DNA from: Baekduia alba
Lineage (GTDB): Bacteria; Actinomycetota; Thermoleophilia; Solirubrobacterales; Solirubrobacteraceae
Reading direction: 5' to 3'
Assembly: GCF_028416635.1 (NCBI RefSeq)
Contig: NZ_CP114013.1
Location: 496,001 to 560,000 of the forward strand
Length of the DNA stretch: 64,000 nt
Positions 1 through 64,000 of the stretch are shown in pieces (positions within the stretch are counted from its first letter, which is position 1; every line of letters starts with the position of its first letter). The position numbers and the translations under genes were made by a program. Below the pieces are notes generated by a model, which was not told the origin of the DNA, made no database searches, and saw nothing but the letters and a program-made list of their open reading frames with translations.

Positions 1-9
1 CTGAGCCCG

Positions 10-1152
10 ATGCGCCGGACGATCTTCGAGCCCGTCCACGAGGACTTCCGGACGTCCGTCCGCACGTTCCTGCAGCGCGAGGCCGTGCCCCACGCCGAGC
101 GCTGGGAAACGGCCGGCATGGTCGATCGCGAGTTCTGGCGCAAGGCGGGGGCCGCCGGGTTCGTCGGCTTCGCGGCGCCCGAGCGGCACGGCGGGCTCGA
201 CCTGCACGACTTCCGCTTCAACGCGATCCTGGACGAGGAGATCGAGTACGCGGCGGTCCCCGGCGACAACTTCGCCCTCGAGAACGACATCGTTACGCCC
301 TATCTGGTCGAGCTCGCCAACGAGGAGCAGCAGGCCCGCTGGCTGCCGTCCTTCGTCGCCGGCGAGTCCGTCGTCGCGATCGCGATGTCCGAGCCCGGCG
401 CCGGATCCGACCTGCGGGCGATGCAGACGACGGCGCGCCGGGACGGCGACACGATCGTGGTCAACGGCTCGAAGACGTTCGTGACCAGCGGCATCCAGGC
501 CGACCGCGTGATCGTCGCGGCGCGCTCGGTGCCCGAGGGCGACCGACCGGTCTACGACCTGCTGATGATCGACGCCGACACGCCCGGGTTCGAGCGGGGT
601 CGCAAGCTCGCGAAGGTCGGCCGCCGGGCGCAGGACACCGCAGAGCTGTTCTTCACCGACGTTCGCGTTCCGGTCGCCAACCTCCTCGGCGAACCGGGCC
701 GCGGTCTGGCGAGCCTGATGCGCAACCTGCCGCGGGAACGCCTGTCGATCGCCGTCTCCGCCGTTGCCGCCTGTGAGCACGCGCTGCAGCTCACGGTCGC
801 CTACGCGCGGGATCGCCACGCCTTCGGCCGGCCGATCGGCAGCTTCCAGGCCAACCGCTTCGCGCTCGCCGACCTGACCACGCGGGTGCGCGCCGCGCGC
901 CAGTACGTCGACGCGTGCATCGCCGCGCTCGACACGGGCGCGCTCGGGGACGCCGAGGCGGCGGGCGTCAAGGCGCTGACCTCGGAGCTGCAGTTCGAGG
1001 TCCTCGACCGGTGCGTCCAGCTGCACGGCGGCTACGGCTACATGGACGAGTACGCGATCTCGCGCCTGTGGCGCGACGCGCGCGTGCAACGCATCTACGG
1101 CGGCACGACCGAGGTCATGTACGAGATCGTCGGCCGCGAGCTGGGGCTGTGA
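10..1152 (+). CDS. Acyl-CoA dehydrogenase (FadE-type flavoprotein)
   Basis: 380 residues, the normal length for the family. It is expected to oxidise an acyl-CoA to the 2-enoyl-CoA in the cytoplasm with FAD as cofactor. Visible family motifs are AIAMSEPGAGSDL near residues 121-135 and the C-terminal block with GGYGYMDEY and IYGGTTEVM. The position that carries the catalytic Glu in medium-chain enzymes (YEGT) is Gly here (YGGT). As in isovaleryl-CoA dehydrogenases, the base may instead be Glu243 in the RERL motif. The substrate cannot be told. It is the first complete gene of a same-strand operon, and a stop codon sits just upstream of its ATG. Confidence 0.93.
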   Translation: MRRTIFEPVHEDFRTSVRTFLQREAVPHAERWETAGMVDREFWRKAGAAGFVGFAAPERHGGLDLHDFRFNAILDEEIEYAAVPGDNFALENDIVTPYLVELANEEQQARWLPSFVAGESVVAIAMSEPGAGSDLRAMQTTARRDGDTIVVNGSKTFVTSGIQADRVIVAARSVPEGDRPVYDLLMIDADTPGFERGRKLAKVGRRAQDTAELFFTDVRVPVANLLGEPGRGLASLMRNLPRERLSIAVSAVAACEHALQLTVAYARDRHAFGRPIGSFQANRFALADLTTRVRAARQYVDACIAALDTGALGDAEAAGVKALTSELQFEVLDRCVQLHGGYGYMDEYAISRLWRDARVQRIYGGTTEVMYEIVGRELGL

Positions 1153-1167
1153 GATGGAGGAGCGAGC

Positions 1168-1206
1168 ATGAACATGCACAACGACATCGCGGAGGACGGC
1201 CGATGA
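1168..1206 (+). CDS. 12-residue leader ORF between the dehydrogenase and the swivel-domain gene
   Basis: A 12-codon frame begins with ATG six bases after a strong Shine-Dalgarno (GGAGGAG at 1156-1162). Its stop overlaps the next start codon as ATGA. A second ribosome site (GGAGGA, 1191-1196) lies inside it and serves the next gene. It could be a translational coupling peptide, or a short relic of a gene shortened by deletion. The peptide itself has no recognisable function. Confidence 0.4.
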   Translation: MNMHNDIAEDGR

Positions 1207-1565
1207 GCGCGGCACAGCACCTTCTCGCGCGGGGCATCGTCGCCTCGGCGGGCACCGCCACCGGGACGCTGCGCGAGGCGACGTCGGTCGCGCACGTGGT
1301 CGAGCTGATGGCCGAGGACCTGGGCGAGACGATCATCTGGACCGAGCACGCGTCGGTGACGTCGATCGTGCCGATCCTGCCGCACGTGCGGGGCGTCGTC
1401 TGCCAAGGGGGAGGGGTGACGTCGCACATCGCGATCGTCGCCCGCCAGTTGGGCCTGCCCTGCCTCGTCGCCGCGGACTTCGCGCAGGACGGTGCGGCGC
1501 TGGCGGGCCGGCGCGTGTCGATCGAGCCGAACGGGATGCTCGTGCTGGCGCCCGACGGGTCGTGA
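1203..1565 (+). CDS. Stand-alone PEP-utilising phosphohistidine swivel domain protein
   Basis: 120 residues forming only the mobile phosphohistidine domain of PEP synthase / pyruvate phosphate dikinase-type enzymes. The signature GGGVTSHIAIVAR is present, with His75 as the predicted phosphorylated residue, followed by GLPCLVA. The nucleotide-binding and PEP-binding domains of full-length enzymes are absent, so it must act with other subunits or on a partner. It is coupled by GTGA overlap to the unknown protein downstream, which in turn overlaps an NDP-forming acyl-CoA synthetase that also uses a phosphohistidine. A joint role in acyl activation is an inference only. Confidence 0.8.
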   Translation: MSAAQHLLARGIVASAGTATGTLREATSVAHVVELMAEDLGETIIWTEHASVTSIVPILPHVRGVVCQGGGVTSHIAIVARQLGLPCLVAADFAQDGAALAGRRVSIEPNGMLVLAPDGS

Positions 1566-2749
1566 GCGCACGCGCGGACAGCGGGTCGCGCCACACGGTC
1601 GACGCGGTCATCCGGAGCTGGGGTCGAGCCCAGGCGCAGGCGATGCGTCGCGAGCAGCGCGGGAGCATGAAGTCCGAGCTCTTCGACATCCGCGGCCGCA
1701 CCTGGGTCGGCTTCGAGTGCTACTACGCCGCCGCGCCCGCGCTGCTGCGGACGCTGTGCGAGCACCGCTCGCCCGAGGCGCTGGGCCGGGCGATGCGGCG
1801 CCCGGGCAGCCGGCCGTACTACCTGCAGTTGATGATCTTGATGTCCAACTACCTGAGCGCGCGGGAGCAGCGCGTCCTCGCCACGGGGACGCCGCCCGAG
1901 GCCAGCGATCCGCAGGCCGATGCGGACCTCGCGACCGTCGTCGACTTCGTCGCCCGGACGGCCGGCGCGTACCGCACCGACGGCGCGGTGATGCCGACCG
2001 CGCCGGACTTCGACATGCGCATCCTGTCCGAGGACTGGATCGCGCGCTGCGCCGCGCTGCTCGGGCCGCGCGAGCGTCTGCCCGAGATCCAGCGGTTCGT
2101 GGCGACCCTGTCGTTGTACGGCTTCCTGCTCCACGGCGAGCAGCGCGACGGCACGTTCGACCACGGTCCGTACGCGCTGCCGGACGGCACGCGCCTGCTC
2201 GTCCGCGAGCTCAACGACCTCGACAACCGCCTGCTCCCGTGGGCGGAGCACGACGACCCGCTCCCGATCGCGAACGTCTGCGTCGCGTACGCCCTGCGCG
2301 ACGTCGAGATGCAGTTCAGCCTCTTCGGCGGCAGCCTCACCGATCCCGTCGACTTCCTCGACCGGACCGAGCGCGTGGCGCTCTTCACGCGCGAAGGCGA
2401 CGACCTCCGGGCGCTCGAGCCCGACGAGATGGCGGCGCTCGCGCACCGCGCCGGCGAGCTGCAGCTGCGGCTCTACCAGGACGTCGTCGCGTGGCCGGCC
2501 ATCGAGCGGTCGCGGTACGGGCTCTACCTGTACGCCAACCACCTCGCGCCGTTCTTCCGCCTGGCCGGCGCCGAGGCGGCCCTGCCCGCGCTCGTGGCGC
2601 GGTTCGAGGCGGTCGGGGGCCCCGTGGCCGAGGCGCTCGCCGCACGCGACGAGCTGCCCGAGATCTTCACCTACTACGCCGACATCGGCGAAGGCGACAG
2701 CGCCTTCAGCCCGCGGGCGGCGCCATCACGCGAAAGGGAACGCACATGA
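1562..2749 (+). CDS. Uncharacterised 395-residue protein, partner of the swivel domain
   Basis: I do not recognise a family. The protein is soluble, mostly helical in composition, rich in Arg, Asp and aromatic residues, and has no signal peptide or membrane segment. It starts with GTG overlapping the stop of the swivel-domain gene and ends by overlapping the ATG of the acyl-CoA synthetase, so all three are translationally coupled. A plausible role is the substrate- or PEP-binding subunit that presents a substrate to the phosphohistidine domain, but no catalytic motif can be pointed to. Confidence 0.75.
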   Translation: MSARADSGSRHTVDAVIRSWGRAQAQAMRREQRGSMKSELFDIRGRTWVGFECYYAAAPALLRTLCEHRSPEALGRAMRRPGSRPYYLQLMILMSNYLSAREQRVLATGTPPEASDPQADADLATVVDFVARTAGAYRTDGAVMPTAPDFDMRILSEDWIARCAALLGPRERLPEIQRFVATLSLYGFLLHGEQRDGTFDHGPYALPDGTRLLVRELNDLDNRLLPWAEHDDPLPIANVCVAYALRDVEMQFSLFGGSLTDPVDFLDRTERVALFTREGDDLRALEPDEMAALAHRAGELQLRLYQDVVAWPAIERSRYGLYLYANHLAPFFRLAGAEAALPALVARFEAVGGPVAEALAARDELPEIFTYYADIGEGDSAFSPRAAPSRERERT

Positions 2750-4830
2750 ACCGAGACGAGAAGCTGGACCTGTTCTTCCGCCCGCGCGGCATCGCGGTCG
2801 TCGGGGCCAGCAAGCGGCCCCGATCGGTGTCGGCCCGCTGGCTGCAGGGCCTCCGTCGTCACGGCTACGAGGGCGCGGTCTACGCCGTCAACCCCAACTA
2901 CGACGAGGTCGAGGGCTTCCCGTGCGTTCCGACGCTGGCCGACATCCCGGAGCAGATCGACGCCGCGGTGCTGACCGTCCCGGGCGCGCAGGTCGCCGAC
3001 ATGCTCGTGCAGTGCGGCGCCAAGGGCATCTCCGGCGCGGTCGTCTTCGCGGCGGGCTTCGGCGAGAAGGGCGCTGACGGCCGCAGCGCCGAGGAGGAGC
3101 TCGCCCGCATCGCCGACGAGAACGGCGTCGTGATGCTCGGCCCCAACGGCCCCGGCTTCGTGAACTTCCACGACCGCTGCTGCGCGATCGGCACCGCGTT
3201 CTCCTACCGCGAGGACCAGATCATCGGCAACATCGGCGCCGTGGTCCAGAGTGGTGGGGTCGCCGGTGTGTTCGGCGAGCGCGCGCAGGATCGCGGCATC
3301 GGGCTCTCGTTCCTGATCTGCAGCGGCAACCAGGCCGACTTCACGTCCAACGAGGCGATCGAGTTCCTCGTCCGCGACCCGAACACCAAGGTGATCGTCG
3401 CCTTCTACGAGGGCGTCGTGAAGGGGCCGCAGCTGGAGCGCGCGTTCCAGAAGGCGCAGGCGGCCGGCAAGCCGATCGTCTTCCTGAAGGCCGGGCGCAG
3501 CGAGCTGGGCGGCATCGCCGCCTCGCTGCACACGGGGTCGCTGATCGGCAGCGACGAGACGTTCAGCGGGCTGTGCCGCCAGTACGGCGTCGAGCGCGTC
3601 GACGACATCGACGAGCTGTGGGACGTCGCGGCGGGCCTCGCCCTGCTCGACACCCCGGCCGAGCGCGTCGGCGTCCTGACGACGTCGGGCGGCGTCGGCG
3701 TGCTGGCCGTCGACGAGATCGGCAAGCAGGGCCTGGAGATGCCGCAGTTGGAGGAGTCCACGCAGGACCGGCTGCGCGAGCTGCTGCCGGGCTTCGCGGC
3801 CTTCCGCAACCCGGCCGACATGACCGCGCACTTCGTCGAGGTGCCCGAGGTCTTCACCAAGACCATCGAGATCTTCTGCACGGCCGAGGAGCTCGACACC
3901 GTCGTGCTCGTGCTGACGGTCCAGAAGCCCGACTTCGCGATGGAGCTCGTCGAGCTGTCCTGCGGCGTGCCGGAGAGCGAGGGCCGGCTGCTGGTGATCT
4001 GGTACTCGGGCGAGATGGCCGACGAGGCGCGCGCTGAGATGCGGCGCCGCGGCTTCGCCCTGGTCGAGCACCCGGGCGCGGCCGCGCGCGCGCTGCGCGC
4101 GCGGAACCGCCTGGTGCGGCTCAAGGAGCGCCCGGCCGTCGACCGCTCGCAGCCGGACCCGGTCGGCGACGGCAAGACGCTCGCCGATCTCGGCGACCTC
4201 CTGGAGCACCTCCGCGCCGCGGGCGTCGCCATGCCGGCGTTCGCGATCAGCGACGACGCCGAGCAGTCGGCACGGGCAGTCGACACGATCCCCGGCCCGT
4301 GGGCGGTCAAGACGGCCGCGCTGGAGGTCACGCACAAGTCCGACAGCGGGGCGCTGCGCCTGGGCATCGACGATGTCGCGGAGCTGCGCGTGGCGCATGA
4401 CGAGGTCGTCGCGGCCGCGCAGACGGCGGGCGGGAACGGGCGCGTCGTGGTCCAGAGCATGACCGACGTCGCGCTCGAGTTGCTGGTCGCCGCCCGCGAG
4501 GACCCGATGTTCGGCTGGACGGTCGCCATCGGCCTCGGCGGGACGCTCACCGAGTTGATCGACAAGGCGGCCGTGCGCCGCCCGCCGCTCACGGCGTGGG
4601 ACGTCGAGGACATGCTCGACGAGATCGGCGCGACCCAGCTGCTGACCGGCTTCCGCTGGGCGCCGCCGCTGAACCCGCAGGACGTAGCGGACATCGGCAA
4701 CAAGCTGGCGGCCGCGTCGGCGAGCCTCGGCAGCGTCGAGGCCGTCGAGCTCAACCCGGTTATCCTCAGCCCGTCCGGCGAGCTGCTCGCCATCGATGCG
4801 GCCCCGGCCATCCGGGAGCCGCGCTCGTGA
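2746..4830 (+). CDS. NDP-forming acyl-CoA synthetase (acetate-CoA ligase family, single chain)
   Basis: 694 residues with the full domain order: an N-terminal CoA-binding Rossmann domain (GIAVVGASKRPRSVSARW, about 12-135), a succinyl-CoA-ligase-like domain with the phosphorylated histidine in SLHTGSL (His262), and a C-terminal ATP-grasp domain (about 480-690) containing WAVKTAA, THKSDSGAL and a glycine-rich strand. It should interconvert an acyl-CoA with acid, CoA and ATP or ADP through acyl-phosphate and phosphohistidine intermediates. The ATG was chosen because it overlaps the preceding stop (ATGA) and is followed by the expected N-terminus. The neighbouring dehydrogenase suggests organic-acid catabolism; the substrate is unknown. 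Confidence 0.92.
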   Translation: MNRDEKLDLFFRPRGIAVVGASKRPRSVSARWLQGLRRHGYEGAVYAVNPNYDEVEGFPCVPTLADIPEQIDAAVLTVPGAQVADMLVQCGAKGISGAVVFAAGFGEKGADGRSAEEELARIADENGVVMLGPNGPGFVNFHDRCCAIGTAFSYREDQIIGNIGAVVQSGGVAGVFGERAQDRGIGLSFLICSGNQADFTSNEAIEFLVRDPNTKVIVAFYEGVVKGPQLERAFQKAQAAGKPIVFLKAGRSELGGIAASLHTGSLIGSDETFSGLCRQYGVERVDDIDELWDVAAGLALLDTPAERVGVLTTSGGVGVLAVDEIGKQGLEMPQLEESTQDRLRELLPGFAAFRNPADMTAHFVEVPEVFTKTIEIFCTAEELDTVVLVLTVQKPDFAMELVELSCGVPESEGRLLVIWYSGEMADEARAEMRRRGFALVEHPGAAARALRARNRLVRLKERPAVDRSQPDPVGDGKTLADLGDLLEHLRAAGVAMPAFAISDDAEQSARAVDTIPGPWAVKTAALEVTHKSDSGALRLGIDDVAELRVAHDEVVAAAQTAGGNGRVVVQSMTDVALELLVAAREDPMFGWTVAIGLGGTLTELIDKAAVRRPPLTAWDVEDMLDEIGATQLLTGFRWAPPLNPQDVADIGNKLAAASASLGSVEAVELNPVILSPSGELLAIDAAPAIREPRS

Positions 4831-5453
4831 TCATGACCGCCGAACCCGAATCCAAAGAGCCCTCGCGCCTGGAGCGCCGGCGCGAGGAGCGCAAGCAGGC
4901 GATCCTGCGCGCCGCCGGCGCCGAGCTGGCCCGGGCCGGGTTCAGCCGGGCGAGCCTCGACGACATCGCCGAGCGGGTGCACGTCACCAAGGCGACGTTG
5001 TACCACTACTACGAGAACAAGGAAGCGCTCTACCACGCGTGGATGGAGGCGATCTCCGCGCAGGTGCACGCGGAGCTCGTCGCCGAGGCCGAGGCCGCGG
5101 GCGAGACCGCGCGCGGCCGCCTCTGGCGGCTCGCGCACCGCGAGGTGATGATCCTCACGACCGGCTTCCCGGACTACGCCCGGCTGTTCATGGGCGCGGT
5201 CGACTGGCCCGAGAGCTTCCAGGAGCAGATCCGCGAGCTGCGCCGCGGCCACGAGGCGCTCTTCCGGGGCGTGATCTCCGACGGCGTCGCCAGCGGCGAG
5301 TTCCGCGTGGTCGACGAGACCGTCGCGCGGTACTGCCTGCAGGGCGCGCTGATCTACGTCCCTGAGTGGTTCCGCGACGATGGGCGGTCGAGCGCCGGGC
5401 AGATCGCCGACGCCGTCGCCGACACCGTCATCCGCATGTTCGAGAAGGCGTGA
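4827..5453 (+). CDS. TetR-family transcriptional regulator
   Basis: 208 residues. The N-terminal helix-turn-helix (about 20-65) shows the family pattern FSRASLDDIAERVHVTKATLYHYYENKEALY. The C-terminal half is a ligand-binding helical domain of unknown specificity. The GTG start overlaps the synthetase stop; an in-frame ATG lies six bases further on at 4833. It lies inside the acyl-CoA operon and most simply would control it in response to an acyl-CoA or related ligand, which is inferred from position. Confidence 0.92.
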   Translation: MIMTAEPESKEPSRLERRREERKQAILRAAGAELARAGFSRASLDDIAERVHVTKATLYHYYENKEALYHAWMEAISAQVHAELVAEAEAAGETARGRLWRLAHREVMILTTGFPDYARLFMGAVDWPESFQEQIRELRRGHEALFRGVISDGVASGEFRVVDETVARYCLQGALIYVPEWFRDDGRSSAGQIADAVADTVIRMFEKA

Positions 5454-6496
5454 TGCGCCTCCAAGGGCTGACGGTGGAGGATGACTACCTCCTCCACCAG
5501 GTGCCGGACTCCTTCGTCACCGCGGTGTCCTCGAACCCGCGCTGGTTCGAGCGGTTGTACTTCAACATCCACGACCCGGACGGCACCTTCCTGGTGGTGA
5601 CGGGCTTCGGGGTGTTCCCGAACGCCCAGGTCGCCGACGGCTACGTCGTGGTCGAGGACCAGAACGCTCAGCGCAACGTGCGTCTCGCGCGCGATCTCGC
5701 GGGCCGCCGCACCGCCACCGAGGTGGGGCCGCTGCGGTTCACGATGGTCGAGCCGATGCGCCGCTGGCGGCTGCAGCTCGACGAGACCGAGCGCGTGGCG
5801 TTCGACGTCACCTTCGAGGCGCGGTCGGTGCCGTACTCGGTGGGGCTGATCGAGTTCCCCCAGCAGAACGGGCCCGACACGGCGTTCCGGCACTACAACC
5901 AGGCCGGCACCTACAGCGGGCAGTTGGTCATCGACGGTGTCGAGCACGCGGTCGAAGGGTGCCTCGGCCAGCGCGACCACTCCTGGGGGTTGCGCCAGCC
6001 GCGCGAGCGGCTGGGCCTGCACTTCTGGATCTGCGCGCACTTCGACGACCACACGCTCATGGCCTCCTACAACGAGTCGCGTGAGCACGAGGTGTCGTTC
6101 TGCGAAGGCGCGATCCTCTACGCCGACGAGCGGGATCCGGTGCGCGTGGTGGACCTCAAGCACGACATGGACGTGACGCCGAACGGCCTGCAGGCGAGCG
6201 AGACGCGGTTGCGCTTCGTCCTCGAGGACGGGCGGACGATCGAGACGGTCGCGCGGCCGACGCTCCCCGGTCTGCTGATGTCCGGCGGCGGGCACGGCGG
6301 CTGGCACGGGCAGCACCGCGGTGACCTGCACGTCGAGTCGGAGCGTTGGGAGCACGGCACGCGGGACATCAGCAAGGAGCCCATCGGCATCGTCGACCAG
6401 CTGGCCCGGTTCGAGACCGACGGCGCCACGGGCATCGGGGTGGTCGAGTTCGGGATCTCGCGCAGCCGCTCGTACACGTACAAGGCGCGCTGGTGA
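5453..6496 (+). CDS. Lipocalin-like protein (DUF7064/CrtC-AttH type)
   Basis: 347 residues, soluble, beta-rich. It carries GQRDHSWGLRQP and FWICAHFDDHTL, a pattern I associate with the two-lobed lipocalin-like DUF7064/DUF7065 and CrtC/AttH proteins, which bind or hydrate hydrophobic compounds. The ATG overlaps the TetR stop, and the C-terminus overlaps the GTG of the monooxygenase. It is often found with acyl-CoA and hydrophobic-substrate genes, consistent with lipid or terpenoid catabolism. Activity is unassigned. Confidence 0.7.
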   Translation: MRLQGLTVEDDYLLHQVPDSFVTAVSSNPRWFERLYFNIHDPDGTFLVVTGFGVFPNAQVADGYVVVEDQNAQRNVRLARDLAGRRTATEVGPLRFTMVEPMRRWRLQLDETERVAFDVTFEARSVPYSVGLIEFPQQNGPDTAFRHYNQAGTYSGQLVIDGVEHAVEGCLGQRDHSWGLRQPRERLGLHFWICAHFDDHTLMASYNESREHEVSFCEGAILYADERDPVRVVDLKHDMDVTPNGLQASETRLRFVLEDGRTIETVARPTLPGLLMSGGGHGGWHGQHRGDLHVESERWEHGTRDISKEPIGIVDQLARFETDGATGIGVVEFGISRSRSYTYKARW

Positions 6497-7443
6497 GCGC
6501 GGAGGGATCGCGGCCCGGCCCGTCATCGAGCTCCCAGCCACCATGGGTCGGCGTGATGCTGCCGGTGCAGGACTTCGGCGACGGGTTCGCGCCATCGCTG
6601 GCGATGGCGCGGGAGTCGGAGCGGCTCGGCTTCGACTCCGTGTGGATCGGCGATCACCTCGTCTTCCGCCAGCCGATCGTCGAGGCGATCGTGATGGCGT
6701 CGACCGTCGCGGCGATCACCGACTCCATCACGATCGGCTTCGGCGTCCTGCAGCTGGCGCTGCGCGACCCGGTCTGGCTCGCGAAGCAGCTCGGCACGCT
6801 TGCCCATCTCTCGGGCGACCGCATCGAGGTCGGCGTCGGGCTCGGCGGCGAGAACCCCGCCGAGTGGCTCGCCGCGCGCGTGCCGCCGTCAGAGCGGGTC
6901 GGCCGCACCGCCGAGCTCATGAAGCTGATGCCGGCCCTGCTCTCCGGCCAGCCCGTGACGCACAGCGGGCGCTACTACTCGCTCGACGTGCCGGCGCTGC
7001 GCCCCGCGCCTGAGCGGACCCCGACGTTGTGGATGGGCGGTCGCAGCGAGGGCGCGCTGCGCCGCGCGGCGCGACTCGCCGACGGGTGGCTCGGGCTGTG
7101 GGTGGACGAGGCGCGGCTGGCCAGGAGCGTTGCGGACATGGCGGCGCTGGCCGCCGAGGCGGATCGACCGGCGCCGGCGACGGCGCTGGTCGTGCCCGTG
7201 ATCGTCCAGCCCGATCCGGCCGTCGCCGAGCAGGAGCTCACGCGCTTCGTCGCGATGCAGTACGGCGGCGACTACCAGCGGTTCGCGCGCTGGTGCGTGA
7301 GCGGGTCCGTCGACGCCGTGGCCGAGCGGCTGTCGCGGCTGGCCGCTGCGGGCGCCACGGGGTTCGTGCTGATGCCCGCCGCCCGCGACCCGCTCGCCGA
7401 CCTCGAACCACTCGCTGCCGTACGGGCGGCTATTCGGGGTTGA
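6493..7443 (+). CDS. Luciferase-like (LLM class) flavin-dependent oxidoreductase
   Basis: 316 residues with the bacterial luciferase TIM-barrel pattern: GFDSVWIGDHLVF near the N-terminus, the glycine-rich strand IEVGVGLGGENP, and the conserved TPTLWMGGRS. It is probably an FMNH2- or F420-dependent oxidoreductase acting on the operon's substrate. The GTG start overlaps the previous stop. It is the last gene of the operon; its 3' end overlaps the convergent bicupin gene by 14 bases. Confidence 0.88.
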   Translation: MSAEGSRPGPSSSSQPPWVGVMLPVQDFGDGFAPSLAMARESERLGFDSVWIGDHLVFRQPIVEAIVMASTVAAITDSITIGFGVLQLALRDPVWLAKQLGTLAHLSGDRIEVGVGLGGENPAEWLAARVPPSERVGRTAELMKLMPALLSGQPVTHSGRYYSLDVPALRPAPERTPTLWMGGRSEGALRRAARLADGWLGLWVDEARLARSVADMAALAAEADRPAPATALVVPVIVQPDPAVAEQELTRFVAMQYGGDYQRFARWCVSGSVDAVAERLSRLAAAGATGFVLMPAARDPLADLEPLAAVRAAIRG

Positions 7444-8368
7444 CGGCGACGACGGTCTCGCGGACCTCGACGCCGTTCCCGGGCCCGTTGTGGATCAGCC
7501 AGTGTCGGGTGTCGGGGTAGCAGACGTTCGCCGGGACGCCCGTCGTCGACAGGAAGAGCGCGCGCACGGGCGAGGCGTCGCGGTTGATCAGTCGGTGCGC
7601 GCCGGCTGGGCCCTCCGGGAAGCACACGAGGTCGCCGGCCTCGAGCCGACGTTCGCCCGGAGGGTGGCGCAGGCTGGGCGTGCCGGCCAGGACGAGCAGC
7701 CACTCCTCGCGCCCGTAGACGTAGTGGTAGGGGTTGGATCCCCCTCCGGGAGCGACGTCCGCCACCGTCGCGTCGAGCCGGTCGGCGCCCAGCAGCGGGC
7801 CGAGCCTGGCCGTCTCTGGGAGGGCGAGCGCGTTCACCGCCGGCTGTGGGGGCGACGTCGCCGGCTCGCGCACGACCGCGACCGGCTCCGACGGTCCCGC
7901 CGTTCCCTCGCCGTGCCAGTAGCCGACGGCGCTCTCTCGGAGTAGGATGCCGCCCGGGCCGCTGACCTTGTCGGAGTCGGGATAGACGGTCATCCACGGC
8001 TTGGCGTCGTGCCCCGTCGAGAAGATCACGAAGCGCCCCGGTCCGCTCACGGTGTGGGCGCCGAGATGCCCGCACGGGAAGCAGACGAGATCGCCGGGCG
8101 TCAGGGTCCGCTCGCCCGCGGGCTCGCGCAGCACCGGCGCCCCCGCGATCACGTAGAGCCACTCCTCGATGCCGTGGTGGTAGTGGTACGGCCAGATCGG
8201 CACGCCCGCCTCGGCCGCGTAGACGCTCGCGCGGATCCGGTGCGCCCCGAGGCGGACGCCGGCCGAGGCGGCGAGGTGACGGAAGCCGGCTTCGTCGAGA
8301 CGCTCGTCCAGCTCGACGCTGAGGATGTTCACGCTCTCGTCAGGCACGTGCGGAGAACGCTTGCACAT
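7430..8368 (-). CDS. Bicupin (two cupin-fold domains)
   Basis: 312 residues with two cupin domains in tandem. Each has a histidine pattern (PYHYHHGIEEWLYVIAG in the first, YHYVYGREEWLLVLAG in the second) followed by PGDLVCFPCG or AGDLVCFPEG. The first domain keeps more metal-ligand histidines. It is probably a sugar- or metal-binding cupin of unknown reaction. It is convergent with the luciferase-like gene, and its 5' end faces the small secreted protein gene. Confidence 0.85.
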   Translation of the reverse strand: MCKRSPHVPDESVNILSVELDERLDEAGFRHLAASAGVRLGAHRIRASVYAAEAGVPIWPYHYHHGIEEWLYVIAGAPVLREPAGERTLTPGDLVCFPCGHLGAHTVSGPGRFVIFSTGHDAKPWMTVYPDSDKVSGPGGILLRESAVGYWHGEGTAGPSEPVAVVREPATSPPQPAVNALALPETARLGPLLGADRLDATVADVAPGGGSNPYHYVYGREEWLLVLAGTPSLRHPPGERRLEAGDLVCFPEGPAGAHRLINRDASPVRALFLSTTGVPANVCYPDTRHWLIHNGPGNGVEVRETVVAVNPE

Positions 8369-8387
8369 CTGCGGCGATCAGAAGTCA

Positions 8388-8417
8388 GGGGGGCGGAACC
8401 GACGCCTCGGCCAATGG
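8388..8417 (+). promoter_or_regulatory. Shared promoter-like element, copy 1
   Basis: GGGGGGCGGA (8388-8397), then 15 bases, then AATGG (8413-8417), 37 bases before the secreted-protein start. The same two blocks with exactly the same 15-base spacing occur upstream of 35626 and 39420, and in slightly diverged form upstream of 51842 and 55094. Position and spacing suit -35/-10 recognition by an alternative sigma factor; this is inferred. Confidence 0.55.
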
Positions 8418-8453
8418 CATGGGTGTCAACGACACCCCCCAAGGAGGGACCTC

Positions 8454-8927
8454 ATGAACACATCGATCACCCGCCGCGTGATGACGCCGCTCGCGGTGCT
8501 TGGCGCCGTGGTGGGCATCGCCGCCGTGCTCGCGCTCGCGCTGGCCGGCGCCAGCCGCGCGGCGGTCAGCGACGCCCCTTGCGTCGGCAAGCAGCTCATC
8601 AAGATGCCGCTGTCCATCAACGGCAAGCTCGTAGCGAAGACCTATCTCTTCGACGAGGGCAGCCAGCTGTGCGCGGTGACGACGTCCGTCGGAACCGACT
8701 ACTACGGTCAGCGCAAGTACATGGATGTGATCCTGTACCACATCAACGGCCAGAGCGACGACCGTGACGCGGGGTACTTCACCCGCTACGCGGGGCGCGT
8801 GCGCATCAAGGACACCCACACGACGCAGTGCATCCAGGTCTCCGGGAACGTCCAGCTGCGGTCTGGCCCGAACGTGGCGTCCGGCCCCAGCGTCGGCGAC
8901 ACGAGCGACGGCTGCGCGAAGGGTTGA
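8454..8927 (+). CDS. Small secreted protein, paralogue of the protein at 35626
   Basis: 157 residues with a Sec signal peptide (basic start, hydrophobic core, cleavage near ASRAAVSDAPC). The mature part shares with the 35626 protein the pattern AVSDAPC, a LFDEG..LCAVTTSV block, a G..K(Y/F)M strand and a late Cys pair, and both are exactly 157 residues. No known family recognised. It has a strong ribosome site (AAGGAGG) and the same upstream promoter element as the type IV secretion operon, so it is probably an extracellular component or substrate of that system. Confidence 0.85.
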   Translation: MNTSITRRVMTPLAVLGAVVGIAAVLALALAGASRAAVSDAPCVGKQLIKMPLSINGKLVAKTYLFDEGSQLCAVTTSVGTDYYGQRKYMDVILYHINGQSDDRDAGYFTRYAGRVRIKDTHTTQCIQVSGNVQLRSGPNVASGPSVGDTSDGCAKG

Positions 8928-8944
8928 GCCCGCTGGCGGGGACC

Positions 8945-8984
8945 CCGGCCGGGACGTCCGCCTCAGCGCGGAGGTCCTGGCCGG
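8945..8984 (+). terminator. Hairpin after the secreted-protein gene
   Basis: Two 17-base arms (8945-8961 and 8968-8984) pair with two mismatches around a short loop, 18 bases after the stop codon. There is no U-run, so termination efficiency is uncertain. Confidence 0.5.
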
Positions 8985-9027
8985 GCGTCGCGCGACTGCC
9001 GTAGGCGCGGCGTCTGCGTCGACACCG

Positions 9028-9290
9028 CTGACCCGCCGAGAGGTCCTCAAGGCACGGCGGGTCTGGGGGCGATCGGCGTCGGCGCGACGCTCGCTGCGCC
9101 GGCGCTGGCCAAGGGGCGCGGCGGGCTGCACTTCAGCGGCGCCTACACGACGGGCGCCGACCTGCAGGAGACGGCCGTCTACTCGGCGATGAAGGTGGCC
9201 GGGGCGATGGCGCCGGCCAGCCCGAACCGCGCCTCGCTGCGGCCCCGGCCGGCGGCCAACGGGATCGGCGCCATCTCCCACGACCTGTAG
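9028..9290 (+). pseudogene. Decayed Tat-exported protein
   Basis: A Tat-type start (LTRREVLK) is readable from 9028. The frame then shifts by one near 9050, and the following frame gives the hydrophobic Tat helix (TAGLGAIGVGATLAAPALA) and about 50 further residues to a TAG at 9288-9290. No ATG or ribosome site precedes the first part in frame. The product cannot be named, as too little of the mature domain remains. Confidence 0.6.
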
Positions 9291-9291
9291 C

Positions 9292-10752
<1,461 letters not shown>

Positions 10753-10816
10753 ATCAATGGTGATCTCAACCTAGCGCACGCGCGCCGGGGCTTACTGGTC
10801 GCGCGGCGGAAGCGGC

Positions 10817-10936
10817 TCAGCGCGCGTCTTCCGCGTAGATCGCGTGCTCCGCGTCGACGTCTCCGCGTTCGGAGGCTTCCCAGTGCTCCTGGATCCGAGC
10901 CCGGACATCGGCTTCACGATCGGCTTCGCTGCTCAT
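10817..10936 (-). pseudogene. Truncated NTF2/SnoaL-like protein
   Basis: An ATG that overlaps the upstream stop (ATGA) opens 39 residues that look like the start of an NTF2-like polyketide-cyclase/SnoaL protein (VRARIQEHWEASERGDVDAE). They end abruptly at a stop after YAEDAR, where the family normally continues for about 90 residues. I take it as a truncated gene. Confidence 0.5.
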
Positions 10937-11062
10937 CCGGCGACGCCCGCCGCCGCGAGCGCCTCGTCGAGCGTCTGGGTCGAGGCGACCTCGGAGATCG
11001 ACCCCGTGGGCGGCGCGGCGAGCACCTCGCCCAGCCTCGCACATCGAGCCGCGGCCGTGTGA
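10933..11062 (-). pseudogene. C-terminal relic of an unidentified protein upstream of the NTF2-like relic
   Basis: The frame ending LGEVLAAPPTGSISEVA then TLDEALAAAGVAG has protein-like composition and a stop overlapping the NTF2-like ATG, the typical form of a real gene junction. The sequence upstream of about 11062 loses this character. It is probably the tail of a deleted gene; the family is not recognised. Confidence 0.35.
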
Positions 11063-11107
11063 CGGGGCAGCTCGGAGGGCGCGCTGCCCTTACGACGATG
11101 GTGGTGT

Positions 11108-11500
11108 TCATCCGCGCGCGAGTCGGTCAGCACGGGTCGTCGCCCGTGACGCATCGTCCGCAGCGGCGAGTCGCGCCGGCGCGACCGCGGGCTTCGGGCT
11201 CACGAGCCACAGGCCGGTGAACACGGCGCTCACCAAGGTGACCGCGCCCGCCGTGATGAAGCCGGCATCGAGGCCGTGCGCGAAGGACGCGCGGCCGGGT
11301 CGCTGGGTGTGGACGACGGCTCCGAGCGCGGCCACGACAGCGCGGTCCCCGGGATGTCGATCGCCGGTGCGGCGGGGGTTGCGGGACGCGCCGAGGACGC
11401 GCACGCCGACACGCCGCCCAGGAACACGCGCTTGCGCCCGAAGCGGTCGGCGAACACGCCCCCGGTAACCGTGCCGCCAGGCGAAACGACCCGCTTGCCG
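11108..11500 (-). pseudogene. Decayed MFS drug-efflux transporter with large internal deletion
   Basis: Two parts of a major facilitator protein are visible in different frames. Near 11430-11490 is the loop motif GGVFADRFGRKRVFLGG, found between helices 2 and 3. Near 11108-11300 is a C-terminal helix (FITAGAVTLVSAVFTGLWL) with a polar tail. About 300 residues between them are missing. It is divergent from the DUF2867-TetR pair, a position often held by an efflux pump controlled by the TetR. Confidence 0.65.
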
Positions 11501-11518
11501 CGCCCGTCCCGGCGTGCC

Positions 11519-11546
11519 AAGATACATACATGCATGCACGTATCTT
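11519..11546. promoter_or_regulatory. Probable TetR operator (28-bp palindrome)
   Basis: AAGATAC (11519-11525) and GTATCTT (11540-11546) are perfect inverted arms around a central ATGCAT. The site lies between the decayed efflux gene and the DUF2867-TetR pair and includes the proposed DUF2867 start. It is the expected place for autoregulation by the TetR at 12180. Confidence 0.6.
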
Positions 11547-12180
11547 TGATCGGCCGGTCGGGGCGTCCGCGGAAGCCCCGGGCGGTGGGCGGCTGCCCGA
11601 CGCCGCGTATGCGATGGGGCCTTGGCGGATCCGGGACCTGACGCCGGACTTCGGGCTCGAGGACGTGTGGGAGCTGCCGGGGGAGGGCGACAAGGAGGAC
11701 TTCTCGCGGTTGGTGGAGCTGATCTGCGCGACGGATCCGGAGCGCGGTGCCACGGGGCTGCCGCGGCTGTTGTGGGCGTTGCGGTGGAAGCTCGGCGCCC
11801 TGCTGGGCTGGGATGACGAGGACGGTGGGCTGGACGCGCGGGTGCCGAGCCTGCGGGAGCGGTTGCCGGAGGACCTGCGGGACACGGACCCGCCGGCCTT
11901 CGCGACGCTGCCGTTCCGCTCGCTCTACCTCACCGACGACGAGTTCGCGGCGGAGATCGCCAACCGGACGATGCACGGCGTGATGCACCTGGGCTGGGTT
12001 CCGGGGCCGGCGGGCTCGGGCCGGTGCCGTGCGCAGATGACGGTGCTGGTCAAGCCCAACGGGTGGACCGGCAAGGCGTACATGTCGGCGATCCGTCCGG
12101 CACGGCATCTGGTCGTCTACCCGACGATGATGCGCCAGGGCCGAGCGCTGTGGGCAGGGATGGAGAGGACCGCGGCGTGA
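11530..12180 (+). CDS. DUF2867-family protein
   Basis: 216 residues. The body from GPWRIRDLTPDFGLEDVWEL through LRWKLGALLGWD and HLGWVP matches my memory of DUF2867 proteins, whose biochemical role is unknown and which often sit beside TetR regulators. The start is uncertain. ATG 11530 lies inside the palindromic operator with no ribosome site, so the message would be leaderless; ATG 11611 is an alternative but would remove residues that look coding (GRLPDAAYAM). Its stop overlaps the TetR start by one base (TGATG). Confidence 0.8.
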   Translation: MHARIFDRPVGASAEAPGGGRLPDAAYAMGPWRIRDLTPDFGLEDVWELPGEGDKEDFSRLVELICATDPERGATGLPRLLWALRWKLGALLGWDDEDGGLDARVPSLRERLPEDLRDTDPPAFATLPFRSLYLTDDEFAAEIANRTMHGVMHLGWVPGPAGSGRCRAQMTVLVKPNGWTGKAYMSAIRPARHLVVYPTMMRQGRALWAGMERTAA

Positions 12181-12791
12181 TGACGTCGCCGTCGCCCGCG
12201 CCCCGGCGCACCCAGGCCGACCGCCGCGCCCGCTCGCGCGCCGCGCTGCTGGAGGCGACTGCGCGCGGGATCTCGCGCGTCGGCTACGGCCACCTGGTCC
12301 TCGGCGAGGTCGCCGCCGAGGCCGGCTACACGCGTGGCGCGCTGTACCACCAGTTCCGCGACAAGGACGAGCTCGTGCTCGCCACGCTGGAGTGGGTGCG
12401 CGAGACGTGGTTCGCCGAGGTCGGCACCGTGTTCGACGAGGACCTGTCGCCGGTCGCCGCCGTCGCCGAGCTGGCGCGGCGCCACGCGCTCTTCTGCCGG
12501 CGCGACATCGCCGGGGTGATGACGGCGATCCGCGTCGAGTTCGGCGCGCGCGACCATCCCATCCGAGACGCGCTGCGCGCCCAGGAGCACGAGCTGGTCA
12601 GCCGAGTCCGCGCGCTGATCGTCGCCGGCCGCAGGGACGGCACGATCCCGCCGGGGCCGCCGGCGACCGCCCTCGCCGCCGCGACGCTCGCGGCGATCGA
12701 GGCCGCCGTGATCGCGCTGGCCGGCCGGACCGAGGTCGACGTCGACATCGCGCAGCGCATCGCGCTCGGGCTGGTCACCGCGCCACGCTGA
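12180..12791 (+). CDS. TetR-family transcriptional regulator
   Basis: 203 residues with an N-terminal helix-turn-helix (GYGHLVLGEVAAEAGYTRGALYHQFRDKDEL, with the usual LYHQF turn) and a helical ligand domain. It is co-transcribed with the DUF2867 gene and probably autoregulates through the palindrome at 11519. An in-frame GTG three bases upstream (12177) is an alternative start. Confidence 0.92.
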   Translation: MTSPSPAPRRTQADRRARSRAALLEATARGISRVGYGHLVLGEVAAEAGYTRGALYHQFRDKDELVLATLEWVRETWFAEVGTVFDEDLSPVAAVAELARRHALFCRRDIAGVMTAIRVEFGARDHPIRDALRAQEHELVSRVRALIVAGRRDGTIPPGPPATALAAATLAAIEAAVIALAGRTEVDVDIAQRIALGLVTAPR

Positions 12792-12884
12792 CCGACGTCG
12801 GGGGAGGCGGCAGGGCGCGGCGACACCTCCGCGGGTCGGGGCCCGGCGCGAGCGGCCCAGCGCGAGCGACGCTAGGCTCGGCCC

Positions 12885-13148
12885 ATGCCGACCGTGCTCG
12901 GCGTTGCCCAGGGTCGAGCGCGGCGCGGCGCTTGAAGGCCGGTGCGCGGCGGACCGCCGACCTCCTGCCGGTCGGCGCACGGGTCGACGTGCCGGTGCTC
13001 GACGCCGACGGTGGGATGGTCCCCGGGGTTCGTCGTCTCGCGGCACGGCGACGCCCTGACGGCGCTGTGGATCGACGCGCACCCGGCCGCCGAGGGCGCG
13101 ACCTTCGGCGCCGGCGTCGACCCGACGATCGGACTGCCGCTGCCCTGA
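12885..13148 (+). pseudogene. Frameshifted small ORF of unknown family
   Basis: A protein-like sequence can be followed only by changing frame twice: MPTVLGVAQG from 12885, then LKAGARRTADLLPVG and VPVLDADGGMVPG, then FVVSRHGDALTALW to a stop at 13148. The second and third pieces join naturally across a one-base slip near 13024. It may be a decayed gene or contain sequencing errors. The family is not recognised. The rest of the 12792-13204 interval shows nothing else I can support. Confidence 0.4.
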
Positions 13149-13204
13149 GCGGAGGCGGGGCATTAACCTCCTGGCCGGGGAGGCGCATTCGACAGGAGGA
13201 ACCC

Positions 13205-13564
13205 ATGGAGGACAAGGTCAACCTCGCCGCGAAGCTCGCGAGCTTCGACGGGCACTTCAGCCCGAAGGTCGTCGGCGAGCTCAACGACTACAAGATCGCG
13301 GTGGTCAAGGCCAAGGGCGAGTTCGTGTGGCACTCGCACCCCGACACCGACGACTTCTTCCTGGTCGTCGCGGGACGGCTCACGATCCAGCTCCGGGACC
13401 GCGACGTCGAGCTGGGTCCGGGAGAGCTGTTCGTGGTCCCGCGCGGGGTCGAGCACTGCCCGAAGGCCGACGAGGAGGCCCATGTCCTCCTCATCGAGCC
13501 GCTGGGCACGCCGAACACCGGGGACGCAGGGGGCGACCTCACCGCGAGCGAAGAGCGGATCTAG
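13205..13564 (+). CDS. Single-domain cupin protein
   Basis: 119 residues with a compact cupin fold: FVWHSHPDTDDFFLVVAG (His, His, Asp/Glu metal ligands), then LGPGELFVVPRGVEHCP with the second-motif His. This pattern resembles the mannose-6-phosphate isomerase-like cupins that bind a metal without a known reaction. A good ribosome site (ACAGGAGGA) lies six bases before the ATG. Expressed alone. Confidence 0.9.
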   Translation: MEDKVNLAAKLASFDGHFSPKVVGELNDYKIAVVKAKGEFVWHSHPDTDDFFLVVAGRLTIQLRDRDVELGPGELFVVPRGVEHCPKADEEAHVLLIEPLGTPNTGDAGGDLTASEERI

Positions 13565-13611
13565 CCCGTCTTGCACCGGTGGCGGCGCCGGTGGTCCGGA
13601 ATGGGATGCCT

Positions 13612-13647
13612 CCCAATGTGCATGTATTGGGAAGATGCATGTATTGG
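13612..13647 (+). promoter_or_regulatory. Tandem operator-like repeats upstream of the Tat protein
   Basis: TGCATGTATTGG occurs twice (13619-13630 and 13636-13647), 17 bases apart, and the first copy is half of an inverted repeat CCCAAT...ATTGGG (13612-13631). The core GCATGTAT also occurs, on the opposite strand, in the TetR palindrome at 11519, so the same TetR could act here. This is inferred from sequence likeness only. Confidence 0.4.
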
Positions 13648-13710
13648 AGCCCGCAGTATGATCGGCGCGCCCGAGATCAGGACGGGCAGCCATCGACCAC
13701 GGGAGTCGCC

Positions 13711-15093
13711 ATGCATCGCCATCAGGGGCCGCCGCCGGCGGACGTCACCGCCGACACCGAGCGGGGCTCGCTGTCCCGCCGCCGAGCCCTCTTGGCCGGC
13801 GCCGTGGGCGCGGTCGGGATCGGTGCGGCGGCCGGGCCGCTCGCGTTCGCCGACCGCGCCTCGGCGGCCGGCGCCGGCGACGATCCCTACAGCGTCGACG
13901 TGATCAGCAAGGGGGCCGACCCGACCGGGAAGACCCCCAGCGACGCGGCGTTCCGGGCGGCCGCGGCCGACGTGCTCGCCTCGTTCCAACCGGGGCCGAT
14001 CTCCGGGGCGATCCCCAAGCGGGTCATCGTGATCCCGCCCGGCAACTACCTGCTGACCCAACCGGACTCGCTCCTGCCCAACGTCGACGGGTCGACCAGC
14101 GGCGGCATCGTGGACGGGATCGCCATCACCGGCTACGGCAAGCGGCTGTCGCGCATCACCTACTCGCCGTCGGCGAACGACACGACGCTCTGGACGAACA
14201 ACCAGCGGTACAAGAACATCCGGATCTCGGGGTTGACCTTCACGAGCACGAACGCGACGTCGAGCTTCAACTACGCGTACTCGTCGGCGGCCGTGGGCGT
14301 GCAGGACACCTGGTACACGGACGTGGAGTGGCGTGGGGCGTGGACGCGCGCCATCGGCCTCGACGGGCCGAACCCGTCGTCGAACCTGAACAGCGAGATG
14401 GGCTGGGACCACTGCCAGGTCGGTGGGTCCTACAGCGACGCGTTCCTGGTGGTGGGCATGACGCCCGGGGTCTCCCAGCAGGACCAGTTCCTCAACTACT
14501 GGTTCCGGGACTGCAAGGTGGAGTTCTCCTCCGGCGTGTTCGTGAAGAACAAGCGCGGTGGGTCCATGAACTTCACCGGGGGCTCCTACATCATCACCGA
14601 CACCCAGTCGACCAGCACGTTCTTCCAGCTCACCGCCGACGCGCCGAGCCGCAACGACTCGGCGATGCGGCTGTACGCCCAAGGCATCCGGTTCGAGATC
14701 CGCGCCGACACCCACAAGGTGATCGACTCCAACTGGTACAAGGGGACGATCACGTTCGTGTCCTGCGACGACACGTCGCAGTCCTTCCGGGACTGGGCGG
14801 CGGGTGCGCTCAGCCATCAGTACGCGTTCACCCTGAGCGGGTCCCGGGGTCCGATGGTGCGCTACGTCGACTGCGCGCTGATGGGCTACCACCACATCGT
14901 GACCGCGGCCACCGCGATGACCGCGGGCAAGGTGCTGTACGACGGCTGTCGGCTCTTCAACCAGTCCGCCGGCACCGGCGACTCCGGGTTCCTGCGCTGG
15001 GAGGAGCAGGGCGTCTCGCACGCGACCCCGCGCTACGAGTTCCGGGACTGCCTCGGCGGCGCGGTGTACCTGCCCGACGACAAGGCCGGCTGA
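13711..15093 (+). CDS. Tat-exported parallel beta-helix protein (pectate-lyase-like)
   Basis: 460 residues. The N-terminus has a twin-arginine signal (SRRRALLAGAVGAVG, then an Ala-rich helix and a cleavage site near RASAAG). The mature part opens like fold-3 pectate lyase/glycoside hydrolase 28 proteins (VDVISKGADPTGKTPSDAAF) and continues in short aromatic- and Asn-rich repeats typical of right-handed beta-helices. Probably an extracellular polysaccharide-active or binding protein; catalytic residues cannot be assigned. Its last 61 bases overlap the convergent gene. Confidence 0.8.
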   Translation: MHRHQGPPPADVTADTERGSLSRRRALLAGAVGAVGIGAAAGPLAFADRASAAGAGDDPYSVDVISKGADPTGKTPSDAAFRAAAADVLASFQPGPISGAIPKRVIVIPPGNYLLTQPDSLLPNVDGSTSGGIVDGIAITGYGKRLSRITYSPSANDTTLWTNNQRYKNIRISGLTFTSTNATSSFNYAYSSAAVGVQDTWYTDVEWRGAWTRAIGLDGPNPSSNLNSEMGWDHCQVGGSYSDAFLVVGMTPGVSQQDQFLNYWFRDCKVEFSSGVFVKNKRGGSMNFTGGSYIITDTQSTSTFFQLTADAPSRNDSAMRLYAQGIRFEIRADTHKVIDSNWYKGTITFVSCDDTSQSFRDWAAGALSHQYAFTLSGSRGPMVRYVDCALMGYHHIVTAATAMTAGKVLYDGCRLFNQSAGTGDSGFLRWEEQGVSHATPRYEFRDCLGGAVYLPDDKAG

Positions 15094-15686
15094 GGCCGAG
15101 CCGGGAAGCGCGCCCGGACGTCGTCGATGCACCGATCGCGGCTGGTCGGGCCGCCGAAGCGGCGCCGGTCGTAGGAGGTGAACGGCAGCTCGAGCGCGTC
15201 GAGCTCGTCGACGGCCGCGTGGAGCTCCGTGCTCCACTCCGGGTCGTGCGCGCTGGGGGCGAGCTGCAGGCGATCGATGGTGGCCATCAGCTCGTCCTTG
15301 CGGCGGATCGTCGCCGGTGTGACCTGGCGCAGGCAGGCGAAGTACCGGCCGCCGAGATAGGACTGCCACTCCGCGACGGCCTCGGCGGCGTCGGCGAACC
15401 GCGCGCCGAACGCGGCGGGCAGCCGCTCGATGCCGCCGGCCTCGGTCGCAAGGGCGAGCAGACCCGGCGCGGCCATCAGCTCGCCGTCGGAGCGCATGTA
15501 GGTCGGCAGGGGCAGCGCGCCGGCGAGCATGAGGCCGGGCAGCTGGTCCGGCGTCAGGCCGAGGCCGGCCACGGCGGCGACCGGGACGAAGTGCTGGTTG
15601 ATGTACGCGTCGTCGCCAGCGGTGATGTCGTGCCGGCCGTTGAGCGCGAGGTAGCGCTCGCGCAGGGCGTCGGTGAGGCGGCTCAT
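15033..15686 (-). CDS. Uncharacterised protein resembling DUF6058
   Basis: 217 residues, soluble. The features YINQHFVPV, LPLPTYMRSDGELMA and WQSYLGGRYFACL resemble the DUF6058 family seen near natural-product genes in actinobacteria, but I am not certain of the assignment. The start is at the second Met (MSRLTDALRER), because the upstream extension has the composition of noncoding sequence. It converges on the Tat protein gene with a 61-base overlap. Confidence 0.65.
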   Translation of the reverse strand: MSRLTDALRERYLALNGRHDITAGDDAYINQHFVPVAAVAGLGLTPDQLPGLMLAGALPLPTYMRSDGELMAAPGLLALATEAGGIERLPAAFGARFADAAEAVAEWQSYLGGRYFACLRQVTPATIRRKDELMATIDRLQLAPSAHDPEWSTELHAAVDELDALELPFTSYDRRRFGGPTSRDRCIDDVRARFPARPQPALSSGRYTAPPRQSRNS

Positions 15687-15827
15687 GGTGGCAGCGTAGG
15701 TGCACGATGGTCCGGTGCCGGCCGAACCGTCGGGAAAGTCACTCGCGCGCGCGAGGCTTCGTTGGAACGCGCGCGCCTGCGTCCACGCTTCGTCGATTCG
15801 GGCCGCCGGCAACCGACGAAGGGCGAT

Positions 15828-15899
15828 TTGGAGGCTCGGCCGCCGCGCGCGTAGGGTCTGGCGCGCACTCTCTTTTCTTCTCTCTCTTCTCTCCTCGGG
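15828..15899 (+). promoter_or_regulatory. Operon A promoter and pyrimidine-rich leader
   Basis: TTGGAG (15828-15833), 18 bases, TAGGGT (15852-15857) form a plausible housekeeping promoter. They are followed by TGGCGCGC and a run of C/T from 15868 to 15897. The same arrangement (TTGGCG, 17 bases, TACCGT, TGGCGCGC, long C/T run) stands at 59333 before operon B. The remainder of the 291-base gap 15687-15977 shows no gene. Confidence 0.55.
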
Positions 15900-15977
15900 A
15901 TCGCACCGCCTCAGCGCGCTGCTCCCTCAGCATCTCCCAGGCAGGAAGTCTGGGTTGGCACAAGTGGAAGGATCCAC

Positions 15978-16730
15978 ATGGACGCCATTCACATGAAATT
16001 CGGGGCCCCGCCGAAAGTTGCGCTGCTCAGCGCCCAGCGGGTCCCGCTTCAGCCCGATCAGGTCGGCGAGGTGTTCGGCGCGTCCTACCTCCGGCTCATG
16101 GAGGACTACGGCCTCCGTCCCGTCCTGGTCCCGACGTTGCTCCCGCGCTTCATAGAGGACTATGTCGCGGAGGTCGACGGCGCCGTCATCGCTGGCGTGG
16201 AGTGGGGTGGCCCCGACCCGTCGCCCGCCCGCTGGGGCGAGCGCTACGGCGCCCAGGCGCATGTCGACGAGAAGACCGAGAACTACATCGGCACCTTCGC
16301 GACAGCCATGCTCGCGAGCAACCGGCCGGTCCTCGGCATCAGTTACGGCGCCGAGGTCCTGGCCTCGCTGTTCGGCAGCACCCTCGAATCGACCACGGGT
16401 CACGCGCCCGTTGATCAGCCGGGGCTCGTCCGGACGTACATCCAGCCGGCGCAGTCGGCCAGGTACTACGACGGCGCCGGCCTGCCGGTTCGCTGCATGC
16501 ACGGCTGGGCCATCAAGCACCTCGGCCTGCAACTGGCCGCCGAGGCCGTGAGCGTGCCGACGAGCTCCTCACCACAGGTGATCGAGGCCTTCCGGCTCAA
16601 CCACTCGGTCGCACGCCTGCTCGGGGTGAACTACCACCCCGACCGTCCCGACCCTGAGTCGGGTCTGCACGGCGATCCGTTCGTCGCGCAGTTCGCCGAG
16701 TGGTGCCGCGACGCCGCTCGCATCTCCTAG
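15978..16730 (+). CDS. Class I glutamine amidotransferase-like protein (PuuD/peptidase C26 type) with Cys replaced by Ser
   Basis: 250 residues with the fold landmarks of gamma-glutamyl-GABA hydrolase: a substrate loop with IAGVEWGGPDP, the nucleophile elbow and the late His motif. The elbow, normally GICRG, reads GISYG, so the catalytic Cys is Ser122; the late motif VQWHPE reads VNYHPD, keeping His220. It is therefore unlikely to be a normal thiol hydrolase and may be a binding or regulatory protein. First gene of operon A; GGAAGGA ribosome site. An in-frame Met at position 6 is possible. Confidence 0.8.
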   Translation: MDAIHMKFGAPPKVALLSAQRVPLQPDQVGEVFGASYLRLMEDYGLRPVLVPTLLPRFIEDYVAEVDGAVIAGVEWGGPDPSPARWGERYGAQAHVDEKTENYIGTFATAMLASNRPVLGISYGAEVLASLFGSTLESTTGHAPVDQPGLVRTYIQPAQSARYYDGAGLPVRCMHGWAIKHLGLQLAAEAVSVPTSSSPQVIEAFRLNHSVARLLGVNYHPDRPDPESGLHGDPFVAQFAEWCRDAARIS

Positions 16731-16742
16731 CACCCACGCTCC

Positions 16743-16770
16743 GGTCCGCCGCCCCCTCGGGCGGCGGACC
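16743..16770 (+). terminator. Perfect 12-bp intercistronic hairpin
   Basis: GGTCCGCCGCCC (16743-16754) pairs completely with 16759-16770 around a four-base loop, just after the amidotransferase-like stop. No U-run follows, so it may act as an mRNA-stabilising or attenuating structure rather than a full terminator. Confidence 0.6.
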
Positions 16771-16817
16771 TGCGGTCGTCCATCCGTTCCTCTTTGGTCT
16801 CCATGGAAGGAGCCACC

Positions 16818-17786
16818 ATGCATCACCGTCTCCTCACGGCGACGCGCCTCGGCGTCGCCGTGCTGCCGATCCTCGGCGCCGTCGCCTGGATCGCGTTCGA
16901 CCCGTTCGTGCTCGACTACCCCGGTGTCCTGCTCATGGTCGCGCTCGTCTGCGGCTACCTGGCGTCCGCTCCGTTCGCCGGCCGGACCTGGTTCCTCGGC
17001 GCGGTCGGGGTCGTCCTGGTCGGGCTCCTCGGCGTCGGCTGGCTAGCCGAAGCCGGTTGGCTGCCTGCCGTCCCCGCCGTCCTGGAAGGCCACCCGGCCG
17101 TCGCGCTGACGGCGGCGGTCACGTTCCTCGGGGTTCTCGGCGCCTTCGTCGGGGACATCTTCGTGGAGGCGCTGCCGCGACCGTCGGCCGTCAAACCGGC
17201 GCTCGTCACGAGTCGGCCCGGAGCCTGGCCCTTCACGTTCTTGGCGGCCTTGGCGGCGGGGATCCTCGTCCGCTCCCCCGACATGGCGTGGGCGGTGCTC
17301 GACGGCGCCCTGTTCGTCGCCGGCGTCGCGGTCACGGCTGTCTTCCTCGTCCATGCCGGTCGGCGGCGCCCGATGGTGCTCACGGCCGTCGTCTCCGACC
17401 ATGCTGGTCGTCGGCTCCCGATGGTGCCCGCGGTGCTCGCGGCGTTCGCGCTTCTGTCGGTCGTCGCGCTGGTGGAACCGCACGTCGCGCGGATGTTCAC
17501 CATGGGCGTCCTGGTCGCCGTCCTCGAGTACGGCATCGCGGTCGCGCGCCGGCAGGTCATCCGGAATGACGTCCTGGGTCTGCTCGGCGCGCTCGTCGCC
17601 CTGGCGCTCGAAGCAGCGGCGTTGTCCATCATCACCGCCGCCGCTCTGATGCCGCACCTCGCCTGGGCCCACAGCGCCTGGGCGTTCCCCGTCGAAGCGG
17701 TGTGCGGCGCCTGGCTGATCGGCCAGACGAGCGTTGCGCTTGCGCTGACGCCGGCGCTTCGCCGGCGTGAAACGCCCCTGCTCTAG
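16818..17786 (+). CDS. Polytopic membrane protein of unknown function
   Basis: 322 residues, with about ten hydrophobic segments spread over the whole length and short loops. The only long polar stretch is around residues 185-205, where a near-duplicated segment occurs (HAGRRRPMV, then HAGRRLPMV). I recognise no family. The ATG is chosen for the GGAAGGA site ten bases upstream. It lies between two hairpins in operon A. Confidence 0.75.
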   Translation: MHHRLLTATRLGVAVLPILGAVAWIAFDPFVLDYPGVLLMVALVCGYLASAPFAGRTWFLGAVGVVLVGLLGVGWLAEAGWLPAVPAVLEGHPAVALTAAVTFLGVLGAFVGDIFVEALPRPSAVKPALVTSRPGAWPFTFLAALAAGILVRSPDMAWAVLDGALFVAGVAVTAVFLVHAGRRRPMVLTAVVSDHAGRRLPMVPAVLAAFALLSVVALVEPHVARMFTMGVLVAVLEYGIAVARRQVIRNDVLGLLGALVALALEAAALSIITAAALMPHLAWAHSAWAFPVEAVCGAWLIGQTSVALALTPALRRRETPLL

Positions 17787-17816
17787 ATCGCGGGCGCCCG
17801 CTGCTCCACCGCCGAG

Positions 17817-18014
17817 CGGCCTCCACTGAAAGGGAGGCCGAGGCAGCCACCGTCGCGACACAGGTCGCTCGGGCTTCATCGCCCACGGTGGTACGCACCG
17901 CCGGGCCACGCCCCGGAGGCCGAGTGGCATCAGCACCACTTCGTCACTCGGACGCCGCTCGCCGTCAGCACCCCGACGAGCGCGAGTCGCGTCGGAGGCC
18001 AACCGGTCTCCGAC
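17817..18014 (+). promoter_or_regulatory. Two hairpins in the 270-base gap before the GH13-like gene
   Basis: CGGCCTCC (17817-17824) pairs perfectly with 17833-17840, and GTCGGAG (17991-17997) with 18008-18014. No gene was found in 17787-18056. The structures continue the pattern of stem-loops between all operon A genes. Confidence 0.45.
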
Positions 18015-18056
18015 GACTTCGGTCCTACATGCCGAATCACAGAAGGAGCAACCACG

Positions 18057-19871
18057 ATGGAAGGGACTCCGTCGTTGGCGACGCGCCGCCTGCACCTGGT
18101 GCAGGGAGCCGCGTCGCTCAACACCACCTCCGGGGCAGAGCCGCTGCCCTGGGCCCAGACCGCGCTGATCGTCCAGCTGCCGGTCTACGCCATCAAAGAC
18201 CACGACGGTCGTGGCACCGGCACGTTCCTCGGGATGAAGGAGAAGCTGCCGTTCTTCGCGGACTGCGGCTTCAACACCATCTGGCTGCCGCCGTTCATGA
18301 AGTCGCCCGGCGACGACCAGGGCTTCGACGTCTCGGACTTCAACGAGGTCGACCCGGACTACGGGACGCTGGACGACTTCCGCGAGCTGGTCGCCGAGGC
18401 TCACCGGCTCGGCCTCCGGGTCGTCATCGACGTCGTCCCGGGGCACACCAGCGCCGAGCACTACTGGTTCCAGCAGAGCCGCCACGACCCGCACGGGCCG
18501 TACGGCGACTTCTACGTCTGGCACCCCGAGGGCAACATCTACGTCTCCTACCGGGACGAGCACGGCGTCAAGCACGAGATCCGCAACATCCTCGAGGTCG
18601 ACCCCGACCCGCGGATGGTCCGGGACCGCGACGGCGACCTGGTCGCGGCGCGCAACTGGACGTGGGACGAGGTACGGCGGGAGTACTACTACCACCCGTT
18701 CAAGGCGTCCCAGCCGGCACTGAACTGGGACAACCCGGCCGTCGAGGACGCGATGGTCGACGTCTTCAAGTTCTGGGTCGATCTCGGCGTCGACGGCTTC
18801 CGGTGGGACGCTGAGCCGTTCCTCCTCCAGGAGGAAGGCACGCCCTGCGAGGACCTGCACGCCGTCCACCCCGTCGTCCGGAGGGTCCGGATCCGGGTCA
18901 CCTGCCACCGCGCGGGCATCATCTTCCTCGGCGAGGCTGACGTGGAGGACAGCCACCGGTACTTCGGAAGCCCGGGCGCGCTCGAGTGCGACCTGAAGTT
19001 CGACTTCGACGCCAGGACCGGCCAGTGGATGGGCCAGGCCATCGGGTCCGCGCAGGAGTTCCTCAGGCCGGTGCTCGACCGGCCGGCCATCCCGCCGGGC
19101 TGCGCCAACGTCGTCTTCGCGTCCTGTCACGACGACGTCCGGGCCTGGCGCGCCACCGATGAGAAGAAGGCGGCGCTCCGGGGGTACTACGGCCACGGCG
19201 ACCGGGGGCGGCCGTACGTCGACGACGCGGTCGTGGGCGGGTTCAGCTCCATGCTGGACTACGACCGGCGGCTCATGGAGCTCAACCTCGCCGAGCGGAT
19301 GGGGCTGCCCGGCGCGAAGGGCGAGTACTACCTCAACCTCACCGGCACCGGACACCACCGGGCGCTGGTCGAGGCCGAGGACGCCCGGCCCAGCCTCCGC
19401 ACGCCGATGCCGTGGGACGGCACCAGCGCCAACGGCGGCTTCTCCACCGCGCACCACGAGCTCCTGTACCTGCCGATGCCCGACGGTCGCGACCACTTCT
19501 CGCAGGTCAACGTCGCCGACCAGCTCGAAGACGAGAAGTCGTGGCTGCGGTACGTGATGGCCATGTACCAGATGGCCGCACGGAACCCCGCGGTCATGGC
19601 CGGCAGCTTCGAGCTGCTCGACGGACCGGACAACGTCCAGCAGTGGGGCTGCGTCCGGGAGCTCGACGGCACGGTGCTCATGTTCATCTACAACCGTGGG
19701 CGCGAAGCGCGCCGGTTCATCGGTGAGCTTCCGACGCGGCTCCGCCGGAGCCTTCGCGGCGCCCAGACCGTGGACCTGCTCAGCGGGCACACGGTCGGGG
19801 AGCTGAACCGGGCGAAGGTGGACATGCCCATGCCGGCCCGCGGCTGGTGGGGCTTCGAGCTCAAGGCCTGA
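18057..19871 (+). CDS. GH13 trehalose-synthase/alpha-amylase-like protein with altered active-site motifs
   Basis: 604 residues with a GH13 (beta/alpha)8 barrel closest in layout to trehalose synthase. The nucleophile Asp251 (GVDGFRWDAEPF), acid/base Glu293 (LGEAD) and Asp359 are present. However, the usual DVVxNHT reads DVVPGHT (Asn to Gly129) and the usual NHD reads CHD (Asn to Cys357). It has a full C-terminal beta domain. Activity may survive with changed specificity, or it may be a binding protein. AGAAGGAG ribosome site; hairpins on both sides. Confidence 0.85.
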   Translation: MEGTPSLATRRLHLVQGAASLNTTSGAEPLPWAQTALIVQLPVYAIKDHDGRGTGTFLGMKEKLPFFADCGFNTIWLPPFMKSPGDDQGFDVSDFNEVDPDYGTLDDFRELVAEAHRLGLRVVIDVVPGHTSAEHYWFQQSRHDPHGPYGDFYVWHPEGNIYVSYRDEHGVKHEIRNILEVDPDPRMVRDRDGDLVAARNWTWDEVRREYYYHPFKASQPALNWDNPAVEDAMVDVFKFWVDLGVDGFRWDAEPFLLQEEGTPCEDLHAVHPVVRRVRIRVTCHRAGIIFLGEADVEDSHRYFGSPGALECDLKFDFDARTGQWMGQAIGSAQEFLRPVLDRPAIPPGCANVVFASCHDDVRAWRATDEKKAALRGYYGHGDRGRPYVDDAVVGGFSSMLDYDRRLMELNLAERMGLPGAKGEYYLNLTGTGHHRALVEAEDARPSLRTPMPWDGTSANGGFSTAHHELLYLPMPDGRDHFSQVNVADQLEDEKSWLRYVMAMYQMAARNPAVMAGSFELLDGPDNVQQWGCVRELDGTVLMFIYNRGREARRFIGELPTRLRRSLRGAQTVDLLSGHTVGELNRAKVDMPMPARGWWGFELKA

Positions 19872-19880
19872 CGCACCACC

Positions 19881-19915
19881 GAAGGGCCCGACCGCAGCCA
19901 GCGGCCGGGCCCTTC
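19881..19915 (+). terminator. Hairpin after the GH13-like gene
   Basis: GAAGGGCCCG (19881-19890) pairs perfectly with 19906-19915. The inner part (ACCG..AGCCAGCGG) is nearly identical to that of the hairpin at 21198, so the two elements are copies. Confidence 0.6.
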
Positions 19916-19991
19916 GCGCACCACCTCGCACCACCCCGCCCCGGCACCGATGCCGGGGCGGTCTCCTTGCAGCACTGAGGAAGGAACCTCA

Positions 19992-21191
19992 ATGAAGCTC
20001 GCCAAGTACGTCGGCGCGCAGCGCTCCAAAGCGCCCGCCGGCGTCGCCAAATCGGTCGGCGGTCAGCGCTCGAAAGTGCTCGACGTCGTCGCCGGCATCC
20101 TGTGTGGGGCGCCCGTAGCGGCCCTGCTGTCCTTCTCCCGCGTCCAGCCGCAGCTGCTGGAGCGGCTGCACGCCGGCCCCTCGCTCGGGGGTCTGCTCCA
20201 GGCGGTCGCGATCCTGACGATCGTCCCCGGCGTCTGGCTCATGGGTCACGTCGAGCGGGGGATCGGCTCGCGTCACCTGATCCGCACCGGCGTCGTCAGC
20301 CTCGGCGTGGTCGTCGCGCTGCTGCCGCACCTGCCGGGTCTGGCTTGGACGTTCGTGGCGGCGGCGGTGATCGGCCTGCTGTGCGCCCGCGTCGAGGGGC
20401 CGGTACGTCACCTGCTGGCGGCGTCGGTCGATGACGCGGCGGACCGCAAGGCGCAGTCCGCGCTGCTGACCGGTTCGTTCGCCCTCGGGGTCTTCGGGCT
20501 CCTGGGCGTGCTCACGCTGTTGACCGGGCAGTTCGGCCTGTCCATCGCCATGGCGGTGCTGGGCGCTGTGCTCGTGGTCCTCGGGATCGTCGTGCCGGCG
20601 CGTCTGCCGGCCGCCCAGGTCGAGGACGCCGAGCAGCGCGTATCGATGCGCACCGTGCTGGGCGACCCGATCGCCCGTACCGCCATCGCGCAGTACCTGA
20701 TCCAGGGGCTGGCCTACGGCATCTGGATCGGCCCGCTGGCCACGCTGCTCGCCGGCCACGGCCACGGTCCCAACACCGTGGCGCTGTTCGGCTTCGACGG
20801 CCTGGTGAGCTTCGTGGTGTTCCTGGTCCTGGATCGCCTGCGTCGCAAGATCTCGGGGCGCGTGGCGACCTTCGGGTTCCTGGCCGGCCAGATCATCGCC
20901 GCGTCGTCGTTGTTCGCCGGCGTGCCGCTGGTCGCCGTCCTGCTGATCGGGATGGTCACGGAGGACGTGTCGACCAACGCGCTCTCCTCTGACTGCAACG
21001 ACCGCATGGAGGGGGCGACCGCCAAGTCGCTCGGCTTCTCGGCGCGGCAGTTCGGCGTGGCCGTCGGCGTCTACGCGGGCGGCAGCGCCTACGCCGCCTT
21101 CAGCGACATCGGCATCTTCGCGTCGGGCATCGCGGTCACGGCCGCGCTCTGCGTGCCGCTCGCGCTGCGGATGCACCGCCAGCACCACTGA
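19992..21191 (+). CDS. MFS-like membrane transporter
   Basis: 399 residues with about twelve hydrophobic segments, a 30-residue basic N-terminus containing a near repeat (AQRSKAPAGVAK, then GQRSKVLDVVAG), and a long central loop near residues 195-215 (PAAQVEDAEQRVSMRTVLGD), as in major facilitator proteins. No substrate motif is recognisable. It is preceded by AAGGAACC and followed by three hairpins. It belongs to operon A and is followed by a second, larger transporter of similar layout. Confidence 0.75.
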   Translation: MKLAKYVGAQRSKAPAGVAKSVGGQRSKVLDVVAGILCGAPVAALLSFSRVQPQLLERLHAGPSLGGLLQAVAILTIVPGVWLMGHVERGIGSRHLIRTGVVSLGVVVALLPHLPGLAWTFVAAAVIGLLCARVEGPVRHLLAASVDDAADRKAQSALLTGSFALGVFGLLGVLTLLTGQFGLSIAMAVLGAVLVVLGIVVPARLPAAQVEDAEQRVSMRTVLGDPIARTAIAQYLIQGLAYGIWIGPLATLLAGHGHGPNTVALFGFDGLVSFVVFLVLDRLRRKISGRVATFGFLAGQIIAASSLFAGVPLVAVLLIGMVTEDVSTNALSSDCNDRMEGATAKSLGFSARQFGVAVGVYAGGSAYAAFSDIGIFASGIAVTAALCVPLALRMHRQHH

Positions 21192-21197
21192 TGCACC

Positions 21198-21294
21198 GGG
21201 CCCGACCGTAGCCAGCGGTCGGGCCCTCCTCGCCGCTCCCTGTCGCAACGGGGAGCGGCGGCTCGTCGCTCGGCCGCCTCCCGGCGGCCGAGCG
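21198..21294 (+). terminator. Array of three consecutive perfect hairpins
   Basis: Stems of 11 bp (21198-21208 with 21216-21226), 10 bp (21231-21240 with 21251-21260) and 12 bp (21267-21278 with 21283-21294) follow one another without gaps that could hold a gene. All arms are perfectly complementary. The C/T-rich tail at 21295-21306 is weak as a terminator run. Confidence 0.65.
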
Positions 21295-21370
21295 CCTTCC
21301 CCTTTTGCCCTGAAACTCGTTGTGTAAACAACTTGTTAAGGGCGTGTTCACACGAAGCCAAGGAGGCACC

Positions 21371-22999
21371 GTGTCCGCACCACCCGCACTCTCGAAATAC
21401 GCGCGCTTCGTCGGCGTCGGCGGGGCCGCGGCCCTGCTCGCCGTGACGTTCCCGCAGATGGCGCTCAAGCAGATCGCCGACGCCGCCGGGATGGACGAGT
21501 CGGGCGTTCGCACGCTCACGTCCTACGGGCTGCTCCTGTCCTTCCTGCTGACCGCGATGCGGTTGTGGCGCAACAAGCCGCTCTCGCCGCGGGGGACGAT
21601 CGTGGCCAGCTACGCGGTCGCGGGAGCCGGCGCACTCGGCGCGGCCCTCGCGCCGAGCCGCTGGACCCTCGTGGCCGCACTGGTCGGCGGCGCCTGGGTG
21701 ATCCGCACGTCGGCGCCGCTGCGCTCGGTCGCGTCGACGCGCTTCCCGGAGCACAAGACCACCGCCCAGGGGCTGTGCCAGAGCTGGACCTACGGGGTGC
21801 TGACCGCCTACCAGCTCGGGTTCGCCGGCATCACCGCGTGGGTGGGCGTCCGTTGGGCGCTCGTCGGCGCCGGGATCGCGCTGCTCGTGCAGGGCGTCCA
21901 GATCGCGCGGTTCAAGGACCTGCCGCAACCGAAGAGCGAGCCGCTGCCGGCCAGTGACCGCTCGTGGCATGCGGTCCTCGGCATCCGGGCCGCGATCGTG
22001 AGCGTGCTCATCATCGGCCTGGGGGTCGGGGTCTTCCAGCTGCTGTTCCTGCGGTTGGAGTCGCACCTGATCTCGCTCGGCGTCGGCCCCGGGGCGGCGA
22101 GCATCCTCGTCGCGTTCGCCGGCGGCACGCGGCTGCTGTCGATCCTTGTCCTGCTCAGGACGAGCAAGGACGCCGACACGCGCCCCACGTACGCCTCGTC
22201 CCAGTCGTCGCTCTGGATCCTCGCCTCGGGCGCGCTGGCCCTGCTCACGCTCGCGGGGCTCGGGACCATCGTCGGCGTGGTCGTCGTGATCGCTGCGGCC
22301 ACCGCGCTGGAGATCGGCCAGAACACGCAGAACGCCGCCGTGCGCGGCTACCTGTCGGCCCTCTCGCTCGACGCAGCGATCATCGCGGCGATCGCGACGA
22401 CCGCCTTCACCTACGGCGGGGCGCAGGCGGCGGTGCCGCTGAGCTGGGCCGGGACCGCGCTGGCCTGGGCGGCGGTGGGCGTCGTCCTGTGGCTGCTCTC
22501 GTTCGTGCTGCGCCGGTACCCGGTCCTCGAAGGCAGCTGGCGCGGGCGCACCAGGCCGAGCAAGGCGATCGTGGTCACCCTGGAGCCGCCGAAGGAGAAC
22601 GTCGCCGGGGACTCGGTCCTGCTCTTGAAGCTCTCCACGGTCCCGGGGTCCTGCAGGATGCGCGAAGGCGACCGGCTTCGCGCCCAGGCGCCGTTCGAAG
22701 CGACGCGCCATCGGTCGCCGCGCGTGACCGAGTTCGCGTTGCGCGTGCTCTGGAACCGCCGTCCTCGGGCCTACAGCCAGCGGTCGGGGAAGCTGCGGTT
22801 CCTGAGCCGCGTCCCGCTGGTCGGCACCGACGGGCTGGTCTACGGCTGGATCCGCTGGTGGTTCGCCACCGGCGGGTCGTGGCGCATCGTCCAGAGGCCG
22901 GCGCAGGCGGCCGGGACCGCCGCGTCGACGAGCGTCTTGCTCCAATCGGCGACGTTCGGCAAGCAGCTCGTCGTGTCGCGGGGCTCGCTGCACCGCTGA
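21371..22999 (+). CDS. MFS-like transporter with C-terminal soluble extension
   Basis: 542 residues: about twelve hydrophobic segments to residue ~390, then about 150 hydrophilic, Arg-rich residues that I do not recognise. The GTG start follows AAGGAGG at a good distance. Upstream, 21327-21337 is an AACAACTTGTT palindrome and the nearby sequence is unusually AT-rich for this genome, so the gene may have its own regulated promoter. Last gene of operon A; a strong terminator follows. Confidence 0.75.
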   Translation: MSAPPALSKYARFVGVGGAAALLAVTFPQMALKQIADAAGMDESGVRTLTSYGLLLSFLLTAMRLWRNKPLSPRGTIVASYAVAGAGALGAALAPSRWTLVAALVGGAWVIRTSAPLRSVASTRFPEHKTTAQGLCQSWTYGVLTAYQLGFAGITAWVGVRWALVGAGIALLVQGVQIARFKDLPQPKSEPLPASDRSWHAVLGIRAAIVSVLIIGLGVGVFQLLFLRLESHLISLGVGPGAASILVAFAGGTRLLSILVLLRTSKDADTRPTYASSQSSLWILASGALALLTLAGLGTIVGVVVVIAAATALEIGQNTQNAAVRGYLSALSLDAAIIAAIATTAFTYGGAQAAVPLSWAGTALAWAAVGVVLWLLSFVLRRYPVLEGSWRGRTRPSKAIVVTLEPPKENVAGDSVLLLKLSTVPGSCRMREGDRLRAQAPFEATRHRSPRVTEFALRVLWNRRPRAYSQRSGKLRFLSRVPLVGTDGLVYGWIRWWFATGGSWRIVQRPAQAAGTAASTSVLLQSATFGKQLVVSRGSLHR

Positions 23000-23023
23000 T
23001 CGAGAACGACAACAACAACAAAA

Positions 23024-23064
23024 AGGGCCCCGCGGCGATCCGCCGCGGGGCCCTCCCCTTTTTT
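23024..23064. terminator. Strong intrinsic terminator, possibly bidirectional
   Basis: AGGGCCCCGCGGCG (23024-23037) pairs perfectly with 23041-23054 (14 bp, three-base loop). Six T residues follow at 23059-23064 and an A-rich stretch precedes it. It lies between the end of operon A and the end of the convergent malK-like gene and could serve both. Confidence 0.85.
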
Positions 23065-23086
23065 GCCTGCGTGTGAACGTCTGCGT

Positions 23087-24244
23087 TCAGACGAGCGCCG
23101 GCGCCGGCGGCCGCACGGGGTCGTCGACCGCCGCAGTGCGCAGCGCCACGCCGCTGTCGGCGTCGAAGACGTGGACGCGGGCCGGGTCCACGAACAGGTT
23201 GACGCGCTCTCCGGCGCGCGCCGGGACGTCGGGGGCCAGGCGGGCGATCGCCAGGGCCGCGCCCGCGTCCTGGCCGCTGACCGGGAAGTGGACGTAGAGG
23301 TCCGAGCCGACCGACTCGGTCAGCTCGACGCGGGGGAGGACCGCGAGCCCGCGGCGCGCGGGATCGACGCGGCGGCCGTCCTCGAAGTGCTCGGGCCGGA
23401 TCCCGACGGTCACCGTCCGGCCGCCGGCCGCCGCGAGGGCGTCGCGGTCCAGGAGACCTTCGAGCGGGATCGGCCCGAGCGGCGTCAGGATCGTGTCCTC
23501 GGCCAGCTCGCCCGCGATCATGTTCATCGCCGGCGAGCCGATGAAGCCGCCGACGAACGCGTTGGCGGGCTGCCGATAGAGCCGTTGCGGGGTGTCGAAC
23601 TGCTGCAGCACACCACCGCGCAGGACCGCTACGCGGTCGCCCAGCGTCATCGCCTCGGTCTGGTCGTGCGTGACGTACAGCGTCGTCGTCTCCAGCCGCC
23701 GCTGCAGCCGCGCGACCTCGGTGCGCATCTGGACGCGCAGCTTCGCGTCCAGGTTGGAGAGCGGCTCGTCCATGAGGAACGCCCGCGGCTCGCGCACGAT
23801 CGCGCGACCCATGGCGACGCGCTGGCGCTGCCCGCCGGACAGCTGGGCCGGCTTGCGGTCCAGGTGCGCGCCGAGGTCGAGCGCCGCCGACGCGTCGTCG
23901 ACGCGGCGGGCGATCTCCTCCTTGGGCGTGCCCGCAAGGCGCAGGGCGAAGCCCATGTTGTCGCGGACGGTCATGTGCGGGTACAACGCATAGCTCTGGA
24001 ACACCATCGCGATGTCGCGGTCGCGCGGCTCGCGGTCGTTGACGCGCTCGCCGTCGATCCGCAGGTCGCCCGCGCTGATCTCCTCGAGCCCCGCGACCAT
24101 CCGCAGGGCGGTCGACTTGCCGCAGCCGGAGGGTCCGACGAGGATCACGAACTCGCCGGCGTCGATCGTCAGGTCCAGGGCCTTGACGGCCTCGTGGCCG
24201 TCCGGGTAGCGCTTCGTGATGCCGTCGAACTCGATGGCGGCCAT
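23087..24244 (-). CDS. ABC transporter ATPase, MalK/MsmK/UgpC type
   Basis: 385 residues, the usual length of sugar-importer ATPases. Walker A GPSGCGKST, the Q-loop, signature LSGGQRQRVAMGRA, Walker B FLMDEPLSNLD and the switch His (YVTHDQTEA) are all present. The C-terminal OB-type regulatory domain is present (VGIRPEHF). It should energise the permease pair at 28573-30365. It is transcribed with the alpha-glucosidase gene, away from the ROK gene. Confidence 0.95.
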   Translation of the reverse strand: MAAIEFDGITKRYPDGHEAVKALDLTIDAGEFVILVGPSGCGKSTALRMVAGLEEISAGDLRIDGERVNDREPRDRDIAMVFQSYALYPHMTVRDNMGFALRLAGTPKEEIARRVDDASAALDLGAHLDRKPAQLSGGQRQRVAMGRAIVREPRAFLMDEPLSNLDAKLRVQMRTEVARLQRRLETTTLYVTHDQTEAMTLGDRVAVLRGGVLQQFDTPQRLYRQPANAFVGGFIGSPAMNMIAGELAEDTILTPLGPIPLEGLLDRDALAAAGGRTVTVGIRPEHFEDGRRVDPARRGLAVLPRVELTESVGSDLYVHFPVSGQDAGAALAIARLAPDVPARAGERVNLFVDPARVHVFDADSGVALRTAAVDDPVRPPAPALV

Positions 24245-24263
24245 CTGTCTCTCCTTCCGCCGG

Positions 24264-25892
24264 CTAGGCCGGCCGGGTTGCGTCGAGCGCCAGGACGACG
24301 CCCTCCCACGGCGCGAGCCGCCCGTCGAACCGCTGTCCGTCGCGCCGGCGGTCGGTGCCGATCAGCACCTGGCCCGCGAGGTCGACGTCGGCGGGCGAGC
24401 CCGCGAGGTTCAGGACGACGGCCGTGCCGTCGCCGCGCTGCCACGCCCACGCGCCGTCGGGCGCGGGCAGCGTCTTGTAGGCGCCGGTGCCGAGGTCGGT
24501 GCGGGCGCGGCGCAGCGCGATCAGGTCGCGCGCGAGGTGCAGCGTGGAAGCCGGGTCGTCGCGCTGGTCGGCCACGTTGCAGCGCGACGCGTCGCCAGCC
24601 GGAAGCCAGGGCTCCGCGTCGCCGGGCCCGAAGCCGCCGGTGGGCGTCCACTGCATCGGCGTGCGTCCGGGATCGCGGTTGCGCGACGCGTCGCCGGTGC
24701 GTCGCGCGACCGGGTCGCGGGCCACCTGCGGGTCGATCGGGACCTCGTCCATCGCGATCTCGTCGCCGTAGTAGAGGAACGGCGTGCCGCGCAGGCCGAG
24801 CAGCATCATGAGCGCGCAGCGGGCGCGGTCCGGGCTGCCGCCGGCCCACCGGCGCGCGAAGCGGCCGCCGTCGTGGTTGGACCCGGCCCAGACCGGCCAC
24901 GCGCCGGCCGGAAGCTCGGCCTCGATCGTCTCGACGATCTCGCGCAGCGCGGGCGCCTCCAGCGGCGCGTGCATGAAGATGAAGTTGAAGGCCAGGTGCA
25001 GCTCGTCGGTGCCGTCGCCGTAGTAGGGCACGAGCTGCTCGAGCTCGAAGACGTAGGTCTCGCCGACGAGGATCCGCTCCGGGCGCTGCGCCGTCGCGAC
25101 GGCGCGGAAGCGGCGCAGCACGTCGTGGACCTCGGGTCGGTTCATGCTGTAGACCGGCTTGAGCCCGAGCTCGCGCACGCGGGGATGGTCGTCGGGCTGC
25201 GCGACCGGGTCGTCGCGCAGCTCGCGGTCCTTGACGATCGCCTGCGCGACGTCGATGCGGAACCCGGCGACGCCGCGCTCGAACCAGAACCGCAGCACGT
25301 CGTCGAACGCCGCCCGCACCGCCGGGTTCCACCAGTTGAGGTCCGGCTGGCTGGGCAGGAAGTTGTGCAGGTAGTACTGCCCGGTCGGCTCGTGGAAGGT
25401 CCAGGCCGAGCCGGCGAAGTCCGACACCCAGTTGTTGGGCGGCCCGCCGTCGGGGCCCGGGTCCGACCACACGTAGAAGTCGCGGTACTGCGCGTCGCGA
25501 CCGGTCAGCGCGTCCTGGAACCACGCGTGCTGGTCGCTGGTGTGGTTGGGGACGAGGTCGAGGATGATCCGGATGCCGCGCGCGTCGGCCGCGGCGATCA
25601 GCGCGTCCATGTCCGCGAGCGTGCCGAGGTCCGGGTGCACGTCGCAGTAGTCGGACACGTCGTAGCCCCAGTCCTCGTTCGGCGACGGCGTCGTAGGGTT
25701 GAGCCAGATCGCGTCGATCCCGAGCCAGGCGAGGTGGTCCAGGCGCGCCGTGATACCGCGCAGGTCCCCCGTCCCGTCGCCGTCGGAGTCCGCGAAGGAA
25801 CGCGGGTAGATCTGGTAGAGGACGCCGCGCTGCCACCACGCGTGCGGGGCCTGGACGGCGCCCTCGTTCTCCTCGGTCGTCTCGATCGCCAT
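24264..25892 (-). CDS. GH13 alpha-glucosidase (oligo-1,6-glucosidase type)
   Basis: 542 residues. The four GH13 motifs are intact: DLVPNHTSDQHAWF, GVAGFRIDVAQAI (nucleophile Asp), LVGETYVFE (acid/base Glu) and SNHDGGRF. The expected role is cytoplasmic hydrolysis of imported alpha-glucosides such as maltose, isomaltose or trehalose-like sugars. I start at MAIETTEEN; the ten codons upstream overlap the ROK promoter. It lies 19 bases before the ATPase gene and is divergent from the regulator. Confidence 0.94.
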   Translation of the reverse strand: MAIETTEENEGAVQAPHAWWQRGVLYQIYPRSFADSDGDGTGDLRGITARLDHLAWLGIDAIWLNPTTPSPNEDWGYDVSDYCDVHPDLGTLADMDALIAAADARGIRIILDLVPNHTSDQHAWFQDALTGRDAQYRDFYVWSDPGPDGGPPNNWVSDFAGSAWTFHEPTGQYYLHNFLPSQPDLNWWNPAVRAAFDDVLRFWFERGVAGFRIDVAQAIVKDRELRDDPVAQPDDHPRVRELGLKPVYSMNRPEVHDVLRRFRAVATAQRPERILVGETYVFELEQLVPYYGDGTDELHLAFNFIFMHAPLEAPALREIVETIEAELPAGAWPVWAGSNHDGGRFARRWAGGSPDRARCALMMLLGLRGTPFLYYGDEIAMDEVPIDPQVARDPVARRTGDASRNRDPGRTPMQWTPTGGFGPGDAEPWLPAGDASRCNVADQRDDPASTLHLARDLIALRRARTDLGTGAYKTLPAPDGAWAWQRGDGTAVVLNLAGSPADVDLAGQVLIGTDRRRDGQRFDGRLAPWEGVVLALDATRPA

Positions 25893-25912
25893 GGCGAGGC
25901 AGCCTAGCTTAT

Positions 25913-25944
25913 TTCTTGACACGCGAAAAGAATCCGGACATGAT
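25913..25944 (+). promoter_or_regulatory. Promoter of the ROK regulator with overlapping inverted repeat
   Basis: TTGACA (25916-25921), exactly 17 bases, CATGAT (25939-25944). The GTG start at 25954 is about where transcription should begin, so the message is probably leaderless. TTCTT (25913-25917) and AAGAA (25928-25932) form an inverted repeat across the -35 and could be the ROK operator, also controlling the divergent glucosidase gene. Confidence 0.65.
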
Positions 25945-25953
25945 CCGCTTCCC

Positions 25954-27216
25954 GTGACGACGCACCGCGCCCCGCACCTCGTCCTGCCGCGTCAGATCGC
26001 CGGCTCCTCGAGCCTCGAAGTCCTCTCCGCGAAGACGCGCTCGCTCGTGTTCGCCACGATCCTGAGCGGTGGCCCGATGTCCCGGACGCAGGTGGCGCGG
26101 CACACCGGCCTGTCGCCGTCGACCGTGACGAAGGTCGTGACCCCGCTGGTCGCCGCCGACTACCTCCAAGAGGTCGGCCAGGCGCGGGCCGAGAAGGGGT
26201 CGGGCCGCCCGCAGCAGCTGCTGGCCGTCAACGGCGCCCGCCACGTCGTCGTCGGGCTCAAGCTCCATCCCCAGCTCGTCACCGGCGTCCTGACCGACAT
26301 GGGTGCCCAAGTGATCGCACGTGCTCAGCGGCGCCTGCGCACCAACCGCGTCGACCGCACGCTCGCCGCCGCCGCCGACGTGGTGCAGGAGCTGCTGGCG
26401 GCGCGCGAGGGCGAGGGCCCCTCGCCGCTCGGCCTCGGCATCGCGCTCGGCGGCCACGTCGACAGCCGGACCGGCCGGCTCGTGCACTCCGGCGTGCTCG
26501 GGTGGGACGACGCCGACATCGCCGGCCCGCTCGCGGATGCCACCGGGCTGTCGATCGTCGTCAACAACGACCTCAACGCGCTGGCCGTCGCCGAGCGCTG
26601 GTTCGGACGGGGCCGCGACGTCGAGTCGTTCGCGGTCGTGTCGACCGGCGTCGGCGTCGGCTGCGGCCTCGTCCTCGGCGGCGAGCTCTTCACCGGACGC
26701 ACCGGGCTGGCCGGGGAGCTCGGGCACCTGCCGCTGAACCCTGACGGCCCGGTCTGCAGCTGCGGCAACCGCGGGTGCCTGGAGGCGATCTGCTCCGCCG
26801 AAGGCATCCTCCGCACGGTCGCCGCGCAGGGCGGCCCGGCCTGCGCCTCGCTGGACGACGCCGCCGCGCTGGCGCGCGAGGACCGCGGGACCGCGGGCGT
26901 CGCGGCGCGTCAGGCCTTCGCCGTCGCCGGGGAGGCGCTCGGGCGCGGCCTCGCCGTGCTCTGCAACCTGCTCAACCTCGAGCGGATCATCCTGTCCGGC
27001 GAGGGGGTTGCCACCCACGACCTGTTCGGGCCGGCGCTCGACGCGTCCTGGCGCGCGCACGCGTTCTCCACCGCCGCCACGGACTGCCAGCTCGTCGCCG
27101 ACGCCGTGGACGACGACCTCTGGGCGCGCGGAGCCGCGTGCCTGGTCATCAACGAAGCCTTGCAGGCGGTCGACGTGGTCGACGCCGATGTCCCCAGCGC
27201 GGGTCAGCTCGCGTAA
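25954..27216 (+). CDS. ROK-family transcriptional regulator
   Basis: 420 residues: a winged helix-turn-helix (MSRTQVARHTGLSPSTVTKV, about 45-65) followed by a ROK sugar-kinase-like domain with the zinc motif GHLPLNP...CSCGNRGCLE. A sugar-binding repressor of the adjacent alpha-glucoside import and hydrolysis genes is the likely role. The GTG start sits directly at the predicted transcription start of the promoter at 25916. The substrate-binding protein gene follows 32 bases downstream. Confidence 0.93.
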   Translation: MTTHRAPHLVLPRQIAGSSSLEVLSAKTRSLVFATILSGGPMSRTQVARHTGLSPSTVTKVVTPLVAADYLQEVGQARAEKGSGRPQQLLAVNGARHVVVGLKLHPQLVTGVLTDMGAQVIARAQRRLRTNRVDRTLAAAADVVQELLAAREGEGPSPLGLGIALGGHVDSRTGRLVHSGVLGWDDADIAGPLADATGLSIVVNNDLNALAVAERWFGRGRDVESFAVVSTGVGVGCGLVLGGELFTGRTGLAGELGHLPLNPDGPVCSCGNRGCLEAICSAEGILRTVAAQGGPACASLDDAAALAREDRGTAGVAARQAFAVAGEALGRGLAVLCNLLNLERIILSGEGVATHDLFGPALDASWRAHAFSTAATDCQLVADAVDDDLWARGAACLVINEALQAVDVVDADVPSAGQLA

Positions 27217-27248
27217 AGCAGGAGCCGAATGACAACCAGGAGTGAGAC

Positions 27249-28568
27249 ATGTCGTTGAAGGTGGAAGGGCGCCGTTGGGTTGGCGCAGCAGTGGCCTTGG
27301 GCGTTGCCGCATCGGTGGCGGCCTGTGGCAGCAGCGACAGCGGGAGCACGGCGGCCGCGATCGGCGGCGCCGCGCACATCAACGGCGCGAAGGTCATCGA
27401 CCCCAACGCCATGAAGAACGCCAAGGGCACGATCACCTACTGCACGCCGAAGGACACGACCGGCGACCAGAAGGCGGGTGTCGCCGCGTTCAACGCGCAG
27501 TACGCCGGCCAGGGCCTGAAGGCCCGGCTGCTCGAGTTCCCCGCCGCCGCCGACGAGGCGCGCAACCAGTTCGTCCAGCGCGAGACGGCCAAGACGTCGC
27601 AGTGCGACATCATGGAGTCCGACGTCGTCTGGACCGCGGAGTTCGCCTCGCAGAAGTGGCTGTACGACCTGACCCCGTACCTCCAGCAGCGCCGGCACGA
27701 GTTCCTGAGCTCCACGCTCGAGCCCGTCCACTACGCGGGCAAGTACTGGGCGGTCCCGCGGGCGACCGACACCGGGCTGCTCTTCTACCGGACCGATCAG
27801 GTCAAGCAGGCCCCGGCCACCTGGCAGCAGCTCTACCAGGACGCGGGCACGACCAAGGGCATCACCTACCAGGGCGCCGCCTACGAGGGGCTGACCTGCG
27901 ACTTCCTCGAGCTCGCCTTCGCCGCCGGCGGCGACGTGCTCAGCGCCGACGGGTCCAAGTCCGTGATCGACTCGCCGCAGAACCTCGCGGCGCTCAAGCT
28001 CATGGTCGACGGCATCCACTCGGGCGCGGCCTCGAAGGCCGTCACGACCTACCAGGAAGAGGACGCGCGCCGCGCCTTCGAGGCCGGCAAGGCCACGTTC
28101 ATGCGCAACTGGCCGTACGCGTACGCCTTGGGCGAGCAGGCCCCGAAGGTCAAGGGCAAGTTCGCGGTCGCGCCGCTGCCCAGCTTCGCCGGCGCCGGCA
28201 AGGCCGGCATCCTCGGCGGCCACAACATGGTGATCTCGGCGTACTCCAAGAACCCGGGCGCGGCCCTGAAGCTCGTCGACTGGTTCACCAGCGCGCAGAC
28301 CGAGAAGCAGGACATGATCAAGTACGCCCGCGCGTCGGTGCTCTCGGCGACCTACGACGACGCCGCTGTGCAGAAGGCGGTGCCGTTCGCGGCGGCGCTG
28401 CGCGACGGGGTGGCGCAGGCCAAGTCCCGGCCGGTGTCGCCCGTCTACCCGCAGATCTCGGAGGCGATCTCCAAGAACGTCAACGCGGCGCTCTCGGGCT
28501 CGACGTCGCCCGAGCAGGCGCTCAAGACGGCCGACAAGCAGATCAGCTCGGCCCTGAGCACCTTCTAG
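27249..28568 (+). CDS. ABC sugar-importer substrate-binding lipoprotein (MalE-like)
   Basis: 439 residues with a lipoprotein signal and lipobox (SVAAC, lipidated Cys26), then a family 1 extracellular solute-binding fold (KGTITYCTPKD, later YWAVPRATDTGLLFYRTD). It should capture an alpha-glucoside outside the membrane and deliver it to the two permeases encoded directly after it. Preceded by an AGGAGTG ribosome site. Confidence 0.94.
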   Translation: MSLKVEGRRWVGAAVALGVAASVAACGSSDSGSTAAAIGGAAHINGAKVIDPNAMKNAKGTITYCTPKDTTGDQKAGVAAFNAQYAGQGLKARLLEFPAAADEARNQFVQRETAKTSQCDIMESDVVWTAEFASQKWLYDLTPYLQQRRHEFLSSTLEPVHYAGKYWAVPRATDTGLLFYRTDQVKQAPATWQQLYQDAGTTKGITYQGAAYEGLTCDFLELAFAAGGDVLSADGSKSVIDSPQNLAALKLMVDGIHSGAASKAVTTYQEEDARRAFEAGKATFMRNWPYAYALGEQAPKVKGKFAVAPLPSFAGAGKAGILGGHNMVISAYSKNPGAALKLVDWFTSAQTEKQDMIKYARASVLSATYDDAAVQKAVPFAAALRDGVAQAKSRPVSPVYPQISEAISKNVNAALSGSTSPEQALKTADKQISSALSTF

Positions 28569-28572
28569 TTCG

Positions 28573-29517
28573 ATGGAGTCCGCCACCGTCACGACGGTCC
28601 GGCCCATGTCGCGGCGGCGCTCCCGAGGTCTCTCGGAGCGCCGTCTCGCGACGCTGATGGTCTCGCCGTCGGTCGCGCTCATCGTCCTCGTCGCCGCGTA
28701 CCCGATCGGCTACGCGATCTGGATGTCGATGCACGAGTACAGCGTCCGCGTCGCCGGGCTCTCCCGGTGGGCGGGGCCCGTGGGCCTGGGCAACTACAAG
28801 GCGGCGCTGTCGGACTCCGCCTTCTGGGACGCGGTGAAGACGACGTTCGTCTTCACCGGCGCCTCGGTCGGGCTCGAGCTCGTGCTCGGCATGGTCATGG
28901 CGTTGACCATGCACATGGCCTTCCGCGGGCAAGGCGTGCTGCGGACGGTCATCCTCGTCCCGTGGGCCGTGCTCACCGTCGTCACGGCGATCATGTGGCA
29001 GACGATGTTCGACCCGCAGCTCGGGTTCGTGAACAACCTGCTGGGCGCCGTCGGCCTCACCAACGACACGGTGTGGCTCGGCACCGAGCCGCAGGCGCTG
29101 ATCGTGATGATCGTCGCCGACGTGTGGAAGACCGCGCCGTTCATGGCGCTGCTCATCCTCGCCGGGCTCCAGGTCATCCCCGACGACGTGTACGAGGCCG
29201 CCAGGGTCGACGGCGCCACCGCGTGGCAGCGGTTCACCCGCATCACGCTGCCGCTGCTGCGCCCCGCGATCCTCGTCGCGCTGATCTTCCGGACGCTCGA
29301 CGCGCTGCGACTCTTCGACCTGCCGTTCGTGCTGACCAAGGGCGCGCACGGGACCGAGACGCTGTCGCTGCTGTCCTACCAGACGTTCGCGCAGAACCGG
29401 ATCTACGGGCTCGGGTCGGCGCTGGCGGTGCTCACGTTCATCATCGTCATGAGCGTGTCGTTCCTGTACATCCGGATCGTCGGCGGGAACCTCCGCGGGC
29501 TGGAGGACGCGCGCTGA
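28573..29517 (+). CDS. ABC sugar-importer permease (MalF/UgpA-like)
   Basis: 314 residues with six membrane segments and the EAA-type motif (VYEAARVDGATAWQRFTRITLP), which contacts the ATPase. It starts four bases after the binding-protein stop, and its own stop overlaps the next start. Together with the 29517 product it forms the membrane channel. Confidence 0.94.
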   Translation: MESATVTTVRPMSRRRSRGLSERRLATLMVSPSVALIVLVAAYPIGYAIWMSMHEYSVRVAGLSRWAGPVGLGNYKAALSDSAFWDAVKTTFVFTGASVGLELVLGMVMALTMHMAFRGQGVLRTVILVPWAVLTVVTAIMWQTMFDPQLGFVNNLLGAVGLTNDTVWLGTEPQALIVMIVADVWKTAPFMALLILAGLQVIPDDVYEAARVDGATAWQRFTRITLPLLRPAILVALIFRTLDALRLFDLPFVLTKGAHGTETLSLLSYQTFAQNRIYGLGSALAVLTFIIVMSVSFLYIRIVGGNLRGLEDAR

Positions 29518-30365
29518 TGGACACCCGGCGGCAGCACACCCCGTGGTACGCGTGGACGGCCGTGGCGGCGATCGTCGTCTTCTGCCTGTTCCCGTTCTTC
29601 TGGCTCATCAACGTGTCGCTCAAGCGCGGGCCGGACCTGTCGAGCTCGTCGATCATCCCGCCGCACCCGACGCTCGGGAACTACCGGGCGATCTTCGACA
29701 ACCCCGACTTCACCCACGCGCTGGGCAACAGCATCATCGTGAGCCTCGTGACGACGGCGCTCGCGCTGAGCATCGGGTCGTTCTGCGCCTACGCGCTGGC
29801 GCGCCTGCGGTTCCGCGGCAAGGCCCTGCTGCTGGGCGGCCTGCTGTCGATCGCGACCTTCCCGGGGATCGCGATCGCCGCGCCGCTCTTCCGGCTCTGG
29901 ACGACGCCGCCGCTCGGGCTGCCCAAGTTGTATGACACGCTCCCGGGCCTGATCGTGCCGTACCTGACGTTCGCGCTCCCCCTGACGATCTACATCCTCA
30001 CGTCGTTCTTCAAGGAGATCCCGGTCGAGCTCGAGGAGGCCGCGATGACCGACGGCGCGACGCGCTTCATGGCGTTCCGCAAGGTCGTCCTGCCGCTCGC
30101 GGTGCCGGGGATGGCGACCGCGGCGATCCTGACCTTCATCTTCGCCTGGAACGAGTTCCTGCTGGCCACGACGCTGACCGCCTCCGACAAGGCCCGCACG
30201 GTGCCGGCGGCGATCGCGTTCTTCACGGGCTCCACCGAGTTCGAGCAGCCGCTCGGCTCGATCAGCGCGGCCTCGGTCGTGATCTCGGTGCCGCTGATCG
30301 TGCTCGTCCTGCTGTTCCAGCGGCGGATCGTGGCGGGCCTGACGGCGGGCGGCGTCAAGGGCTGA
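29517..30365 (+). CDS. ABC sugar-importer permease (MalG/UgpE-like)
   Basis: 282 residues, six membrane segments, EAA motif EEAAMTDGATRFMAFRKVVL followed by PLAVPG, and the family C-terminus. The ATG overlaps the MalF-like stop (TGATG). It completes the importer whose ATPase is encoded at 23087. Confidence 0.94.
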   Translation: MDTRRQHTPWYAWTAVAAIVVFCLFPFFWLINVSLKRGPDLSSSSIIPPHPTLGNYRAIFDNPDFTHALGNSIIVSLVTTALALSIGSFCAYALARLRFRGKALLLGGLLSIATFPGIAIAAPLFRLWTTPPLGLPKLYDTLPGLIVPYLTFALPLTIYILTSFFKEIPVELEEAAMTDGATRFMAFRKVVLPLAVPGMATAAILTFIFAWNEFLLATTLTASDKARTVPAAIAFFTGSTEFEQPLGSISAASVVISVPLIVLVLLFQRRIVAGLTAGGVKG

Positions 30366-30380
30366 GGGCGCCGCGCCGCC

Positions 30381-31379
30381 TCAGCGCGCGACGGTGACCA
30401 CGATCTTGCCGAAGTGCGTGTTGGACTCGAGGTGCTCGTGCGCCCGCACGATCTCCTCCAGGGGGAACTCGCGATCGACGACGGGGCGGAAGGCGCCGGT
30501 GCGCAGGCCCGAGGTGACGAAGGCCGTCGCGCGGCGCATCCGCTTGGGGTCGCGGGTGATCTCGTGCACCGTGAAGGTGCGCAGGCTCAGCGCGGGCATG
30601 CCCAGGTCGAAGCCCGGATAGGGCGTCGGCTCGCCGCTCTGCGCGCCCCACAGCACCAGCGTGCCGCCGGCGGCCACGGCGCCGGCGAGCGCCACCACGC
30701 CGGACCCCGCGACCGCGTCGAAGACGTGCTCGGCGCCGCGGCCGTCGGTCAGGGCCAGCACACGGGCCGCGACGTCCTCCTCGTCGGAGACGATCACCGC
30801 GGCCGCGCCCTCCTGCAGCAGCCGCTCCCGCTTGGCGCGCGTGCGCGTGACGGCGATCGGCGTGGCGCCCACGCGGTTGGCGGTGTGGATCGCGGCCAGG
30901 CCGACGCTGCTGGAGGCGGCGTTGACGACCACCGTGTCGCCCGCGCGCGTCGCGCCCACCTCGACCATCGCGCCGTAGGCCGTGAGGTAGGGCATCCAGA
31001 CCGCCGCGCCGGACACCGCGTCGACCCCGTCCGGACGGGGCACGAGCGCGGTCGCCGGCACGATCGCCCGCTCGGCGTAGACGCCGTAGTCGTTCTGCGA
31101 GAACGCCGGCACGACGCTGACCGCCTGCCCCTCCTCGAACCCGGCCACCCCCGGGCCAAGGGCCTCGATCACGCCGGCGGCCTCGGCGCCGAGCCGGGAG
31201 GGGAACTGCGCGACGGGCTCGATGTACTGGCCGCGCCGGAAGATCGCCTCGGCCCGATTGACCCCGATCGCCTCCACGCGGATCCGGACCTCGCCCGGAC
31301 CCGGATCGCCGCTCTCCAGGTCCTCCAGACGCAACACCTCGGGGCCGCCGATCTCGTGGAACCGCACCGTCTTCGTCAT
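30381..31379 (-). CDS. Zinc-independent alcohol dehydrogenase / NADPH:quinone oxidoreductase
   Basis: 332 residues in the quinone oxidoreductase branch of the MDR superfamily: IGVNRAEAIFRRGQY, LGAEAAGVIEALG, then an NADPH-binding stretch with SSSVGLAAIHTA, and no structural zinc cysteines. It probably reduces quinones or enones. The ATG (MTKTVRF) is preferred over a GTG nine bases upstream. It is divergent from the ArsR gene, which likely controls it through the shared operator. Confidence 0.93.
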   Translation of the reverse strand: MTKTVRFHEIGGPEVLRLEDLESGDPGPGEVRIRVEAIGVNRAEAIFRRGQYIEPVAQFPSRLGAEAAGVIEALGPGVAGFEEGQAVSVVPAFSQNDYGVYAERAIVPATALVPRPDGVDAVSGAAVWMPYLTAYGAMVEVGATRAGDTVVVNAASSSVGLAAIHTANRVGATPIAVTRTRAKRERLLQEGAAAVIVSDEEDVAARVLALTDGRGAEHVFDAVAGSGVVALAGAVAAGGTLVLWGAQSGEPTPYPGFDLGMPALSLRTFTVHEITRDPKRMRRATAFVTSGLRTGAFRPVVDREFPLEEIVRAHEHLESNTHFGKIVVTVAR

Positions 31380-31399
31380 GGCGGGCACTGAAGCACAGA

Positions 31400-31438
31400 A
31401 GTACGATCGCTGTCAAACTTTGATAGATGTCGTACTAT
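31400..31438. promoter_or_regulatory. Operator/promoter between the quinone oxidoreductase and ArsR genes
   Basis: Nested inverted repeats: AGTACGA (31400-31406) with TCGTACT (31430-31436), and inside them CTGTCAAACTTTGATAG, nearly a palindrome. TGTCAA (31411-31416) and TACTAT (31433-31438) with 16 bases between make a promoter pointing to the ArsR gene. Repressor binding would cover both divergent promoters. Confidence 0.6.
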
Positions 31439-31445
31439 GGGCGGC

Positions 31446-31763
31446 ATGGGACGTGTGCCGCCGCACCCAGACGTGTCGGAGCTCGACCTGCAGCGGGTGC
31501 TGGAGGCGCTCGTCGATCCGGTGCGCCGCAGCATCGTCACCCAGCTCGCCGCGATCGACGAGGACGTCAAGTGCGGGGGCTTCGACATGCCGGTCAGCAA
31601 GTCGACCGCCACCCACCACTTCAAGGTGCTGCGCGAAGCGGGCCTGATCCGCCAGTACTACGTCGGGACCTCGCGGATGAACGCGCTGCGCCGCGCCGAC
31701 ATGGACGCGGCGTTCCCCGGCCTGCTCGACGCGCTGACCGCGCGCCCGGCCGTGCTGGCGTAG
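31446..31763 (+). CDS. ArsR-family winged-helix regulator
   Basis: 105 residues with an ArsR-type winged helix: LVDPVRRSIVTQL, KSTATHHFKVLREAGLI and the wing region. The second of two in-frame ATGs (31446) is chosen because it falls about seven bases after the predicted -10, giving a leaderless message; 31437 is the alternative. Metal-sensing cysteines are not arranged as in classic ArsR, so it probably senses an organic or redox signal for the adjacent oxidoreductase. Confidence 0.9.
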   Translation: MGRVPPHPDVSELDLQRVLEALVDPVRRSIVTQLAAIDEDVKCGGFDMPVSKSTATHHFKVLREAGLIRQYYVGTSRMNALRRADMDAAFPGLLDALTARPAVLA

Positions 31764-31776
31764 CGGGCCGCCCCGG

Positions 31777-32056
31777 TCAGCCCTCGGTCGTCGGGGCCGC
31801 GGCGTACTCCGCGTCGGTCACGTGGTCGCCCCAGTCGGCGGCGGGGTGCTCGTCGTCGACCTCGTTGAGCGCGATGTGCGCCATGAGCCGGTTGGGCGCC
31901 GCGCTACGCCGTGCGGGCGCCGGGCGTGAAGTGCACCAGGTTGGCCTGCGCGCGGGCGGGCGCGGCGGGCGTCGCCACCGCGTCGATGTCGACGTCGCCC
32001 GTGAACCAGTCCGCCGGGCCCTTGGCCGTGTCGACGCCGCTTCGCGTGATCTCCAT
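31777..32056 (-). pseudogene. Cupin gene with internal deletion
   Basis: The start (MEITRSGVDTAKGPADWFTG) and the end (NRLMAHIALNEV, later VTDAEYAAAP) of a cupin of the carboxymuconolactone-decarboxylase-associated type are well preserved. The metal-binding middle of about 60 residues is missing, and the junction after HFTPGARTA introduces a stop and a frame change. Inactive as a cupin. Confidence 0.75.
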
Positions 32057-32069
32057 GGCGATGATCCTC

Positions 32070-32186
32070 TCCTAGGGCGGCGGGCGGCGGGCGGCGGGCG
32101 GCGGGCGCGAGCGTCGGGGCCACCCAGCCGCCGTCGGCGAGCTTGCTGACCGAGACGCCGGTGCGTCCGAGCGGTCGGTGCTCCAT
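32070..32186 (-). pseudogene. Aldo/keto reductase, N-terminal fragment only
   Basis: MEHRPLGRTGVSVSKL is the typical first strand of an aldo/keto reductase, with a good ribosome site (AAGGAGC). After about 25 residues the sequence runs into a 7-base tandem repeat (32075-32108), and the remaining ~300 residues are absent. Deletion probably occurred through the repeat. Confidence 0.75.
32075..32108. repeat. GGCGGGC 7-base tandem repeat
   Basis: Four to five copies of a seven-base GC-only unit between the aldo/keto reductase fragment and the cupin pseudogene. Such slippage-prone tracts are likely deletion endpoints. Confidence 0.8.
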
Positions 32187-32247
32187 GGGGTGCTCCTTGT
32201 CGGTCGGACCGACGGTACGACGGCGCGGGCGCGCGTGGGAGGCCCTG

Positions 32248-33171
32248 TCAGGACCCCTGCGCCAGCACCGCGCCGTCCAGCGCGCCGACGCCCGCCGCGA
32301 CGACCTCCGCGAGCGCGTCGGGCAGGTGGCGGTCGCGGTGCACGTAGCGGCAGATCGAGCGGGGGGAGACGAGGCCGTCGAGGGCGACGGGCACGAGCGC
32401 GTCGTCCCATGGCCCGATGGCGCTGGCCGGCACGATGGCGGTTCCGGCACCGGCCCGGACCGCGCCGAGGGCGGCCGGGACGCTGGAGGCGCGCGACGCC
32501 CACGCCGGCGCGACCCCGCGGGCCCGCAGCTCGCGGTCGATGCGCCGCAGCTCGCCGGGGTCGCCGCAGGCGATGAGCGGCTGGCGCTCGAGCAGCTCGG
32601 ACGGCGGCCGCTGCCCGTCGAGGTGGGCCAGGGGAGAGGCGGCGGGCACGGCCAGCACGTAGGGGTCGCTCCCGATGCGGCGCACCCAGAGGCGATCGGC
32701 GTCCGGCGGGACGCCGCCCAGCGCGACGTCGAGCTCGCCGCGCGCGACGGCGCGCGACAGCTCCGCGTCGCCGGCCAGCTCGACGACCTGGACCTGCGCG
32801 TCGCGCGCCGCGAGCAGCATCGGCGCCAGGACGCGCCCGCCCAGGTCGGCCAGGACCCCGACGCGCAGGTCGCGCCCCGTCAGCACCGCGAGGTCCGCGC
32901 GCGCGGCGGCGAAGCCGTCGAGCAGCCGCTCGGCGTGGCGCAGCATCAGCGTCCCGGCGGGCGTCAGCCCGACCTGGCAGGACCCGGACTTCCGGACGAC
33001 CAGAGCGGTGCCGACCAGCTTCTCGAGCCGGCGCACGAGCTGGGAGATCGCGGGCTGGGAGTAGCCGAGCGCCTCGGCGGCGACGCGGAACGACCGGTGC
33101 CGGGCGACGGCGGCATAGGCCGCGAGGTGCCGCTGTTCGACGCCGATCCAGGAAGGGGCTGCTGCGCTCAT
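32248..33171 (-). CDS. LysR-family transcriptional regulator 1
   Basis: 307 residues. The N-terminal helix-turn-helix (HRSFRVAAEALGYSQPAISQ, about 28-47) and the substrate-binding domain (LRVGVLADLGG) are both complete. The first of three LysR genes lying head to tail on this strand. The divergent target gene expected for a LysR is not obvious; the aldo/keto reductase fragment immediately downstream may be the remains of a regulated gene. Confidence 0.92.
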   Translation of the reverse strand: MSAAAPSWIGVEQRHLAAYAAVARHRSFRVAAEALGYSQPAISQLVRRLEKLVGTALVVRKSGSCQVGLTPAGTLMLRHAERLLDGFAAARADLAVLTGRDLRVGVLADLGGRVLAPMLLAARDAQVQVVELAGDAELSRAVARGELDVALGGVPPDADRLWVRRIGSDPYVLAVPAASPLAHLDGQRPPSELLERQPLIACGDPGELRRIDRELRARGVAPAWASRASSVPAALGAVRAGAGTAIVPASAIGPWDDALVPVALDGLVSPRSICRYVHRDRHLPDALAEVVAAGVGALDGAVLAQGS

Positions 33172-33260
33172 CGTGACGCTCCGGGGTGGGACGGGAGTGG
33201 TTGGTCACCCGTTCCATCCGGCGAACGCCCCGGAGCGCCCCTATGAGTTCATCGCGCGTG

Positions 33261-34250
33261 TCAGATCGCGTCGTCGCCGGGCGGCGGCGTCATCGCGCCG
33301 GCCAGCTCGTGGCAGACCGTCCTCGCCACGACGCGGAAGGTGCTGGCCCCCGGCGAGAGCTCCTCGTCGGCCCGCCAGGCGAGCGCGACGATCCGCGCGG
33401 GCACGCCCTCCAGCGGCACCAGCGCGGTGCCCGGGTGCGCCGCGTCGACCGCCAGGTACGGCGCCAGGGCCGCGCCCGTGCCGGCCGCGACGAGCGTCTG
33501 GACCGACTCGTTGTGGTCGGAGGAGAAGACGATCTCGGGCACGACGCCCAGCCCGGCCAGCCAGTCGAGGGCCGCCTGCTGCCCGCGCCAGGCGCCGTAG
33601 GTCACCAGCGGCAGGCCGTCGAGGTCGGCGGCGGTCGCCGGCGCCACCCGGGCCGCGAGCGCGTGATCGGCCGGCACCAGGAGCAGCAACGGGTCCTCGA
33701 GCAGCTCGTAGCAGGCGAACGGCCCGTCGGCGAGCGGCAGCTCGCAGAACGCGAGATCGAGATCGCCGGCCGCCAGCTCGCCGAGCAGCTCGGCGTCGGT
33801 CGTGCGCTCGGACGGCAGCACCTGGATGTCCGGGCACTGCTCGGCGAAGCGCACCAGCACCTGCGGGAGGACGCGGCTCGCGACGCTGGGCAGGACGCCC
33901 ACGCGCAGCTGGCCGGTCGTGCCCGCCGACAGCGCGGCGAGCTCGGCGCCGGCCTCCTGATAGCGCGCGAGGATCTCGTCGACGTGCTCGAGCAGCAGGC
34001 GGCCGGCCGGCGTCAGCGTCACCGGCGCGCTTCCGCGCGAGCGCTCGATCAGCCGTGCGTCGACCAGCCGCTCCAGCTGCACGATCTGCTGGCTGACCGC
34101 CGACTGGACGTAGCCGAGGCTGTCGGCGGCCTCACGGAACGACCCTTCGCGCGCGATCGCGGCCAGCGCCTGGAGATGGCGGACCTCGACGCTGAGCCAC
34201 GCGTCGCGGGTGACGCCGGGTGGCGCGCCGCCGGGCGTCGGAGCGCTCAC
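33261..34250 (-). CDS. LysR-family transcriptional regulator 2
   Basis: 329 residues with an intact helix-turn-helix (EGSFREAADSLGYVQSAVSQ) and effector domain. It starts with GTG overlapping the stop of LysR 3 (GTGA), so the two are co-translated, an unusual arrangement for LysR proteins, which may form heteromers or be recent duplicates. The proteins clearly differ in their effector domains. Confidence 0.92.
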   Translation of the reverse strand: MSAPTPGGAPPGVTRDAWLSVEVRHLQALAAIAREGSFREAADSLGYVQSAVSQQIVQLERLVDARLIERSRGSAPVTLTPAGRLLLEHVDEILARYQEAGAELAALSAGTTGQLRVGVLPSVASRVLPQVLVRFAEQCPDIQVLPSERTTDAELLGELAAGDLDLAFCELPLADGPFACYELLEDPLLLLVPADHALAARVAPATAADLDGLPLVTYGAWRGQQAALDWLAGLGVVPEIVFSSDHNESVQTLVAAGTGAALAPYLAVDAAHPGTALVPLEGVPARIVALAWRADEELSPGASTFRVVARTVCHELAGAMTPPPGDDAI

Positions 34251-35167
34251 CGCGGCGTCTCCGCGGACGTGCGGACCGCCGCGCACAGCGCCTCGCGAAA
34301 CGCGCGGAGCGCCGGGACGCGGCGCCGGTCGCGGTGCCAGTAGACCGCCACGCGGCGCGGCGGCAGCAGGTCGCCGAGCCCGACCACGACGACGCCGGCG
34401 CGGTGCTCGTCGACCGCGGTCCGCGGCACGAGCGCGCTGCCGAGGCCGGCGGCGACGAGCGGCAGCAGCCCGGTCGCCAGCCGCGACCGCATCGTGATGC
34501 GCGGCCGCACGCCGGCGGCCCGCAGCTGGTCCTCGACGAGCGGGAGCATCGGCCACCCGACGTCGGCGACCAGGGCGACGTCACGCAGCTCGTCGAGGCT
34601 GTCGAGCTCGCGCTGCTCGGCCAGCGGCGAGTCGGGCGCGACGACCAGCACGATGGGGTCGCGCAGGACCTCGGCCGACGCGAACGGCCCGTCGGGGAGC
34701 GGGAGGTCGTCGAGCGCCGCGTCGAGCTCGCCGCGCCGGACCGCGTCCGCGCGGGCCTCCGGCGATCGATCATTGTCGCGGACGGTGAGCGCGACGTCCG
34801 GCGCTCGCGCGGCCAGCAGCGCGATCGCGCGCGGGATGGCGTCCATGACCGCGCGGTCGTGGATGCCGACGCGCAGCGCGCCCGCCTCGCCGCGCAGGTC
34901 GGCCCCGGCGGCGTCGAGCTGGGCCAGGATCCCACGCGCGTGGCGCGCGACGAGCGCGCCGACCTCGGTCAGCTCCAGCCCCTGGCCCGGTGTCCGCACG
35001 ACGACGGGCGCGCCGAGCGCGCGCTCGAGCTGGGTGACCTGCTGGCTGACGGCCGAGAGCGCGTAGCCGAGGCGCTCCGCCGCGACCTTGAACGAGCCCT
35101 CCTGCGCGACCGCGGCCAGCGTCGCGAGGTGCCGAGGCTCGACGCCGCCCAATGCAGGCGGCGCCAT
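34247..35167 (-). CDS. LysR-family transcriptional regulator 3
   Basis: 306 residues, helix-turn-helix EGSFKVAAERLGYALSAVSQ and a complete effector domain ending in a Arg-rich tail. The start at MAPPALGG is chosen, because the 30 codons before it look noncoding. It leads the two-gene LysR operon and faces the small ORF at 35244 and the secretion locus. Confidence 0.92.
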   Translation of the reverse strand: MAPPALGGVEPRHLATLAAVAQEGSFKVAAERLGYALSAVSQQVTQLERALGAPVVVRTPGQGLELTEVGALVARHARGILAQLDAAGADLRGEAGALRVGIHDRAVMDAIPRAIALLAARAPDVALTVRDNDRSPEARADAVRRGELDAALDDLPLPDGPFASAEVLRDPIVLVVAPDSPLAEQRELDSLDELRDVALVADVGWPMLPLVEDQLRAAGVRPRITMRSRLATGLLPLVAAGLGSALVPRTAVDEHRAGVVVVGLGDLLPPRRVAVYWHRDRRRVPALRAFREALCAAVRTSAETPR

Positions 35168-35243
35168 CACGCTGGCTCCCTGCGCGGCCAAGCGAACGAC
35201 ATCGCACCATGGTACTGGGCGTCGTCCGCACTCCACTGGTGCA

Positions 35244-35546
35244 ATGCCGATCGGCAATCAGGACCTCCACGAACCGGCGTTGCCGGCGCGGGCCGACGGC
35301 GCCAGCATCTCGCGCGTGATCCCCGAGCAGGCCTCGCCGCCGCCTCCGTCCTCGCCGTCCCCGCCGCCGCGGCTGGTGGTGCATGACGACCTCGTCGCCG
35401 TGTGGCGCGTGGCCTGCGCTGCGCACGCGGTCGCGTGGCGCAACTGGCTGACGGGCGCCGGCTCGGCCGTGGCCGTGCTCGCCGCGCTGAACCGCGAGGA
35501 GTCCGCGGCGCGCGCGCTCGCGAGCTTCCATCAGGCCGGGGTCTGA
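35244..35546 (+). CDS. Small hypothetical protein
   Basis: 100 residues. A Pro/Ser-rich first half is followed by a helical second half (VVHDDLVAVWRVACAAHAVAW, then NREESAARALASFHQAGV), which looks like real coding sequence. No signal peptide, no family recognised. It lies just upstream of the second small secreted protein and its promoter. No clear ribosome site, so the start is uncertain. Confidence 0.5.
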   Translation: MPIGNQDLHEPALPARADGASISRVIPEQASPPPPSSPSPPPRLVVHDDLVAVWRVACAAHAVAWRNWLTGAGSAVAVLAALNREESAARALASFHQAGV

Positions 35547-35563
35547 GCGCGGACCGAGAACGA

Positions 35564-35593
35564 GGGGGGCGGACCGCGGGGCTCGGGCGATGG
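35564..35593 (+). promoter_or_regulatory. Shared promoter-like element, copy 2
   Basis: GGGGGGCGGA (35564-35573), 15 bases, GATGG (35589-35593), 33 bases before the secreted-protein start. Beyond the two blocks, the following GAAGAGGTG is also shared with copy 3 at 39360. Confidence 0.55.
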
Positions 35594-35625
35594 AAGAGGT
35601 GGAAACCAACCCCCAAGGAGATTTC

Positions 35626-36099
35626 ATGATCGCCACCTCCCTCCGCTCCACCCCCGCAGCCGCCGCGACCGCCGCGGTCGCCGTCGTGGGCGCCGTCGCG
35701 GCGCTCGCGTGCTCGTCGACCGCCCACGCGACGGTCAGCGACGCGCCGTGCGACACCTCGGTCCAGCTCGCGAAGACGGAGCTGCACGGCAAGGTCAACG
35801 GCAAGGACACGCTGCTCGCCAAGGTGTACGTCTTCGACGAGGGCAAGAACCTCTGCGCCGTGACGACCTCGGTCGACACGGAGGTGGACGGCGTCAAGAA
35901 GTTCATGCAGATCTCGCTCACAGTCGGCGGCAAGACGGAGACCGACAAGGGCCGCTTCGGCTTCTACGCGGGCCGCATCCGCCTCCCCGACGCCGGCGCC
36001 TGCTTCTCGGCGGAAGGGAAGGTGACGCTCGACTCGGGTGTGAGCGACGACAACTACGCCAGCTGCGCTATCACTCGCAAGAAGCCGATGCCGCGGTAG
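35626..36099 (+). CDS. Small secreted protein, paralogue of the protein at 8454
   Basis: 157 residues with a Sec signal peptide (hydrophobic helix to about residue 33, cleavage near STAHA). The mature part begins TVSDAPC and keeps the VFDEGKNLCAVTTSV block, the KKFMQISL strand and cysteines matching the 8454 protein. Strong ribosome site in CCCCAAGGAG, also shared. It sits immediately before the sigma factor gene and the secretion operon and has the same promoter element, so it is likely a member of that regulon. Function unknown. Confidence 0.87.
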   Translation: MIATSLRSTPAAAATAAVAVVGAVAALACSSTAHATVSDAPCDTSVQLAKTELHGKVNGKDTLLAKVYVFDEGKNLCAVTTSVDTEVDGVKKFMQISLTVGGKTETDKGRFGFYAGRIRLPDAGACFSAEGKVTLDSGVSDDNYASCAITRKKPMPR

Positions 36100-36171
36100 C
36101 GCGCAAAACCGCGGTCGCTGGAGGTCGCGTTCACGCATCCGGATCACGGGTGACCCGGGTGCCGCCAAGAT

Positions 36172-37494
36172 GTGGTCGGCGTGTCTTCGACCATCGCGCC
36201 CAGCGTCTACGAGGAGCACCGAGCCTACGTGCTCGGTGTCCTCGCGCGGCGCTGCGGGTGGATGGAGGCCGCCGATCGCGAGGCGATCCTCCACGACGCG
36301 TATGCCGTGCTGCTGGAGAAGCAGCGCGACGGCGCGCTCGACCTCGACGGCATGAACGTCCACCAGGTTCGCGCCTACCTGACGCAGACCGCGCTGCACA
36401 AGGCGCTGGGCGAGGGCGACCGCGCGCACCGCAAGCGGTCGGTCGCGCTGGAGGAGGGCGGGCTCGACGCGCCCGACGGCGCGGCCGCCACCGCCGACCT
36501 CCTCGCGCGCGACTTCGAGAGCGCGCGGCTGCGCGAGATCGTCGCCGAGCTGCCCGAGCGCCAGCAGGTCGTCATCGCGCTCCGCTACTACTTCGATCGC
36601 ACGCCCGACGAGGTGCAGAGCTACCTCGGGGTCACCGAGCGCGTGTACCGCCGCGAGATGGAGCGCGCGATGCGCACGCTGGGCGAGCGCTTCGCGCAGG
36701 TGCGCGAAGGCTCGTTCTGCGAGAGCCGTCGCAGCCTCATCCTGGCCTACGTGTCCGGGATCGCCGGGCCCAACCGGATGCGCGACGCGCGCCGGCACCT
36801 GTCCAGCTGCACCGGCTGCGCGCACTGGGCGCTCGAGCTGCGCCACGCCGCGCACCAGGCCGGCGCGTTGGTGCCGATCCCGCTGGTCGTTGGCGGTGCG
36901 ATGGGCGACGACGGCGGCGACCGGCTCGTCGCGCTGACGCACGGCGCCCGCGGCTTGCGCGAGCGCGTGGCCGACCTCTTCACGGGCGGGCGCGAGCACG
37001 TGACGGGCCTCGCGGTCCGCGCCGACCCGGCGACGGGCTCGATCCTCGGGACCGTCCGGCCGGGCACCGTCGCGGCGGTCGTCGCCGGCTGCCTGGGCGT
37101 GGGCTCGACGGCGACCTACTGCGCGTTCGCGGGGCTGCCGGCCCCGCTGCGGGGAGCGCACCACGCGGCCCCGGCACCCAAGCGCGCGGCGGCCAAGGCG
37201 CCGGCCGTCAAGACGCGCCCGGTGGCGGTCACGACCACGCCGGCGGTCACGACCGCGGCCAGGACCACGACCGCCAAGAAGAAGACGACGGCCAAGGCGT
37301 CGTCGGCGTCGAGCAAGACCACGAAGCAGCGCCGGCGCGCCGCGGCGCGCAAGGTGGCGCGCCGGACCGCCCCGGAGTTCGGCGTCGAGGGCACCGGCAC
37401 GGCCACACCCGCGGCGGCCCGGGCGCCGACCCCGGCCGCCTCCGGATCCTCGTCGGCCGCCAACGGGGGCTGGAGCCAGGAGTTCGGTCCCTGA
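36172..37494 (+). CDS. Membrane-anchored sigma factor fused to a zinc anti-sigma domain (copy 1)
   Basis: 440 residues in four parts. Sigma-70 region 2 (about 12-90) and region 4 (about 118-172, LPERQQVVIALRYYF then a YLGVTERVYRREMERA helix-turn-helix). Next, a ZAS/zf-HC2 zinc motif C183-x25-H209-x3-C213-x2-C216, normally found in separate anti-sigma proteins. Then a membrane segment (about 297-319) and a Thr/Ala/Lys-rich outer tail ending EFGP. Release would presumably need proteolysis. Start may instead be GTG 36181. Paralogue at 62279. Located directly before the secretion locus. Confidence 0.85.
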   Translation: MVGVSSTIAPSVYEEHRAYVLGVLARRCGWMEAADREAILHDAYAVLLEKQRDGALDLDGMNVHQVRAYLTQTALHKALGEGDRAHRKRSVALEEGGLDAPDGAAATADLLARDFESARLREIVAELPERQQVVIALRYYFDRTPDEVQSYLGVTERVYRREMERAMRTLGERFAQVREGSFCESRRSLILAYVSGIAGPNRMRDARRHLSSCTGCAHWALELRHAAHQAGALVPIPLVVGGAMGDDGGDRLVALTHGARGLRERVADLFTGGREHVTGLAVRADPATGSILGTVRPGTVAAVVAGCLGVGSTATYCAFAGLPAPLRGAHHAAPAPKRAAAKAPAVKTRPVAVTTTPAVTTAARTTTAKKKTTAKASSASSKTTKQRRRAAARKVARRTAPEFGVEGTGTATPAAARAPTPAASGSSSAANGGWSQEFGP

Positions 37495-37564
37495 TCGCTG
37501 CGCCGTCTTGCGCCCTTCACGAATCCGGATTGGGCCCGGGTAGATCTCCACCCACAATGCAGCG

Positions 37565-39262
37565 ATGCTCCCCAGCCCTCCTCCCTCGGCATCGCGCATC
37601 GCTCCCCGTCTCGCGCTGATGCTCGTGCTGGCCGGCCTTGCGGCCTGGCTGGCCGGTCCGGCCGCGCGTGCGGCACACGCCGGGTCCTACGTCGTCTACT
37701 CCTGCCAGGACCCGACCGGCGCCCCCGCCTCGACGTCCTCGTGGTCGTTCCAGTTCACCGACCCGGTGACCGACACGCACGACGACAGCTGCCCGCGCGG
37801 CGGCGTGCACGTCGCGCTGAAGGCGGGCGTCACGCATCCGTCCACGGCCGACGCCCGGATGTACTTCTGGGCGCCGGACAACACCGTGATCACGAGCTAC
37901 ACGCTGTGGCGGAGCGCCAAGGTCGCGGCGGGAACGCCGTACTGGTTCAGCGCGATGGAGCGCTACGGCCTCGACTGGCGCTGGGCCGGGACGGGCTGCA
38001 AGGGGACGACCAACAACTGCTCGGCGGTCGGCAACCCGTCGACGCCGCTGGCCGACGCCAACAAGTTCTCGCGCACGCCGCCCACGCCGGTCACCGGCAT
38101 CGCGCTCTACGTGTCGTGCGGCAACGACAACGCGGGGACCACGGCCTGCCCGGCCACCAGCCCCGTCGCCGCCGAGACGTGGCTGCATCGCGCCGACATC
38201 ACGCTCGCCGACGACAGCAAGCCGTCGTTCACCACCACGCCGGTCGGCGGGCTGGTCGACGCGACCGCGCCGGTGTCGGGCACGGCGTCGGTGTCGCTGC
38301 TGGCCTCCGACAAGGGCGGCGGGTTGACCCAGGCGATGGTCGAGGTCGACGGCACCGTCGTGACCTCCCAGCCGCTCGGCGGTGCCGGCGCCTGCGCGAC
38401 GCCGTACACCGCGCGCACGCCGTGCCCGCTGAACGCGAGCGCGACGATCCCGCTCGACACCACCACGTTGGACGACGGGACGCACCAGGTCCGGGTCCTC
38501 CTCCAGGACGCCGGGGGCAACACGACCGCCTGGGGTCCCGTGACGCTGACGACGCACAACGCGCCGCCGGACGAGTCGTGCAACCCGGATCCGGCGGTCG
38601 GCGCGGACGTCGCGGGCGTCGGGCTGAACACGGGGCTGCTGCTCCTCGGCTCGCACTCGACCGGGATCGGGCCCGCGCGCGTCACCCTGCGCTACGCGAC
38701 GAAGAAGCTGGCGAGCGTCACCGGCCAGGTCAACGCGGTCGACGGCACGCCGCTGGATGGCGCGGGCGTCTGCGTGGTGTGGCGGCCCGAGGGGACCACC
38801 GCGCCGCTGAGCGAGCTCGCGCGGGTGACGACCGACCCCGCCGGCCGGTTCAGCGTCGCGGTGCCGCGCGGGTCGTCGCGGGAGATCTTCGCGATCTACC
38901 GCACGCCGGCGGGCGCGGTGACGGCGCGGACGGTCGTCCGCGTGATCCCGCGGCTCACGATCAAGCCGTCGCACCGGTCGCTGCGCAACGGGCAGCTCCT
39001 GGCCCTGCGCGGGACGCTGTCGGGTGGCCCGATCCCGAGCCGCGGGGTGCTGGTGACCGCCGAGGCGTGGCGCGGCACGCGCTGGCAGCCGTTCGAGCAG
39101 ACGCACGCCCGCGGCTCGTCCGGGAGCTATCGGGTGAGCTACCGCTTCGTCGGCACCCACGGCGTGCAGCGCTACACCCTGCGGGTCCGTGTCGCCGCGC
39201 AGGCCGCGTACCCGTATCTGGCGGGCGTGTCCAAGCGCATCCACGTGCGCGTGCACGGCTGA
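37565..39262 (+). CDS. Large secreted Ig-like surface protein
   Basis: 565 residues with a signal peptide (hydrophobic stretch about 17-38). The first 180 residues are a Cys-containing lectin-like or jelly-roll-like region (YVVYSCQDPTG, YGLDWRWAGTGCKG), followed by Ig-like beta domains (VTGQVNAVDGTPLDGAGVCV resembles a carboxypeptidase-regulatory-like repeat) to the end. No anchor motif. Typical of the exported beta-rich proteins of soil actinobacteria. Placed between sigma factor and secretion operon; a terminator hairpin follows. Confidence 0.8.
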   Translation: MLPSPPPSASRIAPRLALMLVLAGLAAWLAGPAARAAHAGSYVVYSCQDPTGAPASTSSWSFQFTDPVTDTHDDSCPRGGVHVALKAGVTHPSTADARMYFWAPDNTVITSYTLWRSAKVAAGTPYWFSAMERYGLDWRWAGTGCKGTTNNCSAVGNPSTPLADANKFSRTPPTPVTGIALYVSCGNDNAGTTACPATSPVAAETWLHRADITLADDSKPSFTTTPVGGLVDATAPVSGTASVSLLASDKGGGLTQAMVEVDGTVVTSQPLGGAGACATPYTARTPCPLNASATIPLDTTTLDDGTHQVRVLLQDAGGNTTAWGPVTLTTHNAPPDESCNPDPAVGADVAGVGLNTGLLLLGSHSTGIGPARVTLRYATKKLASVTGQVNAVDGTPLDGAGVCVVWRPEGTTAPLSELARVTTDPAGRFSVAVPRGSSREIFAIYRTPAGAVTARTVVRVIPRLTIKPSHRSLRNGQLLALRGTLSGGPIPSRGVLVTAEAWRGTRWQPFEQTHARGSSGSYRVSYRFVGTHGVQRYTLRVRVAAQAAYPYLAGVSKRIHVRVHG

Positions 39263-39287
39263 GCCCGGCCGCATAGCGGCATGGCGC

Positions 39288-39316
39288 GGCGCGTCCCGAC
39301 CAGGTCGGGGCGCGCC
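39288..39316 (+). terminator. Hairpin terminator before the secretion operon
   Basis: A 13-base stem with one G-U pair (39288-39300 with 39304-39316) and a three-base loop, 25 bases after the surface-protein stop. It separates that gene from the secretion operon. Confidence 0.7.
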
Positions 39317-39359
39317 GTTCGTCGTTTCGGGAGGGATGGAGAACGGCGCGCGAGATTGA

Positions 39360-39389
39360 GGGGGGCGGAGTCGGCGGCTTGCGCAATGG
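39360..39389 (+). promoter_or_regulatory. Shared promoter-like element, copy 3 (start of the secretion operon)
   Basis: GGGGGGCGGA (39360-39369), 15 bases, AATGG (39385-39389), 31 bases before the first gene of the type IV secretion-like operon. With copies 1 and 2 this is the best-conserved trio. Confidence 0.6.
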
Positions 39390-39419
39390 AAGAGGTGAAG
39401 CCCAACCGAGACCACCTCC

Positions 39420-40178
39420 GTGCCCGAGCCCGACACCTTCAACGCCGATCCCGCCGACAACCTGTTCGAGGCGCATGCCGAGCGTGCGCCCGAGCCGGCG
39501 TTCGACCCGGCGGCCGCGCCGGCGTCCGAACCGGTGGCCCGCGCGTACACGTGGGACGACGACCCGGGATCGGGGCGCTCCCGGCGCGAGGAGCTGCGCG
39601 AGACCGCCGACGACCTCCTCGCGCGGGCGCGCGACGGCATCGGCGCGCTCGTCGCGGCCCGGCCGCGCCTGGGGCGCGAGCCGCAGGCGGACAAGGGTCC
39701 GCGGACGGCCGGTCGCGCGCGGTTGATCGCGCCGGCCGCCGTCGGGATCGTCCTGTTGTTGGTGGCGATCGTCGTCGCGAGGCCCGGCGGCGGGTCGCAC
39801 CAGCAGCAGCAGCCCGCGCGCGCCGAGCGGACGGTCACCGCCGCCGCGCCGGCGCGACCCGCGACGGCGCGACCCGCGCCGGCGCGGCGCCCTGACGCCC
39901 ACCGCACGCCGATCACGCGCTACGCGGCGCGACCCGCCGAGGTCGCCGCGAGCGCGCCCCACCGGCATGCGGCGCGCCCGGCTCGCCGCCGCCACCGTCG
40001 TCACCGCCATGCGCGGCGCGCACCGCACCGGCGCGCGGCGCCGGCGCCGGCGAGCGCGCCGCCCGCGGCGGTCGCCCCGGCCCGGGCCCCCGCTCCCGCT
40101 CCCACTTCCACTCCCGCCCCCGCGCCCGCGCGAAAGCCCGCGCCCGCGCCCGACCAAGAGTTCACCTTCGAACGATGA
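39420..40178 (+). CDS. Single-pass membrane protein with Pro/Ala/Arg-rich outer domain
   Basis: 252 residues: an acidic, disordered cytoplasmic part (about 1-100), one membrane segment (about 104-120, IAPAAVGIVLLLVAIVV), then a long low-complexity Ala/Pro/Arg/His tail ending in QEFTFER. First gene of the secretion operon. It could span the thick wall or membrane as a VirB10-like structural element, but there is no homology to show it. The C-terminal EFTFE resembles the EFGVE and EFGIE segments of the two sigma fusions. Confidence 0.7.
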   Translation: MPEPDTFNADPADNLFEAHAERAPEPAFDPAAAPASEPVARAYTWDDDPGSGRSRREELRETADDLLARARDGIGALVAARPRLGREPQADKGPRTAGRARLIAPAAVGIVLLLVAIVVARPGGGSHQQQQPARAERTVTAAAPARPATARPAPARRPDAHRTPITRYAARPAEVAASAPHRHAARPARRRHRRHRHARRAPHRRAAPAPASAPPAAVAPARAPAPAPTSTPAPAPARKPAPAPDQEFTFER

Positions 40179-40216
40179 CTCATCAGCAGATTCCATCACT
40201 CTCAAGGAGGAAGGTA

Positions 40217-40606
40217 ATGAAGCAAGCAGCGAACACCGTGGGAAGCCGCGCGCACGCGGCCTACACCGGCGTCGTCGTGGCCAGCCTGCTCGGCCTGGGG
40301 GCCGCGCTCATCGCGCTCGGCCCGTGGGCCCACGTCCTAGCCAAGGCGGCCGGGGTGGGCGGCGACGATCACAAGATCGCCACCGACAACACGGACGGCT
40401 TCGGCGACCTCATCAAGCTCGCGAACAACCTGACGAACGCGGCGATGATCCCGACGATCGCGATCGCACCGCTGGCGGCCGTCGCCGGCGCGTTCGCGCT
40501 GATGGTCGGCGGCGGTGGACGCCAGGGCGGCGGCGGCGTCAAGCTCATCGGCGGCGCCATCGGGGCCGTCGTGGTCGTCGCCGGCGCCAAGGGCCTGGCC
40601 TACTAG
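40217..40606 (+). CDS. Pilin-like two-helix membrane protein (TrbC/VirB2-like)
   Basis: 129 residues. An N-terminal hydrophobic segment, a polar loop (GVGGDDHKIATDNTDGFGD) and two further hydrophobic stretches separated by a Gly-rich turn give the size and shape of VirB2/TrbC pilins or related T4SS small membrane proteins. ATG 40217 is preferred because a perfect AAGGAGGAA lies upstream; an ATG at 40175 overlapping the previous stop would add 14 residues. Directly before the TrbL/VirB6-like gene, as in other systems. Confidence 0.7.
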   Translation: MKQAANTVGSRAHAAYTGVVVASLLGLGAALIALGPWAHVLAKAAGVGGDDHKIATDNTDGFGDLIKLANNLTNAAMIPTIAIAPLAAVAGAFALMVGGGGRQGGGGVKLIGGAIGAVVVVAGAKGLAY

Positions 40607-40616
40607 GGCGCCCGCG

Positions 40617-42956
40617 ATGCCGGTGCTCCGCAACACCACCGCGGGCGGCGCGGCCGGACCCTGGCGGGTCGTGGCGCGATCCGCGCTGCCCGCGGTGCGG
40701 CGCCGGCTCGCCATACCGCGCACCTGGGGGCGGCGGCGCACGTTCCTGGTCGCGTTCGCCGTGATCGTCGTCGTCGCGCTGGTCTGGCCCGAGAGCGCCT
40801 CGGCGTTCCCGTCGGTCGACAGCATCATCAACAAGGCCATCGACAAGATCTCCAAGAAGTTCTTCGGCGTCAACCTCGATGGCCTCAACGGCACGTTCTT
40901 CACGTGGCTGGTCAACGCCCCCAACTTCGCGGGGAAGGACAACGGCCACATCGACGGCAAGCTCGAGGCGCTCGGGCAAGTCACGCAGGGCATCAGCTTC
41001 GCGCTGATCGGGGCGGTGATGACGTTCTCCGCCCTCCAGTACTGGCTCTCGGGCATCGCCGACTTCAGCAGCGACGGCAGCGAGATGCTGCAGGGCCTCA
41101 CGCGCGGGGTGGGCGTGGCGCTGCTGATCACCGCGTGGCCGTGGATCTTCGAGAACTCCGTCGCGGTGTCCAACCAGGTCACGGCCGTGCTCGTCAACGG
41201 CAAGGACCTCGACACGCTGGCCGGCGCGCTCGTCGTTGCGCTGGGGGTGGCCAGCTTGAGCAGCATCGGGCTCGTGTTCGTGATCATCGTGGGACTGGCG
41301 ACCGCCGGCGTGCTGATGGCGCTGATCGCGATGAAGGTCGCGGTGACCGCGACGCTGGCGGTGCTGTACGCCGGCATGCCGCTCGCGTTCGTCCTGATGC
41401 CGCTCAACGCGACGGCCTGGATCGCGCGGCTCGCGACGCGCAGCTTCGTGGCCGTGCTGATGATCCCGATCATCTGGTCGCTGTGCCTGGCGACGTTCAT
41501 CGCGGTCGGCGTCGACTCGCTGACGTTCGGCGGCGGTGGCTCGATCGCCGACAAGCTCGTCAAGCCGCTCACCGCGCTGGCGTTGTTCTACATGATGTTC
41601 GCGCTCCCGCGCACGCTGATGAGGCTCGCGGCCCTGGGGTCGATCGTGCCTGGCATCGGCGGCGGCGGTGGCGGGCGGCGCGGTGGCGGCCCGGTCACGC
41701 AGCTGGGCCAGCAGGTCGCCGCCGAGGCCATCAGGCAGCATCTTCCGGAGGGCCTGATCCCGGACGACTCGCCGGGCGGCGGAGGGCAGCGCCGCAGCGG
41801 CGGAGACGGAGGCGGAGACGGTGGCGGAGACGGTGGCGGAAGTCAGCCTCGCAGTGGCGGCGCCTCGGGCGGCGGTGGATTCGAGGACGGAGCCTTCCCC
41901 GAATCCGGCTGGACCAGCGATGCCGGGACCGTCCACGACGGGGCCTACGGGCTGCCCACGCAGCCCGGCGCGGACATCGGCCCCGGCATGCAGGACATCG
42001 GGCAGCGCGCCGAGGAGCTCGGCAACATGGCCGCGGGAGGCCAGATGGCGGCTGGGCGCCAGGCCCTCAACGATCTGAACGCCGCCGGATATGGCGGCAG
42101 AGTCGGGCAGTACACCAACACGCACGGGCCCAACTCGACCGAGGGCCGCATGGCGGACGCCAGCATGGCCGCCGGGCTGTCGCCGGAGACCCAGGCGGCG
42201 TTCACGACCTGGGGCGCGCTCAGCCCGGGCACGCGGGACCAGCTGCTCAACGAGGCGTCGGCCGCCGAGACCGGCGGCGCCGGTGCGGGCGGCGGACCAG
42301 GCGCCGAGACGTCGGAGGCCGGCGGCACCGCCGCCCCCGGTTCCGGGAGCCCTCCCGGCCCCGTGGATCCGGGTATGGGCGGGAGCTCCGACCCCGGCGG
42401 CGCGCCCAGCGGCGGCGGCCCTGTGCCCGGGGATGGTGGCGCTGCGCCCAGCGGCGGTGGCGCTGCGCCCAGCGAGGGTGGCGCTGTGCCCGGGGATGGT
42501 GGCGCTGCGCCCAGCGAGGGTGGCGCTGTGCCCAGCGGCGGTGGCGATGGCCCGCCGTCGGGCTCCTGGTCCGAGGGCTCCTCGAGCTCAAGCGTCGGGG
42601 GCTCGGGTCCCGCGGGCGGCTCCTGGTCGGCACCGGGCGGCGACGGCTCCTCCGGCATGTCGGCGACCCCGCCGCGCGACGGCTTCGATGGCGGCTCCTC
42701 CGGCACGGCCTGGGTGGCACCGGACGGCGGCGACGGCTCCGACACGCCGGCGACCCCGCCGCCCCAAACCATCAGAGCGGGCGAGTTCCCGGGCGCCGAG
42801 TACTGGGCGAAGGGCGACGCGGCCACCCCGGACGGGTCGTCGGCCACCGCCGTCGCGGACGACCTGCCCCGATCCGGGCCGCCGGCCGGCGGAGGGTCCT
42901 CGGACGACTCCGCGCCCTACATCCCGCCCCCGGATGACGCAGGCCTGGACGGCTAG
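40617..42956 (+). CDS. TrbL/VirB6-like T4SS membrane channel protein
   Basis: 779 residues. After a basic N-terminus and a cleavable-looking hydrophobic helix (about 40-65), a VirB6/TrbL-type core with five or six membrane segments runs to about residue 350. The second half is a Gly/Pro/Ser-rich tail with 7-residue repeats of the form GGAAPSE, probably on the outside. It is expected to form the inner-membrane channel with VirB4 and PrgI. It starts 8 bases after the pilin-like stop. Confidence 0.82.
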   Translation: MPVLRNTTAGGAAGPWRVVARSALPAVRRRLAIPRTWGRRRTFLVAFAVIVVVALVWPESASAFPSVDSIINKAIDKISKKFFGVNLDGLNGTFFTWLVNAPNFAGKDNGHIDGKLEALGQVTQGISFALIGAVMTFSALQYWLSGIADFSSDGSEMLQGLTRGVGVALLITAWPWIFENSVAVSNQVTAVLVNGKDLDTLAGALVVALGVASLSSIGLVFVIIVGLATAGVLMALIAMKVAVTATLAVLYAGMPLAFVLMPLNATAWIARLATRSFVAVLMIPIIWSLCLATFIAVGVDSLTFGGGGSIADKLVKPLTALALFYMMFALPRTLMRLAALGSIVPGIGGGGGGRRGGGPVTQLGQQVAAEAIRQHLPEGLIPDDSPGGGGQRRSGGDGGGDGGGDGGGSQPRSGGASGGGGFEDGAFPESGWTSDAGTVHDGAYGLPTQPGADIGPGMQDIGQRAEELGNMAAGGQMAAGRQALNDLNAAGYGGRVGQYTNTHGPNSTEGRMADASMAAGLSPETQAAFTTWGALSPGTRDQLLNEASAAETGGAGAGGGPGAETSEAGGTAAPGSGSPPGPVDPGMGGSSDPGGAPSGGGPVPGDGGAAPSGGGAAPSEGGAVPGDGGAAPSEGGAVPSGGGDGPPSGSWSEGSSSSSVGGSGPAGGSWSAPGGDGSSGMSATPPRDGFDGGSSGTAWVAPDGGDGSDTPATPPPQTIRAGEFPGAEYWAKGDAATPDGSSATAVADDLPRSGPPAGGGSSDDSAPYIPPPDDAGLDG
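42412..42552 (+). repeat. 21-base tandem repeats inside the TrbL/VirB6 gene
   Basis: Six to seven units encoding GG(A/D)(A/V)P(S/G)(G/E/D). Units differ by few bases, so copy number may vary between strains and change tail length. Confidence 0.75.
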
Positions 42957-42959
42957 GCC

Positions 42960-43355
42960 ATGAACATCGCCTACAAGCACCTCGACTCGAAGCTGCGCAT
43001 CGGCGAGCTCACGATCGGCCAGTGGGTCTCCGTGGCGCTCGGCGTCGGCGTCGCCGGCGCCTGGGTGCTCTACATCCACCCGCCGCTCGGCGCGACGCTC
43101 ACCGTGGTCACGGCCGTGTACCTCGGCGCGCTGCCCGCGGGCGCCGCCCTGCTGGCCGGCTCCTCGGAGTTCAACCTCTTCGTGATCCTGCGCTCCGCGC
43201 TGCGGTGGCGCCGTCACCGCTGGCGCTTCGTCCCCGGGCCCGGCGACCACGTGCGCGGATACGTGCTGCATCAGGACCCCGCCAACGCCCCGCGCGAGGC
43301 GCGCCGGCAGGCAGTGGTCGACCTCGACACCACCGCCCTCTGGGAGGACCAATGA
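42960..43355 (+). CDS. PrgI/VirB3-like T4SS protein
   Basis: 131 residues, with two close membrane segments (about 20-65) after a short polar start, then a basic cytoplasmic tail. This matches PrgI-family proteins that precede VirB4 in Gram-positive conjugation systems and correspond to VirB3. Its stop overlaps the VirB4 start (ATGA). Confidence 0.82.
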   Translation: MNIAYKHLDSKLRIGELTIGQWVSVALGVGVAGAWVLYIHPPLGATLTVVTAVYLGALPAGAALLAGSSEFNLFVILRSALRWRRHRWRFVPGPGDHVRGYVLHQDPANAPREARRQAVVDLDTTALWEDQ

Positions 43356-46045
43356 AGCTGCGTCGCAAGACCAAGTCCAACACGAACGAGCACGGGCTGC
43401 CGGAGAGCGGCGAGCTGCTGCCGGTCGAGGCGCTCGACCGCACCGGCCTGGCGATCACCAGCGAGGGCGCGCTCGTGCGCATCCTGCACGTGATCCCGCC
43501 CAACCCGCTGATCCTGTCGGCGGTCGACCGGGCGCGCGTCGCCGCGTCGTTCTGCCAGATCGTCGCGCGCCTGCGACCGGGCCAGACGCTCCAGTTCTAC
43601 GTCCAGGCGCGGCCCGTCAACCTCGACGACGTGCTGCTGGACTCCCGCCGCGAGGTCGCGGCGTGGGCCGGCGAGCCGCCCGCCAAGGGCAAGCCCGCGC
43701 AGGATCCGCTCTCGCTTTCGCGCTGGCGCCTGTACGCGGCGATGGAGGAGTCCTTGCGCCTGCACGCCGACCATCAGGCCGCGGTCCGGACCGACGCCTA
43801 CGTGGTGGTCCCGCACGTCCCGGACCAGCGGTCCGCCCGCGCGCTGCTCCAGGCGCTGCGCCCGCGGGCGGCGGGGCGCATGGCCAGCGCGCCGCTGGAC
43901 CGCGAGCTGACCGCCCACCGCCGCGCGGTGCGCGAGAGCCTCGCGCTCACCGACGCCGTGCGCTCCGAGCTCGACGCGCTGTCGGTCCCGACGCGGCTGC
44001 TGGACGGCGAGGAGGTCGCCGAGCTGCTCTGGGGTCGGTTCAACCCGACGCACGCCGACAGCGGGCGACGCCGGCCGCCCGTCCGCAACGAGGTGCTCGG
44101 CACGCTCGACGGCACGCGCGACCGCGAGGAGGCCAGCCGCGCTGCCGAGCGGCTGCGCGGCGCCATCGCCCGCTCGACGTTCGACTTCTCCTCGTCCAAG
44201 CGCTACGCGGAGATCGACCAGGACCTCGAGCAGACGATCTACACCGCGACGACGGCCGACGCGACGACGATGGGCTGGCTGATGGGCGCGATGATGACGC
44301 GCCAGCCGTACACGCTCAGCGTGTTCGCCAGCGCGCTGGACCGGCGGCAGGAGCGGCGGCGGATGAAGATGGGCTACCGCCGGATCTTCTCCATCAACCG
44401 CGTCGCCGAGTCCAAGGGGCGCGTGCCGGACTTCGATCGCTACGCGCAGGAGACCGAGGCGCAGCGGCTGCTCGTGGAGATGGCCGGCCACGAGCGCGCC
44501 AGCCTGTACCGCGTCGCGATCTACCAGTCGCTGCGCTCGCGCGGGCCCGACCCCGACGTCGCGTCGCTCAACGAGGCGGTGGACTACTGCGTGGACCAGA
44601 TCGAGTCGGCGTCGGACTGCCGCGTCAGCCGCGGCGAGTTCCAGCAGCACGAGCTGTGGCAGTCGACGCTGCCGCTCGGTCGCGACGTCGCCCGCCGCAC
44701 GCGCCGTTACGCGACGCGCAACGTGGGCGACACGATCCCGCTGATCGGCACGAGCTGCGGGTCGCCGAGCGGGATCCCGTTCGCCTTCAGCGACCCGGGC
44801 CGCACGCTCGAGCTGCTCAACCCCTACGACCGAACGCACTCCAACTACACCATGTTGGTCAACGGTCGCAGTGGCTCGGGCAAGACGATGGCGGCCAACA
44901 TCATGATCTCGCGCTGCATCGCGCACGGCGCCCGCGCGTTCGTGATCGACCGCGCCGGCCACTACGGCGTGCTCACCGCGCTGGTGGCGGGCGCGCAGCA
45001 GATCGAGATCGGCGCCGACGACAGCCCGTTCGCGATCAACCCGTGGGATGTCCCGGACCCCGCCGACGTCAGCCTCGAGAAGATCGCGTTCCTGGTCTCG
45101 CTGCACGGCGTGATGATGGGCGACGAAGGGCTGACGACGCTCGAGCGCGCCCACCTCGGCGCGGCGATCCGCAGCGTGTACGCGCAGGCCGCGCACACCG
45201 GCAGCACGCCCCGTGAGTCGATGCTGCGCGCGGAGCTGCTGCAGCGGTCCCGGGCTGAGCAGGAGCAGGGCTCCAACGACGTCGCGGCGGTCCTGCGCAA
45301 CCTGGCCGAGCGGCTCGGCGAGTACTGCGGCGAGGGCTCCTACGCCTACCTGCTCGATCGCGAGACGACGGTCCCGACCGACAGCCCGCTCGTGGTGTTC
45401 GACACGCGCCGCTGCCCGGAGATCGTGCTCCGCTCGGTGATGTTCGCGATGGTCGAGTACGTCACCCGCGCGATCGAGCGCCACCGTGACCAGTCTCGCT
45501 CGCTGTCGCACCAGCCCGACGCGCCGATGTTCACGGGCCGCACGGTGATGTTGATCGATGAGGCATGGCACCTCGTCGGGCGGCGCGAGACGGGCGAGTT
45601 CGCCAACGACCTCGCCCGCCGCGCGCGCCACCTCGGGCTGTTCCTGATCGTCATGTCCCAGCACATGTCGGACTTCGCGACCGAGCATGGCCTGGCGCTG
45701 ATCCGCAACTCGACGATGCAGCTGTTCCTGTCCCAGCACCCGGACGAGATCCCGTTCGTCCAGGACGCGCTGCGGCTGTCGGACGAGGAGGCGGCGCTCA
45801 TCTCCCGGTTGAAGACCGTCAAGGGCTCGCACGCGCAGATGTTCTGGGTCAACGGCGCGCGCGGCAAGGGCCGCGTGGCGCTGCGGATCGGGCCGCGCGA
45901 GTACTGGGCCTACACCTCGGACCCGCTGCGCGACGTGCCGCTGCGCGACGCCGCCGTGGCCCGTGCCGACGGTGACGTCTGGCGCGGCATCGTCCAGCTT
46001 GCCGCGTCGACGAGCACCAACGGCGACGGCAGCGGCCGGGGGTAG
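43352..46045 (+). CDS. VirB4-type T4SS ATPase
   Basis: 897 residues. The N-terminal half (to about 480) is the VirB4/TraC substrate-binding region. The ATPase domain has Walker A GRSGSGKT at 505-512 and Walker B MLIDEAWHL with Asp736 and Glu737, followed by LFLIVMSQH and a C-terminal SRLKTVKGSHAQMF segment typical of VirB4. It powers assembly and transport at the inner membrane. It is translationally coupled to PrgI upstream and lies 6 bases before the wall hydrolase gene. Confidence 0.93.
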   Translation: MKLRRKTKSNTNEHGLPESGELLPVEALDRTGLAITSEGALVRILHVIPPNPLILSAVDRARVAASFCQIVARLRPGQTLQFYVQARPVNLDDVLLDSRREVAAWAGEPPAKGKPAQDPLSLSRWRLYAAMEESLRLHADHQAAVRTDAYVVVPHVPDQRSARALLQALRPRAAGRMASAPLDRELTAHRRAVRESLALTDAVRSELDALSVPTRLLDGEEVAELLWGRFNPTHADSGRRRPPVRNEVLGTLDGTRDREEASRAAERLRGAIARSTFDFSSSKRYAEIDQDLEQTIYTATTADATTMGWLMGAMMTRQPYTLSVFASALDRRQERRRMKMGYRRIFSINRVAESKGRVPDFDRYAQETEAQRLLVEMAGHERASLYRVAIYQSLRSRGPDPDVASLNEAVDYCVDQIESASDCRVSRGEFQQHELWQSTLPLGRDVARRTRRYATRNVGDTIPLIGTSCGSPSGIPFAFSDPGRTLELLNPYDRTHSNYTMLVNGRSGSGKTMAANIMISRCIAHGARAFVIDRAGHYGVLTALVAGAQQIEIGADDSPFAINPWDVPDPADVSLEKIAFLVSLHGVMMGDEGLTTLERAHLGAAIRSVYAQAAHTGSTPRESMLRAELLQRSRAEQEQGSNDVAAVLRNLAERLGEYCGEGSYAYLLDRETTVPTDSPLVVFDTRRCPEIVLRSVMFAMVEYVTRAIERHRDQSRSLSHQPDAPMFTGRTVMLIDEAWHLVGRRETGEFANDLARRARHLGLFLIVMSQHMSDFATEHGLALIRNSTMQLFLSQHPDEIPFVQDALRLSDEEAALISRLKTVKGSHAQMFWVNGARGKGRVALRIGPREYWAYTSDPLRDVPLRDAAVARADGDVWRGIVQLAASTSTNGDGSGRG

Positions 46046-46051
46046 CGGGCG

Positions 46052-47476
46052 ATGGACCCGGCCACCGCCACCGCCGTTCTGGAGGGCTCGAAGGTCGCGG
46101 GCAGCGCTGCCTCGAGCGCTGCCGCGGGCGGCGGCGCGGCCGGTGGCGGTGCGGCCGGTGGCGGTGCGGCCGGTGGCGGTGCGGCCGGTGGCGGCGCCGG
46201 CGGGAGCGCCGGCCTCGGCCAGCTCGGCCAGCTCGGCCAGCTCGGCCAGCTCGCGGGGTCCGGCGGTGGCGGGAAGAGTCAGAGCGGCGGCGGCGAGGCC
46301 CAGCAGTCCGGCTCCAACGTGCTGCTCGGCCTGCTGGGGGCGGTCGCCGGGCTGGGGCTGCTGCCGCTGATCGTGATCTGCGTCGTCGTCGGCGTCGTCT
46401 CCTCGCTGCTCGCGTCGGTCAACCCGTTGGGCAGCGGCAGCGCGGGCACCTCGTGGAAGTACCGCTGGCCGGCGGACAGCGGCATCCCCGTGGTGTACCG
46501 CCCGATGTACGAGGTGGCGTCCGCGCAGTTCGGCGTCAACCCGTACCTGATCGCGTCGATCCATCAGCAGGAGACGGACTTCTCGCGCAACCCGGCCGCG
46601 AGCCACGGGACCAACTCGTCGGGCGCGGCCGGGCCGATGCAGTTCCTGCTGACGACCTGGGCCTCCTCGCACGACAGGGCGTTCGCGGCGATCGCGGACC
46701 GCCGGCCGGCCGCCTATCCGCTGAACCGGCGCGATCTGTCGAGCTGCGACGGCGTGCCCAAGGACGTGGGCTGCGTGTACGACGACTTCGACGCGATCGC
46801 CGGCGCCGCGCACAAGCTCAAGGCCGACGGCGCGAACATGGATCTCACCTCGCCCGGCACCCACCGCGCCGTGTGCGCCTACATCGGCGCCTGCAGCGAG
46901 GTCGATCGATGCATCGAGCACTCGATCAACCAGTACTGCCAGGTGCTCCCACGGGCGCGCAAGTGGGAGCTCGAAGGGGGGCCCATGCCCGCGCAGGGCG
47001 CGGTGCCCATCGCGGGCAACGACGCGGGCAAGGCCGTCGAGTGGGCGCTGTCCCAGGAAGGCGTCGAGGAGAAGCCGAAGGGCAGCAACTGCGGCGGCCC
47101 GATCACCGCCTGGGCCCGGCGGACCGGCGTCGCGTGTGGCCAGGCGTGGTGCGGCGTGTTCGTGCACGAGGCGTACGTCCACGCCGGCATCGACCTGCCG
47201 AGCTGGATCGCGTCGGTGCCGGAGACGCAACGCAAGGCGCTGGCGGGCAACGGCGGTCTGATGGTCGTCCCGAAGGACCAGATCAAGCAGGGAGACATCC
47301 TGATCTTCCAATGGAACACCGGCGTCCCGGACCACATGGGCCTGGCTGCCGAGGACTACGCGGGCCACGGCACCGTGTCGACGATCGAGGGCAACACGAG
47401 CGACGGGGTGCACCGTCGCCTGGAGCAGCCCAGCACGATCGTCACCGTTGCGCGACTGATAAAGGGAGCAAAGTGA
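46052..47476 (+). CDS. VirB1-like wall hydrolase: lytic transglycosylase plus CHAP/NlpC domain
   Basis: 474 residues. A Gly/Ala/LGQ repeat region (about 20-70) precedes a membrane anchor (about 88-118). The lytic transglycosylase domain follows, with catalytic Glu in SIHQQETDF and AAGPMQF. A C-terminal CHAP-type amidase/endopeptidase domain carries the Cys in GQAWCGVFV and the His in PDHMGLA. Such two-domain enzymes open peptidoglycan for conjugative channels in Gram-positive bacteria. Its stop overlaps the lipoprotein start. Confidence 0.9.
   Translation: MDPATATAVLEGSKVAGSAASSAAAGGGAAGGGAAGGGAAGGGAAGGGAGGSAGLGQLGQLGQLGQLAGSGGGGKSQSGGGEAQQSGSNVLLGLLGAVAGLGLLPLIVICVVVGVVSSLLASVNPLGSGSAGTSWKYRWPADSGIPVVYRPMYEVASAQFGVNPYLIASIHQQETDFSRNPAASHGTNSSGAAGPMQFLLTTWASSHDRAFAAIADRRPAAYPLNRRDLSSCDGVPKDVGCVYDDFDAIAGAAHKLKADGANMDLTSPGTHRAVCAYIGACSEVDRCIEHSINQYCQVLPRARKWELEGGPMPAQGAVPIAGNDAGKAVEWALSQEGVEEKPKGSNCGGPITAWARRTGVACGQAWCGVFVHEAYVHAGIDLPSWIASVPETQRKALAGNGGLMVVPKDQIKQGDILIFQWNTGVPDHMGLAAEDYAGHGTVSTIEGNTSDGVHRRLEQPSTIVTVARLIKGAK
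46127..46252 (+). repeat. Two short tandem repeats at the start of the wall-hydrolase gene
   Basis: A 15-base unit (encoding GGGAA-like steps) in four copies is followed by a 9-base unit (LGQ) in four copies at about 46214-46252. Both are near-perfect. Confidence 0.75.
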
Positions 47477-48033
47477 TGACCAGAGGTGCCGTGGCGCTGG
47501 CCGCGACCGGCCTCGTCCTCGCCCTGGCGGGGTGCGGGGTGTCCGACCCCTACAACGACGCCAAGCACGCCAAGGCGACGACCGCCGCTCCGGCGACGAC
47601 CGCCGCTCCGGCGGCGGCGGCGCCCGCGGCGAGCACCGCGCCGCCGCCGGCGACCGACGCCGCCACACCCGAGCGTGCGCTGTCGGCCGTCGCGCTGGCC
47701 TGGGGAAACTGGACGAGCGCGAACGTGCACGCCCAGCACGTGCGGGCGATCGCCCTGACCGCGGGCTCGGCCGCCAAGCTGCTCAAGGTCGAGAACCGCC
47801 AGCTCGAGGACGGCGTGGTCTCCGCGCCCGAGGACCTGCGCTCGCGCGCCACGGTGGAGGCGCTCACCGTGCGTCCGGGCGCGACGCGGCGCGCGGCCGT
47901 GGTCGTCACGCACGAGCAGCTGACGGGGCTCGGGCCGCTGGGCTCCAACAGCGACTACGTCGTGACGCTGGCGACCGTCGAGCGCCGCGGCGCCGCCGGC
48001 TGGGTCGTCACCCGCTGGGAGCGACAGTCATGA
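47476..48033 (+). CDS. Lipoprotein with VirB8/NTF2-like domain
   Basis: 185 residues. Lipobox LALAGC puts it on the outer face of the membrane. A short Ala/Pro/Thr linker leads to a domain of about 115 residues (ALSAVALAWGNWTSANV, ending WVVTRWERQS) whose size and pattern fit the NTF2-like fold of VirB8/TcpC proteins; this is an inference. The ATG overlaps the hydrolase stop, and its stop overlaps the next start. Confidence 0.78.
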   Translation: MTRGAVALAATGLVLALAGCGVSDPYNDAKHAKATTAAPATTAAPAAAAPAASTAPPPATDAATPERALSAVALAWGNWTSANVHAQHVRAIALTAGSAAKLLKVENRQLEDGVVSAPEDLRSRATVEALTVRPGATRRAAVVVTHEQLTGLGPLGSNSDYVVTLATVERRGAAGWVVTRWERQS

Positions 48034-48821
48034 GCCCGCCGCAGCTGCGCGAGGAGCGCGCGGTCGACGTCGAGCGCGACGACGAGCGCGACGTCGCGCC
48101 GGCGCCGGCGCCGACGGCCCGGCCCACGACCGGCCCGCTGCTGGCCGTGGCCGGCCTGTGCGGCGGCGCGGGGGCGAGCACCATCGCGTTCCTCACCGCG
48201 CGCCAGGCCGCCCGCGCGGACGACCGCCCAGTGCTCGTCTGCGACACCGGCGGCCCGACCGGCGGCCTGGCGGCGTGCGCGCGCGTCGTCGCGCCGCGCT
48301 CGCTGCCCCGCGCCGCGGCCGCGATCGCCGCGCACCAGCCGCTCGGCGGCGGGCTGTTCGCCGACGCGGGCGGCGGGCTGCGCGTGATGGCCAGCGCGCC
48401 CGAGGCGCCAGTCGCCGTGGAGCGTCCGGCGGCCGCGCGCGTCCTGGCCGACGCGCGCGCCGCCCATCGGCTGACGGTCGTCGACTGCGGCGTGCCGTCC
48501 GAGCCGATCGACCACCAGGTGCTCGACGACGCCTCCCACCTGGCGTGGGTGCTGCCGGCCACCACCGGCGGTCTGCGCCGCGCCCAGCGGACGCTGGACC
48601 TGTTCGCGACGCTCCCCGGACGGCGCGAGGTGCTCGTGGCACGCCACGACGCGGCCGGCGCGACCGCGCCGATCGCGGCGCTCAAGGCGCTGGCGGCGCA
48701 GCGGCACGCGCCGCTGCTCCTCGTGCCCCACATCCCGGACCTGGCCGAGGAGTCGCCGGACGCCGCCCTCGACCTCGCGGGCGAGGCGCTCCAGGCGCTG
48801 GTCGCGGAGATGTGGCGATGA
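48030..48821 (+). CDS. ParA/MinD/CpaE-like P-loop protein with non-canonical Walker A
   Basis: 263 residues. After an acidic, Pro-rich start, the sequence LLAVAGLCGGAGASTIAF aligns with the ParA/MinD deviant Walker A (KGGxGKTT). The first Lys is Cys and the second is Ala, so ATP hydrolysis is doubtful. Later elements VLVCDTGG and LTVVDCGVPSE match switch strands. CpaE-type proteins localise secretion machineries to the pole; a similar positioning role is possible. Overlaps both neighbours. Confidence 0.75.
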   Translation: MSPPQLREERAVDVERDDERDVAPAPAPTARPTTGPLLAVAGLCGGAGASTIAFLTARQAARADDRPVLVCDTGGPTGGLAACARVVAPRSLPRAAAAIAAHQPLGGGLFADAGGGLRVMASAPEAPVAVERPAAARVLADARAAHRLTVVDCGVPSEPIDHQVLDDASHLAWVLPATTGGLRRAQRTLDLFATLPGRREVLVARHDAAGATAPIAALKALAAQRHAPLLLVPHIPDLAEESPDAALDLAGEALQALVAEMWR

Positions 48822-49411
48822 CGGCGCTGCCGACGACGGCGCTGCGGCGCGCTGCCGCGCCGCTGGAGCTGCCGATCCTGCGGCGCACCGCCGCGATCGC
48901 GGCGGCCGTGCTCGGGGCGACCGCGCTGGTGGCCGTGACGATCCGCGCGGCCGGCGCCGGCGCGGCGCGCGACCAGCTCGACCTCGCGTTCGGCGGCCTG
49001 CCGCGGACGGCGGGCGCGGCCTGGACCGTCTTCGCGGCCAACCTCCGGCTGCTCGGCGTGACGTTCGTCGCCGCGCTCGTGGCGCACCTGACGTGCCCGC
49101 GCGACGGGGCCGGACGCGCCGAGCGGTTCTTCGGCCGGGTGCCCGTCGTGATCTGCGACGTCGTCCTGGCCTTGGGCTGCCTCCTGCACGTCGCGCTCGT
49201 CGGCGCGGCGCTGGGTGGCTACGGCCTGCGGGCGGCGGGCTACGTCCTGCCGCACGGGCCCGTCGAGCTCACGGGCTTCGCGCTCGGGCTCGCGCTGTAC
49301 CTCGAGGCGCGCGCAGGGCGGCTCGTGCCGCGAGCCGCTGTCGCGCCCGCCGTCCTTGCTGTCGTCGTGCTCGCCGTCGCGGCGGGCCTGGAGGTGTTCA
49401 CGGGCGCATGA
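48818..49411 (+). CDS. SpoIIM-like integral membrane protein
   Basis: 197 residues with four to five membrane segments. The motif PHGPVELTGFALGLALYLEA corresponds to the conserved PHG-x-x-E segment of SpoIIM/stage II sporulation M proteins. These interact with wall hydrolases in sporulating Firmicutes, so a role in directing the VirB1-like enzyme is conceivable. Overlaps both neighbours by four bases. Confidence 0.7.
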   Translation: MTALPTTALRRAAAPLELPILRRTAAIAAAVLGATALVAVTIRAAGAGAARDQLDLAFGGLPRTAGAAWTVFAANLRLLGVTFVAALVAHLTCPRDGAGRAERFFGRVPVVICDVVLALGCLLHVALVGAALGGYGLRAAGYVLPHGPVELTGFALGLALYLEARAGRLVPRAAVAPAVLAVVVLAVAAGLEVFTGA

Positions 49412-51804
49412 TCCCCCGACCCCGCACCGTGGTGCTGTGGTTCATCGGCTTCGTCATCTGGGCGCTGGTCGCGCTCTGGGTGGTGGCGACGAGCTCGATG
49501 CTCGGCGACGACGGCGGCGACGCCGCCAGGCACGCTCGCGACCTCCACGCGCCGGCCGCGGCGCGCGACCTCCATCCGGGACGCGCCGCGGCCGCCTCGG
49601 CCGACGCCGCCCACGACGCCGGCGGCGGGCTGCTCGGCGACCTCTGGGGCCTGGTCGAGCCGCCGCTCCTGATCGCCGTCGTCGGCGGCCTCGGCCTCGC
49701 CGGCGTGCGGGTCGTCGCGCGCCGCCGCGAGGGGCGCGTCCGGCTGCGTCTGCTGCCGCACCGCGACGAGGCGCTCGCGCGGCGCGACGTCGAAGGCCTG
49801 CTGGGCGCCTGCCACGAGCTGCTGCGCGAGACGCCGCTGCGCGCCGCCCTGCTCGGGCCGCCGACGCTCGGCCTCGAGCTGGAGACCGCGCCGGGCGCCG
49901 CCGGCACGTCGACCGCCGCGCTGGCGCTCGTGTGCCCGGGCCATCTGGTGCCGGCGCTCGAGAGCGCGCTCCAGGACCGCTGCCCGGACAGCCGGCTCGT
50001 CGCCGAGCCCGCGACCACGCAAGGGGCCGTCTCGACGCCCACGATGCACCTCATGCGCCCGCGCAGCACGCGGCGCCCGGGCACGGTGGACGGCGACCAC
50101 GTCCTCGCGGTCCTCGACGTGATGGCGGCGACCGGCGCGCCGGCCCGCCTGCAGTACGCGCTCGCCGCGGCGCGGGCGCCGGCCGGCAGCCGGCGCCGCC
50201 CCGCCGAGGTCGGGTGGACGGACGCCGACGCCGACGCGCCCTTCGAGCCGACGCGGACGGCGACGGCCGCCGGGGTCGCGCCGGTGGCCGCGGCGGCCCG
50301 GACGCTGCCGATGACCTTCCACGTCGACGTGCGCGTCGCGGCGGCCAGCCGGCCGGCGTGCGTCGCGATCGCCCAGGCGGCGGCGGCCGGTGCCGGCGTG
50401 ACGGTGCCGCGGATCGCCCCGCTGCGCGGCGGGATGGGCGCGCCGCTGCGCCGCCGGCCACGGGCGACGACCACGTCGGCCGAGCTGGCCGGCGCCTGGC
50501 ACCTGCCCGCCGCCGCGCACGACGGGCCGCAGGTCGCGCGCTCGTCCGTGCCGCGGCTGTCGGCGCCGGCGCGCGTCTCGCGGGCCTCCGACGACGCGCT
50601 CGTGCGCGACGAGCGTGGGCCGGCCGGCCTGGACGACGCCGCCCGCCGCGCGGGCCTCGGCGTCTTCGGCGGCTCCGACGCCGCGCGCCGCGCGCTCGTC
50701 GGACGCTGGCTGGCACGGCGCGCCGCCGCCGACGAGGTGCCCGTCCTCGTGGTCGCCACCGCGCCCGGCGGCGCCGCCGCGGCGCGCGCCGTCCTGGAGC
50801 CGGAGCGGGAGGTGAGCGTCGTCGACCTCGCGGATCCCGCGGCGGGCTTCGACCCACTGGCCGAACCTGGCGAGCCGGAGGCCCTGGGCACGGCCGTCGC
50901 CGCCGCGCTGCTCGGCGCGGGCGCCGGCGACGTGCCCCAGGAGGCCCAGCGCGTGCTCGCGCTGTCGGTCGCGGTGGCGATCGCCGCCGGCCGCGCCGGC
51001 GCGCTCGAGGCGGCATCCGTGCCCCGCCAGGCGCTGCGGCTGCTCGACCCGTCCGAGGGCGTGCTGCGCGAAGGACTCGCGCGCGAGCTCTACCGCCGGC
51101 GGGGCGGCGCCGGCCTCGCGTCGTTCCTCGGCCACGAGCTGCCCGCCCACCTGAACGACGCCGCCGGCGACGCCGCCCGGGCCGCGCTCGACGGCCCCCG
51201 CGCGGACGCGCTCGGCGCGGCGGGCGGGGCCGGGCGGACCGTCGGCCTCGGCGACCTCCTGCGCCACCGGCAGGCGCTCGTCCTGGACGCGGCCGCGCCC
51301 GCCGCCGGGGCGCCCCAGCGCGGGGCGCTCGCCCGGCTGGCGCTCGCGGGCCTCGGGGCGACGCTGCGCGATGCCGCGCCGCCCGGCCGCTCGGCCACGG
51401 TTCGTGCTGCGCTCCTGATCGATGGGGCAGACGACGTGATCGACGACGCGCTGGCCGCCGAGCTGCTCGCGCTCGGCGACGCGGGCCTGGAGCTCGCGGC
51501 CACCTGGCGCTACGGCCGTCCGCTCGCCGACGCCGGCGCACGCTCCCGCGCGCTGCGGCTGCTCGCGCACCGCTGCCTGCTGGGGCTGGACGCGGCCGCC
51601 GAAGACGACCTGCCGGCCGCCACCGCGGTCTGCGACGACGTCCTCGCCGCCGACGAGCGGGTGCCGGACCGGGCGGCGCTGTCCGCGCGCGGCGCGCTCG
51701 CGCTTCCCGACGGCTATGCGCTGTGCAGTTGGGCGTTGGACGGCGCCGGGCGGGCGACGTTCATCGCCCGCGCGGTGCCCATCGGCGCGGCGGCCGGCAA
51801 CTGA
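49408..51804 (+). CDS. Coupling-ATPase paralogue lacking Walker motifs (pseudo-ATPase)
   Basis: 798 residues. It has the same plan as the TraD-like protein at 55393: two N-terminal membrane segments, the PDSRLV region, then the ATPase-type domain at the same position. Where the intact protein has GGQKTGKT (420-427), this one has GGSDAARR at 421-428, and its Walker B is LLIDGADD with Gly in place of Glu. It very probably cannot bind or hydrolyse ATP normally and may form a mixed hexamer or scaffold with the active paralogue. Very Ala-rich. Confidence 0.8.
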   Translation: MIPRPRTVVLWFIGFVIWALVALWVVATSSMLGDDGGDAARHARDLHAPAAARDLHPGRAAAASADAAHDAGGGLLGDLWGLVEPPLLIAVVGGLGLAGVRVVARRREGRVRLRLLPHRDEALARRDVEGLLGACHELLRETPLRAALLGPPTLGLELETAPGAAGTSTAALALVCPGHLVPALESALQDRCPDSRLVAEPATTQGAVSTPTMHLMRPRSTRRPGTVDGDHVLAVLDVMAATGAPARLQYALAAARAPAGSRRRPAEVGWTDADADAPFEPTRTATAAGVAPVAAAARTLPMTFHVDVRVAAASRPACVAIAQAAAAGAGVTVPRIAPLRGGMGAPLRRRPRATTTSAELAGAWHLPAAAHDGPQVARSSVPRLSAPARVSRASDDALVRDERGPAGLDDAARRAGLGVFGGSDAARRALVGRWLARRAAADEVPVLVVATAPGGAAAARAVLEPEREVSVVDLADPAAGFDPLAEPGEPEALGTAVAAALLGAGAGDVPQEAQRVLALSVAVAIAAGRAGALEAASVPRQALRLLDPSEGVLREGLARELYRRRGGAGLASFLGHELPAHLNDAAGDAARAALDGPRADALGAAGGAGRTVGLGDLLRHRQALVLDAAAPAAGAPQRGALARLALAGLGATLRDAAPPGRSATVRAALLIDGADDVIDDALAAELLALGDAGLELAATWRYGRPLADAGARSRALRLLAHRCLLGLDAAAEDDLPAATAVCDDVLAADERVPDRAALSARGALALPDGYALCSWALDGAGRATFIARAVPIGAAAGN

Positions 51805-51834
51805 CGGGGGCGCTCGTGCGGGCTCGCCCAATGG
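51805..51834 (+). promoter_or_regulatory. Shared promoter-like element, copy 4 (diverged)
   Basis: CGGGGGCGCT (51805-51814), 15 bases, AATGG (51830-51834). The next start codon is only eight bases downstream, so transcription from here would give a leaderless message. It begins directly at the end of the pseudo-ATPase gene. Confidence 0.4.
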
Positions 51835-51841
51835 ATGGGGC

Positions 51842-52738
51842 ATGGGCGCATCCGGCAAGAAGCTTCCCGGGCACGGCGCGCGGCGCAAGGCGCTGTCGCC
51901 GGGCCCTTCGATCAAGGACTCCAACTACGGCCCGCGGCCGCATCCGGTCGCGCTCCGCGCTGGCCAGCGGTTCTGGCCGCGCGCGGGCGAGCGCCGGCGC
52001 GGCTTCGCGATCGTCCGCGTGGACGACCGGCACGCCTTCGGGCAGCGCGAGGACGGCGACGCCCGCCTCGCGCGCCACGCCGTCAGCCGGCTGCTGGCCG
52101 CCGACGCGGACGGGCGCGGCCGGCACTTCGCCTTCACCGGCTGGGTCCCGGGCCGGCGCTACCGGGCGCTCGCGCGCGTGGTTGCGGTCGGCGACGCCGC
52201 GACGCTCGTGCTCCCCGATTGGCATCCCGGCCACCCGATCCGGTTGCCGGCGGGGCTCCTGCGCGGCGCCGGTCCGGGCGACTGGGTCGACGTCCGCGCC
52301 GACCTCGGCGCGGCCAGCCCCGCCACGCTGCAGCTCGACCTGGTCGGCGTCGCGGCGCCGCCCGCCGAGGGCACCCTTCCGGCGATCACCTACGCGCCGC
52401 CCGCCGTCGCGCCGCCCGGTGCCCGGCGCGCCGGCCCCGACGCGATCGTCTTCGAGCTCGCCGGCGCCGGCCTGGACGCGGCGGCGCCGGCGGTCGGCGG
52501 CCGGCGCGAGCTGCACACGCTCGAGCGCATCCGGCTGTCCGCCGGCGCGCGCGTCCACCTCGCCGAGCCGGGCGAGCCGCGCATCACGCGCTACCTCGAG
52601 CTCCTCTCCGTGCGGTTGCTGCCGCACGGCTGCGTGCTGATCTGCGGTGCCGAGCCGCGGCCGCTGGACCGGCCGATCCCCTGCGACCTGCGCCGGAGCC
52701 ACGGCGCGTGGCGCAAGGTGTGGTGGGAGGCCGCGTGA
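51842..52738 (+). CDS. Uncharacterised protein of the secretion locus
   Basis: 298 residues, soluble, without a signal peptide, beta-rich and very Arg/Ala-rich. Segments such as FAIVRVDDRHAFGQ, HFAFTGWVPGRRYRAL and YLELLSVRLLPHGCVL show alternating hydrophobic strands. I recognise no family. It overlaps the L,D-transpeptidase gene by four bases (GTGA), so it is part of the same expression unit. Confidence 0.72.
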   Translation: MGASGKKLPGHGARRKALSPGPSIKDSNYGPRPHPVALRAGQRFWPRAGERRRGFAIVRVDDRHAFGQREDGDARLARHAVSRLLAADADGRGRHFAFTGWVPGRRYRALARVVAVGDAATLVLPDWHPGHPIRLPAGLLRGAGPGDWVDVRADLGAASPATLQLDLVGVAAPPAEGTLPAITYAPPAVAPPGARRAGPDAIVFELAGAGLDAAAPAVGGRRELHTLERIRLSAGARVHLAEPGEPRITRYLELLSVRLLPHGCVLICGAEPRPLDRPIPCDLRRSHGAWRKVWWEAA

Positions 52739-53487
52739 CGCCGCCCGCCCGCCGCCGGCGTCCCCGGACCGCGCTGCGCGCCGCGGCCGTCGCCGCGCTC
52801 GCGGCCTGCGGGCTGGCCGCCGTCGCGCCGTCGCCCGCGGGCGCGGTCGGCGCGCCGACCCAGCGCGCGGCCTGGACGGCCCGCATCGTCGCCGCCACGA
52901 CGGCGACCAGCCGCCCCGGCGGCGGCCGCACGCTCGCGCGGCTGCCGGTGACCACGAGCTGGGGCGGCGGGCCGGTCACGCTGCTCGTCCACGGCGCCCG
53001 TCGCGACAGCGCCGGGCGGCGCTGGCTGCGCGTCGGGCTGCTGCAGCGCGGCCCGCGCCGAACCGGCTGGATCCCCGCCGACGACGCGGTCCTCGGCCGC
53101 ACGAGCTGGCGTGTCGAGGTGTCGCTGCACCGCCGCCGCGTGGTCGTCCGCCGCGGCGGGCGCGTGCGATGGCGGCTGCACGCGGTCGTGGGCTCGCCGA
53201 CGACGCCGACGCCGACGGGGACGTTCTCGGTCCTCGAGCGCGTCCGCCAGCGCGACCCCGGCGCCTTCCCCGGCTCCTGGGTGCTGTTCCTCACCGCTTA
53301 CTCCCACGCCGTGCGCTGGTTCGACGGCAACGACGGCCAAGTCGGGCTCCACGGCCGCGGCGGCGCCAGCCTCCGCGACCCGCTCGGCAGTGCCCGCTCA
53401 CACGGTTGCATCCGCCTCACCAATCGCGCGATCGCGCGCATCGCCCGGCACGTGCCGGACGGCTCGCCGGTCGTGATCACTCGATGA
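52735..53487 (+). CDS. Secreted L,D-transpeptidase (YkuD domain)
   Basis: 250 residues with an N-terminal export signal (hydrophobic stretch about 14-38), an SH3-like wall-binding region (about 45-105), and a C-terminal YkuD domain with catalytic motif SHGCIRLTN preceded by VGLHGRGG. It forms 3-3 peptidoglycan cross-links outside the cell and would reseal or reinforce the wall around the secretion channel. It starts with GTG inside the preceding stop and overlaps the surface protein gene. Confidence 0.92.
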   Translation: MTPPARRRRPRTALRAAAVAALAACGLAAVAPSPAGAVGAPTQRAAWTARIVAATTATSRPGGGRTLARLPVTTSWGGGPVTLLVHGARRDSAGRRWLRVGLLQRGPRRTGWIPADDAVLGRTSWRVEVSLHRRRVVVRRGGRVRWRLHAVVGSPTTPTPTGTFSVLERVRQRDPGAFPGSWVLFLTAYSHAVRWFDGNDGQVGLHGRGGASLRDPLGSARSHGCIRLTNRAIARIARHVPDGSPVVITR

Positions 53488-53501
53488 CCCCTGGAGTCCT
53501 C

Positions 53502-54980
53502 ATGACGATCCCCCGGGCCGCCCTCGGCCCGCTCCTCCTCCTGTTCCTGCTGACCCTCGTCGCGCTCGGCCGGCCGGCCGCCTCGGAGGCGGCCGGCATC
53601 TCGGCCCGGACCTGCACCGGCGCGAACGCGACGGTCCCCGGCGGCTTTGCGAGCGCCGGGCAGTGGGCGGTGCTGGAGAACAACGTCGGGCAGCGCCCGC
53701 AGTACGGCACGTCGACGAACTTCACCGGTGTGCCGCTGTGCGCGGTGCGCTCCACGGGCACCGGCACCAGCGGCGATCCGCAGTGGATCTTCTGCACGCA
53801 GGCGTCGCTGTACGCGTGCGGGCAGGACGCCTTCGGCGGCGCGAGCCTCGCGGCCGACCTCGACGCGCGGGCGCGCGCCGAGATGGCCTGGGCGATCACC
53901 ACCGCCGACCTGTCCACCGCGATCGGCCGCGCCGTCGTGCAGACACGCGTGTGGTGCGTGGCCGACCGCGTCCAGCGCCATCGCGCCGACGCCGACATCG
54001 TCGCCGACGCGCGCGCGTACTTCACCGACCACGGGGTCACGCTCCCCGCCGGCACGGCGTGCCCGAGCTGGGGCGCGGTCGACGCCGGCCTGCGCCCGCA
54101 TCCGCAGCTGACTGCGCGCGCCACGTCCGCGACCGTCGCCGCCGGCGACCCGGCGCGCTTCGAGATCACGACGAACCTGCCCGAGATCCGCGTCGCGGCC
54201 AAGACGGCGGACGGCGTCGCCGCGTCGCTGGACCTGTGCCCGGACGCGCCGGCCGGCATGACGCTCAGCGGCGGGACGCTCCAGCTCACCGGTACCTCCG
54301 ACGCCGCGGCGCGCACGGTGCCGCTGTGCGCCGCGGGACCGGACGCCGACGGCTCGACGCGGCTCGACGTCAGCACGACCACCGCGGTCGCCGGCGACCT
54401 CACGGTCATCCGGTCGCTGCGCTCGCCGTCGACCTGCCAGCTCATGGTCACCGCGCGCGGCGGGCGGCTCGCCGCCTCGGCCACGGTGGGCACCGAGCAG
54501 GAGGAGCAGGAGTCCGAGGAGACCGAGGAGACCGAGGAGACCGAGGCCCCGGTCGTCGCGACCGCGCGGAGCACACCGGCGCCGAACCTCACGATCGCCA
54601 AGCGGCGCGTGCGTCGACACGGCGAGGCGCGGCGCGTGCACAGCGGCGCTGCGGTGCGCTGGGCGATCACGGTCCGCAACACGGGCACGGGCGCGGCCAG
54701 CAACGTCCGCGTCTGCGACACGCTGCGGCGCGGCCTGGCCGTCGTGCACACGACCCCACACGCGCCGCTGAGCGGCGGCCGGGCGTGCTGGCGGCTGAAG
54801 TCCGTGGCGGCCGGCGGCCGCGTCACCCTGCGCATCACGACGCGCGTGAGCGTCGGCAGCGACGGCGCGCGCTGCCACGCGCTCGCCAACAAGGCCTCGA
54901 TCGTCGGCGGCCCGTCGGCCAGCAGCACCGTGACCGTGTGCCACCGCACCCGGACGCGCAGCGGCGGCACCACCGGCTGA
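53502..54980 (+). CDS. Secreted surface protein with DUF11 domain, possible adhesin
   Basis: 492 residues with a signal peptide (LGPLLLLFLLTLVALG). The first domain has several cysteines and a CTQAS and AVVQTRVWC pattern slightly like thioester-adhesin (TQXA) domains; this is uncertain. A low-complexity acidic segment (EETEETEETE) follows, then a DUF11-type Ig-like domain (VRWAITVRNTGTGAASNVRV) and a basic end. An ATG at 53484 overlapping the previous stop is an alternative start. It could be the contact factor of the secretion system. Confidence 0.78.
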   Translation: MTIPRAALGPLLLLFLLTLVALGRPAASEAAGISARTCTGANATVPGGFASAGQWAVLENNVGQRPQYGTSTNFTGVPLCAVRSTGTGTSGDPQWIFCTQASLYACGQDAFGGASLAADLDARARAEMAWAITTADLSTAIGRAVVQTRVWCVADRVQRHRADADIVADARAYFTDHGVTLPAGTACPSWGAVDAGLRPHPQLTARATSATVAAGDPARFEITTNLPEIRVAAKTADGVAASLDLCPDAPAGMTLSGGTLQLTGTSDAAARTVPLCAAGPDADGSTRLDVSTTTAVAGDLTVIRSLRSPSTCQLMVTARGGRLAASATVGTEQEEQESEETEETEETEAPVVATARSTPAPNLTIAKRRVRRHGEARRVHSGAAVRWAITVRNTGTGAASNVRVCDTLRRGLAVVHTTPHAPLSGGRACWRLKSVAAGGRVTLRITTRVSVGSDGARCHALANKASIVGGPSASSTVTVCHRTRTRSGGTTG

Positions 54981-55022
54981 GCGCGGCATGAAGATCCCGG
55001 GGACGCGCGGCGGCGCGTCTCC

Positions 55023-55052
55023 GGGGGGCGCCCGGCCCGGGTCGGTCAATGA
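55023..55052 (+). promoter_or_regulatory. Shared promoter-like element, copy 5 (diverged)
   Basis: GGGGGGCGCC (55023-55032), 15 bases, AATGA (55048-55052), 41 bases before the 55094 start. Position fits a promoter for the small protein and the coupling ATPase. Confidence 0.45.
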
Positions 55053-55093
55053 GATCCATGAAGGACCTCATCCACCGATCCAAAGGAGGGCTC

Positions 55094-55396
55094 ATGCCCG
55101 AGTTGCTCAACGAAGGCCTGCCCGAGCGCAGCGCCCGGTCCAAGTTCGACTTCACCAAGTGGGCCGACGGGCAGGCCTGGAAGTTCGTCAGAGGCGAGGA
55201 CTACACGAGCTCGACCGAGACGTTCCGCTACAACGTGAAGCGCTGGGCCAAGGCCCAGGGCGTCGAGATCGAGCTGCGTCCCTACCCGCAGGTCGACGCC
55301 GACGGCAACGAGGTGCCGCTGACGAAGGCCGACGCGGTCGCCCTCGGCGTCCGCTTCGTCGTCGACGCGCCGGCCCCAGCGGCCGCCGCGCGATGA
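55094..55396 (+). CDS. Small conserved-looking protein before the coupling ATPase
   Basis: 100 residues, soluble and charged (KFDFTKWADGQAWKF, then YNVKRWAKAQGVEIE). Strong ribosome site AAAGGAGGG. Its stop overlaps the coupling-ATPase start (ATGA), and it has its own copy of the shared promoter element. No family recognised. A partner or cargo-binding adaptor of the ATPase is a reasonable guess from position. Confidence 0.75.
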   Translation: MPELLNEGLPERSARSKFDFTKWADGQAWKFVRGEDYTSSTETFRYNVKRWAKAQGVEIELRPYPQVDADGNEVPLTKADAVALGVRFVVDAPAPAAAAR

Positions 55397-58300
55397 CCAA
55401 CCGGACCCTCGCGGCGGTGTTCGCCGTCGCCGTCCTCGCCGTGGCCGCCCTCGTCGCCGGGGTGCTGGCCGGCGAGGCGGCCGCGGCCGACGCGGGCGCC
55501 GCGTCTCAGCACCACGCCGCGCAGATCGTCGACCACGGCCCGGGGATCCTCGCGGACGTGGTCGGCACGGCGTGGCGGATCGTGCGCCTGCCGCTGCTGC
55601 TCGGCATCGTCGGCACCGGCTCGCTGTTCTTCATGCGCAGGCGCGCGCGTGCGGAGCGGCGCTTCACGCGGCTGTGGCTGCTGCCGTTCCGCGCCGACGA
55701 CGCCGAGCCCGAGGCGGTCATGCGGCTGCTGGAGTCCTGGCATCAGCAGCTGCTGGAGCGCTGGTGGCGCCGGCTGATGCACGGCCAGGCCGGTCTCGCG
55801 CTGGAAGTCATCATGGCCCCCGACGCCGAAGGCGATCGCACGGCGCGGCTGTCGGTCGTCTGCCGGGAGGAGTTCGCCGAGACGGTCGAGGGCAGCCTGC
55901 TGGCCTGCTATCCGGACAGCCGACTGGTGCGCGGCGAGCAGGGGCTGCCCGCCGTCACCGAGGTCATCCGGATGAAGAAGCGCTACTCGTTCGTGCGCGC
56001 GCTGCGCGGCGGGGAGCTCGAGGACGGCAAGGTCGTCGACACGCTGCTCGGCCAGATGGACCGGATCGGCGAGACGGCCGTCGTCCAGTACGCGCTGACG
56101 CCGACGCCGGCGCTGTTCGACCACTACTCGCGCTGGCGCTACGGCCTGCGTGAGCGGGACGCCGGCGCCGCCGCGGCCCGCAACCCGGCGAACCCCGGCA
56201 TGCGCTCCGAGGTGCTCGCGGCCGAGCTCCAGGGCGGCCTGCGGGTGCAGCACCGCGCGCTGTTCTTCACCGAGATCCGCATCGGGGCCGCCAGCTACGG
56301 CGCCTGCCGGGCGATCGCCGGAGCGTTGCGCGGCGCGTCCGCCGCCGAGAACCGGCTCGTGGAGCGCCACATGCGCGTGCGCCGCGACCTCTACCTGCGG
56401 CGCCTGCGCGCTGCGGTCGGCAACCCGATCCCGGGTTGGCGCCGCGAGGTGCTCAGCTCCGGCGAGCTGGCCGGCCTGTGGCAGCTGCCCAGCCCGGGGC
56501 TCAAGACCGCGCGGGTGGCGCGGACCCCGGTGCCGCGCCTGCTCGCGCCGCCGGAGATCAGCCGCAAGGAGCTGCACGCGCTGGCGCGCGACGAGCGCGG
56601 CCTGGTCGGGATTCGGCCCGAGGACAAGAGCGACGGGCTGGGCCTGATCGGCGGCCAGAAGACCGGCAAGACCTCGGTGCTGTGCCGCACGGTGCAGGCC
56701 GACGGGCTCGACGACTCCTGCGCGATGGTCGTCCTCATGCCCAAGCCGGGCGACGCGCTCAAGGCGCTGTCGATGGTCCCCGCCGGGCGCACGGTCCACT
56801 ACCTCGACCTCGAGCGGCCCGAGCTCGGCATCAACCCGCTGATGGGCGACGGCGAGCCGGCGATGATCGCCGACAAGGTCGTCGAGGCGTTCCGCGACGT
56901 GCACGCCGAGGGCGACATCAAGGGCTCTTCGGACCGCTACCTGCGCCAGGCGGCGCAGGCGGCGATCGGCGCCAGCCGCCACGGCGTCATCGACGGGCCG
57001 CCCACGCTCTGGCACATGTACCGGATGCTGCTGCCGCCGGAGGTGAGCTTCCGCGAGAAGGTCGTGGAGGCGCTCTACCCCGACCAGCGCTTCACCGAGA
57101 CGGCCACGTTCTTCGGCCGCGAGCTGCCCAACGACCTGGCCAACGCGGCCGCCCAGACCAACGCCAAGCTCGACGCCCCGCGCAACAAGCTGCTGCGGCT
57201 CATGGTCGACTCGCTGGACAAGGTCCTGCGCCATCCCAAGCAGCTGAACCTCGACGAGGTCATCCGCAACCGGGAGGTGCTCATCGTCGACGGCAAGATG
57301 GGCACCTTCGGCACCGACAACTGCCGGGTGATGATGCAGTTCATCCTCACCTGCCTCTACGGCGCGCTCCAGCGCCAGCAGCAGCTCCCGGACGCGGAGC
57401 GGGTGCGCGTCGCGGTCAAGGTCGACGAGGCGCACCTGATCATCAACAACTCGTTCGCGGACGCGTTGGCGACGCTGCGCTCGGCCGGCCTCGAGGTCGT
57501 CGCCGCGTGGCAGTACGGGGCGCAGATCGAAGACCCCAAGCTGCGCGGCGGCATGATGAGCCTCCTGCGTCAGCGCTGCATGTTCTCCATGGGCGAGGCC
57601 CAGGACGCGCTGGAGATGAGCAAGATGGCGATGGCGGCCTACACCGACCTGATCCGCGACGACACGGCGTCGCGGGCCCGGCTGCGCCTCACGCCCGACA
57701 CCATCTTCAACCTCCCCAACCACCATGCGGTGTGCTCGTGGATCAGCAAGGGCGCGCGGCAGGGCGCGTTCATCGCCACGACGATCCCGCTCGAGGTCGA
57801 CGACGAGGTCGTCGCCCACCACCTCCAGGCCCAGCGCGAGCGCGGCGGGTTCGTGCCCGACCGGCTCCCGGATCCGATGCCCGACCTCGACTGGAGCGAT
57901 CCCGACGACGAGGTCTCGGTCGACATGCCCGAGCTCGAGGTGGAGGCCGCGGCGCTGGTCGGCGCCGCGGCGGTCGCCGAGCGGTCGGCTCCGGTGCGCG
58001 CGCCGGAGCCGCCCGCGCCTCCGGCGCCTCCGGCGCCGCCCGTGCCCCCGGCGCCGCCCGTGCCCCCGGCTCCGCCGGAGGAGCCGCTCGCGCCGGACGA
58101 GTTCCTCGAGCCGGCTCCGGTCGAGGACGCCGAGCGGACCCCCGCGCCGCCGCGCGAGGGCGCGCCCGACTCCTACACCGAGCTCGACTTCGACGACGTC
58201 CGCGGGCTCGTCTGGGAGAGCGACGAGCCCAACGCCGAGCCGCACGAGCCCAGCGAGCGCGAGCTCGAGATCCTCGGGGCGCTGTGGGCGAGCCGCTTCC

Positions 58301-59256
58301 TGTTCACCAGCCAGATCTGGCGCCGGTGGTGGGCGACCAGCTCCCAGCGGGCGTGCCAGCAGGGCATGCAGCGGCTGTACGCCGCGGGCTGGGTCCGGCG
58401 CTTCAAGTTCCAGCGCGGCGAGCGCGGCGCCCAGCAGCGCGTGTACTCCCTCACCGAGGCGGGCTTCGAGATCCTGCGGGGGCGGACCGGCCGCAAGGGC
58501 CAGTACCTGCGTGACGACGAGGTCTGGCGCATGCCGTCGACCGGGGACCCGCGCCACATCCTGCGCGACCTCCAGGTCAACGGCTGGGTGCTCGCCCTGG
58601 AGAACCTGGCGGGCTCGCGCCGGGTCGGGCGCTGGCTCGGGCCGGGCCAGGGCCGCCTCGAGCCGCCGCGGCGCAAGGTCTACGGCGAGTGGAAGGACCT
58701 GCGTCCGTCCGAGGTCGTGCTCGGGTCCAACCACCGGCTCCAGGGGTTCGCCGGTGAGCACTTCGAGGCGGTCATGCCGAACGCGACGGTCGAGCTCCGG
58801 CTCGGCGGCGGCGAGCGCCAGCGGCGCATCGACCTCCTCGTCGAGCTCGACCGCAACCGCGGCCTCGGCGCCGCCGAGGACCGCCTCCGGCGCTACGACG
58901 GCCTCGTCTCCGGCTGGGGCCGGATGCTGCGCCGGTACCGGTCGCTGGGCACGGTGCCGGCGGTCGTCTTCGTCAGCGGCGACGACCACAGCCGCCTGCG
59001 GCTGATCCAGCTCGCCGACCGGGTGCTGACCACCCGGATCGCGAAGGCCGGCAGCGACGAGCGCGAATGGCCCTACCTCGGCCGTCGCTCGATCTTCTTC
59101 GCGATCGAGCGCGACGTCCACGAGGGCTCCCTCGCGGCGCTGGCGCTGCCGCCGCTGCCGCCGGAGGCGCGGGTGCGCCTCGGCGAGCCCGACGCCGAGG
59201 CCTGCCGGCCGCGGCGCGTGCACATCGTCGACCCGCGCCTGCTGCCGACGCGCTGA
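55393..59256 (+). CDS. TraD/VirD4-like coupling ATPase fused to a replication-relaxation domain
   Basis: 1287 residues. Two membrane segments (about 5-27 and 61-82) and an N-terminal domain precede an ATPase domain with Walker A GGQKTGKT (420-427) and Walker B VKVDEAHLI (Asp678, Glu679). A Pro-rich linker (about 870-935) leads to a winged-helix plus alpha/beta domain (about 955-1250; LEILGALWASRFLFTSQI, YSLTEAGFEIL) of the replication-relaxation (Replic_Relax) type. The first half is the motor that feeds substrates to the T4SS; the second half probably binds DNA. Such a fusion would join motor and DNA recognition in one chain. Confidence 0.85.
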   Translation: MTNRTLAAVFAVAVLAVAALVAGVLAGEAAAADAGAASQHHAAQIVDHGPGILADVVGTAWRIVRLPLLLGIVGTGSLFFMRRRARAERRFTRLWLLPFRADDAEPEAVMRLLESWHQQLLERWWRRLMHGQAGLALEVIMAPDAEGDRTARLSVVCREEFAETVEGSLLACYPDSRLVRGEQGLPAVTEVIRMKKRYSFVRALRGGELEDGKVVDTLLGQMDRIGETAVVQYALTPTPALFDHYSRWRYGLRERDAGAAAARNPANPGMRSEVLAAELQGGLRVQHRALFFTEIRIGAASYGACRAIAGALRGASAAENRLVERHMRVRRDLYLRRLRAAVGNPIPGWRREVLSSGELAGLWQLPSPGLKTARVARTPVPRLLAPPEISRKELHALARDERGLVGIRPEDKSDGLGLIGGQKTGKTSVLCRTVQADGLDDSCAMVVLMPKPGDALKALSMVPAGRTVHYLDLERPELGINPLMGDGEPAMIADKVVEAFRDVHAEGDIKGSSDRYLRQAAQAAIGASRHGVIDGPPTLWHMYRMLLPPEVSFREKVVEALYPDQRFTETATFFGRELPNDLANAAAQTNAKLDAPRNKLLRLMVDSLDKVLRHPKQLNLDEVIRNREVLIVDGKMGTFGTDNCRVMMQFILTCLYGALQRQQQLPDAERVRVAVKVDEAHLIINNSFADALATLRSAGLEVVAAWQYGAQIEDPKLRGGMMSLLRQRCMFSMGEAQDALEMSKMAMAAYTDLIRDDTASRARLRLTPDTIFNLPNHHAVCSWISKGARQGAFIATTIPLEVDDEVVAHHLQAQRERGGFVPDRLPDPMPDLDWSDPDDEVSVDMPELEVEAAALVGAAAVAERSAPVRAPEPPAPPAPPAPPVPPAPPVPPAPPEEPLAPDEFLEPAPVEDAERTPAPPREGAPDSYTELDFDDVRGLVWESDEPNAEPHEPSERELEILGALWASRFLFTSQIWRRWWATSSQRACQQGMQRLYAAGWVRRFKFQRGERGAQQRVYSLTEAGFEILRGRTGRKGQYLRDDEVWRMPSTGDPRHILRDLQVNGWVLALENLAGSRRVGRWLGPGQGRLEPPRRKVYGEWKDLRPSEVVLGSNHRLQGFAGEHFEAVMPNATVELRLGGGERQRRIDLLVELDRNRGLGAAEDRLRRYDGLVSGWGRMLRRYRSLGTVPAVVFVSGDDHSRLRLIQLADRVLTTRIAKAGSDEREWPYLGRRSIFFAIERDVHEGSLAALALPPLPPEARVRLGEPDAEACRPRRVHIVDPRLLPTR

Positions 59257-59332
59257 AGCGACCTTCGCTGGATCCGCGAGGCGCCGTCGGGCGCTTCGCT
59301 GGATCCGGCGAAGCCCTTCAGCGCAGTGGAAT

Positions 59333-59402
59333 TTGGCGCCTTGCGCGCGCGGAAGTACCGTTTGGCGCGCTTCCTCTCCCTTCTCTCTCTCTCTCTCGTC
59401 TC
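59333..59402 (+). promoter_or_regulatory. Operon B promoter and pyrimidine-rich leader
   Basis: TTGGCG (59333-59338), 17 bases, TACCGT (59356-59361), then TTGGCGCGC and a C/T run at 59371-59402. It matches the operon A element at 15828 in order and spacing. Upstream at 59263-59306, CTTCGCTGGATCCG occurs twice as a direct repeat; no gene lies in 59257-59504. Confidence 0.55.
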
Positions 59403-59444
59403 TGCAGTACCCGCCGAACCGGCAACCGCCATTCGGCTCGCACC

Positions 59445-59492
59445 GGTCGTCATCGACGACCGCCTTGAGCTCGGGCCCTTCCAACGCCCGAG
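59445..59492 (+). promoter_or_regulatory. Two leader hairpins of operon B
   Basis: GGTCGTC (59445-59451) pairs with 59455-59461, and CTCGGGC (59470-59476) with 59486-59492. Both are perfect. The same sequence blocks reappear in the hairpin at 60150. Confidence 0.5.
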
Positions 59493-59504
59493 TGAGGAGG
59501 AACC

Positions 59505-60134
59505 ATGTTCAACCTCGACCGCGCCCTCGGCGAGCTCGACAAGCACCTGCCGACGGACCTCTCCCCGCGGCGGCGTCGCCTGATCCTGGCCCTGGGCCTG
59601 TTCGGCGGCTTCCTCGCCCTCATCTGGGTCACCGACCTGCCCACCGCAACGGTCATCACCGCCGTCGCCCTGGTGGTCATCGTGAAGCTCACCCCGGGCG
59701 CAAGCGGAGCTGCCGCGGGCATTCCGGCGCTGAAGGAGCGGACGGCACCCGACCTGGTCGCCAGGGTCGGCATCTCGCTCGACGCCCTGTTCGACCTCGT
59801 CGGCGCGACCCGCGGCGCGCAGCAGCGTCAGATCATCGTCGCCGTCCTCGACGTCTTCGAGCTCTTCGGCAGCGACTGCGAGGTGGAGGTCGACTCCACC
59901 ATGGCCAACGCGCGGGCCGCCAGGGGCGACCTTCCGAGCCTCACCAAAGTGGCCGCCGACGTCGTCGACGGGCTCACCATCGCCAGGATGAGCCGTCGCG
60001 AGGACGCCGAGGGCCGGCACCTCATCGCCACGGTGGCCACGGCGGAGGGCGCCACCGTGGTCCTGTCCTGGACCGTCCGCCTCGTCAGCGGCAAGTGCGA
60101 GTACCGGGTCGACGACGTCACCGGCTCGCTCTGA
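59505..60134 (+). CDS. Membrane protein carrying one copy of a novel ~115-residue domain
   Basis: 209 residues. Two close membrane segments (about 26-66) are followed by a soluble domain that also occurs twice in the 60222 product. Shared positions include a leading SLD.L..(L/V)V, QRQIIVAVLDVFELF, GDLPSLT, DAEGRHLIATV and VVLSWTVR ending in YR(V/I)D. No known family recognised. GAGGAGGAACC ribosome site. First gene of operon B. Confidence 0.8.
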   Translation: MFNLDRALGELDKHLPTDLSPRRRRLILALGLFGGFLALIWVTDLPTATVITAVALVVIVKLTPGASGAAAGIPALKERTAPDLVARVGISLDALFDLVGATRGAQQRQIIVAVLDVFELFGSDCEVEVDSTMANARAARGDLPSLTKVAADVVDGLTIARMSRREDAEGRHLIATVATAEGATVVLSWTVRLVSGKCEYRVDDVTGSL

Positions 60135-60149
60135 AGCACCACCCCATCC

Positions 60150-60189
60150 GAGCTCGGGCGGTCGTCATCTCCGACGACCGCCCGGGCTC
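60150..60189 (+). terminator. Intercistronic 17-bp hairpin in operon B
   Basis: Arms 60150-60166 and 60173-60189 pair along all 17 positions (one G-U pair) around a six-base loop. No U-run. It repeats sequence from the leader hairpins at 59445. Confidence 0.65.
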
Positions 60190-60221
60190 GTGCTCGTTCA
60201 TCGCCTGATCCAGGAGGAACC

Positions 60222-61103
60222 ATGTCCGAACACGACACCAGCGGCGAGGCCACCCCATCGATCCCGCCGCCGAGCGGGCGCGGCGTCCCCGCGACCGTCA
60301 TCGCGACCGACCCTGGGCTCCGCCCGGTGGTCGATCTCATCAAGCACATCCCCCTCGACCGGCAGTGGCGGGCGTTCGGCGCCATGCTCGATGCCATCGA
60401 GCTGCTGCCCATCAGCAAGATGGTGGCGTCGATCGACACCTCCCTGTTGGAGGCGTGGGGCCCAGCGGGCGAGCTTCCGGGTCTGACCGAGGAGGCCGTC
60501 GCCCTGTTCGAGGCCGGGCTCGAGGTCGCCTTGACGCGCCGCTTCGAGGACGCCGAGGGCCTGCGCCTCGTCGCCACGGTGATCTCGCCGAAGGCATCCA
60601 CGCTGATCCTGTCCTGGACCGTCCGCCGCATCGGCGCCGGGTACGAGCGCCGGCTCGACAAGGTCACTGCCGGCATCCCGCCGCTCGTGGAGCGGACGGA
60701 CGTCACCCTGGTCGTCGGGGACGGCGTCTCGCTCGACCCGCTGCTCGAGGTCGTCGACGACACCCTGAGCGACGCCCAAGCCGAGACGGTCGTCGCCGTC
60801 CTCGACGTCATCGAGTCGTTCCACGTCGGCGGCTGCGTGGCGACGTCGGTCAATCCCGACAGGGTGAGGGCGCGGGCGACCAGGGGCGAGCTTCCGCGCC
60901 TGACCGAGGACGCCGCTGTCCTCTTCGAGGCGGGGATGTGGGCCGTCCTCGCCGACCGTTCCGAGGACATCGACGGCCTGCATCTCGGCGCGTGGGTGTT
61001 CACACCGGAGAGGACGAAGGTCGTCCTGTCCTGGACCGTCCGCCGCGTCGGCCCCGACTACGAGTACCGGATCGACCGCGTCGAGGTCGTGGACGTGTTC
61101 TGA
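60222..61103 (+). CDS. Soluble protein with two copies of the novel ~115-residue domain
   Basis: 293 residues. After a Pro/Ser-rich start, the domain occurs at about 30-150 and again at 165-290. Both copies contain GELP(G/R)LTE, a (V/A)LFEAG helix, EDAEGLRL or EDIDGLHL, and LSWTVRR at matching positions. It has no signal or membrane segment, unlike the 59505 protein, so the two could be a membrane receptor and soluble partner. Function unknown. Confidence 0.8.
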   Translation: MSEHDTSGEATPSIPPPSGRGVPATVIATDPGLRPVVDLIKHIPLDRQWRAFGAMLDAIELLPISKMVASIDTSLLEAWGPAGELPGLTEEAVALFEAGLEVALTRRFEDAEGLRLVATVISPKASTLILSWTVRRIGAGYERRLDKVTAGIPPLVERTDVTLVVGDGVSLDPLLEVVDDTLSDAQAETVVAVLDVIESFHVGGCVATSVNPDRVRARATRGELPRLTEDAAVLFEAGMWAVLADRSEDIDGLHLGAWVFTPERTKVVLSWTVRRVGPDYEYRIDRVEVVDVF

Positions 61104-61146
61104 GCCCCGCTCCCATCCGCTTCCTCTCCGAAAAGGAGCAATCACC

Positions 61147-62190
61147 ATGAACAACGAATTCCGCGTGGGCGTCATCGGCACGCCCCACGAAGTTGTCCGG
61201 CGCACGCTGCCGGCCCTCTTCCGGCTCGACTCGAGCTTCGGAGCCCGCCTCGTCGCCATGGCCGGCCCTGAGGCGCGCGACGCCAAGGCGTTCCTCGACT
61301 CGGGCGCCGGCCGGAAAGCCGCCTGGCTCACGGGGCACGCGTACCCGGACGGTCTCAACCTGGGCGACGTCGAGACGCACGACTCCCCCTGGACGATGCT
61401 CGAACACACCCCGCTCGACGGCGTCATCGTCGCCGGCGAGGACGCGTCCGACGCGATCTGCATCGTCACGCTCCGCCGCAAATGCCACGTGCTGACCGCT
61501 GCCGATCCGGTGATCGCCGACCCGATCGCGCTCGCCAAGCTGCAGAAGGAGGCGGCCGAGCAGGGCCGCAGGTTCGACGCCGGGCACCTGTCCGGCTACC
61601 GCTCGTCGCTGTTCGACTCGCCCGACGTCGCCGAGGCGCTCGACGGCGTCCCCGGGGTCAGCGCCCGCTGGTGCATCGCCGCGTCGTCCAAGGTGCGGGC
61701 GCCCGGCGCCGCGCGGCTGCTGGCCTTGACCACGCCGGTCGCCATCGCGCTGCGCGGCACCACGGTCACGCTCAAGCGGATCGACCAGGTCGGCGGAACC
61801 GCCATCCGAGGCATCTGGGAGACGGCCGCCGGGAGGACGGCGATCATCGACGTCGAGTGGGATTGGCCGATGCCGGGAGGCGACCAGGCGTCGCTCACGG
61901 CCTACGGGCCGCGGGCCCGCGTCGCGCTGCCGCTGGCGCCGCCCGGGGCCAGGGTCGCCGCCCACCCGGACGAGCTCACGGGCACCCTCCGGCCTAAGGT
62001 CGGCCCTCCGCGCTGGCTGGCGACGCGGCGGACGTTCCAGGACTGCGAGCAGGTGCGGATGCAGCAGTGGGTCGAAGCCTGCCAGGGCGACCGCACTCCG
62101 ACGGTCACCACCAGGCACGCGCTGGTCGCGGCGCAGATGGCCCAGTTCCTGGCCACGGCGTTGAACCCGGCCCGGACCGGCGACGCCTGA
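61147..62190 (+). CDS. Gfo/Idh/MocA-like protein with degenerate catalytic motif
   Basis: 347 residues. An N-terminal Rossmann domain (RVGVIGTPHEVVRRTLPALF, then DGVIVAGEDASDAICIVTL) is followed by an alpha/beta domain of the Gfo/Idh/MocA type. The glycine motif is weak (GVIGTP), and the usual EKP with its catalytic Lys reads AADP (HVLTAADPVIADP). Oxidoreductase activity is therefore doubtful. Last gene of operon B. AAAGGAGCAA ribosome site. Confidence 0.75.
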   Translation: MNNEFRVGVIGTPHEVVRRTLPALFRLDSSFGARLVAMAGPEARDAKAFLDSGAGRKAAWLTGHAYPDGLNLGDVETHDSPWTMLEHTPLDGVIVAGEDASDAICIVTLRRKCHVLTAADPVIADPIALAKLQKEAAEQGRRFDAGHLSGYRSSLFDSPDVAEALDGVPGVSARWCIAASSKVRAPGAARLLALTTPVAIALRGTTVTLKRIDQVGGTAIRGIWETAAGRTAIIDVEWDWPMPGGDQASLTAYGPRARVALPLAPPGARVAAHPDELTGTLRPKVGPPRWLATRRTFQDCEQVRMQQWVEACQGDRTPTVTTRHALVAAQMAQFLATALNPARTGDA

Positions 62191-62278
62191 GGGTCACACC
62201 GCAGTCGGTGGACCGAGCGATAGCAGACGCCGATTGGGCCTCGCGGCCACCGCGGGCACAATCGGCGCCGTGCCGGTC

Positions 62279-63679
62279 ATGACGACCACCCCGTACGAGC
62301 AGCACCGGGACTACGTCCTGGCGGTGCTCGCCCGGCGCTGCCGGTGGCTCGACGGCGGCGAGCGTGAGGAAGTCCTTCACGACGCCTACGCCGTGTTCCT
62401 GCAGAAGCAGCGCGACGGCGTCCTGGACACCGACGCGATGCGGCCCCAGCAGGTGCGGGCCTATCTCGTCCAGACCGCCATCAACAAGGCGATGGACGAC
62501 GGCAAGAGCGCGCGTCGCAAGCGGTCGGTCGGCCTCGAGGAGGACGGTGGCCTCGAGGTCGCCGACCAGCGGCCCGAAGTGGTGGAGCGGCTTGCGCAGA
62601 GCTACGACGCCGAGCGCGTGCGCGAGATCGTCGACGAGCTGCCGGCCCGCCAGCAGGTCGTCATCAAGCTGCGGTTCTTCCTCGACCTCTCGCCGACCGA
62701 GATCCAGCAGTACCTCGGGATTACCGAGCGGGTCTACCGGCGTGAGCTCGAGCGGGCGATGCGGGCGCTGACCGATCACGTCGAGCTCGTGCAGCGCGGC
62801 ACGTCGTGCGATCAGCGCCGGAGCCTGATCCTCGCGTACGTCGCGGGGATCGCCGGGCCCAACCGCCAGCAGGTCGCGCGGCGCCACCTCGCGACCTGCC
62901 CGGCGTGCGCCGCGTGGGCGGGCCGACTGCGGACCGCGGCCCATCAGGCCGGCGCCGTCGTCCCGCTGCCGCTGGCCTCCCACGTGGCCCTCGGCGGCGA
63001 CGACCGCTGGTGGGCCGGCCTGGGCCACGTGCTCGAAGCGACCCGCGACCGGATCGTGGACGTCGCGTCCGGCGGGCGGGGGCACGTCACCGGCCTGGCT
63101 CTGCGCACCGACCCGGCGTCGACCGCGGTGCTCGGGGCGGCACGGCCCGGCACGATCGCCGCGGTCGTCGCCGGCTGCCTGACCGTGGGCGGCACGACGT
63201 ACTGCGCGGTGGACGGCGTCACCACGCCGCTGGGGCTGCTGGCCTCCAGCAAGGTGGAGACCCGGACGCACGACCACGCCGCCGCCACGCCGCGGCCGGC
63301 GCCGCGCCGGAAGCGGCACCAAGCCGCCGCGACGCCGGCTCGGGCGGCGTCGACGCCGACGTTGGCCGCGCCCACGACCAGCACGATCGCGACGACCACG
63401 CGGCGCACAGCGACGGTCGCCAAGCCGGCGGAGACGCCGGCGCACCGCGTCGCGCACCAGACCTCGAGCGAGTTCGGGATCGAGAGCGGCGGCACGAGCG
63501 TGTCGTCGGGGTCCTCGGGGTCGAGCTCGTCTGGCTCTGGCTCTTCGTCGGGGTCGTCGGCGACCGCGACCGCGGCCAGCGCGACGTCGACCGCCAGGTC
63601 GTCGCCGGCGCCCAGCTCCGGCTCGAGCTCGGGCCACGGCGCCTCCGAGGCGGCGGTCGCCGCCGAGTTCGGTCCCTGA
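62279..63679 (+). CDS. Membrane-anchored sigma factor fused to a zinc anti-sigma domain (copy 2)
   Basis: 466 residues, closely related to the 36172 protein over the whole first 320 residues: sigma regions 2 and 4 (LPARQQVVIKLRFFLDLSP, YLGITERVYRRELERA), the zinc motif C177-x25-H203-x3-C207-x2-C210, a long linker, and a membrane segment (PGTIAAVVAGCLTVGG). The outer tail is Thr/Ser-rich and also ends AEFGP, with an internal SEFGIES. The ATG is chosen by alignment with the paralogue. It does not lie next to a separate anti-sigma gene. Confidence 0.86.
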   Translation: MTTTPYEQHRDYVLAVLARRCRWLDGGEREEVLHDAYAVFLQKQRDGVLDTDAMRPQQVRAYLVQTAINKAMDDGKSARRKRSVGLEEDGGLEVADQRPEVVERLAQSYDAERVREIVDELPARQQVVIKLRFFLDLSPTEIQQYLGITERVYRRELERAMRALTDHVELVQRGTSCDQRRSLILAYVAGIAGPNRQQVARRHLATCPACAAWAGRLRTAAHQAGAVVPLPLASHVALGGDDRWWAGLGHVLEATRDRIVDVASGGRGHVTGLALRTDPASTAVLGAARPGTIAAVVAGCLTVGGTTYCAVDGVTTPLGLLASSKVETRTHDHAAATPRPAPRRKRHQAAATPARAASTPTLAAPTTSTIATTTRRTATVAKPAETPAHRVAHQTSSEFGIESGGTSVSSGSSGSSSSGSGSSSGSSATATAASATSTARSSPAPSSGSSSGHGASEAAVAAEFGP

Positions 63680-63785
63680 CCGCGTCTGCTCGGCACGCGG
63701 CACGGCGACCTCAGGAACGAGAGCCCTATGGCTCGCTAGAAGTGGCGCCCTGCGGCGCCTTCGGATGAAGCTGAGAGGAATCAGC

Positions 63786-64000
63786 ATGATCAGCAAAGGC
63801 AACACGCTTCCGCCCGTGGAACCCGACACGGCGCGGTTCCACGGGCGCGTGAAGGTCGAGGGCGTGGTCATCCACGCACTCGGCGTCCACGCGGTGATCG
63901 GGATCGACACCGAGTACGCCATCGCGCGCGTGCGGCTGGCGAACGGCCAGCTCATCGACGCGACGACGGTGTTCGCCAGCGAGCGGTGGGCGGCCGTGGT
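63786..64000 (+). CDS. Hypothetical protein, cut by the window end
   Basis: The first 71 residues are visible: MISKGNTLPPVEPD, then a beta-rich stretch (VKVEGVVIHALGVHAVIGID). GAGAGGAA ribosome site. It follows the second sigma fusion and may be its target or a further secretion component. Small hairpins lie in the 106-base gap before it. Confidence 0.6.
   Translation, partial: MISKGNTLPPVEPDTARFHGRVKVEGVVIHALGVHAVIGIDTEYAIARVRLANGQLIDATTVFASERWAAV

Follow-up and report, generated by a model that had tools for sequence, protein, structure and literature searches.

The 64,000-nucleotide stretch of DNA analyzed here (the window) encodes, over approximately 36-64 kb, a type IV secretion system (T4SS) of the Gram-positive (monoderm) conjugation type, and we judge, with somewhat better than even confidence, that this locus derives from such a system, or from a conjugative element, and has settled in the chromosome, where it probably no longer transfers itself. 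The window copy is considered settled because no tyrosine integrase, tRNA gene, or att-like repeat was found nearby, its relaxase signature is altered, and the coupling motor of a congener is reduced. The initial annotation had likewise suggested a system fixed in the chromosome; that suggestion holds on these grounds, but its premise that no relaxase is visible was mistaken, since the coupling ATPase at 55393-59256 ends in a relaxase-family domain (PF13814, E 1.5e-6). Predicted proteins of the lineage to which the locus belongs would often carry a coupling motor and a MOBC-type relaxase in one chain. Recurrent in one actinobacterial family, this arrangement offers a handle on how the relaxosome meets the secretion channel, an encounter usually studied with separate proteins. 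Relatives differ in where the chain is broken, some being continuous and others divided ahead of the motor or ahead of the relaxase, and these variants allow the domain order to be tested. The copy in the window, which combines an altered relaxase with a second motor devoid of motifs, is a candidate for a stage between mobile element and secretion system owned by the host.

Table 1. Features of the T4SS locus and its surroundings (window positions; TM, transmembrane).
Feature	Position	Strand	Evidence
ECF-type sigma factor with long C-terminal extension	36172-37494	+	Sigma70_r4_2 E 2e-9
Secreted Ig-like surface protein, candidate adhesin	37565-39262	+	Weak CarboxypepD_reg/Big matches below cut-off
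Single-TM Pro/Ala-rich protein	39420-40178	+	Similar gene (by eye) before pilin gene in congener G010
VirB2-like pilin candidate	40175-40606	+	Hydrophobic helices; position before VirB6; without family match
VirB6/TrbL-like polytopic protein, Gly-rich repeat tail	40617-42956 (start uncertain)	+	TM segments; relatives' homologues 25-39% at same place
PrgI/VirB3-like protein	42960-43355	+	PF12666 E 0.0046, below cut-off
VirB4 ATPase	43352-46045	+	TraG P-loop (P-loop_TraG) E 8e-18; TraC-F-type E 2.8e-43, below the cut-off of that model
VirB1-like protein, SLT and NlpC/P60, one TM	46052-47476	+	SLT E 0.014, NlpC/P60 E 0.0003, both below curated cut-off
Lipoprotein-like protein in putative VirB8 position	47473-48033	+	30% homologue in G141 locus; no HMM match
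ParA-like protein, Ssd/CpaE-related	48030-48821	+	TIGR03815 E 2e-10, below cut-off
4-TM SpoIIM-like protein	48818-49411	+	SpoIIM E 0.18 only; homologues in relatives
Second coupling-type ATPase (pseudo-T4CP)	49408-51804	+	Lacks Walker A and the Walker B glutamate
Protein without family match	51842-52738	+	35% homologue in G124 T4SS locus
L,D-transpeptidase	52735-53487	+	YkuD E 2.8e-21
DUF11 surface protein	53502-54980	+	E 7e-14
Small conserved protein	55058-55396	+	Gene beside G010 T4SS 74% identical over 86 residues
Coupling protein, a single chain with 2 TM segments, N-terminal domain, T4CP-like motor, and relaxase-family (MOBC) domain	55393-59256	+	
Walker A of coupling protein, intact	56650-56676	+	GGQKTGKTS
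Replic_Relax (PF13814, MOBC relaxase family) match, C-terminus of coupling protein	58276-58902	+	E 1.5e-6
Five motif residues N..E.D..R..Y of relaxase domain	58780-58896	+	Alignment count
Second sigma factor with zf-HC2, possible right border	62270-63679	+	57% identical to first over 315 residues

The genes form a tightly packed series on the forward strand, which the initial annotation had placed at 39360-59256 (Table 1); gene models of the locus and its relatives derive partly from a simple codon-position caller rather than a standard program. The main frames are open across approximately 23 kb, with coding-like third codon positions. Sequence comparisons bear out several of the earlier assignments, namely VirB4, on which T4SS membership is strong, the L,D-transpeptidase, the DUF11 surface protein, and the two paralogous coupling-type ATPases. 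PrgI, the VirB1-like wall hydrolase, and the ParA-like protein do find the expected families, but each match falls below the curated cut-off. The pilin, VirB6, VirB8-like, and SpoIIM-like proteins fit by position, hydrophobicity, and relatives (VirB6 by relatives' homology and TM segments only), but the first three had no family match in profile searches and the last matched at E 0.18.

The unit probably begins upstream of 39360, because sigma-factor-like and Ig-like genes lie near homologous systems in some relatives. Similar sigma genes were located by BLAST near the T4SS in G137 (sigma identity confirmed), G139, L002, and G030, the last without a Pfam match, and in G137, G134, G139, G109, and G010 a homologue of the Ig-like protein is encoded a few kb or less from the T4SS. 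Among seven congeners, strong matches to the first sigma factor were restricted to the genome of the window (G000) and G010, both of which carry the T4SS; G009 has a 29% match. The two sigma paralogues were also considered as the ends of an element and rejected, their 73% nucleotide identity being unlike att sites.

From its predicted sequence, the coupling protein would qualify as a T4CP of the VirD4/TrwB class, a membrane-anchored motor of the RecA type with Walker A and B motifs, which are intact. Its motor part had no Pfam T4CP match; the best PDB match of the motor family profile was TrwB (E 6.6e-5, 61 positions around Walker B), and Foldseek with a motor model of moderate quality (pLDDT 57.6) returned TrwB chains as the top 32 matches, then Cag beta, at TM-scores of 0.27-0.34. 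Motor and relaxase share a single open frame in nine of the eleven relatives having both parts and occupy adjacent frames in the other two, while some relatives encode the extra N-terminal domain in a gene of its own. The relaxase part, whose PF13814 match passes the Pfam cut-off, has diverged no further than expected from its motor (z -1.5 to +0.4 in nine comparisons) and is therefore not simply rotting; NG86 dN/dS ratios of 0.49-0.76 were judged unreliable at this codon bias, and the structure model of the domain was unusable (pLDDT 38.8). Searches of plasmids gave no match to the relaxase domain and two records at 26% for the motor part. Searches of the open-access literature, including the available portions of PMC5357655, PMC11104534, PMC12857230, and PMC12102498, turned up no description of a fusion between coupling protein and relaxase, and the same literature yielded no paper on type IV secretion in Thermoleophilia.

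The relaxase domain of the window departs from its relatives at the first and fourth motif residues: position 58780 encodes Asn, against Asp in 33 of the 35 other domains, and position 58882 encodes Arg, against Lys in 32; the remaining columns hold Glu in 35, Asp in 35, and Tyr in 33. Both are replaced together in the window copy and in none of the other 35 domains, whereas in two of these only that Asp is lost and in three only the Lys. These 35 rows are related rather than independent, and the count leaves aside two rows that are duplicates, the weak row L141, and six domains in which the motif was unlocated. The altered columns may be the catalytic ones of a PD-(D/E)XK-like site. The window copy would thus be a MOBC relative by homology to PF13814, but it appears to lack the conserved acidic and lysine residues of that class. 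The second coupling-type ATPase is 30% identical to the first over 461 residues, and its Walker columns read GGSDAARRA and IDGADD, suggesting that this copy has lost activity.

The initial annotation had looked to vertical conservation for evidence of domestication, which did not clearly emerge: VirB4 is present in only 25 of 146 family genomes and two of seven in the genus, a patchy distribution, and its tree splits genera. In both congeners with VirB4, the locus adjoins a sigma gene and LysR genes that belong to one subfamily, and their VirB4 proteins are 71% identical over 877 residues. G010 has kept the channel genes, with a motor reduced to a 348-aa Walker-less remnant; no other match to the motor-relaxase query was found there at E 1e-8, and a stand-alone PF13814 gene lies elsewhere in that genome. 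The lineage appears to have moved, and the window branch looks settled. A single scan of genome contigs found three loci; elsewhere, VirB4 gave no pattern match in viral contigs, 11 distant records in a phage collection, and, among the 5000 best matches in plasmids, only identities below 60%, none covering 80%.

Marks of mobility are scarce around the window copy. As the initial annotation had stated, no integrase is encoded in the window; a genome-wide search, which covered the tyrosine type only (PF00589), placed the nearest of 19 matches in the single-contig 5.86 Mb genome approximately 249 kb from the locus. No tRNA gene was found in the window or within 40 kb on either side, and no att-like repeat in the window or nearby, the longest exact repeats (20-21 nt) falling inside the paralogous sigma genes. 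In or near the copy, neither a tyrosine integrase nor the att repeats or tRNA target of an integrative conjugative element (ICE) were found, and an ordinary ICE is not favored for it, although some relatives fit that description. Six gaps examined for oriT held no convincing iterons, and no empty site could be read in G005 or G007, where the flanking LysR genes match at no more than 37%. Several relatives look mobile: a tyrosine integrase match occurs in seven of 20 relative stretches, and in three it lies beside a tRNA gene, the distance being 0.1 kb in G134, 0.2 kb in G078, and 0.8 kb in G030. Searches for att repeats from tRNA genes, over 80-100 kb, found none in G030 and G078 and a weak 17-nt match in G134 (E 0.19). 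G139 has a 21-nt, 95% copy of its tRNA-Asp 3' end approximately 9 kb on (E 5.8e-4), as well as a 14-nt match; the 21-nt copy would enclose DNA ahead of the T4SS and leave the T4SS itself outside.

In related elements, family knowledge suggests that a winged helix would bind oriT and nicking would fall to the PD-(D/E)XK-like part; the attached motor would then pass the strand to a channel built of VirB4, PrgI, VirB6, and pilin, while an SLT/NlpC enzyme would open the wall. The window system most likely no longer transfers itself, because two of the five relaxase residues are replaced, no tyrosine integrase or att-like repeat was found near it, and the second motor is without catalytic motifs. 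Its substrate may instead be an exported protein or nucleoprotein, the former relaxase serving as DNA-binding adaptor, or the system may act on DNA nicked by another enzyme. Only tentatively do we propose that the conjugation machine has become a new kind of device for secretion or for handling DNA. Its relaxase would be an adaptor that binds DNA without cutting it and is joined to an active motor; the motif-less second motor would be a structural or regulatory partner, and the sigma factors would be dedicated to the system.

It is unlikely that the locus is a still functional conjugative element whose fused relaxase tolerates both substitutions and which is integrated by another recombinase or no longer needs integration. 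A relaxase domain that passes the Pfam cut-off and evolves in step with its motor, intact Walker motifs in the motor and an intact Walker A in VirB4 (by eye), and the patchy distribution and genus-splitting tree would all suit such an element, but the joint loss of Asp and Lys is unmatched among the 35 other domains, and no tyrosine integrase, att-like repeat, or tRNA gene was found within the distances given above. A decaying relic without function, quite an unlikely reading, would account for the Walker-less second motor, the altered relaxase motif, and the truncated motor of G010, yet it sits poorly with open, coding-like frames over approximately 23 kb, the closeness of the two VirB4 proteins, and a relaxase part without excess divergence. 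Also unlikely is a channel serving another relaxase in trans, for example one of the TrwC (MOBF) proteins encoded elsewhere in the chromosome. Searches of the genome for MOBP, MOBQ, and MOBF relaxases gave no match to the first two and TrwC matches at three places, one of them, at 4.42 Mb, uninterrupted and accompanied by an integrase, while G010 has a 1249-aa TrwC gene approximately 13 kb from its T4SS in addition to the stand-alone PF13814 gene. However, approximately 8-14 kb from the TrwC at 4.42 Mb lie the gene of a VirB4-like (TcpF-related) ATPase and further genes resembling those of a T4SS, the other two TrwC matches appear interrupted, and none lies near the window.

The settled system that we favor shares the component set and order of the MPF_FATA conjugation systems of monoderm bacteria (PrgI, VirB4, VirB6, and an NlpC/SLT hydrolase), a class described in the available text of PMC12102498, a likeness drawn from that set and order. 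As in those systems, some relatives have an integrase close by, which in three of them adjoins a tRNA gene; unlike them, the relaxase is fused to the coupling motor, and in the window copy the integrase was not found and the relaxase motif is altered. With the MOBC relaxases (TraX of pAD1, MobC of CloDF13) the lineage shares the PF13814 match, a family that CONJscan calls MobC according to the accessible part of PMC5357655, and the D..ExD..K..Y motif resembling a PD-(D/E)XK site; it differs in that the domain forms the C-terminus of a T4CP instead of standing as its own protein, and the window copy differs further in its replaced Asp and Lys. CloDF13 MobC was sought as a yardstick, and no clear MobC frame was found in the CloDF13 record. 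TrwB/VirD4 proteins have the same Walker A/B motor and two predicted N-terminal TM segments, in keeping with the profile and fold matches to TrwB, whereas the window protein adds an N-terminal domain and a relaxase tail and is accompanied, within its gene series, by a paralogue that lacks the motifs. The relaxase-poor T4SS of Patescibacteria, as presented in the available text of PMC12102498, is likewise a chromosomal, monoderm-type system thought to be co-opted; it is widespread in its phylum, whereas the system of the window is patchily distributed and still carries a relaxase-family domain.

The Baekduia alba genome is a single contig of 5.86 Mb, and in the window (its bases 496001–560000) a plus-strand gene series from about 36 to 63.7 kb encodes a type IV secretion system (T4SS). 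The series comprises a single-TM protein, a pilin candidate, a VirB6-like protein, PrgI, and VirB4, together with a protein that carries both SLT and NlpC/P60 and one that is lipoprotein-like and occupies the VirB8 position. It further encodes a ParA similar to Ssd/CpaE, a protein with four TM segments, two ATPases of the coupling type, an L,D-transpeptidase, and surface proteins. VirB4 is securely assigned (Pfam TraG P-loop, E 8e-18), and the T4SS-like series recognized in the initial annotation is real. The PrgI, SLT, and NlpC/P60 matches all fall under Pfam cut-offs, and the pilin, VirB6, VirB8-like, and SpoIIM-like names are based on position, hydrophobicity, and relatives. Features are collected in the table.

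Coordinates of features in the window and in related stretches
Location	Strand	Feature
Window 8454-8927		Small secreted-looking protein, 47% identical to that of 35626-36099; one of the two adjoins a sigma gene
Window 9292-10668		Gene downstream of the TPP riboswitch, presumably thiC
Window 10654-10761	-	TPP riboswitch, at the 5' end of gene 9292-10668
Window 32248-35152	-	Three LysR-type genes of one subfamily, in tandem
Window 35626-36099		Small secreted-looking paralogue
Window 36172-37494	+	Sigma factor paralogue
Window 42396-42554		VirB6-like protein: imperfect tandem repeat within its Gly/Pro-rich tail
Window 49408-51804	+	Pseudo-motor: paralogue of the motor, 30% identical, lacking Walker A as well as the glutamate of Walker B
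Window 55393-59256	+	Motor-relaxase gene
Window 59505-61103		Tandem gene pair with a common domain of ~140 residues, two copies in the second gene; no match in Pfam and PHROGs searches
Window 62270-63679	+	Sigma factor paralogue: region 4 and anti-sigma type zf-HC2 zinc finger on a single chain
B. alba ~4.417-4.440 Mb (L158, L159)		Uninterrupted TrwC with tyrosine integrase, TcpF-related ATPase, and T4SS-like genes
G109 C45 (L053:12410-13663)		Classical VirD4/TraG coupling protein
G139, joined L046+L047, 3556-12756		tRNA-Asp 3' end and its 21-nt, 95% copy ~9 kb downstream

The last gene of the series encodes, from that start, a 1287-aa protein with two predicted TM segments, an N-terminal domain, a motor in which Walker A and Walker B are both present, and a C-terminal PF13814 (Replic_Relax) domain (E 1.5e-6 in the long frame; E 5.8e-8 with the domain alone). 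CONJscan labels PF13814 relaxases MobC (PMC5357655); PMC12857230 describes a relationship of MOBC enzymes to PD-(D/E)XK and an N-terminal winged helix in TraX from pAD1. Against the PDB, the relaxase-domain profile matched HTH-type regulator chains, the best at E 3e-4; nucleases of solved structure were absent from its matches up to E 5. The motor part had no Pfam match; its family profile, which included the pseudo-motor, matched TrwB best (E 6.6e-5 over 61 positions), and a Foldseek search with a moderate motor model returned TrwB chains as the top 32 hits, then Cag beta, at low TM-scores (0.27–0.41). The initial annotation had seen no relaxase; the relaxase is not missing from the window but fused to the coupling motor.

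The motor-relaxase query matched 13 of the 22 genomes tried, namely B. alba, its congener G010, and 11 others. In nine of these 11 (G013, G029, G030, G109, G124, G130, G134, G137, and G141) a single open frame encodes both motor and relaxase, and in G095 and G139 the two occupy separate adjacent frames. The window, G029, G109, G139, and G095 have the N-terminal domain joined to the motor; in G030, G134, G137, and (by position and eye) G141 it is a separate gene upstream. On the evidence of these relatives, the single-chain fusion is a real architecture. It is not universal among VirB4 carriers, since all but G005 and G007 of the nine genomes without a match carry VirB4. In G109 and G029 the motor-relaxase genes lie on contigs different from the VirB4 match; a classical VirD4/TraG protein lies near the G109 VirB4, which is of the same family as that of the window, and some relatives therefore use an ordinary coupling protein.

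The relaxase motif of the window reads Asn, Glu, Asp, Arg, Tyr, and the matching columns of 35 other domains hold Asp (33), Glu (35), Asp (35), Lys (32), and Tyr (33). Asp is replaced alone in two of these domains and Lys alone in three; replacement of both occurs in none of the 35 and only in the window, where the relaxase is probably not working. Loss of function through decay has this altered motif on its side. The similarity of the domain to its relatives is nevertheless about that expected from the motor (z -1.5 to +0.4 in nine comparisons, the fit being made on 36 other pairs), so constraint on it has not simply lapsed. This in-step similarity, together with the single-residue losses elsewhere, favours reuse over decay and leaves room for residual relaxase activity. 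Genome-wide, MOBP and MOBQ gave no match, the single PF13814 match at E 0.01 or better is the fused domain, and TrwC matched at three places, two of them apparently interrupted. The uninterrupted TrwC, at 4.42 Mb, lies in what appears to be an ordinary element of its own.

As had been guessed at the outset, the copy in the window looks settled. The window indeed lacks a tyrosine integrase match, the nearest of 19 in the genome being ~249 kb away. A search of the window and of 40 kb on each flank found no tRNA gene, and the two sigma paralogues contain the longest direct repeats that are exact. The altered relaxase motif, the pseudo-motor, and the reduced motor of G010 point the same way. G010 retains channel genes, with a VirB4 71% identical to that of the window, and its sole motor-relaxase match is an open frame of 348 aa that lacks the N-terminal domain, Walker A, and the relaxase; one stand-alone PF13814 gene lies on the same contig, far from the T4SS. 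In both genomes the T4SS has as neighbours a sigma gene and LysR genes that belong to one subfamily, which suggests a common chromosomal place. The sigma-like gene near the G030 T4SS had no Pfam match, which reduces the number of genomes behind the sigma link. Relatives of the LysR genes form a pair at 5.44 Mb of B. alba and two clusters in G010, one adjoining its T4SS.

Some relatives look mobile. Among 20 relative stretches of 4–40 kb (18 around VirB4 genes, two around motor genes), 16 integrase queries from B. alba and one from G078 gave a tyrosine integrase match in seven, confirmed by Pfam in five (G030, G078, G134, G137, and G139) and from query match alone in G013 and G028. The integrase lies ~0.1 kb from tRNA-Leu in G134, ~0.2 kb from tRNA-Phe in G078, and ~0.8 kb from tRNA-His in G030. 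SSB genes lie near the T4SS of G134, G139, and G109, and ParA/ParB near one copy in G134. No clear far att repeats were found within 80–100 kb in relatives; the tRNA-Asp repeat of G139 possibly marks att sites that belong to a different small element, located ahead of the T4SS. At a threshold of E 1e-20, which takes in quite distant versions, VirB4 was present in 25 of the 146 genomes of the family and two of the seven of the genus, and the same search found none in two single-contig congeners. G134 carries three differing copies, and the VirB4 tree splits the genera g9, g23, and g24. This patchiness, the differing copies, and the split genera indicate a mobile-lineage pattern and not the strict vertical conservation that the initial annotation had associated with a fixed system. 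The locus is best described, from its predicted proteins, as a T4SS of the monoderm conjugation type in which one chain unites the coupling motor and a MOBC-family relaxase.
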